64,000 nucleotides of DNA. Source: Tribonema minus. Taxonomy: Eukaryota; Sar; Xanthophyceae; Tribonematales; Tribonemataceae. Under the pieces are notes generated by a model that was not told where the DNA came from, searched no databases, and saw only the letters and a list, made by a program, of their open reading frames with translations. The position numbers and the translations under genes were made by a program. The first letter of the stretch is position 1. Each line of letters begins with the position of its first letter. Shown here piece by piece: positions 1 to 64,000 of this stretch. Location of the stretch: NCBI GenBank assembly GCA_017506865.1, contig JAFCMP010000552.1, positions 434,001 to 498,000 of the forward strand, written 5' to 3'.

Positions 1-1067
1 CGTTGGGGCGACTGGCAGTGATGTGACAATGTCGCATACGTATCTACCATGGTCCATGGCTTGCACATGCGACACAATGTCAGCATTGCCACTGCCCTAT
101 GAGTGAATGAATGCAAGACAGCGACGGCAGAATGTGTGTGTATATGTGTAGCACCTGCTGCCTGCTCGCCATATGACCGCTGTCTTGCGCCTCATTGCAT
201 GCTACAGTTTGTTCAGTGCTGATCATGACAGGTGAGCGCGTGCCACATGCGCACTGCGTGCGTGTAAGCGTCAACACTTGACCATGGGTGCTCAAGTCTA
301 TGTAGTGATGCGCCAGCACATGCAGCAATAGGAGTGCGTGTCAATCCAGCACCCATTGGGATGGTTCAGCCTTAGTGTGAGTGTCATCATCACAAACTTC
401 ACAAAAGCATCAGCACAGATGATTTGCCCCCTCCTTGACTGCCATGTGGCCACACAAATTGTAGTGGCCAAGTCTGCCAGTGCTGGCGTTTGCCATGGTT
501 TGTCCATCATGAAGCCATCGCAGCAAGCCCGACATTGCCTGCTTCCATCTGCAGCGTCAATCGATCGCCCTTGTTCTGAGCTTCGTGCTTGTGCAGATCT
601 TGCGTTGGTCTGGAAGCCTGACGAACTATAGTGTTGCAACATTTGCAGCATCTTTGCTATCTAAGGCAGTGTCGTCAGAAGACACAGACTGGTGGCAATC
701 AATTTCACGCAATTGTCATGCAGCATCAGCGTGTCTGGAAAGGCTGAGACTCATCCCTAACCCCTTCAATGGCGCGCAGTCGAATGCACGCATAGGATGT
801 TAATGATCATCAAGTTGTAAAACCCTGATGCTCTAAGCGTCTGCATCACACAATGAGACTAGCGGATGTATTGTTAACTCACAAGTGATGGCTGGAATGA
901 AGCCAACAGGGATGATTCAGGCTCTCAAATCACTGCGTACGAGTCGCCGTACGAGTCTCCCGCTGTCCTGGGGTCACACAATCAAAGTTGTTCTGACTTT
1001 TTTGCAACCAGATCATCGGCCGACCGCACAGTGTCACTTGCTTCCTCTGTCAGCAAAGATCACCATC
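1..1067. other. No gene seen upstream of the mannitol-1-phosphate dehydrogenase
   Basis: I see no coding stretch with convincing composition or a recognisable motif here. It presumably holds the promoter and 5' untranslated region of the gene starting at 1068. An open frame runs into that gene from about 885 with several earlier in-frame ATGs, so the true start could lie upstream of 1068. Confidence 0.5.
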
Positions 1068-4000
1068 ATGTCCAGCGACTCTGCGTCGTACAGGCTCCCG
1101 CCCAGCTTTCTGCCAGAGCTGGAGAATGAACCAGTTCACGACTATCGGCTCAGCTACAGGCGCTTTAGGAGCGGACACCATGAGGGCAGCAAGGGCGAGG
1201 TAGCAGCACCTCTGCATCGCAGTCCTGAGCTAGACCATGAAGACGACATCGAGACCATGGTGGAGTCCGATGGGCGCTTCCAGCAGATCCATGCCGCCAT
1301 CAATGCCTATCGAATGCACTGTGAGTACAGCCAGTGGGCGACAGAGATTGCATGAGAGCTTGATAATGTGTGCTTAGGTTCATGGAGAGCACACGCAGGA
1401 ACTCTAGGTGTTCATGATTGCAACAGCAGCTATCATGTTGCTGCTTGGAGTGTGCCTGAGGAGCGCTGCCACCCGGGATATGCAGATTCACTTTCATAGT
1501 TTGTCACCTTCATGTTTGCCGCACCTTAATCATCTCACGCGCCCCCCCCCGCTGCTCCCGCTGCGCCCCCAGACCGCATGTACCGGCGCGGCCACCCGGA
1601 GGGCGCTAAGGGCGAGATCACCGACCTCTCCGTCAAGATGTCCTCCCGAGTGGCGGCGTCCCTCCCCGTCGCGCAGCTGCAGCGGCTTGCGCGCCACAAG
1701 CGCGAGGGCGCGCTCGCGCCCAACGCCTCCAAGTACCACGTGCACCTCGGCGCGGGGCGACTCGGACTGGGACTCGTGATCCCCGCGCTGAGCCGCGGCG
1801 CCGCGCCCTTCGCGATCCTGCAGCGCCCCAGCGGCGCATGGAAGGCGCTCACGGCGAGCGGCGCGGACGCGACGCGCATCCGCGTCAACGGCGACGAGAC
1901 CGTCATCGAGTTCGCGCTGCTCGTCAACGGCTCGCGCCCGGAGGCCGCACTCGGCGGCGCGCTCCCCGTCTTTGCCGTTACCGACGACCCCGTGATACTG
2001 GCCGCGCTCATCGCGCGCGCGACAAGCTACAGCACGAGCCTCGGCCCCGGGCTCGCGGACACGGTGCTGCCGCTGCTCGGCGGGCTGCCCGCGGACGCGG
2101 CGGCGGAGCAGCGGCCGGCGCTGTACGCGTGCGAGAACGACCACGCCGCCGTGCACTCGCTCGCGCAGGAGCTGGAGGGGCGCGTCGACGTCGTGGACTG
2201 CATGGTGAGCGCTGCCGCCGCGACCGCGCTACCCCATCGCTCAGCTCTTGTGGTGGCAGTGCCCGTGGGAAGGGGGGGGGGTTGTTGGTAAGGGGGGGGC
2301 GAGGAGGGGCAGGGGGCGGCTCCGCGGCGGCGGTGTGTACTGGTGGGACGAGCGCTGCTACGTGGCGAATGTCTGTGCGCAGCTTGGCGTGACGCTGGCA
2401 GAGCTCATCAGGTGACGGCTGCTAGCAGAGGGCTGCGTATGACGTCACCAGAGAACCTTGGCTGCATGCCGCAGCTGCCGAGACCGTAGCAAAAACACGC
2501 GCAGGGGGCCTTCCGTGTCTTGAGCGAGGTATGGCAGCACGGGCGCTGAGCACTGGGCACGCAGCGCTGCGCTGCTCCAGGTCGCTACATGGAACTGCGG
2601 CCGAAGCCGTTCAGCGTGGCGCGTACGAAACCTCACACACAACGCACACGTGTCTTGTCACCCAAACATGTCACGTGCGCTGTACTTGAGAGCACGGCCT
2701 AATCTGCACGGAGGGTGGCCCTCGGCGCACACTCCACGGCTACTTCGTTATGCGCGCGCGCTGCCGCGTGTACCCATATCTTCATGCCTCGAACCGCTGC
2801 ACAGCGCACCCCCTCAGTTCGTCAAGGAGCGCGCACATGCGCCACAAGCCTACGTGACACACAGCATCCTCCCTATACCATGCCCCCAGGTGGACCGCAT
2901 CTGTACGGAGCGCACGATCAGCGCCGAGTTTGTGGGCATCGGCACGGAGCCGCACCCTGGTGAGGTGGTGGTCATCACGCCGCCCAAGACGGCGCCGCTG
3001 CCGCCGCTCGGCGGCGACAACATTCGCTGGCCGAAGATCGCCGCGGAGGCGGAGTACTGGTGCCAGCGCAAGCTGCTCATGGTCAACGGGATGCACACGT
3101 GCTTAGGTGAGCCGACGCGCAAGGCAGCGCTTCATGGATATGAATCTGTGGGCGCGTGCGTGGTGCGGTTGCTCTGGCGTACCGGCGCCGTGTCCTGGCT
3201 GCGCATGTTGATGGCGCCGTGAGATGCAGTTGGGCCAACTTCAACAGTTTCTTCATACTTCAACTGCTATATGCGCATACGCACCACGCTAGCTGGCGAC
3301 GGTGCGGAATGGTTGGTACCCTGAAAAGCTGTGCCAGTGTACATACAGCACGTGCTAGCAGTTGGGTCAACTTCAATTGTTTCATATTAGTTCAACTGTT
3401 AGTTGTTGTTGCTTGAACCAGGTTTCAAGCACGGGTGCCAGGGTGTAGGCAGCTCGAAGAACAACCACGCGCACTAGTCTCTACCACCACTCAACATCAA
3501 TGTTGACGTTTCAGCTGGTGGTGGTGTGGCAGCGCTCACCATGTGTGTGCTGAAGCTGCGACAGTCCTGATGCACTCCGGCATTGGACAGCAGCAGCAGC
3601 AGCAGCAGCGTCAACAGAACAGCGCAGGCATGTGTGGTCTGCCTACACTACGCGTGAAGGCCACATTTGGTCAACACTTCAGGCAAAAGGCTGTAAACAT
3701 TGCTGTCACGTCATGTACCAGCTCACAATCATCACATGTCCACGCCAGCCCCCCCCTCCCCCCCCCCGTCCTCCTCAACACGACCTCCCCCCCCCCCCCC
3801 CCCCCGCGCAGCCTTCATGACGCTGTGCAAGCACGAACCTGGCGGCCTCAGCGGCGACGGTTGGAAAGAGCACACGCTCAACACCATGGCGACCGCCGAC
3901 GAGGCGGAGCGGCGCCGCATGTGGGTCTGGGCCGTCGCGCGCTGCCTCTTCATCGCGTGGGAGCACGAGCCGGAGGTCATCGCGTCGGCGCACGGCGCGG

Positions 4001-5211
4001 AGGGGCACGCGGAGGTGTGCGCAGCGCTGCTCAGCTACGCGCGCGCGACGCTCGGGAGGTTCAGCACGGTGCAGGACAAGGTCGGGCGCGTGCTCGGCGG
4101 CGGCGTCGCGAACCGCTGGAACGGGCGCCTCAAGGTGCGCCGAGTGCTGTGACACTTGACGTTGCTGATTTTCTTCTTGCTCGAGAACCGCTGGAACGGG
4201 CGCCTTGAGGTGCGCCGCAGCGCCGTGATGCGGAAATTGGGGCACGAGTAGTTGTACTCGAAGTTGGTGTATTTCTTCTTGCTGGCGAACCGCTGGAACG
4301 GGCGCCTCAAGGTGCGCCGAGCGCTGTGACGCAAAAATTGGGGCACGTGTACTTGAAGTGGAAGTTGTCATCAGTAATGTTGCTCAGGGCGCGGAACAGC
4401 CCGGGAGATCACCGCTGAGCTTGCCTGGAGCCAGAGTGCGCCCATTATCTTGGCATCGATGTCTCGTGGTTGACAGTTATCCTGATGACATTCTGTACTG
4501 TACGCTTGTCAGTTGTGCCGCCAAAAGGTGTGCATCGCAAAGTATGCCCATCTCATGTGTGTAGCCATTTGCCTGCCTATACTCCTGAACACCCCCGATC
4601 ACCACCAGACTGGTCAGACTCTGCCAACCGAGTGCCTAGGGTCAGGGTTAGGGTTAGGGTTAGGCCTCGCTCGCACCACGAGTAACATGCACACCGGTGC
4701 GCACTGACACGCTCGTCACACGCTTCCGACCAGGCCGCCAGTGGCTTCACTCATGCCATACTTGCCACATGCACACCCGTGCCCACTGCTCCGCTTGTGA
4801 GACCATGTCTCCAGTTGCCTCGCTCACACCATGATAGGTTTTCATGCATGTACCCCCCCCCCCCCCCTCCCTTCCCAGGTGATCGCGGACTACCTCACAG
4901 AGTCGCCTCACTTACGCCATGATTCTCATGCACACTCATACGCACTACCCTGCTTGTGAAACCAAGTCTCCAGTCGCCTCACTCACGCCATGAGTCACAT
5001 ATACCCCTCCCCTTCACCCCCCTCGCAGGTGATCGCGGACTTCCTGGCGGGAGAGCCGGCCTTCCGCGGCGGCCTGCGCGGCGAGCTGCTCAAGCAGGCG
5101 GGCGTCGGCGAGGAGGAGCTGAGGCGGGAGGTCAACGCGCTCGTCGCGGAGAGCCAGCGGTTCGTGGGCGTGCAGGTGCAGCGCCGCCAGAGCCAGATCG
5201 TCGTCACGTAA
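1068..5211 (+). CDS. Mannitol-1-phosphate 5-dehydrogenase (five exons)
   Basis: Exons 1068-1320, 1573-2204, 2890-3106, 3812-4134 and 5029-5211 join in phase to give 535 residues. The enzyme interconverts fructose-6-phosphate and mannitol-1-phosphate with NAD(H), in the mannitol storage and osmolyte pathway of many algae. The Rossmann fold shows as HLGAGRLGLGLVIPAL near the start of exon 2, and the polyol-dehydrogenase signature as KLLMVNGMHT in exon 3; YACENDH and DCMVDRIC are also typical. The first about 105 residues precede the Rossmann fold and are not part of the usual enzyme. They contain two similar blocks, one ending exon 1-side (GHHEGSKGEV) and one opening exon 2 (GHPEGAKGEI). The start was chosen at the ATG after CACCATC, but in-frame ATGs exist further 5'. 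Introns 3 and 4 and the 3' flank carry copies of the exon edges. Family call firm; N-terminus less so. Confidence 0.88.
4110..4330 (+). repeat. Echoes of exon-4 donor edge (M1PDH)
   Basis: The last 25 or so bases of exon 4 and its donor (true copy starting near 4110, GAACCGCTGGAACGGGCGCC) recur near 4185 and near 4288, spaced 75 and 103 bp. The second echo keeps the CTCAAGGTGCGCC donor context almost unchanged. Both lie inside the intron. Confidence 0.9.
4645..4664 (+). repeat. Interstitial telomeric repeat, (GGGTTA)3
   Basis: Three perfect tandem TTAGGG units lie inside intron 4 of the M1PDH gene. The TTAGGG motif is a common eukaryotic telomere repeat; here it is far from any visible chromosome end. 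Confidence 0.9.
4690..5050 (+). repeat. Echoes of exon-5 acceptor edge (M1PDH)
   Basis: A unit of about 115-150 bp occurs roughly three times. The last copy carries the used acceptor and exon start (CAGGTGATCGCGGACTTCCT, exon at 5029). The preceding copy, at 4877, has CAGGTGATCGCGGACTACCT and would still read in frame for a few residues. Flanking intron text (CGCTTGTGAGACC / TGCTTGTGAAACC) is repeated as well. Confidence 0.85.
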
Positions 5212-5545
5212 AGCGGGGGGGGGGTAAGGCTGCTACCAGGGAGTCTTATACCTGCCCCCCCCCCCTCGCACCGGTGTAGTTCGCCGGTGCAGTGGGGTGG
5301 AGGGGTGCAACGCCGCCAGAGCCAGATCGTTGCCACGTAAGCGGGGGGGGGGGGGGTAGGATGGTACCAGGGAGCCTTTTACCCACCCCTCTCCACGCCC
5401 TCCCCGGCATTGGTGTAGTTCGCTGGTACAGTGGGGTGGAGGGGAGGGGGGGGGGGCAGAAGGGGGCTGTGGGTAGGCTGATACCAGAGAGGCTTATACC
5501 TGGCCCCACCCCCGCACTGGGTGTAGTTCACCGATGGGGGCAGGG
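5179..5545 (+). repeat. Tandem unit running through the M1PDH stop codon
   Basis: The final coding segment, stop and first bases of the 3' flank (from CGCCGCCAGAGCCAGATCGT at about 5181) recur at 5314, followed by the same G-run, 'ACCAGGGAG' and 'GGTGTAGTTCGC' blocks. A third, coding-less copy fills about 5446-5545. The period is about 130 bp. It shows that edge duplication is not limited to splice sites. Confidence 0.88.
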
Positions 5546-6762
5546 GGGGCTGTGGGGGTCAAGGCCTTTTTGTGGCATGAGCTTGAAGTGTAGAAGTAGG
5601 CGCGCGAGTCTGTTACAGGCGGGTTCGCGAGGGGGATTGTTCAGGGGTTGAATGCAGGGGCTGGCTGCTACCGGCGCCGCCCCACCAGCAGGTGCATGCA
5701 CCGAGGCGGTTTCATGTATAAGCGGCACAGTGTCTGCCGCCCGCGCGTCGCGGCACGAGTCACGTAGACAGAGAGACAAGAGAAAATCAATTTTGGGGGA
5801 GGTTGCAATGTCGTTTCAGTAATGGAGTACATGGCCAGATGTGAGGCTGCGTTTGTGTGCTGCTTCTCACATGTATGCATGAGTTTGCTTCTGTATTTCA
5901 CAACATGTATTGATTTGTCTGGGAGCTGACGTTGGTCAGTGTCATAGTTATTAGCTCACACAAGTGCTTGGAATGAAGCTATTGGTGTTCAGTGTTGACA
6001 GTGACTGCGGCGCCTTTTCAGCACATTTGTACTTTCGCTCACGCGCACTACAGCACCACTTCTCTTACTGACAAGTTGAGCACTGCTGCTAACACAAATT
6101 GACCCATACTGCGGCGTAATGGCCCAAGTAGCGCTATGTTGCAAGTTGTCATGCAATTCTACACATGTACCTGCAAACGCCAAAACACAGTACCCGCACT
6201 GTAATACACTCATGCATTCGGCACAGCCAAAACAGTAGCAGACACACGCGACGAAAATGAGGCAATGCAAATGAATGACATTGATGTACAGCTGATCTTG
6301 TGCGCAAATATTGCAGAGCCATTGATGTGTCTTGGCTAAGAATCAGGGTATGTCCAGACTACTGACCCTCAGTTCCCCCAATTTATTTGCCTTGTGCAGA
6401 TGTATCATGTTGCTGTCATATAGCTGTCCGCCAGCCATTGTCAGCAGCACCTCAGCACACCCATTCCTCGGTACTGCAGCGTGACAGATGAGATGCAGCC
6501 GTCGCCGCGGCATCCAACAATTGCTGCCGGGCGATGCATGCTCAAGCATATGCTTGTGAGGTTGTACTTTTTATACAAGGCTGCTTTTGTAAATACAAGT
6601 CCATACGTACAAGGCTGCTGCTCTGTGCTCACAATCCAATGAGTTTTGACGTGCATGGTCACTTGCATATGGCCGCACGCGGGGGCCACGCTGACCTTCA
6701 TGCAGAACATGCAGCTCCGCACACATACACCATTGCCTGGAGGCTATCCCTCACGTCATACA
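5546..6762. other. Intergenic, nothing recognised
   Basis: Downstream flanks of two convergent genes. I found no coding exon, RNA gene or mobile element. It is less GC-rich than the genes. Confidence 0.5.
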
Positions 6763-7794
6763 CTAGTAGTCGCTGTCGTTCGAGCGAAAGATGGAGTCAC
6801 ACTCGGCCTGCATCTCCTGCTTCGCGTGCTCCTTCCTAGAAGCCTTTGTCATGGCGAGTCCTCCGCACACCTCGCACAGATGCCCCGTCTTGCTGACCAG
6901 TGCCGCGGGCAGCGTGCGCTGGCACCCTCTCTCACACACGCGCATGCCCATGGTGCCTGCGGGCGGCGCCGCCAGCACGCACAGCGGCAGCAGCGAGTGC
7001 TGCGCGAAGAGCTCCTCCACGCCGGCGTAAAGCATGTGGCGCGCCACCGCGTCAAAGCGCAGCGTGGCGCCGGGCAGGGCCCTCAGCTGCGCCTGCGTAG
7101 CGCGCGCCGCCAGCGCACGCCACAGCCGCAGCGTCCAGACGGCATCGCCCGCGGCGTGCGCGATTGCGTGCTCCGACAGCGGCCGTTCCATCCAGAACCT
7201 CATATTTTTCTTGAAGTCTGCTGTTACGGCGTCGCGCGCGGCAATGTACTCGCCGCACTCGGGGTCTGCCGCTAGCCCGTGCTCCTTGAGTGCACCGACC
7301 AGGCTGTTGAGGCGGTGCACGGACGAAAAGAGGCGGGGTTTGCCCCGCACGTGCCCGCGGTACACGACGGGGTGGAGGCGGTCGAGCCGGGCCTGATCCG
7401 ACTCGCTGCGGGTCATGACGTCAAGTAGCTGCGCGTCCAGCACTTGCCCGTACCCAGCCTGCAGGAGGTCCACGCCGTTCGCCCTCAGCAACGCCAAGTC
7501 GCCGCGGCAGTCCCAGAAGACTTTGGTGAGAGCAGTACTGCGCCACACGCGTGTCGACAGCTCGCCTGTCGAGAGCAGCGTGCTGAGGTCCTCGCCGCCG
7601 TGGCTCAGCTGCAACAGATCCAGCACTATCACCACGGCGGTGGTGGCTATCTGCAGCAGCGACAGCTCTGGTGGTGATGCGTTAACAGCACCTTCGCAGT
7701 CGATGGCACACACGCTTGACACCTGCACTCGGCTGAGCGCAGACGGCAGCTCGTCGACGGACGTGATGACCAGCACCTCTGTGGCTCCCGACAT
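6763..7794 (-). CDS. DEDD-type 3'-5' exonuclease, EXD1/Egalitarian-like
   Basis: One uninterrupted exon of 343 residues. The start is the ATG at 7794 in a GCCATGTCG context; a longer frame to 7827 would need a GTG. Exonuclease motif I is CAIDCEGA (Asp32, Glu34). Motif II is the EXD1-like block VFWDCRGDLALLRANGVDLL followed by VLDAQLLDV. Motif III is HAAGDAVWTLRLW, where the usual tyrosine of DEDDy enzymes is a histidine. These residues would hold two metal ions and hydrolyse RNA or DNA from the 3' end; EXD1 relatives bind RNA. The C-terminal part has four cysteines as two CxxxC/CxxC pairs (CERGC, CEVC), resembling a zinc ribbon. Intron-free, unlike most neighbours. Confidence 0.8.
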   Translation of the reverse strand: MSGATEVLVITSVDELPSALSRVQVSSVCAIDCEGAVNASPPELSLLQIATTAVVIVLDLLQLSHGGEDLSTLLSTGELSTRVWRSTALTKVFWDCRGDLALLRANGVDLLQAGYGQVLDAQLLDVMTRSESDQARLDRLHPVVYRGHVRGKPRLFSSVHRLNSLVGALKEHGLAADPECGEYIAARDAVTADFKKNMRFWMERPLSEHAIAHAAGDAVWTLRLWRALAARATQAQLRALPGATLRFDAVARHMLYAGVEELFAQHSLLPLCVLAAPPAGTMGMRVCERGCQRTLPAALVSKTGHLCEVCGGLAMTKASRKEHAKQEMQAECDSIFRSNDSDY

Positions 7795-8860
7795 GGCGAT
7801 GACTGCCGTCCCTCCCTCACTTTTCACCGTTGCGCGCAGCTCCTGTGGTCACAGGAGCACAGTAGGGGGCTCTCGGGGGCAGTCAATGATTTTGACAACG
7901 CGCGCTTGTTTGCTACTCTGCTTTGCGTTTAAGGGGGTGCTGAAAGCAAATGCATGCGTGGACGTTCGACTGGGCTGCACGTTACGTTGCTGGTGCAGTC
8001 ACTGATTGGCAATCATCATTCATAGTCTAGCATATCAGTGGATGACAGCAAGACAGAATTGACATGTCTTCAAAGGGAGCACATCGACAGATGCAGGCAC
8101 AGCGCTACATTCTGTATATACTATGCAAGAAATTGGAAGCGATGCCAGCTACGTCATGAGAAAGCATGTGTGTGTGATGGCCTCAACAACAAGGGGGGCA
8201 TAATGGCGTCAACAACAAGGGGGGCACAACCATGAGCGTCAACAGCAAGAGCGCGAGGAGCAACAAGCCACACAGTGCAGCTAGTTGTCATGTTGTAAGT
8301 GGTCCAGGTCCAGGGATCTTGTACAGACGAGGCAGAAATGGCGCGCGCAGAGGCCTAGCTCAAAAAGCGAGACAGCGGCGGCCATGGGGGGGCGGCAAAA
8401 CACTCAGTACACACAATTGTGAAGGCTCCAAAGCTACAGCACTGCGCCGCTGCGGGAATGGCGACTGGCAATGGCGTACGTGTGACGCAGCGGCGCCTCT
8501 ACGTCCGGGCGCATGCGCACCGCCCTGCACCCGTTCCGGTGCTGATAGGTGTATGTAGGCATGTATCGTCGATGCGCAAAGGGAGGGGGGGAGGGGGAAT
8601 CGATCAGAACACACCTCCACTTGCGCTCTGCAAGATGAAGTCCAGTTCATCGAACAGATGACGTGGCCGATGCGCTCGCCGCTGCTGCCCGCACCGCCCC
8701 CCTCAGTGTCCACGAGCGTGAGCTCACAAAGTTACTTCACGTGTTCAGGTGCGTGAAGCGTCAACCTGCGAAATGGCTTCACGACTCGCCCCCCTGGGGG
8801 GTGACGCATCGATTCGCACACTGTCCACATCGCGGGGCGAGGAATGTTTTCCCTCGTCAC
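7795..8860. other. Intergenic, short repeats only
   Basis: No supported gene. It contains a short tandem (GCGTCAACAACAAGGGGGG-like) at about 8180-8250 and a G-rich run near 8580-8600. Open frames here look like noise. Confidence 0.45.
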
Positions 8861-8867
8861 GAGGGAA

Positions 8868-9047
8868 CACGATGACGGACATGCCGTCGTTGGCGCCCCC
8901 CCGCAGCTGTAGTTGAAGCTGCGCGCTTCGTGGCAATCAGCTTGAAGTGGAACTTGCACTTCTATCGCACGATGACCGGCAGACGCATCAGCGGCAGCGC
9001 GCCCCGCGCGCGCGCGCCGCGATCCTGAAATTCAAGTCGAAGTTCAA
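8868..9047 (-). repeat. Echo of the PP2C 3' coding end beyond its stop
   Basis: On the minus strand the text around 8868-8905 reads like a decayed copy of the last exon (GANDGMSVIVF against the true GSNDDTSVVVLV), lying about 180 bp beyond the stop codon of the phosphatase gene. It parallels the post-stop copies of the M1PDH gene. Confidence 0.7.
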
Positions 9048-12000
9048 TCACTTCATGACGAGCACGACGACGGACGTGTCATCGTTGGAGCCCGCACGCA
9101 CGGCGTCCGCGACGAGGTCCCCCGCAACATCGACCGTCGCGAGATGGCGCGCCTGGCGCTTGAGGCCCGCCTTGAGCGCCGCTACCACTTGCGGCGTCTC
9201 GACAAAGTCCCACAGGCCGTCGGACGCGAGGACGAGCGCTGCCGCATCGGACGGCGGCGCGAGCGGGCGCAGGCGCACGACCTGGAACTGCGGGCGCGCG
9301 CTGAGCACGCCGGGGCACAGCTTGAGGCAGTCGATGTTGCCGAGCGCGCGCGTGGGGAGGAGGCAGCCGAGCAGGCGGTTCTGGACGAAGTGGCCGCCGC
9401 TGGCGAGGACGCGCGCGACCTCGTCCGGGTTGGAGATGTTGTGCCGCGCTGCGTAGGAGAGGGGGGGGGGGGGTGTTGAAGGGTGGGGGGGGGGGAGGGG
9501 GCGTTAGAGGTGTGGCAGGCAGGAGGGGGTGTACGGGCGAACGGTGCCCTTGTAGAAGGCAAACGCGCGGGCGAGAGCGTGTCGACAGCCTCTTTCGTGG
9601 TGTTCCTGTCGCGGGATCAGTACACAGCAGGTTCAGCAATGGCCGTGCACACGCGCACGCAGGCGTCTGCACATGTCGGTGAACAGCAAGCGTCCACTCG
9701 CTGAGTGGCGCAGCGCAACAGTCTGCCCCTGCCACGGTGACGCCCAGCCAGCCAGGCCCCTGACATTGATTGCTCGTCGCTCTGCTTGTCGTTGTACTTA
9801 GGGTTCCTAACCCTAATGGCCCTGCTGCTCCCCCCACACAACTGCCGCCACTACAATCACAACAGCGCACATGCGGCAACCCCAAGCAGCAGACACTGTG
9901 GCCCTGTCGCCATCTCAAACAAACTATCATGCGCCTACAGCGAAGCGGCGGCGGCGGCGGCGCACCTGTGCTGCGCACCGACTGCTTGTCGCCGTCGCGC
10001 GTGTACATGATGGCCTTGGAGTCGCCGACGTTCGCGGTCACCACGACGCCGTCGCACACCGCGACCACCAGCGCGCACGCGCCGCTGTTGTCGCCGTGCG
10101 CCTCCGCAAACGCCTCGAACTGGCGGCACGTCTTGGCGAACGCGTCCTCGAGCGCTGCCACGAGCACCCTCTCCACCGCCGTCGCGTCGCCCGGCACCGC
10201 GCCGCGCAGCGACTCCCACGTCTGGCTCTCGCGGAAGTGCAGCGGGAAGATGCGCTTCGCCATCGCCGAGCAGCTCGCGCCGCCTGCGCGGGGGGGGGGG
10301 GCGAGAGAGGGAGAGGACGGGGGGGGGGCTGAGGGGACGCGAGCCTGTCGAGCTGGGGTCGCGCGGGGGGGGGGTTGCGGGGGCGGTAGAGGACTGCTGG
10401 CGGATGCTGGGGTCGTCAATTGCGGCCTGTTGACACAGGCAGGTCAACGAAGAGCACACAGTGCCACTGATCCTCCGATGATTCTAGGTGACAACTTCAA
10501 AGGCAGCAACCGTTGGAGCGTGAACAACTTGCCACAGTCAGAGCTTTTGAAATTAAGGGCAGCAGGCAGCACGAAATGAGTGCACGTATTGTTCAAGTAG
10601 TATTTGAAGTTAGCATGAACTTGATGTTCCCTGTAATATACCGGACTCACCGTGACCATCAAATACGCCAAACAGCCCCACGAGTCGATCGCATGCGTCA
10701 CAGCCGGAAAACACGTCGGCTTCTATCAAGATGGCGTCCTCGTTGCCGGCGTGTCGCGGCCCGGTGATGGTGTGTGAAGACACCCTGCGCAGCAGACGCA
10801 GCACGGGACACAGCGGCGAGCGCTGCTGCTTGAAGTTGCAGGTAGTGGCAGCAGCGTTCAGAGCATGGGCGCACCCAGCGTTCTCAAGTCACGCTGTCAA
10901 TGCAGGCACCACCATGCGTCACCACGTAGATACCGCATGTCAGAACAAAGCGCAGCCGGTGCAGCAGATGCAGCAAGGGACGCAGCGGTGAGCGCTGCTG
11001 CTTGAGTCGCAGGTGGTAGCGGCAGCAGCGCTCGGAGCATGGACGCACCAGCGGGCTCAAGTTGCGCTGTCAACGCAGGCACAAACACGCGCCACCGTGC
11101 ATGTGCCACACACATCAGATCAGAGCGCAGCCGCCGCGCAGCCCCCCCCCCCCCCCCCCCCCCGCTCGGCACACAACCGTCGCAGGGGGGGGGGGGGGGG
11201 GGGGGGGGGGGGGGCTGTACTACAGATTTGTGATGCAGGTGGACTCACCGTGACACGGTAAGTCACCGCACGAGCCGTACCCCCGAGACAACCACAGAGA
11301 AAACAGTGCTTCAACTCCTTGTTGCAGTAGGACAGCGACGAGCGCGCAGGTGACTCACCGCTAACCACGGGCATGGTCGGCGCTGCGGCGTTCAGAGAGC
11401 CAACGGACGAGCTGCACCCCAGCGACAGTCGCACCCTGGGGGGACACCAACAGTACTTCAACCGCTTGTTGCAGTAAGGCAGCGACCAGCGCAGCGCAGT
11501 GACTCACCGCGTGACCACGTGCACGGTCGGCACCGCGTCGCTCAGCGAGCCCCCTGAAGACCCGTACCCATGCGACAAGCACACCCTAGGAGGGCGGGCA
11601 ACAGAGCTTCAACCCCTTGTTGCAGTAAGGACTCGCCGTGGTCACACTTCAAACCCTTGTTGCAGTAAGGACTCACCGCGTGACCACGGGCACGGTCGGC
11701 GCCGCGTCGCTCAGCGACCCCCCAACGACCCGTACCCTGGGGGCAACCCCACCCTAAGCAGGGAGGGCAACAGAACTTCAACCCCATGTTGCAGTGAGGA
11801 CTCACCGCGTCACCACGGGCACGGTCGGCGCCGCGTCGCTCTGCGACCCCCCCGAAGACCCGTACCCCGGCGACGACCGCACGCCCCCCAGCCGCACCAG
11901 GTTCGCAAAGCTGTTGCGCTGGCGCGCAAAGAACCCCGAGGGGGACATGCCGAGCCCCCGGGCGCTCCCTGCCCCGCCCCCCGTCGGCGGCGTCTGGCTA

Positions 12001-13418
12001 TTCGGACTGCCCTTGGAACCGTCCGTCGGCAGCAGATGACTGTTGCCCGGATCTGTGTCGGACCGCCTGAGCATCAGCGCGATCTCACCGAAGCTGCTGC
12101 TGGCTTTGTGGCCGGGCGCGGCAGCGGCCGTGGCGGCGGCGGGGTGGAAGCCGTGCGGCCGCGGGTCTGCGCTGCTGCTGCTCATCATGCTGGAGAGGTT
12201 GGACGCGACGGACACTGCCTTCTTGCGGAACGCCAGCTTGCTGCGCCGCGCTGCGGCGGCAGCGGCGGCGGGGGGGGGGGCGAGGGGGGGCGCGCGGGGT
12301 CACGCGCGATGCGGGCGCCGCGCGCGTGAACGCTGCTGGACCAGCAGCTGTACTGCTGCGGCCTACTTCATGCAAGCGGGTGCTTCAATGTGCGTTCGGC
12401 ACAGACGGCAGCGGTTCGATTTGGTGCATGTGTGTGGTGTGGTGCGCATGTGGGCTCGGGGCGTAGACAAGGCGTCGTAATACTACGGGCTGAAAGTGCG
12501 TGTTTGCTCTGCTTGTCTGCAGCGTCTGCTGGGTAGTTGACGTGCTGACGGGCAGCTGGCTGGGTGACATGGCGTTGCGATGCAGCACCGTCGCGCACTG
12601 CCGGCATGCATGCAAGTGTGCCGAGCACTGCTGCATCCGTCAAGCGCTTCTCGAGTACTCCGACTTTGAGGCACGTCACTGTGTTGACCCGAGTGTTGAT
12701 GACGGTGTTCTGTGCGCACTGTTCTGAAGTGTTTGCGCTGGAGCACTGGCGAGCCTGGCTGAAAACATTGCGCCCTTCCAACGTGCATGGCAGTTGCAGC
12801 CGCTGCCATCATAGTGGCTTATCGGTTCCCTGCCGCTTTATCGATGACTGCAGTTTGCTGCTCAGCGCTGACAGCTGCAAACGACACACTCGCAATGGAG
12901 GTGGCAGCAACAGCGAGCGCTGCTCTCACTGAAAAGCCTAAAGGCGAGGCTCGGTGCTTCTACAGTGTCTTCCGTGCCAACATACACCACACCGTGATGA
13001 CCGTCTGACAGTCCGACTCCACTATTGCGGCTTCCAGCTGCGCAACAGGCCCCCGTCACAGCGCCGCCAACAGGCAGGGCTAACAGGCAGCGTTAGCACG
13101 GACCTGGTGGTGCTGGTAGAGCATCTGCATGCTGCGCCGGCATCAGGGAAGTGTCCTGCCATTCCTGCCCCTCTTCTGCCGCAGCTGCGGCGTTGGACGC
13201 TAGCAATGCTCCTCCCTCGCTTTCAGCTCTCGCCATTGGCAGCGACCCCCCGCCATCGCCGTGTGAGTCCGACACCTCAACTTCGCTTTGAGAGTCGCCG
13301 AGCTGCTGCTGTTCGAACGACTGCACGTCAGCGGCACCGGCTGGCGGCTCCTCCATCCTTTGAAGCGCCAGCATCAGCCGCAAGCAGCGCTCAGGCTCTG
13401 CGATTGCAATGGCGGCGT
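9048..13418 (-). CDS. PP2C-family serine/threonine protein phosphatase (5' end unresolved)
   Basis: Exons in transcript order: 13418-13104, 12250-11806, 10784-10651, 10283-9966 and 9448-9048; phases agree at every junction, giving about 535 residues. The first exon listed opens at a clear acceptor (TTTTGCAG), so a starting exon lies further upstream and was not found. The catalytic core begins in the third listed exon: HTITGPRHAGNEDA, then the metal-binding VFDGHG, then NVGDSKAIM, TRALGN, LVLASDGLWDF and GSNDDTSVVVLV. These are the ordered PP2C motifs; the enzyme removes phosphate from Ser/Thr with Mn or Mg. The 250-residue N-terminal part is Ser/Ala-rich and probably disordered. The junction 13104/12250 uses a weaker donor (GTCCGT) and could be wrong. 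Introns carry donor-edge echoes. Confidence 0.85.
11142..11214. repeat. C22 - 21 bp - G30 inverted homopolymers
   Basis: Twenty-two C (11142-11163), a 21-bp spacer and thirty G (11185-11214) lie within a PP2C intron. As an inverted repeat they could form a long G:C hairpin; each arm alone could form a G-quadruplex or i-motif. Exact lengths may be affected by sequencing error. Confidence 0.8.
11245..11835 (-). repeat. Ladder of donor-edge echoes (PP2C)
   Basis: The exon ending at 11806 (minus strand) and its donor appear as ACTCACCGCG..CACGGTCGGCGCCGCGTCGCT on the plus strand. Copies start near 11672, 11503 and 11354, with a fragment near 11245. Each is followed by CGACCC..GACCCGTACCC and CTTCAACCCCTTGTTGCAGTAAGG-like intron text. 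Similarity falls with distance from the true exon: the nearest copy is nearly identical, the farthest badly eroded. Confidence 0.9.
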
Positions 13419-14098
13419 CTGCAAAAGCAGCAGCACAGACAGCAAAGTAAAAAACTAGAAACGAAGTATCAGCATACATCACATGGAAACCGCCGATGGT
13501 GCAACTCAAGACTACCAGCTTTGCTGCGTAAAGTCATTAGAATATCATCAGCTCGATGTTACGTCACAGCAGTGTCCAAGGAGAGACCAATTGCTCGTGC
13601 GCCGCTTGAAAACAACTGCGCGTGAGCACTGAAATTGGCGATGGGTGAGCGACCGCACCACCTCCGAAATGAACAGGCCAGACAAGGCAGGTGTAAGAAT
13701 TAACAAGGCTCAAATGTTTGAGGTTGGCTGATGCAAAGTCTGCTGTTCGTACACGGCCTTCGAGGCCTGTAAGGCAGCATGAGCGCCGCCAAACTGAACA
13801 CTTGTAACAGCACTTGCACTGCGCGTACCTGAAAGCCATCAGGCACTTGCGCAGCTCAACGCACTAGCACAAGCACTTCGGACCTTGCCATGCGCTATTC
13901 GGCTGCCGGGGTGTGCTTCAGCCTCTCGCTCTCGGGCTAGTTTTGACACACTCCTTCAGAAGGTTTCTCCCAGCTGTCCTGGCTTGCCGCGTGAAAAAAA
14001 AAATTTGACGACGCAGTTGAGAAGTCTGAGATCCAAAACACAGAGGAGAGAGAGAGGGGGGGGGGGAGAGAGAGAGAGAGAGCGTGTGTGTGTGCAGG
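13419..14098. promoter_or_regulatory. Divergent gap between PP2C and the PRTase-domain gene
   Basis: Two genes point away from each other here, so the gap should hold both promoters and the missing first exon of the phosphatase. A G- and GA-rich stretch (about 14048-14082) precedes the ATG at 14099. I see no TATA box I would defend. Confidence 0.4.
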
Positions 14099-17000
14099 AT
14101 GGATTGTTCATCGTCGTTGCCGCTGAGAGGCGATGGGCGTCCGCCTCGAAAACGGCGGATGACAGCCAAAATGTCAGGGGGGGAAGTGCGCATGCCCAGC
14201 CTCGTGCCGCTGCACGAAGTGCGGCTGGACAATCACCTTTCCAGAAGCAAGGCGCACCAGCTGGAATTTGCTGCGGCTGAAGCCGATTCAGTGCCGCGGG
14301 AACCAGTGCCGCGCATACTGCTCAATGTCAGGAACCTCGCCGAGGGGCAGGTGAGCAAATCGAATCGGATCTTGCACTGCACATGGCGGAGCATGCCACA
14401 TGATGGCGTCGGCTGCATGTGTGCTCGTGCAGTGCCCAAATGCAGCTTGAGTGCTCACGCAAAGTCCAAATCATGCTGCTGTTGATGACTGGCTGCGGCA
14501 TTTGCAGTCTGCGGATTCATGATTTACACATGATCATCAGATCTTTTGCACATGTTCTCAGACTGCCTTGAACCTGAATTTCGGTGGCACGGAGCACCAT
14601 CGACACGGAGGACCATCAACACTCAACAACTGCGTAACCAGCCTGTTCTGAAATGCCACCAAAACGTGCCTGCCTCGCTTGCCCTGCACGATGTTGGACT
14701 GGAAGGGCATGCAATGACATCCTTGACAAGAGATTGGGGAAAACGCTTAGCCTATTCCTGCTCTCTCGCTCAGCTCTCACATTGTGCGTTGTGAATGCGC
14801 AGGCGATCAACGCTGCCGTGCAAGCAGCGGCGGCTAGTGCTCAGCCCGCAGCAGCGGCGGCGGCATCCAGCAGCAGCGCCGCTCCTTCACCAGCACCACC
14901 ACCAGCAGCAGCACCCAGCAAAATCGCATCAGCGCGTGACGCGGCGGTGCAGAGGGGTCGGGCAGTCATGGTGAGTGCATGTGTGCCTCCACACATGTTG
15001 ACCAAAAACTTTGCTGTTTCTGGCGGTGAGCACTCTTGAGCATTGCTGGCAGCCACCCCTACTGTTTCAGCTTGATGTGCTGCCGGTGGGTGAATGCAAC
15101 CATGTAATGCCGTGTCCCCGTGTACGACTCATGCAGGAGCACGTAATTGCGCCGGGCATCATCAATGACCAGGACGTGCTGATCGACAACATCAAGAGGG
15201 CGGACCCCGCGTCAGTCTCCGCCGCAGAGCACCCAGTCGCCGCAAGGCTGATTGTGCAGGCGATCACCCATTTTCTGCCCAGCGACCAGCGACGCCCGCT
15301 CGCGGTGACGACGATACCCGCCCACGACCCTCACCACCAGCCCTTCGGCGCACTCGTGGAGGCGGTCATTAGCGGCCTGCCCGAGCTGCAGGAACGTGTG
15401 CGCTTCGTGCAGCTGCTGCAGCGCAAGCACGTCGTCGCACAGCGCTCAGCTCTGCCAGCAGCGGACCGTGCACAACGCACCGACCTGGACGCGGCTGACG
15501 CTGCTGCCCTGGAGGCTGTGCCGGGGTTGCTGGATATGGATGCCGCGGATGTGCTGGTGCTCGACGACGTGCGCGGAAGCGGGCGCACGCTCGACACAGG
15601 TGACCCCCTTTTGCAGCACTTTTCAGAGTACCACCACAGCAGAGCCGTTTGTGATTGAATGCAGATGGCAAGGCACAGGCCACCGCATGGATACATACAT
15701 CCATGTTGTGATTGAATGCACACGGCAAATTTCAGGCCAGTGCGTGGATACATTTATAAATGACCTTTGCAGTTTATTGGATTGCCACTGTCCAATTTTG
15801 AACCATGTATGTGCCATGCAATTGAATGCAACCCATACCTAACTGTGTTGCTTTCTTGCCGCCACAGGCTGCAGGCTGGTTCAAGAGGCGTACCGCACCA
15901 GTCTGCCGCGCGGCGCTGCGCTGTTCGCGCCTGCCGCAGTTTGGAATGAGCTGCGCGCCGTCGACGGGGCACCCGGCGCTTACCTGCACCCAGACACGGA
16001 GCTCGGCCGGTGCATCGGACACATGCGCCAGTGGTTGCCGGGTTCGCCAAACCTGGAGGCCAATTGGGGGTCAGAGGTGGAGCAGATGGCGCTGCTGGAG
16101 CAGGCACCATCCGAACATCGAGAGGTATGTCGCTGTGCTTTGGTAAGCTAGCAGCAGAACTTGTGAGCTGCCGCAGATTGCTGCGGGCTATCACGCTCTT
16201 GTAATCGTCGCAGTAGTAGGTTTGCAATGCAACAAACACAGCCTAACAGGGAAACCAGGACCAGCATTGAACCACTTTGGCCAGGTCTGACTGCACCCCG
16301 CGAACCTTTGATGTGGCAAGGCTGCGTGTCGATATGTTGTTGCGGCTATGAGGTGAATGCACCGGTGTTGAAGTTGTTTACCACTCCGCGATGAGTGCTG
16401 AGACTTTTCAAAGTTCACTTTCCGATTGAGCTTCCTATTTGAAACGTTCACAATTGCGGCTAATTGAGTCCAGCTTCGGCATGGGTCAGGATCCTGACTG
16501 TGAAGAAATTACACTCTGCTGTGTTATCTTGAAAGTTTTAGACCAGGCATCATTGATTATTCGCATTGAACACGATCATTCAAAGCGTTGGCGTAGTGAG
16601 CTGTGGGACTGGGTCCTGATTCTTGAAATTAGATGTCAAAACTTCAAGTTGGTGTCTTGTGTCACACACACACAACTGCCCCCCTGTTGAGAAGATTCAG
16701 CTTTGCTGTGCATCTGAAGATCTGTGCATGATCGTGCACACGCTGTCACCCACAAGGTGTCTTTGGTCATCGCCATGTGCCTTTCTCAGTTCCTGGAGTA
16801 CATGCTGAGCCATGTGGACAGGAAGGATTGGGGCAAGGGGCTGCGCCGCCTGAGTTCTGTGCCGCAGGCGGTGCTGGGCGTCCTTGCCGTGCACGGAGAA
16901 CTCTACCACTGGCTGCTGGAGGAGAGGATCTTCGACCTGGCCAGTGACAGCGTCAAGTTTGACAAGCTCATCACGTTCCCTGGTGCCACGGTGAGAGCGT

Positions 17001-20000
17001 GTTTCAAACCCTCGCTCGAGTTTTGGCCTGGTACATCTGTACGTGTTTGCCATGCTGGTTCGCCAAGGCGTGCTTCGCGACTGAATCACAGCTGTCTGCG
17101 TGTGCCTGCGTGGGGCACTGATTGGATTGAGTGCGAATGAGCTGGGGCACCCATTGGCAACTTGATCTTGAGTGAAGATGCGATGTATGCTGAAGGTGAT
17201 GCGGCTAACGACTGGCTCATCTTCAAATAAAACTGTCCCATGGATGCAGTGCGTTGCACGAGTGAGAGGTCCTGCCACCAAATTCTGATTATCATTGCTT
17301 GTAGGCTTGTTGTGCCAGTGCCACCATACTTCAAATTCCACTTGCCCTCACTTGAGGCGGAGCCCCCAGCCCCCCCCCCCCCCCCCCCCCCCGCCAACCC
17401 CCGTACCCCTACACCTGCGCTCCCTGCGATGGACTCCAAACTAGAACATCACCGCTTGTCTACTTTGGTTCCTTGATTTTGCGTGCCAGACAGAGCTACG
17501 CTGACGTACCTCGACGTCACACTCCACCTGCAGGACTTCGTGTTCAGCACATCAAAACCGCCGCCGGCGACCCTCGAATGCGCCGACATGCTGTACGCAG
17601 TCCGGCTGGGCGGATTCATGCACCCAGGACGCGGCATCACGACTTCAACCTGGCACGAGTACCAAAGCCCGGTGAGTCTTGTCAGCTTGAAGTTGTGCAA
17701 GCGCGTTGGCGTCAGCTTCAGTCGGGCGCGCATTGGTTCATGGCTGATCGCGCGGGCGTATCGCGAGCAGTTTGCTCGAGAGTACTGCCGCAGGCAGCAC
17801 TCTTCATCAAATATGTACGCGGGGGTACGTGACGTACGTATACGGGAGTATGTACACACCAGGTGACAGGGGATAAGGTAGGATTCCACAGATTTACCAT
17901 ATCATCACCTAACCCCACCCATAACGGACAGCTACAACCTAACCCTAGCCCCAGGCCTGGCACCCATGTTGAGCACTGTGATTTCTGTAGACGAGCATGC
18001 TGTGCCACATTGACCGAGCGCCGCATATGATCTGAACTGAGCACTGACATCAAACATTGGGTTCACATCGGCTTCACGTCGAGCACTAGCGCTTTGTAGA
18101 CCAGCGTCCTTGCCTACACGTTGACCGCTCGCAGCGTGTATATCCAAAAGAGTTGGTACCATCTACACTGGCCGCAGTAGCTGGTGTCGGCGTCTTGACA
18201 TTGTGCACAAGTGGACTGTACAGAGGCAGTGAAGAGCATCTTCGTCGTACTGACCGTTTGCGCTGCTGATCCGTGTCACCATACAGGCACGCTACAGCGG
18301 GGAGATGGCACGGTTTGCTGCGGCAGCAATAGCGAGGGGCGAGAAACTCCAGCCAGAGATGGTGATATTGCTCAGGTACGGTGGCTTGCATTTGAATGAG
18401 TAAGACAGCCCTGCATAGAGTGACTGTACCTTCCAGGCGTCCCCCCGCAGCCGCAGAGAGTAGTCACTATGCCAGACCTAGCAGGATCATTTTTCAACCA
18501 TATTGATCTGCTCACAATATCTAGAGTGTGACAACTATTGCTATATTTTGTAGTTCGGCATTGTTGCTGGACCATTCGTCAGTTATTCGTTGTTCAAATA
18601 AATTCGTTATTTTGTTGCTGCTGTATTGTACCAGTAATGCCTGCCATGCTGGGACGGGGCAGCGTTCGAGAGGAGTTACTTTCTCACTCGGACTTGCAAG
18701 CATCTCAGTCGCCGCCCTGTTGCGAGTTGCTGCAGCTTCAAAGCAGCTGCTACAGTGCTAAAGCTTGTAGCTTCTTGAAACAAACTTCAATTTGAACTTC
18801 AACCAAAACTTGAACTCTGAGCTCAGAGTGGGCCGACTGGCATGAAAGCAACACTTGAGTGTGCAAGTCAGCACTGGGCGTACAACTACAACTAACGAGA
18901 ACAACGCGTTCTTTTATAATTCGCTATCACACTACTAATAATATCCCTTCTCACAAGGAACTGCTTGACTGCGCGCGCAATGCTGTCGCAGTTACCACTA
19001 TGCAATGTTCATGCCTCACCCTTGCTTACTCAGCAGAATGGCAGCTCAGTGTGAACTGTCAAAGGCAGATTGAGGGGTAGGTACGTCTGATGAGGAACAT
19101 TGATGCTGTTGTATGAGGTATTGGATAGCTCTGCATTCACAAATGTGCCTGCAACGCTTTCCGCTGTCCTGACATTGCGTCCCTCAGAACCACAGACTTC
19201 CAGTGTATGGATATTGCGCACCGCCGCGGCTTCGGCCACAAGGCCATGGAGCTGCTGGAGCTCATGCTGACGTGCGCTTGCTGTCGAACCATCAGCGAAC
19301 TAAACGGGCTGCGGTCAATACTTTGACGCCATCAGCGGCGGGGGCTGCCCGTACGTAGAAGGGATGCTGCTGGTGGGAGAGGACCCTGCGCACATATGCG
19401 CGGCATGGGAGCGGGCACTGGTGGAAGTGGGCAAGCGCAACAGCCTGGCAGTTGGCTTTAGAAAGCTGGACAAGACTGGCGCGCTGCTGCCGACCATCAA
19501 CAACGCGCGCGCCCCCACATGGATCTGCCAGGAGGTCAGGGAGGAGCTGAAGGAGCATGGTGTTAAAGTCAAGTCAGCGCTGTCAAGCCGTGCTGGTGAG
19601 CGAGGTCGCACAGGGTCGTAACCGTGATGTTGTATCTGCCACTGGGTGTTGAGCAGCAGCAGATCTGTCAGGTACCACTCGTAGCGTCAAAAACTGCTGC
19701 ACGACAAAGTGCGCGCCCCTTGTACGTGATGCTCCAGTTGAAGTTGAAGTGGGGGGGGGGGGGGGGGTTGGCGTGCCCTTACATCTTATGCGTCGCTGAT
19801 ATTGATTGAATCAGATGCCGGCTGAGCACTGGTGCAGCGGCGCCGCGAAGAGGCCTCGGCGCGCAGTGAGTGCGCAGGGCCTGCTGCTTGCCTACACAAG
19901 TTCAGAGCGTCGCGTTCAAGCAGTGACTTGCATATCTGTGTGTGCGCAGTTTGAAGGTTTTTGGTGGCTTGCCGCTAACCCTACGCCTTTTCATGGGCGG

Positions 20001-23000
20001 CGGTGGCGCGCGACGGCGGCTTTGGTGCGCGCACAGCTCAATGATGAAATTGCCCTCATCGCATTCATACAAGCCAGTTGAAGAGGGCACAGAAAGAGTC
20101 TGCACGTGCAAGCTATGGTAATGGAACAAAGTTCAAGTTTATGTACTGGGTTCCCTGGTACGCTTGTGCGCGTAGCGGTGTGCTCACAGGAGCCGATTAC
20201 TGTCATTGTGATTGATTCAGAAGTTGCATGTAACTGGATTTTTGCGTATGAGGTGTAGTATGAGGTGTAGTGCTGCACTAGGCCGCCGTGACGGGCGCGT
20301 CACGTGAGCTACTTTGTATGATATAACCACTGCAAGTGTTTGAGACACAATCAGCATTTGGTGTGGCCTGAAAACTGACGAGTACATGCCCCATGACGCT
20401 GACGTGCTCGCTGGACTGGTGCTGCTGCCGCACAGGAACGGAGGCCACCTGGGCGCAAGGCGCGGACGTGCCCGCCAAGAACCTGCAGGCGGTGCGCGAC
20501 ATTGTGCGCCGCGTCGCCGCTGACCTCGCGCTCGTCCCAGCGCCCAATGAGCAAGACGTCTACCTCTTGCAGACGGCAAACAAGAAGCGCGCCACAGCAA
20601 CTGCCTACAACGCCATTTTCACAATTGCAAGAGACGAGTTGGGCACCGGCGCCTTCGAGTCACATCTGGCCAGCAAGCGCGGTGAGTCGCTATTGTGCAT
20701 CACGACTCAGCGCGAGCAGTGCTCCAGCATTGTCGCTCCAGCATCTACACGCCGCAGCAGTGGCGCCACTGGTTTCAGAACTTTATGGTGCAACAGTTTC
20801 AAAATAATATGTGAAGTCACGGTCAATTGAGGTTAGAATTGCAGTAAGAGGAGGTGAGTGGCGAGTCGCGCCAGGGGCTTATGCAGGCAGGTTTTGTGCG
20901 TAATACGTGTGGATGCTGCAGGTGCTGCTGCTGGTGTTTGCCACCGTATTTGGCAGCTTGCCCCTTGTACGTGACGCTCCAGATGAAGTTGAAGTGGGGG
21001 GGGGTTGGCGTGCCCTTATATCTTGATCTGCACCTTGCTCAGCGCTGTTGCGCGCCATCTGCAGCAGTGCTCAACACGCGCTGTCGCCAGGCGCATGCTG
21101 TCGCAGCCGGGAACTTTGAGGCTTGACTGGGTTCTGGCTGTGAACTCTGGCGCGTCGGCTCACTCCACATGCTGCCGCTGCTGCCGCTGCTGCTGGAGCG
21201 CCCGCGGCTCCTGGCGCTGGTTTGTCTGATGAGCGGAGGCAGCGGCAGCAGCAGCGCTGGCGGACCGCGCGCGCCTACGCAATTGAAGTTGTGATTCGCG
21301 GTTTGCTAGTTCACATTGAGGTTGAAGTTGTGCCTTGGGGGTTGAAGTCTGAACCGCAGGTGGGCACCTGACCTCTGCGTGCAGCCACGGCGCGCATCTC
21401 ACTCACTCTCTCTCTCCAACCTCGTTCCTGGGTGCCCGCAGCCAAGACGCGCATACTGGACGACGGCACCAGCGCCACCTACAAGGAGCACGAGGCTGCG
21501 CTGGCGGGGCTTGAGGGGGACAGAGCCCGGCGCGCTGCGGCCAAGAAGTCCGATGATGTGTTGTCAGATACGTGGCTGAGCACTGATGCGTCGCTGATGT
21601 TAATTGAATCAGATGCCGGCTGAATCGATGCCGGCTGAATCGATCTTGGATTGATTGGATGTGTCATTGAGCAGTACGTCATCAGCCAGGGGCTATAGAT
21701 CTGCGCTCGGTTTCGTCATGCTGAAGTTGGATGCAGTCGGGCTGCGTTTGAGCTGTGATGGGTGACTTGCAACGTCCTGCTGCTGCTGCAAGTTGCCAGC
21801 GATGCAGCGAATGGGTGTGAGTTCGGATTGCATCTGAGCTGTCTGGCACGTATCACTCACGCTTACGCAGGCGCAGCATCTGCGCCGTGACCACTGACAG
21901 GTCGCACTTGAGGTTTGTGTACCAGGTGCGCAGCATCTCTTTGTGTATGTAGGAGTTGAAGTTGGGGGGGTTTGGCGTGCCCTTATAGCTCGATCGGCAC
22001 CTTGCTCAGCGCTGTTGCGCGCCATCTGCAGCTGTGCTCAACACGCGCTGTCGCCAGGCGCGCGCTGTCGCAGTCGGGAACCTTGAGGCTTGACTGCGTT
22101 CCTGGCCGTTGACGTTGCCCTTGGGCAGGTTTGCGAACCGCGCTGGCCGGTGCGCTGGCCTCACTACAGACGGAGTGCAGCTGGAGCTGGACGCCCTCTG
22201 TGAGGAGCTGGACAAAGAGCGGGTCAGGAGCGGGTGTGACTCGGTTGAGTACCACGCCTTGTTGGAGCAGGCCATTGGCAAGGCGGGGGTGCTCATGGAG
22301 GTGGAGATGCAGCGCAAGCAGGATCAAGAAGGAGGTGAGCACCTGGATCTGTTGCTGCAGGTTGCGTGCTCACATTACAGTGGTATCACAAGCAGCGCAC
22401 AAGGCGCACTCCAACTGACACCTGCAGGCTTCCATGCGCACGTAATTGCTTGCCTTACTGCGCGCTACAGCGGCTGCCAATCAGCTCTTGCATCTGCGAC
22501 TGCTTCACGGCAGCAGCGGGCTTGAACTGGTGCAATAGCTGGCAGTCGAGTCTGCACATGCAAGCAAAGCTGCTGCGAGTCGTCGCAAGTACTTGAAGTT
22601 GACATGATCTGAATCCTTGCATTGGTACTTGAAGTTGACATGCCTCTTGCTAATTGGTAACTTCAAGATGGTGCCCAAGCTGTAGGCGCTTGGTGCAAAG
22701 CGTTTGCCATCGGCGCCACGGCCACGGCAACTGTGTCATCTCACAACACACGCACGCACACACAAACTGACCCCATTACCCTTCTCTCGCGCTGCGCCGC
22801 ATGCGGACACCGTTTCGGCTGTACTCCCGCCTGCTGCACCGCGATGGATACAGGCAAACTGGGAGGTGAGCTAAGCCACGTGACCTCAATGCGTTCCATA
22901 CCAGCGCGTATACTCACTTGTATAGTACTTGAAGCTGACATGCCTTTCGCTGTGGGCCTATTTTTCCTAGTTGCACTTGAAGTTGATTTGCCTTTTGCTA

Positions 23001-24287
23001 CATATGAGTTCTTACTGTTAGTAATCATGAGACGGTGCCCAAACTTTTGTGCTTCTGGTGCAAGCATTTGCACTTGGTGCTGTGCGTTTCAGTTGGCGCG
23101 CTGTCTTTTCCGCAACATTGACTGTCGTAAGTGAGAGCAGTAGCTTGTTGCGGCGGCGGACGAGACCCACGCGAGCTTGTGCTGACAGTGGGGGTGTATA
23201 CAAGCTCCGCGTACTAGCAGCCGGGCATTTGAGGTCATTGTTGTGACTCTGCTATGCTGTCGTTATGTCACTTCAACCAGCAATGTGAGACACGGCAGAC
23301 TAACACAAAAGAACACTAAACCCGCACTTGCTGACTGTGCAATGCTCTATTGCAGCTGCTGCTGCTCTTGAATGAACAGACAGCAGAAACTCGGCCTAAC
23401 TCTCCTGTTGCGCTCCATTCAGGTTCAAGCGCCATCACCAAGGCTGCAGGGGGCTTTGATGCACATGTCACGCAGTTGGCTGGTGGTGCTGGTGTTCCGT
23501 CATGGCTGAAGGCCTGGCGAGTGGATGACTCACAGCTGGCGACGAAAAACAAGGAGGCTAGGAAGCAGCTGCAGCAGGCCACGAGCTTGTACAATCTTGG
23601 GCCCCGTGGCATGCAGGTGAGCACGCCTGCAGCATGTCATGTCTGCCTTGTTCCGTCGTACAATACAAAAAGGCCCATGCGCTGTCATTCATCGGCGCAG
23701 TCAGCTGACGGTCATGGCACTGGCATATCGTGGGCGTGGTAAGGGAACAGCTTATAGACACCCGCTGGGAATGCTGGCGATCCGTTTCTGTGGCGGTTAC
23801 TCGAAGGCACCTCAGTGTACAGCGATCCGTTTCTGTGGCGGTTACTTGAAGGCACCTCAGTGTACACCTTGCTGTGTTTGTGTTTGGTGCCGGTGCTTGC
23901 CGCATGTCCAGTTATGGGGCTTATGGCTTGTGTTGTGACTCTTGACCGTCATGTTGAGGTTGCAGGTTGCCTTGTACTGCATTGTGCTCGTGGGGCTTGA
24001 TGCGACATAGGCGACACTCGTCGACCAGGTGGACTAGTAACTCAGTACTGGCCTTGTACAATCACAGGCAAACAATGTCCGCCTTTGATGTTGTGCTTGT
24101 TGCACCCTTGCAGATTGCTTATAAGGCAGCGACGGGCAAGACGGGGACAGGGAAGGACAAGCCAGTGCTAGCTGCAGCACTGTATGCGCTAAGCCCGGAG
24201 ATCGCCTCAGCGTCCCCTGGCCCTCAGAGCAGCAACATTGTAGTGGGCGCCCTGCACCTGGTTGCTGCGAACGTAGCGGATGCGTAG
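14099..24287 (+). CDS. Large uncharacterised protein with ComF-like phosphoribosyltransferase core
   Basis: About 14 exons: 14099-14350, 14803-14970, 15137-15599, 15868-16124, 16790-16990, about 17490-17671, 18287-18375, 19188-19271, 19336-19595, 20436-20681, 21442-about 21565, 22170-22334, 23423-23616, 24114-24287; roughly 945 residues. Phases fit except around exons 5/6 and 11/12, where an exon or border is missing. Exons 3-4 hold VLVLDDVRGSGRTLDTG, the PRPP-binding loop of phosphoribosyltransferases, preceded by a basic RxxxxxQ..R block like ComF proteins. The rest matches nothing I know. It has a Met-Ala-Pro-rich linker in exon 2 (many Ala and Ser) and an acidic helical segment in exon 12. 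The last two exons (AAGGFDAHVTQLAGG.., IAYKAATG..) are homologous to the minus-strand gene at 34904. Whether exons 1-4 and 5-14 are one gene is inferred from phase only. Confidence 0.6.
15650..15770 (+). repeat. 65-bp tandem in an intron
   Basis: GTGATTGAATGCA..GGCAAG/GGCAAA..CAGGCCA..GCGTGGATACAT occurs twice in succession, with a third GAATGCA start further on near 15825. It lies in the intron that splits the PRPP loop of the PRTase domain. Confidence 0.8.
19722..22110 (+). repeat. Modules shared between successive introns of the PRTase-domain gene
   Basis: A block starting CCCCTTGTACGTGA..CTCCAG, then GAAGTTGAAGT, a G-run and TTGGCGTGCCCTTA, occurs at 19722, 20959 and (shortened) 21945. 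The last two continue for about 150 bp with CACCTTGCTCAGCGCTGTTG and CAACACGCGCTGTCGCCAGG. A second module (GATGCGTCGCTGAT..TGAATCAGATGCCGGCTGA) is at 19787 and 21586. The copies sit in three different introns, separated by coding exons. Confidence 0.85.
23768..23864 (+). repeat. 46-bp near-perfect direct repeat
   Basis: GCGATCCGTTTCTGTGGCGG..GAAGGCACCTCAGTGTACA appears twice back to back in the last intron of the PRTase-domain gene, with one base difference seen. Confidence 0.9.
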
Positions 24288-24837
24288 GCTGCTCATTCTG
24301 GTAGACAGCAGCATGCGTCCTGCCTGATGTATCTTTGCTCCCTCGCTCCGTCGTTGATCACTACACACCTGGAGCCAGCCATGGCGGTGGTGGCGTCACA
24401 TGCCGATCAGAGACTTCAATCATAAATAACCGGAAGCACATGACGTGACAAGTTTCAGAAAGCGTGATGCAGGTACCATGCGTGGTCTACAACTCGCATC
24501 TGACCTACCTCCGACCGCGGGGAGCGTTTCCACAATGATGAAGGCTGCAGTGTGGATTTTTGGATGATGCGATGCTTGAATACACTTGCGTGAGATGCTC
24601 AAGTTGTTCTTGTCATTGCGTCACGATGTTGCTGGCCGGCTCTATTGCATCACTTTGGTCAGTGTCGTCACTGTGCAACAACGAAGACACTGCAGTTCTA
24701 CAAGGAGAATTCCGATTTTGTGTCCCCCCTTACCCAGTGAAGTACGGGCAAGACTTCAAGTTGTTTTTGGCAGTTGAGTTTGAGAGGTGTAGGAGTACTG
24801 GAGCAGGTTCCTAGGTAGCTGTGGCAGCTAAGCTACC
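24288..24837. other. Intergenic
   Basis: Gap between two plus-strand genes. No coding exon or motif recognised; it should contain the 3' end of the upstream gene and the promoter of the coiled-coil gene. Confidence 0.45.
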
Positions 24838-26031
24838 ATGATGCCATCCCGGGGAGCAGAGCGCAGCCGCCGTATCCGTCAGCCGCCACAACCTGTAGCC
24901 GACGACTCCGTGCAGGATGCCAACAGTACTGTTGCACCAGAGCACGAGGTGCTACACCAGCATTTGAATGCAGCATCGTTAGCCGCACACCAGATCTGCA
25001 AGCAAACCAGATACGTGAGGCTCGAGAAGGAATGCGCCGCGCTCGAACGCGAGCTGCAGAACGCCGTTCAGGTCGCCAACGCGCTGTACCGCAAGCATAT
25101 ACAGTACGAGAGCAGATGTCACCAGGCTGTGACAGCGGCAGACAGGCTGGAGGAGATTGTGGCAGCTCAGACAGCGGCCTTGCTGGCTGCCACCACGCGC
25201 ACGCAACCCCGAACTTCTGAAGTTGCAGCTCAAACCGAGCAGGTTGCACAGACCAACAGTGAGGATGCTGCCGCAGCGGCGAGACTGGTGAGGAGCACAG
25301 AGCTCGAGGCAGCCCAGCACCAGCTGCAGGAAGCAGCGGCTGACACAGCCGCTCTCGCAGAGCGTATACGGTGCTTGGAAGCTGCTGTGCACGAGGAGAA
25401 ACAGCGGCGCGCATGCGCAGAGGATCTGCTGCACAGCCTGCGCGCGCAGCAGGAGCGTGCCGCCGCCGCCGCGGCAGCAGCAGCAGCAGCGGGAGACGCG
25501 CGCCGGGATGCGGTGGAGGCGCAGTCCGCCCGGCACGACGCGCTGCAGCTCAAGCAGGCGCAGCTGGAGCACGTCATTGACCAGCTCGAGGGTGTCATGC
25601 TGGCGCAGCAGCAGCGCCTGGCGCGGCTCGGCAGGCGCGGTGGCGCCGGCGCCGATGAAGGCGCCGCTGATGCTGCCGCGCGGCGTGCAGGCCGCAGCAG
25701 CCGCGGCCGCGACGCCTCTCACAGACAACAGCAGGAGTACACCGATGCTGATGTCGTTGGGCGGGGGGTGGAGGACGGCTGGCGATTCAGACCTGAAATG
25801 GGGGGGCGTGCGCTTGAGGGGGGGCATGACTCAGGGTCAGAGTCATCCCCCGTTCTCTCGCCTCCGCGCTCGCCGGAGTCCCGCTATTCGCAGCAGCAGC
25901 AGCCTCGCGGGCGCCCGCCGCTACCCCCTGCTAGGCGCGGCAGCGAGGACGCGAATGTGGTAGACGTCAGGGTGAGCTGCAGTTGGCCGCCTGCGCCCGG
26001 CAGTGGGCGCCGCCATGAAGAGCGGCAATGA
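24838..26031 (+). CDS. Coiled-coil protein, no recognised domain
   Basis: Single exon of 397 residues; the ATG follows CTACC and is immediately followed by a second ATG. Residues about 45-280 are heptad-like and rich in Ala, Glu, Gln and Arg (for example YVRLEKECAALERELQNAV), ending with an Ala run of about twelve residues in the middle. This predicts long helices and probable dimerisation. The last 120 residues are disordered, with Ser-Pro clusters (SPVLSPPRSPESR) that could be phosphorylated. There is no signal peptide, membrane segment or catalytic motif. A structural or scaffold role is plausible but is inference. Intron-free and strongly codon-biased, so I believe it is real. Confidence 0.65.
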   Translation: MMPSRGAERSRRIRQPPQPVADDSVQDANSTVAPEHEVLHQHLNAASLAAHQICKQTRYVRLEKECAALERELQNAVQVANALYRKHIQYESRCHQAVTAADRLEEIVAAQTAALLAATTRTQPRTSEVAAQTEQVAQTNSEDAAAAARLVRSTELEAAQHQLQEAAADTAALAERIRCLEAAVHEEKQRRACAEDLLHSLRAQQERAAAAAAAAAAAGDARRDAVEAQSARHDALQLKQAQLEHVIDQLEGVMLAQQQRLARLGRRGGAGADEGAADAAARRAGRSSRGRDASHRQQQEYTDADVVGRGVEDGWRFRPEMGGRALEGGHDSGSESSPVLSPPRSPESRYSQQQQPRGRPPLPPARRGSEDANVVDVRVSCSWPPAPGSGRRHEERQ

Positions 26032-27575
26032 CAAAATGCACCATCGCGCATAAACTGAGGGTCCGGTCTTGAAAGGCCCTGCGATGTGTGTCTATACAAA
26101 GTATAATTTGCGTGTTTCAGAGGGGTTTCGGAAAGTCAGTACAGAACAAAGTCGTTGCGGCGCGGCACGGTGCGCGGTTGACCATGTTGAAGTTGTGTCG
26201 ACTCAGCCTGCCACAAGGGGCTCAGCAATGCACCTACACGGGCCTCAGCACTTGATGACATTGAGTGTAACAGCGGTCTTGGACTGCAAGAAATGCAACC
26301 ACCGTACATGAGTGCTTCTCGCTCCCTGTCTCGTTGTGTGCGCGCGCGCCATGTTGCCACAGTGCTCGGCAATGCATTGCCGCGTCATGCACGTATGCAT
26401 GCGGTCTCGACAACGTCATTGTTGCCACGATATGTATGCATCTGGGTTTGTCGTGCCGAGCGTACCATCCTGTTGAAATCCGCACCTGGTTCATCTGGCT
26501 GCCTAGCATGCACGCAACATTTGAAATTTGCTGCCTCGTCACCAAGTACATTGAATATGCTCATGAAGTTGCATTGTAAACCAGTAACATCGGCACAGCT
26601 GCTTAGACATATAGGCTGGCGCTGCCAAGCTGGCCAATGCTGCACCCATACACAGAAGTAAATCATAGTTGAAGAGGACGAAAAGCATGGCACCACCAGG
26701 CATGCTGCCTCATTTTCTGCTCTCACACAAAGTTGATGGAGATGGCAGACAGTGCAACGAGAAATGGGGCAGTCGATTTGACGTGAAAGATTGCAAGCGA
26801 GCGTTCTGTTAGCTCTTGAATGGCGGCGCCATTGAGTGCGACGCACGCAGCATTGCCACAGCAAAACACAGCGATGCATGCAGTAAAGATTGAGATGCGC
26901 ACGCCCCCGTCAGCACATGCACACCAGTCGCATTTACGTCAGGCAGGATAGGCTGCTGCCTTGTGGGTGGCCGCCGCCGCCGATGCGCGCCGCGTGCGGC
27001 GCGACAAGTAATGGACACACAACAGCTATGACTGAGACACCGATGACACAGACCGCTACTGCTGCGCCATCTCAGGAGGTACGTGGGCACAACCGTAGCG
27101 ATGTTCCTCGCGGCGACGGCGCCAGTTCAACTTCAAGTTGTATGGATGCGTCAGATCAGCGGAGACGCTGCTAAACTACTATTCCAGCTGCCACGCCTGC
27201 GGCAACGTATGTTGTGACCCTGCCTCGACCGGCTCCGCGCTGCTGTGCTTGACCTGAGCGCTGCGATGGGCAAGGGTAGGTATGCACGACAAACAGCAAC
27301 GCCGACAGAGGTATTGCCCATGCGGCAGCAGCGCACTCCTCACATGGACCCTGCACACTTGTACCAGGGCGCTCCGCGTGCGGGTGGAGCCAGGGCGCAT
27401 TGTAACGCCACGCGCTGCTGCTGCTACTGCGGAGCAGCATGCCGGGCCGCTGCGAAGCGCGAGGTGACTGCAGCAGAAGCTGCTGGCGCAGCAGCTGCCA
27501 CTGCCGCCGCCGCTCACGCCGCCGCTGCCGCTGCGCTTTCTGCCGCCGCTGCAGCCGCCAGAACGGGATCCTTTC
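26032..27575. other. Intergenic between convergent genes
   Basis: No firm gene. An alanine-rich plus-strand frame at about 27245-27685 overlaps the end of the subtilase gene and reflects GC-rich triplet repeats (CCGCCG, GCTGCC), so I do not call it. Confidence 0.45.
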
Positions 27576-27864
27576 TTACACCCCCGCCACGGCTCCTAGT
27601 CGTGGATCGTCCATGGAGTCGAATGGCGTCGCCATCTGCAGCCCCCCCTGCGAGCCGCTGCTGCCGCGGCTCGCGCTGCTGCTGAAGCGCGCCGCCGCTG
27701 CCGCCGCCGACGCATCGGACGGCTGGTGCCGCTTCGGCGTCAGCAGCGACTTGCCATCGTGAGCGCTGGCTTCACCCGTGTCGCGCCGCATCTCGCGCGC
27801 GGCCTCGCCGCCCCTGGCGCCGCCCCCGCCGCCGCTGCAGCCGCCTGCAGACTGCGGCTGCCGC

Positions 27865-27954
<90 letters not shown>

Positions 27955-30900
27955 GGCTTGCGCGGCGAGCTCGTCGGCCGCTTCTGCCCCCTGCCGCCGC
28001 CGCGCGGCCGCGCGCGCCACGGCTCCTTGCGCCCCACGCACAGGATCAGCAGCCCCGCGACGCCGCTGGCGACGGCGATGGCGCCGAGCACCGCGCCGAT
28101 GTAGACATAGCTGCTCGTGCGCACGATGCCGTCGAGGATCGGAGAGCGGATCTTGGCGGAGTTCGCTGAGCCCGACAGCCCCGACGCGTCGGCGGCGGCG
28201 GTGAAGAGGTCGTAGTCGCCGGCAGCGAGCGTCACGGCGGTTACAGTCCCGTACGGCTGCCCCGCGGCGCAGCGCGCGCAGTCGTACGTCCCCGCCGTCG
28301 CGGTCGTCGCGCACACGCAGCCGTCCGAGGTCACGCCGCTGAGCGCTGACACGAGGCGCGCCACCAGCGCCGCGTTCTCGCCGCCCGTGTCCTCCGACAC
28401 GGCCAGCAGGTACGCGAGCACTGCGCCGCCGGCGGTGATGTCGGCGACCGTCACGCGCAGCGACACCGCCGCCGCGTCCGCGGCGCCCGCGACCGTGTCC
28501 ACGCGCACGAGCGCGACGTCCGCCGCCGCCGCCGCGCCGCTGGCGGCGAAGCCCGCCGCGAGCGCGGCCGCGAAGGCGCCCGCGTAGTTGGCGGTCGTCG
28601 CCTCCTGCGGCGAGGAGCCGGCGACGGTGAAGCGCGCGCTCACGTACATGGCCGTGTCGGCGTAGCTCAGGAGGCCGGGCTGGTAGCCCACGACCTGGCC
28701 GCCGGTGACGACGAGCGCGAAGAAGGGCGGCTGTGTCGGCGTCGCGACGCGCGACGCCGTCACCGTGACGGCGAACGACGCGTACGCCTGCGCGTCCGGG
28801 ACGGTCACGCGCTCCACCGTGTTGACGCCGTCCGCGCCGGGGCCGCCATTGGGGTGGAAGACGCTGTGCGTGTAGCCGTCGAAGGCCGTGACGAGCAGAT
28901 CGAGGTCGTTGAGCACTGGGGACGCCGCGCCGACGGCGCCCGCGGGCTCCACAAAGACCATGGTCGCGCGGAAGTCGCCGGCGTACGCGGCGTCGACGGC
29001 GAACGTGTACGTCTTCACCATGCCCGTGACGTTCATGTACACCATGTCCTGCGCGTGCATGTCGACGGAGCCGGCGACGTTGAGCGCGGCGTCGAGCAGC
29101 ACGCGCCCCCAGCCCTGGTAGCCGTCGGGCCCCGTGCCGAGCGGCACCGTCGCCGCGAGGCCGCGGTACGCCGTCATGGGCACCGCGGCGTTGACGAGCA
29201 CGGCCTTGACGAGCGCGCCGGAGGGGTTGTGGATGTCCGAGGGGTTGGGCGCGCCGCTCGGGTACCACCCCTGCAAAAAGTACTGGCGGATCATGGCGGC
29301 GGCGGCGGCGACGACGGGCGTCGCCATGGACGTCCCCGCCTTGGCGGCGACGCGGCACGAGCCGGGCTCCGCGGGGTTCGCCTGCGCACTGAAGGTGTGG
29401 TAGCCCGGCGCGACGACGTCCGGCTTGATGCGGCCGTCGCCCGCGAGCGGCCCCTGCGAGGAGAAGTACGCGACGTTGCCGACGCCGCCGCCGAGCGGCG
29501 CGGACGCGCCCGTCGACTCCGACGCGCCCACGGCGATGACGTTCTTGGCGAGCGCGGGCGAGAGGACGGAGCCCGCGCCCGCGATCGCCGCGCCGCCGTC
29601 GCCCGCGCAGCCGCTCGCGGCGTCGCCGCAGTTGCCTGCGGCGACAACGACGACGGCGTCGGGCCGCGCGTACGCCCACGCGTCGAGCTGCGCGTCGAGC
29701 GTCGTGTACGAGTCGCGCGCGGCGCCCCACGAGTTGGAGCTCACGCGCGCGCCCGCCGCGTACGGCGCCGCGAGCATCTGCGCCGCGAGGTCCGACGGCG
29801 TGTAGAGCGCGCCCGCGGCGTCGCCGAAGTCGAAGACGGCAAGCTTTGCGGCGAATGCGAGGCCGTCGCCGAGGTGCTGGCCCGGCGCCCCCGCCGCTGA
29901 GCGCTGCGCGCCGGCGAGCGTCCCCGCGACATGCGTGCCGTGCCCCGCCTGCTCGTCGCCGCAGTCCACGTAGCCGACGTACTGCACGACCTTGCGCTTG
30001 GCGAGGTCCGTGACGGGGTTGGTGTACGTGGAGCACGCGATGTTGTCCGTCGGGTCCTCCTCGGAGAAGAAGCAGCTCGCGAGGTCCACGCCGGAGTCGG
30101 CGACGGCGATGATCTCCGTGTCCGCCTGCGGGGGACGGCGGCGCGGCGGGCGCGTGCGCACGCGCGGTGTTAGCATACACTTGAACTGTGCGTAGACAGT
30201 ACAGTTGCATTATGTATGGGCCTCGGCGGCTCAGTGACACACTGCTTGCATGCATACGACTTGCTGCGGTGCGAGCTGGCAGCGGCTGTGTTGCGATATT
30301 CCATGTGCTGACGCGTGGCGCAGGCTCTGTGCTGCAGCGAGCAGTCACGCTGGCATGCTGTACCTTGAACTGCCAGGAGGTCAGTGATTCAACAGTCGAC
30401 AACATCGCTGATCAAGCGGTAGGCATACCGGCAGCAACTCTGCACAGCGCTGCAGGCCTCACTGGCGATGCGCAACGACAACTTGAATGAGCGCTGACAC
30501 TGACCACACAGCCACAAGGTGGGTGTGACGACGCCTGGGCCGTGCTCGCAGGCTTGCATGATTGTGTGTCCTACTACAGGCTAGAAATACACAATCTGAA
30601 GACTACCAGGTGACACAGGCAGTGCACAGCATAGCGACGGTACCTGCAGGCCCGCGGTCCACATGGGGTAGGCACCCTCCACGCCGCTCTGCACGATCCA
30701 CGCCGCCACCGTGTTGAGCGCCGTGACCGCGGGCAGCACGTCCACGTAGCACACGGCGTCGCTCGTCAGCAGGAATGCCGTCAGGCTGAGGAGGCAGTGG
30801 CGCCGGGCGAGCGCTGACCCGCTGCTGCTGAGCGCGTCCACCCCCCTGATGACCACCCTGTCGTGGGGGACGGCGCCGCTCCCGGCGTCTCCCTCGGCCC

Positions 30901-31648
30901 ACATCGCGTCGAAGTCGCAGGCGCTCTCCGCGTGCGCCTCCGCAACGGACCGCCACAGCGCGCGCTCCGGCTGGCCCGCCCAGTCACCTGCAGCTGCCAG
31001 GTGACGCGACCATAGCCCCCCGCCCAAGCCCCTGAGTTCGCCCTTCCACTGCTCGATGAAGCCTGTGCCCCAGACGCCGGGGGCCAGAGCAACGTCGAGC
31101 GCTGCTGGTATCGCCTCCTCGTTGGAGGTGCTTGCATCTGCTCCGGTCAAGTCAGCACCGCTGTTTGCACTTGTAGTTTCTCGTTTGATGAAGTTGTGGA
31201 CTGCAATGCTCGACTTGGCAGCGTGCGGCAGTGGATCCACGGAGAGCACTTCGTCCTGTGCTGCTAGCGCCGCCGCCTCGCCACCATTGGCATGTACCAG
31301 CAGGCAAGTTTCCTCGTGAGAAGAGTACATGACCTTGGTTCTTTGGTAGCTGACGATGCCGTCTACCACTCTGAGAGCATCGGCTTGCCGACCTGTGCAA
31401 ACCACCAGAGGCGTCCGGGCCTGCTGCTGCTCCCGCTGCGCGTGGAAGCGCGACCACTGGACCTCCATGGATGAGTCAAACGACGCTTGCAAGCTATCTG
31501 TCTGTAGCAAGGACTCGTCTTCAAGCCCAGACCGCCACATTGCATTGAACTTCGCCAACGATATTGGGACTTTGGAGGCACTGACCGCAGCCGAAGCCAA
31601 GACAGCGAAAGCAATCATCCTTGTGCGCGCCATCACGCAATGTACCAT
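27576..31648 (-). CDS. S8 subtilisin-like serine protease, membrane-anchored
   Basis: Two exons, 31648-30644 and 30125-27576, joined in phase, give 1184 residues. The N-terminus has a hydrophobic signal (MIAFAVLASAAVSAS); the start may be Met1 or Met6. Residues up to about 330 resemble a propeptide. The catalytic triad is Asp345 (AVADSGVD), His397 (GHGTHVAGT) and Ser601 (AGTSMATPV), with the oxyanion Asn500 (AAGN). The downstream beta-rich region (SPVLNDLDLLVTAFDG) matches the Kp43/TagB-like subtilase group. One membrane helix follows (YIGAVLGAIAVASGVAGLLIL), then a basic stop-transfer and a tail with 29 consecutive glutamines. The likely topology is a secreted or vacuolar catalytic domain with a cytoplasmic tail. 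The catalytic exon is very GC-rich with long overlapping frames on both strands; those are shadows. Confidence 0.9.
27867..27953 (-). repeat. Uninterrupted (CAG)29 coding for polyglutamine
   Basis: Twenty-nine CTG units on the plus strand read as CAG, hence glutamine, in the subtilase cytoplasmic tail. Not one unit is interrupted, which suggests recent expansion and length instability. Confidence 0.92.
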
Positions 31649-32559
31649 GGCGCCGGCGATGCTTGGCGTCCAGCCCCTCCTAGTAGAGGTCTTATACTAC
31701 TGCGGCGCCATCATCTGCGTTCCATCTTCTTGTTCGGCTGCAATGACGGATCAGCATCATTTGTTCAAAGTTTTACGTTACATTTTGAAGGGACACGAAC
31801 GCTTGCAGTGGGGTCCGCGTTCCACAGGCCTGGAAAAAAAGTTGATCAAAAATCTGTTGAATTTTGATTACATTTCAAGTAGAAAAGACTCGTTAGTTCT
31901 GGCGAGTCTTGTCTACAAAACCTAAACCCCACACCGCACATCAGCACACTGTGCGCCAGCATTTCCTGATCAAGCGACCATGCACAAATTCATAGACTAT
32001 ACTTTTTTCTCAAGACTTGAAAGCAGCTGCGCTGCCGGAGTCCTGGGTCGTGGGCCCAGACCCGGGATTGTTTGCGGCTGAGCAGCGCGCTGCTGTACAT
32101 CGCGCTTGACTTTGACGGGCATTTGTAAAACATTGCGTCATGCAGAGCATATGCAACAAAGACACAATATGACAGTGATGGCTCCCAGAGCACACAGGGT
32201 GTGCCTAAGCGCATCCCATTCCCACTCAAGTACATCTCCAGTTCAGGGCCCATTATGGTGACCTTGGCCTGCATGAAAACTTTGAGATGGAGTCTGCGTG
32301 GAGCTGGGTGGCCCTAAGACGGGTCTGTCTGTGGGGGGAGAGTCTTGTAGCTTTGTTTGGTATCCCTGCTAGTATGTGGGGGACAGTCGCTTGCGGGTGC
32401 TTTGTTGGGGGTGATGTGGGGGGCGGGGTGTGGCGTGCAAGCTTTGCATGCTACATCCAAGAGTGAGAACAAGGCGACACACCTACAACATGGCATTTCC
32501 ACAGCCACAAGTGGAATATAATAAAAGTACAGCTACCACTACGACCACTACAATACCCC

Positions 32560-33930
32560 CCTCCCCCTGCAGTTGCGGAACTCCCAGCAACTGCTTCACT
32601 GTAATCAAGCTCCAGCACACATGTCCGCCTTCAGCTCGCGGGCGACACTTCAGCGCCATTGTGGTTGCAGCAAGCCCCACAATATGGTGCCTGGTGCCGT
32701 CACAGTTAGGTCCGGCACAGCTGTTGCTGCCGCTGCTGCTGGCAAGCGCGCAGGCTTAACGCGCTCCAGCCCCCTCTTGCATCCTGATACAGGCATCACT
32801 CCAAAGGAGTGGTTGCAGCAAAGATGGGCGTTGTAGATTATTGCTATTAATCTATAGGCCCCAAGAAAGTGCCTCTGTTGCAGGTGCGGAACGAATGCAG
32901 GTCCTGCTGCTGCTGGTGCTGCTGCTGCCAACGAGTCCACAAGCGCGCTGCAATCCCTAGCGTTGCCCTGAGCGATGCTGTTGCTAGCAGCATCCCACAA
33001 GCGCGCACCGGCCCCTTGCGCTGTGACAGTCCTCCACATCTGGGCAATACTCCAGGGGAGTGGATGTAGCAATCCTGGGCGCCAACAGGATAGTGCCTCT
33101 GCATGCCGCTGCCAACACTCCAGGCGCGCTCCACTTTATAGGTCCATCCTGAGCTGCCAGCGCAGCTGCAGCTACTGTCGTCGATCCCACAACCGCAACC
33201 CAACCAGCCACAAGCTCCGTCGTCTGCATGTGTGCAACTAAGTTATGAATGTGCTGGTGCTGATCTAACAAGCAACTATGTAGGTGTGTGGTTGTAAAGA
33301 TCTGTGGCATGCATGGCTTACTTGTCTCTGCAGCCTGGGCTGCTGCTGATGCTGATGATGATGCTGCTGCTGGGGGAGCCATAGTGGATGTGGTTGGGTG
33401 GCTTCAGTCACTGTGCCTCTACTTGGTCTTGTTGCTCCAGCTCTCAGGTTGTGCGCTTATGCAGAGATCTCATAGCCATCAATACTTGCAAACCCCCAAA
33501 CAAGGGGCAAGTCTTAATAGTCATGAAGATCCACTACAGTGCAGCAGTCTCACTTCCTATGCTCTGAGTGTATGTACACAAGACTGAACATGAGGGCACT
33601 GACACATCATAAGCCTATTGATAATAAGTACTTCAATTATATACATCAAACCGTGTCACTGATGCTGCTGCTGCAGTTGGTGGTGCTGTCGGTGCTGCTG
33701 ATGCTGCTCCCTACGCTGCTGGTATTGCTGCTGCGGCTTCTGGCATGCTGGTCCAACAACTCCGTAAGCGCGCGCCAACAAAAGTCTGAGCTGCTCTCCA
33801 CAAACGCGCTCCAGCTTCGAGCTCCGTCCTCCGCATGCGAGCAGCACTGCAGCAGAGTAGACATAGCAATCCTGGGCGCCAACAGGCGCCTGCACGGGTA
33901 CCGTACATTCCCGTCTTCAGTGCAGCTGTA
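32560..33930. repeat. Two diverged copies of a long CTG-rich unit
   Basis: The block at about 32880-33100 (CTGCTG.., CACAAGCGCGC.., GAGTGGATGTAGCAATCCTGGGCGCCAACAGG) is recognisably repeated at about 33665-33890 (CTGCTG.., CACAAACGCGCTCCAG.., GTAGACATAGCAATCCTGGGCGCCAACAGG). Minus-strand frames of both encode similar strings (VGAQDCYIHSPGVL / VGAQDCYVYSAAVL), but with no start, family or clean splice sites. It could be an old duplicated exon or a mobile-element remnant. Confidence 0.55.
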
Positions 33931-34096
33931 GATCCAGGTCTAGACGATCGCTGTTGCCACCAACCTTGCTTAGCCTGCTCTCGAATTGCTTCTTGCTCTA
34001 CTGCACACCGTGGGCGCTGCATGACGGTGACTGCAAGGCCGGCGAAGCACTGCCAGCGAGCCTCCGAGTGAGCACGCAACCGCGGCCCCAGAGCGC

Positions 34097-34125
34097 GTGA
34101 CACGTGTCAAAATGACACGCGTCAC
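34097..34125. promoter_or_regulatory. 13-bp near-perfect palindrome containing CACGTG
   Basis: GTGACACGTGTCA, then AAA, then TGACACGCGTCAC: a 13-bp inverted repeat with one mismatch. The left arm contains the E-box/G-box core CACGTG. No gene start is close enough to assign it. Confidence 0.5.
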
Positions 34126-34805
34126 CCAGTGAATCTGCGTACTCCAAGCCCTCTGAGCCCATCCACGTGTCGACAAAAAGCCACGTGGCACACTTCACCG
34201 CTTAAGAGATCCGGCTTTTTTCCCCCGTGCCGAGGCACGCGGCGGCCGCGACCCCAGGAGAAATTCGCCAGTCCCCAAGCTCTCGCCCAAGCCCCATCCG
34301 CCAGCGCCTCTCGGCCTGCGTCGCTAAACCGTTTTGCACACCACACCACCGTAACCAAACTCGATGGAAGCCTGGTCTACGACCCAGGAACTGCCAGCAG
34401 GCGCCGCCGCTGCGCGCGTGCCCGCTAGCATTGCTGCGCCAGCGCCACTACCTGCCACGTCCCAAGCATCCACTACACAAGCCACTGCCACCTTGTCGAA
34501 CACAAAAAAACAAACAAACAAAAAGCACCTTCCCCGACACACATACGCGCACACGCGCGCGGCCTAGATTCTCGCTCTGCTCTGCAAAGCCTGGGGCCTT
34601 GCTGCGAGCTTCGCTCGCAGATAAGCCCTGGTTGTGATACATGTGCGCAATGCGCCAGGACTGTGGTCATCTCGTTCATGTATTGGGGACCCAGTCCTGG
34701 ACCATCATGTCAGGATTAAGTGGCAGCATGGGGCATGTGCGCGGAACCGCTGTTGTGATACGCGCGTCCCCCCCCCCCCCTCCCTCCCCCCCCCGCTCCC
34801 TATAG

Positions 34806-34836
<31 letters not shown>

Positions 34837-34903
34837 CTCCTGCGCAGCCGCGCGACCACCGTAAAGCGTGCTAGATGTCAACGCAACGCAGCGCTGCGGC
34901 TGC

Positions 34904-37900
34904 CTAAGCATGTGGGGTGCTAACGCGGGCCAAGCGCAGGCGGCCAACGATCTTGTCGTTGTCGTCCAGCGCTGGCCCAGGGGAACCCATCGTCTGCCAA
35001 TATTGCACCGCCGCCCTGACTGCCTGCGGGTCGGTTGCCGTCCTATATATCATGTCAGCCATGTATGCTCTGCTCTTGTTCCACGCTGGTTGCCCTGTTG
35101 CTGCCGTGTAAGCAACCTGCACGCTTGCAACAGCCCATTGCGAACGGACAATGACTCGTCAGTGCGAAGCAGCCAACATGGCTGCGGCAGTTGAAGCGGC
35201 AAAGTTGGAAAACGTTTCTTAGACTATCAGATTGCAATTCAGGTGCATCGATGCGGTGCATTAACGCAACGCGTACACCTGTTCAGAAAGTCACAAAGAG
35301 AACTCAGAGGCTCTCCTTCAGTTCAACTTGCATGTCATGGCAATGTCGAACCGCCCTACACCCTCGGCTGCAAACCACAAATATCCACCATGGGTCATGT
35401 AATGTATCAATTGCCACTGTGGCAGCTGAGCAAAAGAGTGCAGCTCTCAAGCATGTCATCCCCACCGTCACGTGAAGTTTCATATGAGGTGTTGCCTTCC
35501 AGTGGCAATTTAAAACAACCTTGAAGCACGTAAGTCCTTTCATACTGCTGCCGACATGCTCAGCTTTATCAGAGGTCAGACATCCGCATCTGCCAAGCCT
35601 GAACTGTTAGCCGCCACCTTCCTCAGGATGCCTGCTATTTGCAAGCACCAAAGCCATTGCGACCCCGCGCCACTACAATACCAAAATAGCTTTCTGTGCA
35701 CAGGATCCGTGTACAAGCCTTCCTGCGTGCATGAACAGTCCACAAGCAGCATGATATTGAACAAGTTACACTTGCATATCGCCAGCTCCTCGCCCTCATG
35801 CCGTCCAGTTTCAGGTCAAGGAGGGTCTTGAATTCTTTGAGGTCGTTGAGCCCCCTCCAATTGCCTGTCTGCTGCATCAGGCCAGAAACGCGCCAGTCCT
35901 TGAGCCATGATGACACCGCGGCAGCGTCGCCACCAATGTGTTGGACACGTACGCCATGGTTCCCTGCGGCCTGGGCGATGCGGCTCTGACCTGTCAGTGA
36001 ACAGCGGTGAAAGAGAAATAGGCGTGAGCTACCACAGACCTTTCAAGTTGGACACTGCTGAAACCTGAGTTCAGACAGTGAAGCCTCACACGGGCACGCT
36101 GCAGGAAGTGCACAACAGCATAGGCGCGAGCGCAGCGCTACAGTCCAAACGCCATGACACATATGACCTCAAGGCTACACAGGCCTCCACAGGTGAGCGC
36201 GGCGCAGATGTGAAAAAGGGGCACTTCAACGACAACTCAACTGCTGTGGACAAGAACACCGTAAATCACGGGATATAAGACACCCCTTCCTCAACAACCG
36301 TTACGCCAGCTTTCAGGCCATCTCAGATACGGGTTTCTTGTACGGTGTATGAGAAGGGGGGCATCTTATGCAGCAAAGCTGGTATCTTACATACATTACT
36401 GTCAAAGTGATATAAGAAACAGGTGTTTTATCACAGCGTAGGCGCATGCATGTATGCGTTACCAACGGTGTTGGGGTCTCGAAGTTGAGAGCACACGAAG
36501 GAGGCAGTGGAGGAGGAAGTGAGAGGCGATACGGCTGAACAATGAATGCCGCCGGTGGTAGTGCAGCTTGTTGAGCCGGTTTAGCAGCAGCAGCAGCAGC
36601 AGCAGCAGTACCGCGTGTAACAGAGGGGGTTTCTTATGCAGCAAACCTAGCATCTTACATTCTGGCTTGACGTGGGTGGGAATTAGAGGCTCAGCACGAA
36701 GTTCGCACGCGCGCACAAGGAGGGTTAGGGCGAAGTTCGCACGCGCGCGCACGTGGGGGCGCGCGCGCACAACGAGGGTTAGGGCTAGAGTCAGCACGTG
36801 CGCACGTGGGGGACGCGCACGTGCGCACAAGGAGGGTTAGGGCTAGGGTCAGCACGCGCGCACACTTGGCGCACGCACGCGCGCGCACAGTAAGGGTTAG
36901 GGCTAGAGTCAGCACGCGCGCACAACGAGGGTGGGGTTGGAGGCTCAGAGCTGGACAGAAGCTCAGGACACACCCCAGCTGTCAGTGACACGTCCGTGCC
37001 ATCCAGAACCATCTCAAGCAAGAAGACAAAGAGTGTCAGCGAAGAAGCATTATGTATGTCAACCCGGCAATGCCCGCACAATGCCACAGCTTTGGTACCT
37101 CTGTTGATGAGTCGATGAATAAGAACTTCAATTGGTCGTGGTCGACGCTCACCGGCGGATCTCCGCAGCGCGCCTGGCCTCGTAATCGAAGATCAGGATG
37201 GCGCGCGCGAGGCCCTCCGCTTGCGCAGCGCGCGCCGCAGGACTGCCCCACGGGGCGATCGTCTTGTACGCGGAGGGGCGGGACTCAATCTGTTGCACCT
37301 TGCCCCTGAACTCCGTGCGTAACAGCACCTGCGCAGCAAGCGACGGTGCCACAGCAACATCAGCGGTCATGGATGCCGATGGTTGGCGATGGATGCCGAT
37401 GCCGGTTGGCGGTTTGAGTGATCACGAACAGGCACCAAGTCAAACAAGGAGCCGCACTTATGCAAGGTGCAATGGCCCTATAGTACACAGTCCCTTCTTG
37501 TCTCCACAAGCAGGTGAGTCAGTCTATGTTGTGAGGTTACGATGCATGCAACACCCAATTGTGCAGCCCGCACCTGTAGAGTCAGCGGGACCATCAGCAG
37601 GCACATGGCTGACTCACAATTGGCCAAGCAAGCTGATTATTGCCTCTCCGCCCAGTACATGCACGCACAGAAAAGCGCAATAGCAGCTGCTCGAAGTGCC
37701 TGTTACAGTCGCCGCTTGCTGCTGCCTGCACGACCGCCTTGCAAGCGTGTATGGGGATGCCGTGCGGCAGAAACATGTCACAGTGTGACTATTGTACATT
37801 TGATTTAGTGTGTGCCATTCACCTGGCTGTCGGTGCCCGCAGGCCACTCGTCCACCATGACAAACGCCTCCTGCAGGCGCTTGGGGTCGCCGCCATGGTC

Positions 37901-37982
37901 GGCGGTGTTCTGCCCCGTTGCCTGGGGGAATCGCTGCCGCAGGTTCAGCTGGTACTCAGTGGCACTGATGTAGCTCTTATAT
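34904..37982 (-). CDS. Paralogue of the PRTase-domain gene's C-terminal part (partial model)
   Basis: Exons I can support: 37982-37823, 37328-37153, 35990-35794 and 35116-34904 (70 residues plus stop). The last two align with the last two exons of the plus-strand gene ending at 24287: SSWLKDWRV against PSWLKAWRV, and VAYTAATG against IAYKAATG, with the same intron positions and the same phases. The exon at 37328 (LARAILIFDYEARRAAE) resembles the exon at 22170 (KAGVLMEVEMQRKQDQE). Exons 37982 and 37328 join in phase. Something is missing between 37153 and 35990, where phases disagree. The intron after 35794 would start with GC, not GT. The 5' part is unresolved and I cannot say whether this copy keeps a phosphoribosyltransferase domain. 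Function unknown. Confidence 0.6.
36680..36945. repeat. Minisatellite mixing GCGCGCAC and telomere-like GGGTTAGGGC
   Basis: Four to five units of about 45-60 bp: AAGTTCGCACGCGCGCAC or AGTCAGCACGTGCGCAC followed by AAGGAGGGTTAGGGCTAG. Alternating purine-pyrimidine GCGCGC tracts could adopt Z-DNA. It lies inside the presumed intron of the paralogue gene. Confidence 0.85.
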
Positions 37983-38551
37983 CTGACCATGGAGGAGGGG
38001 CAATGTCAACGAACGATCTGAGATGCTGGATGGTCACGTGGTCGACTTTTACCATCCCAACTTGCATTGATGCTCGTTGGTCGAACCCAAAAACAAGTTG
38101 AAGTTCGTTTCTTCTGGACCTTTGAAACTTGAGCACCTATACGCTCCACACCAGCAAGCAGGCCAATACAGTAGGAGATTACGGTGGCTTCAACGTCATA
38201 CAGATACTTCGATACACGGGTCACACAGTACCACGGCAACCAATACACTGGTGGCGTGCAGCCCTCGACTGAGGGTGGACAATGCAGGCTCAATCGTCCA
38301 CAAATGTTGCTTGTATGCTTTTCAGGTGATAGCTGACAGCCAGTGGCGCAGCGAATGACCCCAAGCAAACGTGCAGCGCGCAAACTAGGTCGGATGCAAG
38401 CCGCCACCGCACAGAGAGCAGACATGGCCACGTGACTGGTGAAACCCCTTACATTTTTCTACTGTCGACAAGGTACTACTGCGGGGCAGTGACTCATTCA
38501 TCAGCACGACATGACATGACACGACTCACGCTTGGTCAAGCGCCCGCATTG

Positions 38552-38985
38552 ACGTGGGCACATGAGCGTAGTAGCTACGCTTGCTCTGCTCCATTGTGGT
38601 CTTGGAGGGCGGGGGCGGCTGGAGTATGTCGCTGTCGACGACATGCGTGTACGCCTGATTTCCGAGTACCTTCACATTGACCAAGCCGACCTTGATGCTG
38701 CAAGTAAGCTTCCCGCACTTGCGAAGGAACCTAGCGCGGAACTCCTGCCGGCGGACTTGGGCACATGAGCGTAGTAGCTACGCTCGCTCTGCTCCATTGT
38801 GGTCTTGGAGGGCGGGGGCGGCTGGAGTACGTCAATGTCGAAGTCCGCCGGCAGGAGTTCCGTGCTAGGTTCTTCGCAAGTGTGGGAAGCTTACTTGCAG
38901 CATCAAGGTCGGCTTGGTCAATGTCAAGGTACTCGGAAATCAGGCGTACACGCATGTCGTCGCGAGTGTACTCCAGCTACAAGTG
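38552..38985. repeat. A-B-A-B' structure: direct repeat A, inverted repeat B
   Basis: Block A (GGGCACATGAGCGTAGTAGC.. to GGCGGCTGGAGTA, about 72 bp) is at 38552 and 38757. Block B (about 130 bp, beginning near 38625 with GACGACATGCGTGTACGCC and ending GCCGGCGGACTT) is repeated in reverse orientation at about 38835-38975. Identity is high. The two B arms flank the second A and could fold into a long hairpin. B on the minus strand reads as a plausible exon (38976-38895: LEYTRDDMRVRLISEYLDID), so an exon may have been copied in inverted order. Confidence 0.85.
38895..38976 (-). CDS. Possible exon, gene unassigned
   Basis: An 82-base open segment between a good acceptor (CTTGTAG) and a good donor (GTAAGC) encodes 27 residues, LEYTRDDMRVRLISEYLDID and on. 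It might belong to the 5' part of the paralogue gene to its left, but the phases do not join directly to the exon at 37982. No family recognised. Confidence 0.35.
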
Positions 38986-39060
38986 CAAAGCAGCAGCAGC
39001 AGCAACGGCGGCCACAAATTATGGAGGAATAGGAACACAACATCATGGAGCGGCAACAAG

Positions 39061-39400
39061 GTAGGGCAAGCCCAGAGAGTTTACTTGGCGTGACAATCAT
39101 GATGACCCAGAAAACGAACTGTTCAATGCACGCCAAGTTGACTTTGATACAATCTTCAACATCATCCAGTTTCGGTACTGTTTGAGAAGCACATGCATAC
39201 TGCAGGGTTGCGAACCAGCGGGTAATGCGTTTTCCTGTGTGGCGTTTAACGTACGACTATAACGTTTTTTTCAATATATAATCTGTAGTGCGTAGGGTTG
39301 CCGACAGCGTAAACATATACGTCATATATACCGTATTGATTTCAATATACGCTTTTTGGATCACAATGCCTGTTTCGCCCCCAGGGCGTGTTTCGGCGAA
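39061..39400. other. AT-rich island with an orphan coding-like fragment
   Basis: A plus-strand frame after 39061 reads GKPREFTWRDNHDDPENELF, then RQVDFDTIFNIIQFR, about 45 residues with codon use (AAT, GAT, GAA, ACA) unlike neighbouring genes. It is followed by AT-rich sequence with repeated TTCAATATA and ATATACG (39250-39360). This could be a decayed DNA transposon or an old exon. I cannot name a family. Confidence 0.35.
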
Positions 39401-39619
39401 GCGAGAGCAGTGCAGAGTTGCTGCGCAAGCTACTGCGCAATAGAAGCATTCGAGGGGCCAGCACAGCTTGATAACTCACCGTGTGCACTCACTAGTCAGT
39501 GAGTACTCATCTGCCCATTCAATCAGCTGCAGTCGTGACCTCCCAGCACAAGCCTGGCTTGCTGTTCAATGCTGCGTCCTCGGCGCATGGTGTGCGTAGC
39601 GAGTGTAAGGCTACGGTCA

Positions 39620-40788
39620 TCATTGGCCGCCGAGCCGCGCGCGTTGGCGGCGGCAGCGGCGCCGCTCCCCGGCACTCCCCCCACATCCTTGAGCGGAGCC
39701 CGTCGCCGCTGCTGCTGCGGCGGCGGCGCGAGGTGCTGCAACAGGGCGTCCTGCTGCTGCTGCTGCTGATGCGCCACCTGGGGGCCAGCGGCGGCGGCAG
39801 AGGCGGGCCGAGCGGCTGCCGCACCCTCCGCCGCGCCGCCACTGCTGCGCTCCTTGCCAGGATTCTCCAATAGCTGCACATAAAGTGCACGTACAACATG
39901 GCGGTGTGGTCGAAAGAATCACTGACCGCTGAAGTAGAAGACGACACAGGGCGTCACCCACACGTGGTGCAGTGTCAACGCTAGAAAGCTCAAAACACAG
40001 CCCCAAACAAAGGCCTTGAGTGCTGTGGGGGCTGTGAGAGTTTCGAGCTGCGCATGCGTACCACACCCACAGTAATCTGTCGCGCAAACACATACCTGTG
40101 GGGCATATTCTGTGCACCATTGGTGCAGCTGTGGCTCGAACGCCTCCAACAGGTGCAGCGGGTCAGGGACATGCTGCACACACAGCGGCGAGGGCATGCA
40201 GCGGCGGGGTCAGCACCGGCAACATCGGCAAACGTGCTACGCACAGAGGATACACTGGCAACGACGTAAAGCACGGCCCTACTGTACATAGAAGCTGCGA
40301 GCACGAAAAGGAGGAAACACCAGCGCGCTGCTCAACTCAATCACTCAGCACAGAAAAAATGTGGTACACACTCACGCAGCACGTACCTCTTTGTTGGGAA
40401 GCTGCCTCGACGGCAAATACAAGGCGTGCGTGTGTGCATCGCGGTGTCCTCCGGAGCTCAAAAACCGTTAAAAAAACTAAAAACACACACACCATCACAT
40501 CCCTGCGCACGCCGCCAGCCAGATCAGTCAGCATTCACGAAACTCATAGGGCGAGGCTCACCTGCTCGCTCTTGCTCCATGCTCACAGGCCGCTGTGCAT
40601 TGACATGTGTCTGAGCTTTACCATCAAAGATCCCGGCTAAACCTCCGCCCTTGCGCCTCGAGGGGGAGTTTCGCCCTTCCGCCCCCTGTTTTTGTATTTT
40701 TTTTTGCGCCCTCGTTCGTTCTTGAAGTTCGGCAACTTGCAGTTCAGTTATATTGTTGGCTGTTGGCTGAGTTGGTGAGTTGAACACT
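39620..40788 (-). CDS. Small predicted membrane protein (5' and 3' ends uncertain)
   Basis: Exons 40788-40562, 40448-40387, 40173-40096 and 40047-39927 join in phase and read through GGGLAGIFDGKAQTHVNAQ, ALYLPSRQLPNKE, HVPDPLHLLEAFEPQLHQW and LETLTAPTALKAFVWGCV. The fourth exon encodes a hydrophobic stretch of about 25 residues (VWGCVLSFLALTLHHVWV), a probable membrane helix. The first exon starts at an acceptor-like CTTCAG and has no usable ATG except near its end, so a starting exon is missing. The last exon begins at 39873. Strict phase gives an Arg/Ala-rich tail ending at 39620; the alternative frame gives a Gln/Ala-rich tail ending at 39523, which looks more natural. Function unknown; shares a divergent promoter region with the aspartic protease. 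Confidence 0.5.
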
Positions 40789-40989
40789 CTGAAGGAAGGT
40801 GCAGACTACATATACCCACGCAGTCAATAAGTCGAGCACAGACTGAGAAAACGCAGATCCACCTCAGACATGTGAAAATTGTGTTCACACCGACACCGAC
40901 ACCACCGACACACCGGCAGGCGCTGTGGTGCCGCCGTAGTGCACGGTCGCGTGGCGCAAACGGAGTCCTCCAATTTGCAGAAGCAGCGG

Positions 40990-43900
40990 ATGAGACTGGC
41001 GCTCCCTGTGCTGCGAGTGCTCTTGCATGCACTGATTTGGGCCTATTGTCATGGGAGCTTGACCAGAGCGAATGCTGCAGGATCTCGGCCCGCTTTGCCT
41101 GCTGCGAGCTCGGCTCCTCCTCAACAGCTGACCTCTCGTCGCGGAGTGCTGTCAGCTGTCGTGGCAGCGACGACGGCGGTTCTGTATCCTGATCAAAGCT
41201 GGGCAAACGTAAACTCGAACGGGGGCAGGGTGATAAACTTGCCACTGGAGAATTGCGGCGGGAGCTGGTGCACGCTATTTGCGGTAGAAGGAAACGGTGA
41301 GTGTCCTGCTGCCCGCCTGCGTAGGCCTCGTGCAGCCCTTGCTGCATCACGCGTATAGGTGCTGTCTCCGAGAATTTGTTGGACTTTATCAGCATCTCTC
41401 CCCCGTGCTTGGCCCCAAGCCCCATGCATGCAAACCGTCGAGAGGTGTACCAAACAGCAACTTCTTGCGCTGCGCATACTTCTCACCGCAAACACGCTCC
41501 CTCATGTCTTGGTAAAGTGTTGCATAAGAACAGGATATTGTCACATTGCAGGTGTTCTGTTGCCACTGCGCTATGGCACAGCGCTGCAGCACCTCTGCCG
41601 CTTCTCATATACATTAGATACGGCCTGGCACTGCAGCCCCAACACCTGACTGGAGCTGCCACATAAAGCGGTCGGACTCTGTAGGCTTTGCATGTTGTTC
41701 TGCTGGGTGTGAAACTCAGAGGAGCCTCGCCGGCACCAGCAGTCAACATCTTTGTGCTTTTGACCGGCTGCTTGCGCACCAGCAATTGCCCTAGTCGTCA
41801 GGCGTCCGTTGTGGTGCCGCAAATTGTGGTGTTCCAAATGTTTTGCTGAGTGCAGCAGTGAAGGCTCTGTCCGACACACAGTTCTGCAATGCCCCTCAAT
41901 CACAAGCTCTGTGCATGCCGGAGATCGCTCGCGCTGTCAGCGCTGTGCATCACCACATCTACGCTAGCGACGGCGTGCTGGTGTTGTCATCTCAAAAGGT
42001 TTCTCCTCTTCCCGCACTGCCAGCCAGCCCCGTTGCATGACCACGCGCCTGTGAATGCGCTTGCGTTGCGCAGCTGCTGCTACGCGTAAAGCATCACAGT
42101 GCTCTACCATGGTCAGCAAACGTCAGTGTTTGCACTAATACTGATGATCGCGTGTCTGGTGCCCTCTGCTCCCCCCCCCCCTCCCTCCTTGCACTGTCAG
42201 TATTTCGTGGGGTGCTGGACACCGGCTCCCCTTTCCTTACGGTGGCAGGCAGCTGCACGCGGCGATGGGGCTGCTTCAGGGGCGAAGGCGTGCCCAGTGG
42301 CCTAGACGATGTGAGTCTTGTGCATTTTCATGAGGTGTCGGTCTGCACACTGTTGCAAGATGGATCTCTCGCTCTATGCGCCGACAGACCTCTTGCGTGC
42401 ATATAGAATGAGGTGAAAGAGTGGGCCTCGCCCAGCTGCCTAGACGATGTGAGTCTTGTGCACTTCCATGCGGCATTGGCAAGGATACTGTCAGCATCTC
42501 GCTCTCTTGGCGCCTAACAGGCCCCGGCATGTGTGAAGCATGAGGTGCGAGAGATGGGTGCGATCGCAATAACGCGCTACGCCGCATGGCGTTTACACAC
42601 TTCAGTAACGTGCACAGGATTCAGCTCCAGCCGAGTGATGTCTTCTCCTCTCTGAATGTCGGCGCAATTCATCGCCACGTGTGCACAGAGACGTCGGCGT
42701 GTGCGCTCATGGATGTTGAAGTTGCTGGGATTGAACGTGAAGTTGCGCTTCACAGTCTTCATGGCCTCACCTGGCATGCATGGTGACAAATCGTAAGTGC
42801 CAGAGAGCGACTAGTGGCGCCAATCGAGTGTGTATCGCTCACCACCGTGCCAGACATCGACGACCAAGGGACTCAAGCTGACACAAGACTCGCGGCTACT
42901 GCATGTACTGCGTTGAGAACCAGCAGGCAAAATATGAACAGCCACGTCAGTGCCCAACAGGACCCAACCTCAACATGGGCTGAGCTCTGCGCTGTCACCC
43001 ATCCACGGCCGCTGCCGACAGCCACACTCATACAGGGCAGCCGCCACGCCCTGTCCTCAGCAGAAGGTGCACAGTTCAATCACTCGCGGTGACCTGCACG
43101 CACGCGCACACGGCGCTTGTCCGTCCGCGTACACCTGTCCTGCTTTTGAATTCGATGGCGTGCGGCTCCGCCCATGGACGTGCTGCTCACATTGCGCAGC
43201 CCGCCGCCTCGTGCACGCGCGACAGCAGCATCTAACCCCAACCCTAACCCTACGACATGCAATGCGTGCTGAACTCACGTGAGACCCTGCGTCCTGAGCA
43301 CGGACTGCAGTAAGCAAACGCCCGCGCCCCCTGCCTCCGCGCGCGCGCGACCGCCGCGGCAGCACTTAACCCTAACCCTAGCCCCAACCCTAACCCTATT
43401 TTCAACCCCGACCCTAAGCTGACCCTGTTGAGCATCGCCACGCGTGCGTCCGTCCCGCAAACAGACGATCGAGATTTACGCGGGCAACTCGGGGCCCGTG
43501 TCCTGGAAGAAGGGCATGCTGGAGCTGGGGTTCCTGCGCAGCGACGTCGACGACGAGGGCTTCATCTTCAACAAGTTTATCTTTGGCGTGCTGAGCGATG
43601 AGCTCGTGAGCCGCCCCGGCGGGGTCTTCCTGGGGCTGGTCAAGTACAACACCAAGGGCATCCGGCCCACGTGAGTGCGCGGAAGGGGATGAGCGCGACG
43701 CTGTGTTTCAGTGTACCCGTGCTGTGCGTTCAGCGTACTGGCACTGTACCCACGCTGCTCTGCTCACGTGGTGACCTAGTGGCAGCGTGTGCAGCAGTAT
43801 GTGGGCCTGGTGTGCACAGCACAGCGCGACTTGAAGTCGTGTTCATAGCAAACTCATCCCATGCTTCTGCGGTGACTTCGGTTGCTGTTGTCTGCCACAG

Positions 43901-44559
43901 CACACGACTTGCGGGCGCATACCCGCTTGACTACTCAACTGAAATCCAACACTCATGCACTCACGTACTCGCCGACTCGACTCGCGCGCGCGCGCAGGTT
44001 CCTCGGGCAGACGGACGTCGCGGCGCTGCGCTTCGACTTCCCGCGGCGCGTGCTGAGCCTGTCGCGCGCGCCGCTCATACCGCGCGCGTGCGCCGACGCC
44101 GTCCCCCTCGTCGACCTGCGCCCGCTCGGCGACCCCGTGCAGCACTACGCGGCGCGCGCCGCGGCGGTCACGACCAAGCAGCGCGCGCTGCACCCGCCGC
44201 CGCCGCCGCCAGCGCACGGCGCCGCCGCCGCCAAGGACGTCTACGTCATCTTCGACACGGGGACGACGGGGCTCGCCGTGTCGCGCGCGCTGTGGGACGC
44301 GGAGGATGTCTACGCGCGCGTCAATGGCGGGCGCCCCTTTCGCGACGTCGCCGTGACGCTCGCGACGGAGGGCGGCGGTGCGGTGACGCTGTGCGCGCGC
44401 CGCCCGCTCACGACGCCACTCGACCTGCCGTGGCGCGGCTTCAACGAGCGCGCACACCTCCTCGTCATCGGCCTCGACTTCATGTCGAGCGTCGTGCTGA
44501 CCATCGACGTCGATGACCGCCGCCTGCTGTGGCAGCAGCTGCCGGACGCGGATGTGTGA
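40990..44559 (+). CDS. Pepsin-type aspartic protease with plastid-lumen-like presequence
   Basis: Exons 40990-41296, 42201-42310, 43465-43670 and 43998-44559 join in phase to 394 residues. Both catalytic motifs are present: VLDTGSPFL (Asp109) and IFDTGTTGL (Asp294), the bilobal A1-family arrangement, with a C-terminal LVIGLDFM..LTIDVDD block. The first ATG opens a signal peptide (LALPVLRVLLHALIWAYC). Residues 48-72 then read TSRRGVLSAVVAATTAVL..SWA, a classic twin-arginine signal with an A-x-A-like cleavage site. Together they suggest ER entry, plastid import and Tat transport into the thylakoid lumen. No Phe was seen right after the first cleavage region, so plastid routing is inference. A proline run (six) sits before the second catalytic motif. 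Intron 2 duplicates the exon-2 donor edge; intron 2 also holds telomere repeats. Confidence 0.85.
42294..42480 (+). repeat. Echo of exon-2 donor edge (aspartic protease)
   Basis: The exon end and donor CCTAGACGATGTGAGTCTTG (donor at 42311) is repeated exactly about 140 bp downstream (donor-like site at about 42450), with flanks CCCAGTGG / CCCAGCTG before and TGCATTTTCATG / TGCACTTCCATG after. The GTGAGT is intact in the echo. Confidence 0.92.
43231..43400 (+). repeat. Interstitial telomeric repeats (CCCTAA)n
   Basis: Clusters AACCCCAACCCTAACCCTA (about 43234-43252) and TTAACCCTAACCCTA..CCAACCCTAACCCTA (about 43367-43398) lie at the end of intron 2, within 70 bp of the exon at 43465. Confidence 0.9.
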
Positions 44560-46448
44560 CAGTGGCCCCTAATTCTGATGGGGCAACTAGCCCTTGCTGG
44601 ACGTTGCCGTGGTGGCAGCAGCAGCGGCGGCGGGGAATGCTTGAGCAGAATGTGCAACGCCAAGTGCCCCTAACTGAACATTAACGCCGCGGCGGCGGCG
44701 GCGGCGGGCGGCGGCAGGGCGTATGTGAGCTGCCTCCAGGGGCCTGCGGCTGGTTTATGTTTAGTAGTTGTTGTCATTACGGTGTGGGTTGCGGCAGCGA
44801 CAGTCATGGCGGGATCACAGCGGCGGGCCACAGTTTGTTTGCTTCGACAACAGCTCGTACATTGTGGCGCGTTCGTCATCAGGCTCGTGCTAAGGCTTGC
44901 TGCTCTCATGCAAGTTTACAGCAGACCTTCTGCTGGCGTTCTGGACTGCCGCCGATTGCCAACCGGCCATGAGGTGCAGCGCGCGCGCGGTAATGCTGGT
45001 GCGATGGCAGCAGCAAACTTGTGCTGTGCCAAGTATGCGCACACCTTTACAGGCTGTAATCCGTGTGCACTTGAAGTGACGCACTTGATAGTGCCAGCGT
45101 GCCCAATGAGCGCATACCATTCTGTGCCTCACAGCAATTTACATCACACACGGGCACAAATACAACCGTATGGTGGCACACTTGTGCGATGCTCCATGCG
45201 CCTTGTGCGGCTGCGCTTGAAGTCGCAGCGCTTCACACACTCTTCTCATCTGGCAGCTGCCTGCTACGTGACTGCTTGTGTGTGCTCTGCTGGGTCTGGC
45301 AGGCACGAGGGCACATTGCAAAGACTTGTTCATTCCACCATGTCGGACCAACAACAGGGCGCACTTGATTGATGATGTGAGCTTGGCAAATGTGCTCCCA
45401 CACTCAAGGTCACACCCAGCTGCGCCGTGCGGGCGGTGCAAACAACACAGACTATCTCGTGAAGGGATGCGCAGGTGAAACCAAGTTCAGGCGATCCCGG
45501 CCCTCGACAGCAGTCGCCACTTCACTGCGCGCTTTCAGATCTGCCCAGGGCACCGTCACAGTGGTGTGTGCTGAAATGCGCCAGGTTGAAGTTGAAGAAC
45601 TGCACTTGTTTGAAGTTGCTTTCCTGGACACAAGTGGCTGGGCTGGGGATGTGGGCCTGACGCAAGAGTCAGCTGATAACGTGCTCCGCGACACTGCGCA
45701 GGCGATCCCAGTGCAGGCGATCTCCGCCCGCGACAGCACTCGCTACTTGACCTTCAGATCTGCGCCAAGTTGAAGCACCGCGTCACAACTCACAAACTAA
45801 ACTGCCGGGCCGGGCCGGCACCGGGCTCTGCGCAGCATCGCAAATACGCAACAGAGCTTGCAGTGTGGTGCATGCCCACCCCCCCCACATCACAGACAGC
45901 ATCTGGCGTGCGGCATCTGTGAATACATGCGTACGTGGGCACTCACGGCCTAAGCAGCTGCACAAGATTGTGATCAACACAGGCTACAGGCGGCACTCGA
46001 GACATCCGCAGCCTTGGACGGTTGTCTCCTTTTTCAAAATGAAACAAACATGGCCCAAAGTCAGCACCACTGCAAACGGACACAACCCAAGCAGAGTAGC
46101 ATGCTTGAGTGAAGTACATCATCCCACATTAAGACCACTTGCTTGAACGGACTCCAGGTGCATTTCATTTTTTGAATTTTGTGCTTGCAGGTACACCAAG
46201 AGCACAGCGCATGCAACAATAAAACCTTTCATCTGAGTATGCAGAGCAATAACCACGGCAAGTGCAGATAACTGCACCCGAGGACAGGAAAAGGGGTGTG
46301 GCACAAGCAGACAGCAACAAACCACATTGTTGCCACAATGCCAGGCGCAGTGAGCATGCTTACCATGCCCTCACACAGACCACACAGACAACGATTTCAG
46401 TACACGAGTAGTATATATTCATCACAATCTGTATTAGAGTCATTCAAA
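44560..46448. other. Intergenic between convergent genes
   Basis: No supported gene. A segment of about 75 bp (CAGGCGATCCC..CGACAGCA..TTCAGATCTGC) occurs at 45487-45550 and again at 45696-45770. A plus-strand frame of 127 codons across both copies lacks any family signature and I do not call it. Confidence 0.5.
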
Positions 46449-49400
46449 CTAGACAATGTCTGGCGGCGCCGCCCACGGCACCAGCTCGAGCTCCGGTAGA
46501 TCTGCCATGACCTGCTGCAGCTTCCACTCGTTGCGGAAGAGCAGGACGGGGCGGCCGAAGCGGTCCTTTGCCTGGAAAATTCCAAAGAGTTTTCCATCCG
46601 CCTCCGCGGCGTCGACGGCGTCCCAGCCAGCGTTGCTCCAGCGCGCCGTGTTGAAGCCGGGCAGCGCCTGCAGCGCAAGAGATGAGTGCAGGAGATGTGT
46701 GCGTCCAGCGTATGTATGCACTGTATGAGATGACGACGCTGACGCGCGAGCGATAAGTGCATCCAAAGGAAAGCGCCTGACAAGACATAGGTGCAGGAGG
46801 CGTGCGCGTCCAGTGTAAAGCAGGTCACGCAGTGTGTGAGACGACGGCGCTGCAGCGCAAGAGAAAAGTGCGTCCAACATGAAACACTTTATGTGAAAGA
46901 CACGCTCAGGCTGAAGTAAGCGCATGGCTGACTGCAGCAGCGGGTGCTGACAGCGGCAACGAAGTAAGCGCATGGCTGACTGCAGCAGCGGGTGCTGACA
47001 GCGGCAACGAGTGGTGTGGATGGCCCGGTCATGGTGCGTCAGATGTCGGAGCCATGGTGCGTCGGCTCGCATGGCTGGCTGGCATGGAATCGGAAGCGTA
47101 GATGGCGCTTGATGCAATTCCCATGGGAGAGCCGTCGCTGAGCAATGACGCAAGCCTCACAGGCCATCCATCGCCAAAGCCCATCACCCGCACAGCGCAA
47201 GCAAGTAAGCGATTGAGTACGGACACCGCATCCTCGCACATCGTCCGTTTGTCAAATCGCCGCTTGCTTCGAGCGCACCTCCACGCCGCGCTCGTCTTCG
47301 AGCCAGTGCTGCACGGCGTCCAACTAGAACGTCTTTGCGGCGGCCAGAGATTCGCGCCTTTCAACTTCAACTTTGCGCTTCGACAATCACCCACCGCTCA
47401 CCTCCAGGCGCACCTCAACGCCGTACTCGTCCTTGAGCCGTACTGCACAACGTCGAACTGGAGCGTACCCACCGCGGCCAGAATATGGCTAGCGTTGCAA
47501 GCCTGCACACCTCATGCACTTCAACTCTGAACTTCAACTTAACATGTTACAAGTTCTGGCACACACCTCATGGCGTGTCTCCACGCCGTACTCGTCCTTG
47601 AGCCGGTACTGCACGACATCAAACTGGAGCATACCCACGGCAACTAGGATAAGACTGCCGTTGCTGTCGTCGGAGCGCTTGCGCAGCAGCAGCAGTGAAC
47701 TTCAACATCAAACTTCAACCCATCATCACACAAGTAGAAAAGGTTCTGGCGCTCACCTCGAGGCGCGTCTCCACGCCGTACTCGTCCTTGAGCCGGTACT
47801 GCACGACGTCAAACTGGAGCGTGCCACGGCGGCGAGGATGGGGCTGCCGTTGCCGTCGTCCGAGCGCTCGCGCAGCTGCAAACTTCAACTTTCTATCAAC
47901 TAAACACTTCAACATAATACACGCCCTCACCTCGAGGCGCGTCTCGACGCCGTACTCGTCCTTTAGCCGGTATTGCACAACGTCGAATTGCAGCGTCCCC
48001 ACGGCAGCGAGGATCGGGCTGCCGTTGCCGTCGTCCGAGCGCTCGCGCAGCAGCTGCACCGCGCCCTCGTCGAGCAGCTGCGTGAGCCCCTTGTTGTAGT
48101 TCTTGTACGTGGACGGGTTCGGGTTGCGTATGTACGCAAAGCACTCGGGGGAGAAGGAAGGAATGCCGGGGAACGCGACGCGCCGCGCGCCCGTGTAGAT
48201 GGTGTCGCCTATCGCGAAGACGCCCGGGTTGTTGAGCCCGATGACGTCGCCCGGGAAGGCCTCCGAGACGCTCTCGCGATCCTGCGCGAAAAGCTGCTGG
48301 GCCTGCGTCAGGTTGACGGTGCGCCCCTTCATGCGGCTGTGGCTCACGCGCATGCCCTTCTCGAAGCGCCCCGAGACGACGCGGATGTAGGCCAGGCGGT
48401 CGCGGTGACGCGGGTCCAGGTTGGCCTGCGCAGCGGGGCACCACCGGCGGGTGAACGATCGTCGCGAAGATGTTGGAGGGCAATGTCGATACTTGTTAGG
48501 TACACTTTGGAGTGGAAACGAGGTGCATACTTCGAAGTATATGTTCTCAAAGGACATGTGCGGTGGTCGGGGTGGCGCGGGTCCAGGTTGGCCTGCCGCA
48601 GCGAGGGGTGCCAACGGTCACCGGCGGTTGAATCATCGTCCCAAATACTTAAGAGTGAACACATTGGAGTGTGGAGGCACATGCACATATCATGTGTTTA
48701 AGGGCATGGGTACGGTGGTTGCGGTGGCGCGGGTCCAGGTAGGCCTGCCGCGGCGGCAGGGGGGGGGCACTGACCGTTGCAAAGGTGTTAGAGGGCAGTG
48801 CCAATGCTTGAAAGTACATGCGTTGGAGTGTGGAAGTATGTGCATATATTATATGATGTAAAAGGCATGTACAATGGTCGCGGTGGCGTGGGTCCAGGTT
48901 GGCCTTCCGGCGGGTGAACGATCGTCACAGATGTTTGAGAAGGAAAAGGCAATACTTGTATGTACTTTGGAGTGTGGAAGTGTGTGCATATATCATAATT
49001 GAAGTTTGTAATGTAGGGCCATTACAGAGGTCACGGTGGCGCAAGTTGAGGTTGGTCTCCTGCGGCAGGCGCCACCGGCGAGTGACACAGTCAGACACGC
49101 GATGCTGTTTATGACGTAACTGTACAGAAGTACACGCATAATGTACATACACGACGTAACGGGCAGCGGTGGTGGCGGTCTGCTGGCGAGCGGACGTGCA
49201 GCGATTGCAGCATTCAGTCGTCGTTCCACAGGGACAGCAGCGAGTCTTCCCACGCGGTCATTCCCACAAAGCGCGCCTAAACCTAGCCACCGCCACAGTC
49301 TTGCAGTATCAAGTTGAAGTTGACAAGCCCCCACCTGCAGCTTGAAGCAGAAGCCAGTAAACTCGGGGTACTCCGGCGTCAGCTGCTCCGCGGCATTGCC

Positions 49401-52069
49401 GCCGCTGCTGATGCTGCGCGGCGCAGGCCCCTGGCCCAGAGTGAGGAAGCGCTTGAGGAAGAGCTCCACGCCAAAGTTGACCATGGCGGAGCCAAAGAAC
49501 ATGGGGCTCTGCTCCCCCGCGTGCACCTTGGCCATGTCCAGGGGCTCAATCAGGCCCTCCAGGACCTGCAGGGGGTGAAGGAGGAAGGGGGGAGGGGGGG
49601 GGGGGGGTACTATTGGTTGTGCATACATGGGTGAATACGTTGATATTCGTTGATAGGTGCGCCTTGGCCATGCCAGGGGCTCGATGAGGCCCTTCAAGAC
49701 CCTTGTGGGGGCCCCCCGAGAGGCCTTGTCCACAGGCGGGGGGAGGGGGGGGGGGGGGGGGCGTTGGTGGTTGTCGTGCATGTGTCGTTGTATAGCGCTG
49801 AGGGTTAGAGTTAGGGTAACCCCTCACCAGACTGCCATTGCCTGTGTGCATTGCTCGCGTGTGGTGGACAGGAAGGCCTGCAGCTTGACGTATTTCATGA
49901 GCTGACATACGCCGAGTCAGATTGTCACTAGTGCACCTCCGTTCAACTTCAACAGCTGTCATGCCTCAGGGACTCATCAGCTCCGCTTGCTGTGAACAGG
50001 GCCAAAGCCCCGCCACCAGTGGCAAAAAACGTGCATCGCTGCGCGCACAAGACACACGCCGCTTGCGCCACGCACAAGGCAGCGTGTACTCACACATCAC
50101 ACTTTGAAGTACTTCATACCTGAAGTATTCGTACATGCATGCAAGTCAGCACTGCTCAGCTCACAGCGCACGTCATACCCCCCAGGAGCACGCGAAACCG
50201 CGCCTCCACCAAAGCAGCAAGAAGAGCAAAGCAGCGCTTGCATTCAGTACACCTCGATGTACACATTCCTGTCAGCGCGCAAGCCCAGCTCACCTCAATG
50301 TCCTCCGGCAATTGGCTGATGGCGCCCCGCCGACGGCGGCGTTGACATGCACGTCTAACTGCAGTCTGCGCGTTGGTGACAATTTGATGCAACATATCCC
50401 CTCAAATTTTCAAGTCAGCGGGCAAGCTCAGCTCACCTCGACGTCCTCCCGCAGCTGGTTGTACAGCGTCTCCCCGATGGCGATGGGCAGCTCGGGATCA
50501 TCCAGCTCCAGCGTGCCCATCTCCTTGGCGCGCCCCGTGCGGTCGCCGCGCTCAAAAAGGTGCACCAAATTGGTATCGCGGTCGAGGACGCCCTGCGATG
50601 TTGAAGTATGCATACTTGAACGTTAGTAATCAACTTCAATGTTGAATTGCACGTGTCAAATTGAAACAGGGGCACGAGGCCCATCTTGCGATCGAGGACG
50701 CCCTGCAATGTTGAAGTAAATATACCTCAGTGTCGGTAACTAAACTTCAAAGTTGAAATGCACCTGTCCCATTGAAACAGGTGCATCGAGTTGATCTCAC
50801 GGTCGAGGACGCCCTGTAATGTTGAAGTACGCACACTTCAACTGTCAAAGGTCTCACATACATGCTGAAACAGATGCATCGAGGCTGTCTCATGAGGGCC
50901 ATGCAATCTTAAAACAGTATACACGCAGCACTGCTCGCAAACTACATAAACTTCAACGTTGAAGCACACACCAAGAGGACAGGTCACATGATGAGTCGGC
51001 GCGCCATGTTTTGTGTCGCGTCCTGGTATGTATGTAGGTGTGGCAGCGCTCGACACTTGCTGCGATATACACAAGGTGCACTGGGCCAATCATGGTCTAG
51101 TGCACCCCCCGACCTTTGCAGGCAGTTGAAGTTCACACCAATCAGCAGTATGCTACAGTACCAACAATGCTTTGTTTCTCATCACGTGAGTGCTCTCCCT
51201 GTGAGCGGCAGCGGTTGCAGCTCCCAACAAAGGCACATGAGATATATCCACGCTCTGATACGTCCGGCAAGTGCCAGCGATGTCAACATCAATGGAAGAG
51301 CAGGTTTTGACAAGTACTCACTGTATATGAGCTTTGGAAGCCAATGCACATACACGCGATGCTCCAGATGTACATGGCAATGAACACCCTGGTGACACTT
51401 ACCCACATGCCGTTGTAAACCTTGCGAAAATTTGCTTATGAGCATATGCCGTACATCATCAACCCTGTATGCCCCCCAAGGCGCACACAACAATACCTAC
51501 CTACCCACCCAGCTCTCCAAACCTCACCTGGAAGTTGGGCCCGTCGCCGATGGGCCACAGCACGGGCACCATCTGCAGGCCGAAGTCGCCCTCTATCTGG
51601 TCCAGCAGCTCGAACGGCGACAGCGACGGCCTGTCGAGCTTGTTGCAGAAGGTGAAGATGGGCAGGCCGCGCAGGCGGCACACCTCGAACAGCTTGCGCG
51701 TCTGCGGCTCGAGGCCCTTGGCGGCGTCGACCAGCATGACGGCGTTGTCCGCGGCCGCGAGCGTGCGGTACGTGTCCTCGCTGAAGTCCTGGTGGCCCGG
51801 CGTGTCGAGCAGGTTGATCTGCGCGCCGGCGTACTCGAAGCTGAGCACTGTGGATGTGATGGAGATGCCGCGCTGCTTCTCCAGCTCCATCCAGTCCGAC
51901 GTCGCCTTGCGCTGGTCCGCGCGCGAGCGCACCGCGCCCGCCTCCTGAATCGCGCCGCCGTACAGCAGCAGCTTCTCCGTGAGCGTCGTCTTGCCCGCGT
52001 CGGGGTGCGAGATGATGGCGAAGTTGCGCCGCCGCGCGATCTCCGCCGCCGGCGCCGCCCACTGCGCGC

Positions 52070-52100
<31 letters not shown>

Positions 52101-52418
52101 ACTGCCGCCGCGCCGCGAGCGCCGCGTCCCCCCCTCCGCGCCGTCCGCCGCCTCCCCGTCCGCCGCTGCGCCGTTGAGCGCTGCTGCCTCTTCTGCTGCT
52201 GCGTCGTCGAGATCTGCTGCTGCTGCTGCCGCGTCGTCCAGGGCCGCCGCCTCCACCTCGGGCGCGGCGGACATGCGCAACCGCGGCGCCGCTGCCGCTG
52301 CCGCCGCCGCCGCGGGGCGCGCCGCGTGGCGGCGGAGTGCGGGAAGGAAAGTGAAGGCGGTGGCGACGTGGGGGTGCGCCAGCGCCACCAGCGCCAGCGC
52401 CGCCGCTGCGGTCCTCAT
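46449..52418 (-). CDS. prfC: Peptide chain release factor 3, plastid-targeted
   Basis: Exons 52418-51528, 50592-50437, 49565-49335, 48425-47931 and 46667-46449, all in phase 0, give 663 residues. RF3 is the translational GTPase that strips RF1/RF2 from ribosomes after termination. G-domain motifs are all present: SHPDAGKTT (about 138-146), [16 protein letters not shown] and CNKLDR. Downstream blocks match bacterial RF3 ([39 protein letters not shown]). The 130-residue extension begins with a signal peptide ending ATAFTFLP, the A-F motif of complex red plastids, then an Ala-rich transit region. The protein therefore probably works in the plastid. C-terminus DIV, stop TAG. Every intron carries copies of an exon edge. 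Very confident in family and exon set. Confidence 0.94.
46660..46870 (-). repeat. Acceptor-edge echoes of RF3 exon 5
   Basis: The acceptor area (plus strand GCGCCTGCAGCGCAAGAGA near 46664) recurs degraded near 46769 (GCGCCTGACAAGACATA) and again near 46845 (GGCGCTGCAGCGCAAGAGA), each followed by GTGCGTCCA-like text. Periods are about 80-100 bp. Confidence 0.75.
46915..47012. repeat. Perfect 46-48 bp tandem duplication
   Basis: GAAGTAAGCGCATGGCTGAC..CAGCGGGTGCTGACAGCGGCAAC occurs twice in direct succession within the last RF3 intron without visible change, so it is recent. Confidence 0.92.
47262..47960 (-). repeat. Donor-edge echo ladder of RF3 exon 4 (four copies)
   Basis: The exon 4 end (plus strand CGCCGTACTCGTCCTT..CCGGTATTGCAC, at 47950) is copied at about 47776, 47586, 47421 and 47286. 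The nearest copies span about 100 bases of exon including CGTCCGAGCGCTCGCGCAGC. The farthest has lost frame and several bases. Spacings are 174, 190, 165 and about 135 bp. CTTCAACTT motifs fill the gaps. Confidence 0.93.
48395..49090 (-). repeat. Acceptor-edge echo ladder of RF3 exon 4 (four copies)
   Basis: The exon 4 start and acceptor (plus strand GCGGGTCCAGGTTGGCCTGC, about 48410) recur at 48578, 48730, 48889 and 49042, spaced 167, 152, 159 and 153 bp. Each copy continues into the same intron text (GGGTGAACGATCGTC.., TTGGAGTGTGGAAG). Together with the donor ladder, both sides of one exon have been copied outward. Confidence 0.93.
49660..49740 (-). repeat. Acceptor-edge echo of RF3 exon 3
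   Basis: Minus strand near 49705 reads [11 protein letters not shown], a copy of the true exon 3 opening [11 protein letters not shown] at 49565, about 140 bp upstream. It sits between G/C runs like the polypyrimidine tract of the real acceptor. Confidence 0.85.
50287..50450 (-). repeat. Donor-edge echo of RF3 exon 2
   Basis: Plus strand CAGCTCACCTCGACGTCCTC (true, about 50429) is echoed as CAGCTCACCTCAATGTCCTC at about 50288, 141 bp away, keeping the GTGAGC donor on the minus strand. Confidence 0.85.
50570..50900 (-). repeat. Acceptor-edge echoes of RF3 exon 2
   Basis: GTCGAGGACGCCCTGCGATG (true acceptor, 50581) recurs at 50691 (ATCGAGGACGCCCTGCAATG) and 50802 (GTCGAGGACGCCCTGTAATG), a strict 110-111 bp period, each followed by TTGAAGTA. 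A fourth partial copy starts near 50868. Confidence 0.92.
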
Positions 52419-53488
52419 GAGTGAACGGGGTTTTTGGAATGTGGGGGGTGGGGGTCTGTGTTGCTGTGGCGGGGGAGGGGCAGGGGGAAAAGGGGGGGGA
52501 GGGACGAGGTGAGTGGGGAAGGAAGAGCCGAGGCCTGTGCGCCAGCATTGGTGTGGCGTGAGCTGTCGATGAGAGTGGTTGTAGCACTGCAGGAAACCCG
52601 ACATTGCAGACACGGCAATCAGTGTATACAGAAGAATGTGTATGAGTCATATAGCGTTGCTCGCAGCTGAACACTGAGGAAGCCTGGCAGATGATGAGAG
52701 ACAGAGAAAGTAAGAGACTTTAGTGTGTGCTCGAGACAACAGATGTTCGGTTTGGTGACAAGTCGCATCAATGTGCTTCCCCAATAACAACAGGACACTG
52801 TAGGAAACACTAGAAGGGTTTGTGACAGTCCCTGACTATCATCATGTTAAACCTCAAAGCAGCAGGCAAATTCGCGAGCGCACCAAAATGGCAGACTCAG
52901 GCATGCATGCACACTGTATTGACACCACATCGATTGAGGGGTGCAATTGGTCACACTTTGCAAAAGAGGGAGTACAGCTAAGGAAGTGTGCACGATTGGC
53001 CCACTGTGAAATGTTAGAGGGTATGATGCAGCTGCAGTCCCTTTACCACCTCTGCAGTGCGACCAGAACGAAGTTGCAGTTGATGCAATTCGACCAATTC
53101 GACCAGCAGTGCGGCAAGGCACAAGCGCTGCTCAGGAATGCTAGTTTTGCTATCACTATGCCTTCAATAGTCTAAGTAACTACCGTATCAGATACAGCGT
53201 CCATTCACAGCGGCAGCATTCATGGCACGACATGACGCGACGGCTACGTGCGGACGCCGCACGAACAACACTCATCCTCTGAACATGCGCTCACACGCAC
53301 CAACCTCACCTGTTACTGCAGCAGCAAGTGGCCGCGCGCCAGGTCAGCGCGCACGTCAGCTGGCCTCAGCCCCGCTCACAATCGCCGCATGCTTCTCCTC
53401 TTGCCAACCTCGAGCACAACTTCCACAAACTTCAACAGCCACTTTCTCAGAGGTGTAAAAGACGGCCTTGTAGAGTAGCATTAGCGCC
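52419..53488. promoter_or_regulatory. Divergent gap between RF3 and cyclophilin
   Basis: RF3 is read leftward and cyclophilin rightward, so both promoters lie here. The first 90 bases are G-rich (52440-52510). No further gene recognised. Confidence 0.45.
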
Positions 53489-55554
53489 ATGCAGGCTTTC
53501 CGCGTGGCCACCGTAGTGCCGGGTGCTCTGCGACACACACGAATGGCCCGTGGTTCACGAGGGTGGGGCTGGTACCTCAAGCACAAGCAGCAGGGCGACG
53601 ATGCCTTCATCAGGGACAGACCTCCGACGCCGTTCGACTGGGATGCCGCGCCTGCAGCACCAAGGTAGCAGCTGCGATTCGCCCTCTTTTCATGGCATGC
53701 AACTGCTGCTGCGATCGTTGCTATGCAACTGGCTCACGTTGCACCCCTCGAATGCCATCGATCACTAAACATGCTCACCTCACGGATTGGTGTGTGCCTG
53801 CTGCCTGTGCCGTGCAGAAAACGAGCATACGTCGAAATTGCGATTGCCGGCGAGAACATCGGCAAGGTGGAGTTCGAGCTGGCAAGCGACTTGCTGCCGG
53901 TCACATGCAAGAACTTCCTGCAGCTGTGCACTGGCGCAGCGACGGGCCCGGATGGTGCTCCTCTCACCTATAAGGTTTGTGCACACATGCTTTGTTGGGC
54001 CTATATATAGACCTGGCTTGTCAAGACCCTGGAACCTGATCTCTTGAACCTGTCGCATTTGCTTTGCAGAGAATGCGGGATGTTATTCGTGCATTGCTGC
54101 AACATGCTGTATTCACAACGTTGGCAACTCCTTCCTGCAGGGCACGCCAATACACACGCTCGCGAAAGGAGTGGGGCTGATGGGTGGAGACGTGGAGGGC
54201 GGCAACGGCAAGAAGAGCCACTCTGGCCTGGGGAAGCGGTATTTCAGAGACGAGGGCTTCTTCATACCGCACTCCTCAGAGGTGCGCTTTAAATGGTTTA
54301 CAAGGCTTGTTGCTTGCGCCGCAAGGAATACGGCGCCATCGAATGCGCCACCGAGTGCATAGCTTTGCTGCACAGTATCCAGATACAGTGCCAGACGCGC
54401 TCGAGCTATCGACCTGCGTGTGTTCTGCCTGCCACACTGTCGTGGCATGGCTTCGTCCGCAGGTACATACAGTAGCGTAGCCTGTATATACATGTACGAA
54501 TATGTACTTGAAGTATATAAATAGCCTATGGGTGTAGCCCCCTGGTAAACGTGCACAAGAGGGCGGCAGTGAATGAAACTGCGTGTGGAGAAAAGCGATC
54601 ACTTCGCCACTGGCAAATGAAGTGATGCTGTTTCTTCCAAAGCTGCAACAACGCCATGAAGCTGTACGACGGATTGTCTGCCGCAAGCCAAATATGCGTG
54701 TTTGTTTAAACGTTCAGCTGCTGCTCACAATGAGAGAATGGGAGTTGAGGGTGAATGACGTGCTCCATCTCAAGGGCACTTCAGCCCCACAGATGTGCAT
54801 CGTTGCGGGACATTGAGACCACTCTGCTGCAACTTGAGAGCATATCCAAGTCTAGGTAGATCCGGTGTGGGGCTGCCTGTGCAGTCAGTGCTAAGAACTT
54901 CAGATCCGCATGACCCGACCTCGTGTTGACCTGATACAACGCTGGTTGAGGTGTTGAAGTTCACCGCAGTATGGCATCAGCCGCCTGAAAGCTGCTGCAA
55001 CACTGCCAAAACAAAGCTTTTGCCGTTCATGTATGCCGTACAACTGACATACCTCGGACTGTTGTCGACAGTGCCATGTACTCTGACAGCCAGCAAAATC
55101 TGGTGCGTGAGTGCGCACGCAAATGACCGCGGTGCGCAGCAGCGACAGCTTCAAGTTCAATGTACCACTCCTTGTACCCTAAGTGGGGGCTGCAGTGCAC
55201 TGCGACAGCAGTGGCACCGATTGCCCGCGGTACAGCGTGTGGCAATCTACACACAGACACCAACTTCACGTCGTGAAGTAAATGTGCTGCTCCCGCCTCA
55301 CGCAACTTCCCCATGTGACCCCCCTCCCCCCCCTTCAACAGGGGCTGCTGACCATGGCCAACAGCGGCATTGACACCAACGGCTCGCAGTTCTACGTGAC
55401 CATCGGCCCCGCGCCGCACATGGACGGCCGCAGCGTCGCCTTCGGCCGCGTTGTCGGCGGCATGGACGTGGTACGCAGGGTCTTTGGGCTGTTCAGCGTC
55501 AAGGCCAAGCCCGTCTCCAAGGTTGTCATCACGGACTGCGACGCGCTGCCGTGA
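53489..55554 (+). CDS. Cyclophilin-type peptidyl-prolyl cis-trans isomerase
   Basis: Exons 53489-53664, 53818-53974, 54141-54281 and 55342-55554 join in phase to 228 residues. The domain opens AYVEIAIAGENIGKVEFEL, continues VTCKNFLQLCTG, GGDVEGGNGKKSHSG and DEGFFIPHS, and closes with GLLTMANSG, GSQFYVTIGPAPHMDGR and VAFGRVVGGMDVV, the order of cyclophilins. It would catalyse X-Pro isomerisation during protein folding. The usual HRIIPGFM arginine region reads IHTLAKGVGLMGGD, so the catalytic Arg is not conserved and activity is doubtful. The first 60 residues (MQAFRVATVV.., then RGSRGWGWYLKHKQQG) lie outside the domain and are basic; a mitochondrial presequence is possible. The last intron is just over 1 kb. 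Confidence 0.9.
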
Positions 55555-56445
55555 CGGCGGTAACATTAATGAATACTTTAAGTACACATCCAAGGAAGCT
55601 TGTGTGTTGAAGAGCGGGAGTGCCTCTCTTTTCTTTCCCCCCTGCAGCTTTTTGTCTGTCACTTGCAGCATTAGCACACCAGCAGCCTTGTGATCAGTTA
55701 TGCGTCAGTGGGAATCGATGTCGTCAGTTGCCCGACAGGCTTGCACGGAAGCACTAAGTGTGTATTTCAGATTAGCAAAGGAGTGCGCAAGTTGCCTGTG
55801 CCGCCTCGCCTCTAATCTGCTCAAATTCACAGTCCAGTCCATGTAAACTTCAATGTATACTTCAACATACTTTCACGACTGTACGCGATGGTGAGCACAT
55901 GATGTTCGCTGTTCAGATTGCACGCTCTTTGCTGCAGAAGTTATACACACGGTGTCTTCTAAAAGGCGATTACACATAGCTTCATGTTCTGGTCAGCGTG
56001 CGCGGCACTGCGGCGCTCCGATGGCTGTCCCGCCTAGCAAAGATGACCTGAACTTGCTGAAGCATCAGCATCCGATGAGGTGAAGCATGAAATGACAAGA
56101 CTCCATGTTCATAACGACAGACAGGTATGAACATGAAGCCAGCTGCCACACTGGCAGACAAACGTCAATGCAACAGCCAGACAGACAGACAGCAGCGCAC
56201 GCAATCGACAAACCGGACGCACGCGCGGCGGCGCCGCAACCGTCCCATCTACATGCATAGCCGCCGCTGCATTATCGGACGCCGTAACGGAGCACTCGCA
56301 CCAATAGTAACACTACATACCAACAGCGTGTGTGGAGGGGGGGTGGGGGGGGCGCTGCCGGTTGCGGGTCCGCCAGCCCGCTTTATGAAGTTTAAGCCAA
56401 ACGCAAATGGAGGCACCGACTGCAGCGTGCGCAGTGTGTGCCGCT
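55555..56445. other. Intergenic between convergent genes
   Basis: 3' flanks of the cyclophilin and AIF-like genes. No gene or conserved element recognised. Confidence 0.5.
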
Positions 56446-59400
56446 CTAAAACGGGGGCGTGAGGACTTCGTTGCTGCCAAACTGCACTTTGCCGGTGGTG
56501 GTCTCGAGCCGCAGCCAGTCGTCCGGGGCGAGCGGGATCTGCTGCTTGAGCTGCAACGGCGGCAGGGGCGAGAAGGGGGAAGGGGGGGGGGGGTATAAGC
56601 GTTGTGATGAGAGGTCAAGGCACGCTGCGGCGGTAAGGTACTTCTATGCTGTAAGGCGCATGTTTGCTGATTGCACAATGCAGGCAGGCGCGCAACATTA
56701 GGTGAGCGCAGCGCACCCGTGATGAGGAGGTGCGCTATGTAGGTCTTGGCGCCTGTACGACTTCCCCCATGCCGCCGTCGCGGACTTGGTCGACAAGATG
56801 GTCAACAAGGGTCCGCAAGAGCAGCCGTCTGCTGACACGTCGTTTTGCGCGCTCACCTCTGCACGCCCGCAGGCACTGTAACCACCGAGAACGTTGTTGG
56901 CGTGTGGCCCTGCCAGGTCGCTTGCAGAACGCGCACTACAACAACGGCTCCACTATTACTATGAAAGAATTGGTGCTGCTGCGCGCTCATCGACTGCACG
57001 TGTCCTCCGGTCAAGTTTTTCAACAACCACGGCACTTTCATGGCAGTTCATTCACCTGAGCGATGCTGGTGATCTTGGGCTGCGTGCGCAGCACCTCTCT
57101 GGCCCGCTCCAGCAGATCCGTGGTGTTCCACAGCAGTATGCCAACGACCTGTTCACGAAAGAACAGGCAACCAGCCAGTTATATCTGAGAGTACATTCGT
57201 ATGTGAGGCACAAACGTGCTTGTGTCATGTTTGAAGTTAGCGTGCCCATCCGCCCGCCAGCAGCAACAGCCGGCTGCTCATGAGTCATGAGTGTCGGTTA
57301 CATCTGGTACATCTCTGTTGCTGTGATGCTGCATAAAACAAGCAAATAACTGACGTGGTGGCGTGAGCTGGCTTCGGCCGTTGACCGTGAGGCTCATGTT
57401 TGCTCATTGGATTATGTGCTCCCTCGCATTGTCTGATCATATTCATGCCTGGCTCACACATCGCTTTCGCGTACAAAGAACACAAAACAAAGCCACGGCC
57501 AATGAGGCGGCGCGTTTGCGCACATTACGCCAGCTGTCCCCCAGCCTTTACAGGAGCGCCATGGCACCCTTCATGCGTACCATCAGTGCGCGCACCAGTC
57601 CAGAACAGATTGCAACTACGCGTGTGCGTCAGATGCAGCAGGCGTGCGTGCCACAAGGCCCGGCGCTCCAACTGTCCTCTGGCCTCCTGATAGCGCTATT
57701 TCGCATGAACCTGCAGTTCAACTTCAACACCATCGATATGTACTTATGTAGGACTTGAATATACACGCACCTTTGTGCAGTTGAATGTGCAGTTGAAGTT
57801 CAACTTCAACACCACCAATGTGAAGCTCAACTTCAACACCATCACCATATGTACATACGTGCGTACCTTGTCGCGCGCAGGTAGTAGACCAGCCCCTTGC
57901 GGCACAACGGGTCCCTCGCAGCAATTGAACTTCAACTCAACACGCTTAATACATACACGTGCGTACATGCGCACCTGGTCGCCGCGGCAGTTGAAGTCAA
58001 ACTTCAACATCATTAACACATACATACATGCGCACGCACCTTGTCGCCGCGCAGGTAGTAGACCAGCCCCCTGCGGTACACGGGGTCCCCCGCGGCGTGC
58101 CGCGCGGGCGTCTTGTTCTTGTCAAGCCACAGGCCGACCGTGCGCAGGCGCGCGTCGATCTCGCCCAGCCCCTCCATGCACACCTCCACGCCGCTCAGCG
58201 TGCTGCGCAGCATGGGCTGCACACAGGGGGGAGGGGAGAGGGGGGGGGGGCTGTTGATGCACAGCAAACTTGCGGCGCGTTCTCATGGGCTTCGTGACAA
58301 CGGGAGTAAGAGTCAGACCCATCTTTGCGGCGTCCTTCGTTCACATCTGCATTATGCTCAGCGCGCTGCGCAGCATGTGCTGGGGGGCTGGCATGTGAGG
58401 CGGTGCAAGTTCAAATGAGCCCTAAGTGCTGGTGAGTCCCACTATTGCCTTTACACACACACACTGGCAGTACATCAGGCTGCTGATGCACGGCAAACTG
58501 ACACTCCCTGATGATTCAGGGTGTCATCCACGCCTGCATTGTGGTTCAGAGTACATCCACATCGCTCTTGCCAATGCTCATGCAGCTCGCCTGCACTGAC
58601 GGTGCGCGTCAAACGCTGTCGGCACCGATACTCGCCGACCCTAACCCTAACCCTATCTGCGCTGTGGCCAAGCGCTGTCGGATAAAGACGGCAAGGCATA
58701 GAAACGAGGCTTCTGCTTCACATTCATCTGCTTGGTGGCCATCACACGCAGCCTTCACGCAGACACGCAGCACTGGGCACATACACACTTCTATTGCGCA
58801 ACCCCTCTGCTGCCTGCTGTGTCACTTCAAGACGGACATACGCGCTTATTAAGGTCACCTGGTGAGTGTAGGTACACGGGAACGGGCCAGGAGGGGGGCT
58901 GTCGTCTACTTCTCTGCGACCAATGCTGTCCACGCCTGCGCCGTCGACCTGCGCACCGCAGCAGCAGCGCAGAGGCCGCCTCCGTTAGGGTGATGCCACC
59001 GCGGCAGCAGTGCCCGCAGCAGCAGTGAGTCAGCGGCTGCCTCCATTCAGGTGATGACAACAGGGCCACTATGTTACATGATGGTGCTGCCTGCTAGCGG
59101 CAAGAGCGCAGATTGGGTGCTGAGCGTTGCCATTGAAGTTGCGCTGGCAGTTGAAGTTTTGCCTCCGTCTTCCGTGAGCGCCGTCTGTCGCCTTTTGTTG
59201 ATTCAGCTCCGTATAAGGCTGTAGTTCACCCTGCGTTATGCGCTGTAGTATACATGCGCCGCTGCTCAGTTCAGCGTGGCGCGCCGCCGCGTCGCTCATG
59301 CGCGAACGCTGTCACCGCTTCCTCTAGGCTCTCAGCCTGCGCTGTCGTCGTTGAAAACGCAGCAGTCGCCTCATCCGCCCTTAGTCCTACGTCCGTCATG

Positions 59401-62400
59401 TCGAAGTACATGTATTTCGCAGTGACGCGCAGCTGCCACACCTGTACACCGCGCTGCACTCATGCGGTACCCACTTCAGCAATCAACTTCAACTACCATG
59501 CCGGTTACACCCCGCCAGCAGCCTGCTGCTGATGCTTGTGATTTCAGCGGTCGGTGAGCCCGCACCTAATTCAACCTCGTGCTTCAAACACCACCTGGTG
59601 ACGCACCTTGCCGCCTTGCTGCGCGTGCGCCGCTGCCACCGCCGCAGCCATATTGTACCTCGCCAGAGACCCGCTGTTTACGCTGTGATGGTAGCGGTCG
59701 ATGCGCCGGCGTCCACGTTATATCATACTTCACACATCGTGCGAGTGCCGCACCTACCGCCGTGCTGCGTGTGCGCCGCCGCCATGTTGCACCCTGCCAG
59801 CAGCCCACTGCTGATCTAGTATGCGCCTGCATCTACTTCAACAACATATCGAACGCGCCCACACCTACCACCATGGACCTCAAACCCCAAAACATCTTCC
59901 CACAGCAGCGGCGCACCTTGCCACCTTACTGCGCGCGCCGCAATGCCACCGCCGCCGCCATGATGTACCCCGCCAGCAGCCCTTTCTGAACACTGCCGTT
60001 GAAGCGGTCCCAACAATGTTCTTCAGGTGCTTGCACCTCCATGCAACTTATTCAATGATGCGCCCACACCCACTTCAACCTCGTACGTCCAGCACCACAT
60101 TGGCGAGGTACCTTGCCGCCGTGCTGCGCGCGCGCCGACGCTACCGCCGCCGCCATGTTGTACCCCGCGAGCAGATCGCTGTTGACGCTGTGGTCGTAGC
60201 GGTCGATGCGGCGGCACCAACCTCAACAACGTACTTCACCACACTAGTGACGCACCTTGCCGCCGTGCTGTGCGCGCGCGTCGCCGCCACCGCCGCTGCC
60301 ATGTTGTTCCGCTGCCAGCAGCCCGCTGTTGACGCTGTGGTCGCAGCAGTCAATACGTGGGCGCCCGCTTCAACAGTATACTTCAAACACCACCACCAAG
60401 TGACGCACGCACCTTGCCACTGTGCTGCGCGCGCGCCGGCCGCCACCGCCGCCGCCATGTTGTACCCCGCGAGCAGCCTGCTGTTGATGCTTGTGATGTG
60501 AGCAATCGATGCGCCCGTACCTACTTGAACAACGTCCTTTAGACGCCACCACCAAGTGACGCACCTTGCCGCCGTGCTGCGCGCGCGCCGACGCCACCGC
60601 CGCCGCCATGTTGTACCCCGCCAGCAGCCCGCTGTTGACGCTGTGGTCGTAGCGGTCGATGCGCCGGCGCCCGAGCGCGGCATCGTAGTAGCTCGCCACG
60701 CCGCCCGCCGCGTACACCCCCGCCACCGCCTCAAACTGCCCGTTCACGACCACGCCGCCGGTGTCGCGATCCACCTCAATGCCGCTCGCGGTGGCCACGC
60801 CCACGCGCGGCTCGATGTGCGTGGACGCCAGCACAATGTAGTCCGTCTGCAGCGCCTGCTTCTCTGTGGGGGCGGGGGCGGGGCATGGTGGGCCCGTGGC
60901 GGCGCGTGAGATGGGCGGCGGCGCGTGAGTCGGGGGGCGCGAGTTGCAGCGTCGGCGCTCGCTCAGAGGGTGTCTGAGCGGTGCGTCGTTGTCTTAAGGC
61001 TAGGGTTGTTCACACCAACACGGCACTACGTTCATCCCATACGTATGCTGGCGATAGGCTCCTCTGCGTCAAAGCACTCCACATTGGGACGTGGCGGTCC
61101 GCAGCACCAGCATGGCAAAAGTCGTTCTGCTTCAACCGACGTGAGCCAACGTTTCCTGACCCTGACCCTGGCCCCAGTTCTACACCTTAACAGCCACATT
61201 GCCGCAGCAGGCAACACATAACCGCAGCCTCAAACTCCGACTCCGACTCACCCCAGCCCTGCAGCACAAGCTCCACGCTGCCCTTGTCGACGTTGAAGCG
61301 CAGGTCCGTCACGAGGCGCTCGCGGATCGGCTCCACGCCCTCCTGCTGCAGGCGCCGCTGCAGGTGCATGGCGAGGTATGCCGGCAGCAGGCGCTGCATG
61401 GGCGCCACCTCCGCGTACACCTGCGAGACGCGCAGCCCGCCCCTGCGCGCCAGCGCCAGCGCCACCTGGGCGGCGGTTACGCGGAGCGGTTACGCAGGGC
61501 GGTTACGCAGGGCGGTTAAGCAGGGCGGTTACGCGACGCGTCATGTGTGTGGTGTGCGGGGGTGATAGCGGACACAGGGTCTGGCCAGGGCACGCGGTTC
61601 AGAAACGCTTACGGAGCGGCTACGCATGTGTGATGTATTGCTGATATGCAAGGACGAAGGGGATTGGCGGTGCGCGTTTTGCAGCCAGCGCCAGCGCCGC
61701 GTGTGCGTGGGGAGCGAGGGGCTGAGCGCAGGGGACTGCTGAGCACTGATGGGCACTTGAAGTGACGCTAATGATGTGCAGACACCGCGCCGTGCATTGG
61801 CATCGTGCTGCCAGGCATGCCGCGCGTGCATGTGTGCTACTTGGAGGTCACACTGTCGCTGCGGGCGCGCAAGGGTTGTGTAGCGTGCGCGCCCGAGTAT
61901 CATCACAAATGGCACTGCCTTTGAATGCGGCTGGACAGCGATTATAGGGAAATCCACTTGTCACACTTGCCTGGACTGTGGGCACGCATATGAAGTTGCC
62001 ACCAGGACCTCCGAGTCCATGGGCGATGATGATAGAGTGTTCAAATGACTATGTACACATGAAATGAGGGCCCGCATGAACGACGCTTCTGCATGAACGA
62101 ACGCTTCTGAATCACAGCACCCCATTCAAAAGACGGTCGTGTACTGCTGGTGCACATGTAGTGTACAAGCTGCCCTCACCTCTGAGCCCAGGAAGCCGCC
62201 GCCAATGACGGTGACGTGCCTGTGGAGCGTCACAGCCAGCAGCCACGGGGGGGGGGGGGGGGGGGGGGGGGGGTGAGCGTCATCTGATGCGCTGTGTCGC
62301 GCTTTCGAGCATGCGCACGGCCAGCGTCCGCGGCAGTGTCAGCTGCCCTGTTGCGTCAGCTTCACGGTTAAAACGTGGTAACCTCAACTGCAAATTCGAC

Positions 62401-63820
62401 AGCACGTTCAACACTGCACCTCGCCGCTGAGCGACGCGGTCGCAGCGCCTTGCTGAGCGGTGCGCTCTCAATGCTGAGCCGTGTCTCATGCATAGTCACG
62501 CAGCGCTGGACCACCCACGCAATGTGTCCTCTCTCTTGTCCTCCTCCAGTCGCGGTTAGTGGTGCGTGTCTCAATGCGGCGCACTGCCACATGACACGAG
62601 TCATGAGTCACTCACTTGATGTGCTCGCTGTCCTTGAGGCTCTCCAGCGCCTGGAAGTCCTCGAGGTCGCTGAGCGTGTTGATCATCTGCACCGACAGCA
62701 GCAGATGGCATGAGGGAACGGCGCGGTCGCTGCGTGAAGTTTTGAAAGGGACTTGCGGCCTCACGAGCAGCAGGTCGGCCATCCGTAAGGCTGATGCATG
62801 CAGCAGTGCTCAGTGAGACATGACGCACGCGCACACGTGCTGCAGACTGCCGAAATCAAGAGCTAATGCATGATTGTGGCGCACTTCCAACATCAACTTC
62901 GAAGCATCGCTGCTTTCAAAAACGGTTAGTGCTTGAAGGTTCTTCTACATCACACCCATGCATCCGGTGGCGGTGATAGGTCCGGCAACATGGAAGTTCA
63001 AGTGGGTGACGCACCTCGCTGAGCTGCTGACGCGTCTTCTCGGGGTCGAGCACTGCAGCGCACAGGCAACACGGCAAGCACGGCGAGCGCGCAGACTTGA
63101 GATGGCACTCAGCACAGTGCCTTCGACGATCACCACATCTGTGTTGTCAAAATCTGTGAGCTCAGAAGCCAGCAGTACTGTAGTAGGTTTCAAAGTGCCC
63201 CGTGGACGGAATGAGCCAGCTAGTGTTGAATAGCAGCTCAACAAATCACTGAGCGTGAGAGCTGATGGAAGCGACGGCCAAAATAATTAGAGTTGAGCTC
63301 TGTAAAGCTGACAACATTGTATGCTGCAACTGAACGTGATCGGTGAGCGCTCGATACGGCCGACAGCAGGTGTCAAAGCGAAGCTGTCTGTCGCCGGTCA
63401 CCGTCAACGGCACTATCGTGCAGTGACCACGCACAGGCACGTCACCGTGGCGGTGAACAGGATGCAGTACCACTGCACTTTCATGATGCCGCTCAAGGGC
63501 ACGAGCATCAGGTGTGTGTACTTTGTAGAAGCAAGCCTCCCCACTGCACTGGCACTGTGTTGACCTCTTTCACGTGTGACAACACTGCCACGATCGCTCG
63601 ACCCCGGTCTCAATTTCGGCCACACAGAAGGACTTACCGTACAGCCTCCGTGGCTTCCCGGGACACGCAATGAGGCACTTGTCGTAATACACCATGCTGC
63701 TCCCATCATCCAGCAGTATGCGCCGCCTGTCCGCATCTATCTTGATGCCCGCGCGCTGCGCCACGGTGACGGGGCCGCCGTACCCTCCCGGCTGCAGGTC
63801 CGGCAGCCTGCTGCTGATGT
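56446..63820 (-). CDS. AIF-like FAD/NAD(P)H oxidoreductase (N-terminus beyond the window)
   Basis: Exons in transcript order: 63820-63638, 63052-63015, 62686-62616, 62219-62180, 61465-61252, 60863-60565, 58216-58040, 57148-57056 and 56550-56446, all phase-consistent, about 405 residues. The set matches apoptosis-inducing factor: YYDKCLIACPGKPRRL, then the NAD-binding HVTVIGGGFLGSE, LLPAYLAMHLQRRLQQEGV, VLASTHIEPRVGV, GVYAAGGVASYYDAALGRRR, HSVNSGLLAGYNMAAA, and the AIF C-terminal YYLRGDKVVGILLWN. AIF proteins act in mitochondria on respiratory-complex assembly. The FAD-binding N-terminal exon(s) should lie right of 64000. The usual ATGG turn reads ACPG. One exon is only 38 bases. The intron between 60565 and 58216 is over 2 kb, filled largely by echoes. 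Confidence 0.88.
57718..58080 (-). repeat. Donor-edge echoes of AIF exon ending at 58040, with AACTTCAAC tracts
   Basis: Plus strand CCTTGTCGCCGCGCAGGTAG (true, 58039) recurs at 57866 with GTAGTAGACCAGCCCC following, and as a fragment at about 57971. The unit also carries GTTGAAGTTCAACTTCAACA runs and TACATACGTGCG text. Confidence 0.88.
58639..58654 (+). repeat. Interstitial telomeric repeat
   Basis: CCCTAACCCTAACCCTA lies in the large AIF intron. Confidence 0.85.
59428..60680 (-). repeat. Seven-copy donor-edge echo ladder (AIF exon ending at 60565)
   Basis: The last 110 or so bases of this exon plus its donor (plus strand GACGCACCTTGCCGCCGTGC.. to GGTCGATGCGCCGGCG) are repeated with anchors near 60412, 60255, 60111, 59916, 59753, 59606 and, heavily eroded, 59428. 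Spacings are about 145-195 bp. Each copy keeps the order donor, CCGCCGCCATGTTGTACCCC, CCAGCAGCCCGCTGTTGACG. CTTCAAC-rich intron text separates them. Confidence 0.93.
61472..61545. repeat. 13-bp minisatellite GCGGTTACGCAGG x5
   Basis: Five tandem units with small changes start a few bases after the acceptor of the AIF exon at 61465. Confidence 0.9.
62247..62273. repeat. Run of 27 G
   Basis: On the minus strand this is a C run about 25 bp upstream of the acceptor of the 40-base AIF exon (62219), so it serves as, or replaces, the polypyrimidine tract. Similar C runs precede acceptors at 3812, 5029, 10283 and 55342. Confidence 0.85.
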
Positions 63821-64000
63821 CTGCGGGGGCAGGTGGGGGGCGCGTGCGCACAGCAGTGCTCTCTGGTGAGAGAGGGTATGGGGCAAGCAAAAATCAAGCA
63901 GGGTGTGGGTGCACAGACTGATGTGGCTGCTGCTGCTGCGCTGCTCTGCGCGGCGAAGATGAGGTAGCGCTACGGCCGCACGTCAGCAGGCGGCAATCCC
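63821..64000. other. Right edge, intron of the AIF-like gene
   Basis: The sequence upstream of the acceptor at 63820 holds no FAD-binding exon, so the gene continues beyond the window. Confidence 0.6.

Follow-up and report, generated by a model that had tools for sequence, protein, structure and literature searches.

Why should the introns of an alga contain tandem copies of their own exon borders, splice site included? This question is raised by the window (the whole stretch of 64,000 nucleotides analysed here), in which ten coding-edge ladders were found: five in RF3, three in the mannitol-1-phosphate dehydrogenase gene M1PDH (one of them at the stop codon) and one each in the PP2C and AIF-like genes. 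The ladders are probably arrays of the kind called "mirages" in amphioxus, namely tandem duplications of exon-intron boundaries (PMC3087553; PMC3902484), generated here by duplication across coding edges and followed by decay of the intron copy. An earlier note on this DNA had described ladders in five genes; four of these hold, while the eleventh ladder, in an aspartic protease, adjoins an unconfirmed exon.

Gene models and sampled loci

RF3 and M1PDH of the window are exact matches to deposited Tribonema minus proteins. Within the aligned length, their joined exons agree with these proteins at every residue, which makes the exon ends firm, and the deposited M1PDH protein terminates at the stop codon taken here. 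Single M1PDH exons retrieved nothing significant from NCBIfam, Pfam or PDB, and the joined protein led to the deposited one. Judged from sequence, both deposited proteins appear to be products of splicing at the outer edges, with the copies unused. A home-made gene finder, which linked genes poorly, was limited to strong exons and to guidance.

Two sets of loci were sampled. In the four-gene set, three models are genes of the original observation, and the fourth (ABCC) was chosen for its array density; one ABCC intron holds a dispersed repeat of ~145 bp. The second set comprises 27 exons chosen by protein family, blind to repeats, with exon ends set by a simpler rule using the coding model of the gene finder.

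Ladders in the window

The gene for plastid release factor 3 (RF3) lies on the minus strand, with exon 1 at 51528..52418. Exon 2 (50437..50592) has echoes on both sides: intron 1 carries two upstream copies of its acceptor edge (50593..50842; unit ~111 bp), and intron 2 a single copy of its donor edge (50266..50436; offset 144). Intron 2 also carries a single upstream copy (49566..49701; offset 135) of the start of exon 3 (49335..49565); this copy includes too few intron bases to score as an echo in the four-gene edge count. Exon 4 (47931..48425) is likewise echoed on both sides, with about four upstream copies of its acceptor edge in intron 3 (48426..49065; ~30 bp of exon, unit ~152 bp) and about four downstream copies of its donor edge in intron 4 (47260..47930; up to ~125 bp of exon). 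In both introns the count of about four was made by eye, and three copies were aligned. Exon 5 lies at 46449..46667.

On the plus strand, the M1PDH exon at 3812..4134, the fourth coding exon of the deposited protein, has its last 27-29 bp and donor copied twice downstream within 4181..4330 (4181-4228, 88%; 4285-4330, 98%). Upstream of the last exon (5029..5211), a copy of its acceptor edge, consisting of poly-C, cag and ~17 bp of exon start, lies within 4740..4895. The stop codon of this exon (5209-5211) is included in a tandem array of the end of the CDS and the 3' flank, detected by TRF at 5175..5444 on the plus strand with a unit of ~131 bp and continued by a fainter repeat to 5536.

In the PP2C gene (minus strand), exon 1 (11806..12250, donor edge 11806) was modelled by the gene finder with an open joined frame. 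Exons 3-4 have Pfam support, while exons 1-2 are supported by the open joined frame and the motif FDGHG. Intron 1 contains a ladder (11302..11805) of about four decaying copies of the exon 1 donor edge, counted by eye, with up to 77 bp of exon. The AIF-like exon (60565..60863, minus strand; start approximate, donor edge 60565) matches AIF structures, and its intron ladder (59504..60564, minus strand) comprises about seven donor-edge copies spaced at ~150 bp, six of which have a donor region recognisable by eye.

On the plus strand, 42292..42553 covers the putative end of an aspartic-protease exon (LDTGSPFLTV, with the donor following 42310) together with a copy offset by +138. The repeat pair 42292-42421 / 42430-42553 is real (71% identity), and the reading of its first copy as an exon end is based on a motif read by eye. 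The putative 36-aa exon had no match in Pfam or PDB, and the downstream frame at 43876-44556 had no database match.

Frequency, size and uniqueness of the copies

Local repetition in the DNA sampled is overwhelmingly direct. Self-BLAST gave 54 direct versus 0 inverted local repeat pairs in the window and 175 versus 4 in a 200-kb sample of another contig, with no pairs in a first-order Markov control modelled on the window; local repeats cover ~10% of both the window and the contig sample. Ladders are also present outside the window, since 14 of the 27 family-picked exons are flanked by a duplicate of one of their edges. By BLAST, a boundary-spanning repeat unit is present at 21 of 64 splice edges in the four genes and at 17 of the 52 belonging to the family-picked exons. 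Both kinds of boundary are affected (donors 23/58, acceptors 15/58; difference P = 0.17). A more sensitive per-edge test was positive for 28/58 donors and 25/58 acceptors, or 53/116 splice edges together, compared with 13/116 probes placed in introns and 1/116 placed inside exons. Among the six stop codons included, there is one clear case and one weak case; an array at an unspliced stop codon means that splicing is not required.

At the 38 of 116 echo-bearing edges, the nearest copy is offset by 52-343 bp (median 144.5) and includes 17-159 bp of exon (median 43.5). These ranges are somewhat wider than the periods of 70-195 bp and exon parts of 15-110 bp given in the earlier note. Its description of introns "built from" such copies was too strong, since in the four genes detectable local copies account for 32% of the intron sequence (7,668 of 23,610 bases). 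Its view that each ladder is private to its exon is borne out by the ladder stretches of RF3, AIF, PP2C and M1PDH, which have one genomic match each; for the RF3 stretch this means that no second allele is present. Duplication within the assembly was rejected, as most copies differ by some 2-40%, many with indels. By eye, RF3 intron 4 and PP2C gave the impression of a conveyor running outward, its youngest copy next to the exon. This reading was dropped: just 4 of 11 multi-copy ladders (RF3 intron 4 not being among them) have their highest similarity in the copy closest to the exon, which argues against any simple conveyor of this type.

Placement of arrays at coding edges

Of the 33 arrays in the four genes, 27 cross an exon edge. 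Placement with a coding filter leads to an expectation of 12.3, and none of 4,000 trials reached the observed number; the expectation is 11.0 after introns are collapsed to their pre-array length, and 16.3 if edge arrays are taken to be twice as detectable (P = 0.0001). When only the three genes of the original observation are used with double weight, P = 0.05. The 27-exon set has 22 arrays within 300 bp, of which 18 straddle the edge, with 6.1 expected, or 9.5 with double weight (P = 0.00035). Other scoring, in which no low-complexity filter was applied, gave 26/32 versus 10.3 expected in the four genes and 18/21 versus 5.8 in the 27-exon set. The overlap of arrays with exon borders that the earlier note proposed to compare with a placement null is therefore above expectation in both sets.

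The conserved exon copy could by itself make edge arrays easier to recognise, and the excess does shrink once this advantage is removed, yet it mostly persists. With age-matched thresholds, 11/22 arrays straddle versus 6.2 expected (P = 0.021) and 10/16 versus 4.4 (P = 0.003), with a combined P of 0.0007. Detection after masking of the exons gave 24 arrays, of which 17 are anchored at an edge versus 5.4 expected, or 14 under a stricter link. Among the masked arrays of the 27-exon set, 8/17 end within 25 bp of an edge versus 4.7 expected (P = 0.07), and 11/17 are part of an edge ladder (P = 0.0016). Exon-masked array coverage has no maximum at donors, being 0.13 at 1-20 bp from the edge and 0.22-0.24 at 101-300 bp, and only a mild one at acceptors (0.19-0.29 near the edge; 0.16 at 301-400 bp). 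In the 200-kb contig sample, where only 22 confident exons were found, array coverage does not fall with distance from them.

Fate of the copies

Mismatches in the exon part of the copies amount to 8.1%, 9.1% and 18.1% at codon positions 1, 2 and 3, respectively, and to 14.9% in the noncoding part, while frameshifts are present in 15 of 41 copies. Of the 22 donor copies that are readable, 18 still have GT, and all 12 acceptor copies still have AG; under drift of 8.6% per site, about 84% would keep the splice dinucleotide. The copies decay neutrally and so are not spare exons, as the reading of the earlier note would require. How the spliceosome bypasses an intact decoy GT or AG a hundred bases away is a question that these introns raise.

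Origin of the ladders

The ladder alignments support the proposal, already made in the earlier note, of local tandem duplication that takes in coding edges. The unit, a stretch of some 50-340 bp (median about 145) across a coding edge, would be duplicated in tandem, sometimes repeatedly. The copy attached to the remaining exon would stay coding, whereas the other, together with its own splice site and a piece of flank, would become part of the intron or 3' flank and decay neutrally. The outer, original splice site would remain in use, leaving the mRNA unchanged and the intron longer. The molecular step may be repair of staggered nicks or breaks, or replication slippage, followed by unequal exchange. 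The nucleosome or transcript boundaries suggested in the earlier note are unsupported as a cause: unit lengths are broad, a clear ladder is present at an unspliced stop codon, and the G+C step from exon to flank, considered as a trigger, does not differ between edges that have echoes and those that lack them (P = 0.55).

Whether the edges themselves play a part is less certain. Duplication might be uniform along the genome, with selection purging the events that damage coding sequence and with edge arrays recognisable for longer through their constrained exon copy. This is possible but short of probable. The ~10% of window and contig sample covered by local repeats and the many clusters away from predicted exons would fit it, as would the lack, at the 27 loci, of any local repeat >150 bp inside the ends of matched coding hits; copy decay is as it predicts, and the masked coverage profile is nearly flat. 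However, the excess at edges survives both the twofold detectability weight (in the four-gene and 27-exon sets alike) and the age-matched thresholds, and arrays found without exon sequence are still edge-anchored well above expectation. Alternatively, edge arrays could persist longer, contractions that touch the exon being purged while arrays in intron interiors shrink freely, so that survival rather than mutation would account for the excess. This reading, likewise possible but short of probable, draws on the resemblance of the ladders to shuffled minisatellites, in which far copies are often closer to the exon sequence than near ones, and on the haplotype differences in mirage copy number described in amphioxus (PMC3087553). 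The exon share of the unit is mostly below one half, however, which would leave many contractions unhindered, and the enrichment is also found among arrays under age-matched limits. Under the preferred reading of duplication across coding edges, the edges may be duplication-prone, or may shield arrays from loss, rather than merely tolerating them. A stronger version, in which coding edges (splice sites and stop codons) are duplication hot spots and recurrent duplication of 50-300 bp is a main source of intron growth genome-wide, is offered tentatively, as one that may well prove wrong.

Three further explanations were rejected. In the Rogers model, introns are born when an exon segment containing AGGT is duplicated in tandem; the copies would then be remnants of this event, and intron gain by tandem duplication has been documented (PMC4974935; PMC3443670). 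Here such an origin is very unlikely, because the copies bear an existing splice site with flanking noncoding sequence, and in the four genes no pair at offsets of up to 700 bp lies wholly in exon, which linkage of a donor to an acceptor would demand, except one in the alanine-rich exon 1 of RF3. Functional mutually exclusive or alternative exons, to which the GT or AG and open frame kept by many copies might point, are more improbable still: the 8-9% difference at codon positions 1 and 2, half the rate at position 3, is that of one neutral and one constrained copy, and besides the frameshifts the deposited RF3 and M1PDH proteins use outer edges only. Least credible are Introner-like mobile introns; their unit length is similarly intron-scale, and one ABCC intron does contain the dispersed repeat, but the ladder stretches of four window genes match the genome once, and their copies contain the coding sequence of one exon.

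Relation to known boundary duplications

The earlier note knew of no description of such arrays, but the amphioxus mirages precede them. As described for amphioxus, mirages occur at 5' and 3' boundaries, have units of 150-160 bp in globin genes and many copies with AG/GT, and leave splicing apparently normal (PMC3087553). The T. minus ladders are similar in their tandem units of exon edge, splice site and intron at both boundaries. They differ in being found in a xanthophyte alga rather than gene by gene in a chordate, at 38 (BLAST) to 53 (sensitive test) of 116 sampled edges, with placement tested and with one clear case at a stop codon. Related cases have been reported elsewhere. In the potato RdRp gene, tandem duplication across an intron-exon boundary gave rise to a new spliced intron and an extra exon (PMC4974935), whereas the T. 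minus copies, likewise boundary-crossing, lie silent inside an existing intron. At human exon-intron boundaries, variable internal tandem repeats with units of ~30 bp, located in recent segmental duplications, likewise modify introns but also modify exons or create introns (PMC2812944). Introners, also a source of intron sequence, copy themselves into many genes (PMC9860276), in contrast to the private ladders of T. minus. Searches of the open-licence literature turned up no description of boundary-spanning arrays that was genome-wide or concerned stramenopiles. The kind of array is thus already known, though rarely described; what is new is the lineage, the density and the placement test.

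The ladders show one route of intron growth. Lengthening of introns without mobile elements is mostly inferred once its traces are gone; in T. minus the traces are dense, widespread in the genome sample and datable, as the exon copy is fixed while the intron copy drifts. The rate of duplication, the preference for edges and the tolerance of decoy sites should therefore be measurable across strains.

As a separate observation on sequence near splice sites, the motif TTGAAG is frequent in both samples and enriched directly after donors.

Exon-edge ladders in the window and their gene models

Tribonema minus is a yellow-green alga, and the genome containing the window spans 158 Mb. The gene for plastid release factor 3 (RF3) was modelled with five exons positioned by homology, and the assembled product is identical to the deposited T. 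minus protein, whose start lies 48 residues further in. All four RF3 introns (window 46449-52418) are in phase 0 and each is preceded by AG. Likewise, the exons used for mannitol-1-phosphate dehydrogenase (M1PDH) agree exactly with the deposited T. minus enzyme, with the same terminal stop codon; the extra upstream coding sequence of the deposited protein was left out of the four-gene tests (ABCC, RF3, M1PDH and PP2C). Both deposited proteins use the outer edges, not the copies.

Ladders, in which copies of an exon edge and its splice site lie in the adjacent intron or flank, had been reported in five genes, and four of these stand. In RF3 the start of exon 2 is copied twice upstream of that exon, the end of exon 2 and the start of exon 3 once each, and both the start and the end of exon 4 about four times; about four copies are found at the PP2C exon 1 end and about seven at the AIF-like donor edge. 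M1PDH has three ladders, at one exon's end, at the last exon's start and at the stop codon region, the last with no splice site. In the aspartic protease, the tandem pair (offset 138) is real but the putative exon, a motif read by eye, gained no support from database searches of the predicted exon. The claim that each ladder is private to its exon was upheld, as the searched stretches of the RF3 (introns 3-4), AIF, PP2C and M1PDH ladders each gave one genome match. In only 4 of 11 multi-copy ladders does the nearest copy show the highest similarity, a pattern that resembles minisatellite turnover more than orderly growth.

Local repeats and edge copies

Direct versus inverted repeat pairs numbered 54 versus 0 in the window and 175 versus 4 in a 200-kb sample of another contig, and local repeats make up 11% and 10% of the two sequences, respectively; a Markov control of the window gave no repeat pairs. 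The ABCC (MRP-type) transporter gene, whose 23 exons were placed with brown-algal homologues (joined sample L010-L029, positions 158246-177727), was chosen because its region is rich in arrays. Its introns hold many arrays, with echoes detectable even at the protein level (tblastn). Copies are borne by 14 of 44 ABCC splice edges, of which the exon 6 donor and the exon 15 acceptor are imprecise, the latter being counted as an echo.

A per-edge local alignment test for copies, with a 1% cross-gene threshold, was positive for 28 of 58 donors, 25 of 58 acceptors and 2 of 6 stop codons, but not for the one start codon tested. The M1PDH stop codon copy is clear (score 87), and that of PP2C reaches only 38 (threshold 29, null maximum 48). 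Control probes gave copies at 13/116 when placed 150-230 bp into the flank, a slightly unfair control because both compared copies drift, and at 1/116 when placed 110-190 bp inward, where some probes extend beyond short exons.

Edge-crossing duplications are spread over many contigs. Family models were used to pick 27 exons genome-wide, with repeats having no role in selection (8 PP2C loci among 78 matches, and 19 AAA matches scored among 203 candidates), and copies occur at 12/26 donors, 5/26 acceptors and 14/27 exons; exon ends were predicted, and two edges, one start-like and one stop, were excluded from the edge counts. From the ends of the matched coding hits inward, repeat coverage per successive 50 bp is 0.34, 0.13 and 0.01, with no repeats further in; outside the hits it drops from 0.30 to 0.08 by 1.5 kb.

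Placement of arrays relative to exon edges

The proposal that arrays overlap exon borders beyond a placement null is borne out. Of the 33 arrays in the four-gene set, 27 overlap an edge, against 12.3 (s.d. 2.7) under coding-respecting random placement and 11.0 with introns collapsed to pre-array length; the 27-exon set has 22 arrays within 300 bp, and 18 of these straddle the edge, against 6.1. Since a pair with one constrained copy decays more slowly, edge arrays were also double-weighted, giving expectations of 16.3 (P = 0.0001) and 9.5, respectively. ABCC alone has 18/21 edge arrays against 7.1 (10.6 double-weighted, P = 0.00075), and the three window genes 9/12 against 3.8 (P = 0.002; double-weighted, P = 0.05). 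Alternative scoring with no low-complexity filter changed the results little. When identity limits were matched for age, at 85% for edge pairs and 72% for interior pairs, the counts were 11/22 versus 6.2 (P = 0.021) in the four-gene set and 10/16 versus 4.4 (P = 0.003) in the 27-exon set.

Masking exons and detecting arrays in noncoding sequence only removes the constrained copy's advantage, and 17/24 arrays were still edge-anchored against 5.4 expected (14/24 with a stricter link). In the 27-exon set, 11/17 masked arrays are part of an edge ladder (P = 0.0016) and 8/17 lie within 25 bp of an edge against 4.7 expected (P = 0.07). The masked coverage profile at donor edges is flat, without a peak, which counts against an edge excess, and in the 200-kb sample, where the gene finder yielded only 22 confident exons, array coverage was unrelated to how far away those exons lay. 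We take the edge excess as real but modest, about two- to threefold.

Mechanism, fate of the copies and known kinds

These arrays reflect local tandem duplication across coding edges. Staggered-nick or break repair and replication slippage fit units of 52-343 bp, and either would be a candidate for the molecular event. The observed units span this range (median 144.5 bp), too broad to name nucleosomes as the earlier note had tentatively done. A splice site is not needed for duplication, because one M1PDH array sits at the stop codon. Edges may be especially prone to duplication, or may be places where arrays are safe. Short telomere-like runs (TTAGGG/CCCTAA) at window ~4650, 9815, 43235, 43370 and 49815, inside introns or adjoining genes as judged by eye, are possible scars of break repair.

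The silent copy has a neutral fate. Across 41 edge alignments, the exon part mismatches at 8.1%, 9.1% and 18.1% of codon positions 1, 2 and 3 and the noncoding part at 14.9%. A comparison of a drifting copy with a constrained one would predict a 1:1:2 ratio, and the third-position share showed no departure from it (P = 0.76); frameshifts occur in 15 of the 41. GT is kept in 18/22 readable donor copies and AG in 12/12 acceptor copies, near drift expectation, so decoy splice sites seem neither purged nor retained.

The earlier note knew of no description of such introns, a view contradicted by amphioxus mirages, in which the boundary between intron and exon, at either end, is tandemly duplicated (150-160 bp in globins), splicing is apparently normal and copy number varies (PMC3087553; PMC3902484). 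The Tribonema ladders are structurally the same as the mirage. Related cases are a potato gene (PMC4974935) and tandem repeats found where human exons and introns meet (PMC2812944). The Tribonema case adds a lineage, a density and a placement test.

Other sequence features

An ABCC intron also contains a dispersed repeat of ~145 bp (L026:785-930, a piece of the joined sample; C268:260785-260930), which has at least 39 copies, 78-84% identical and scattered over many contigs, and no match in Rfam; one ABCC array surrounds a dispersed repeat. A long open frame on the minus strand (window 27576-30209) encodes a subtilase (Pfam S8, E 5e-39) with a poly-glutamine tract, and the local repeats found there are G+C-rich and inside the frame. 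In addition, both the window and the contig sample hold ~13-16 times as many TTGAAGT/ACTTCAA motifs as expected from base composition, and sense TTGAAG clusters within 50 bp downstream of donors, at 4.8 per kb.
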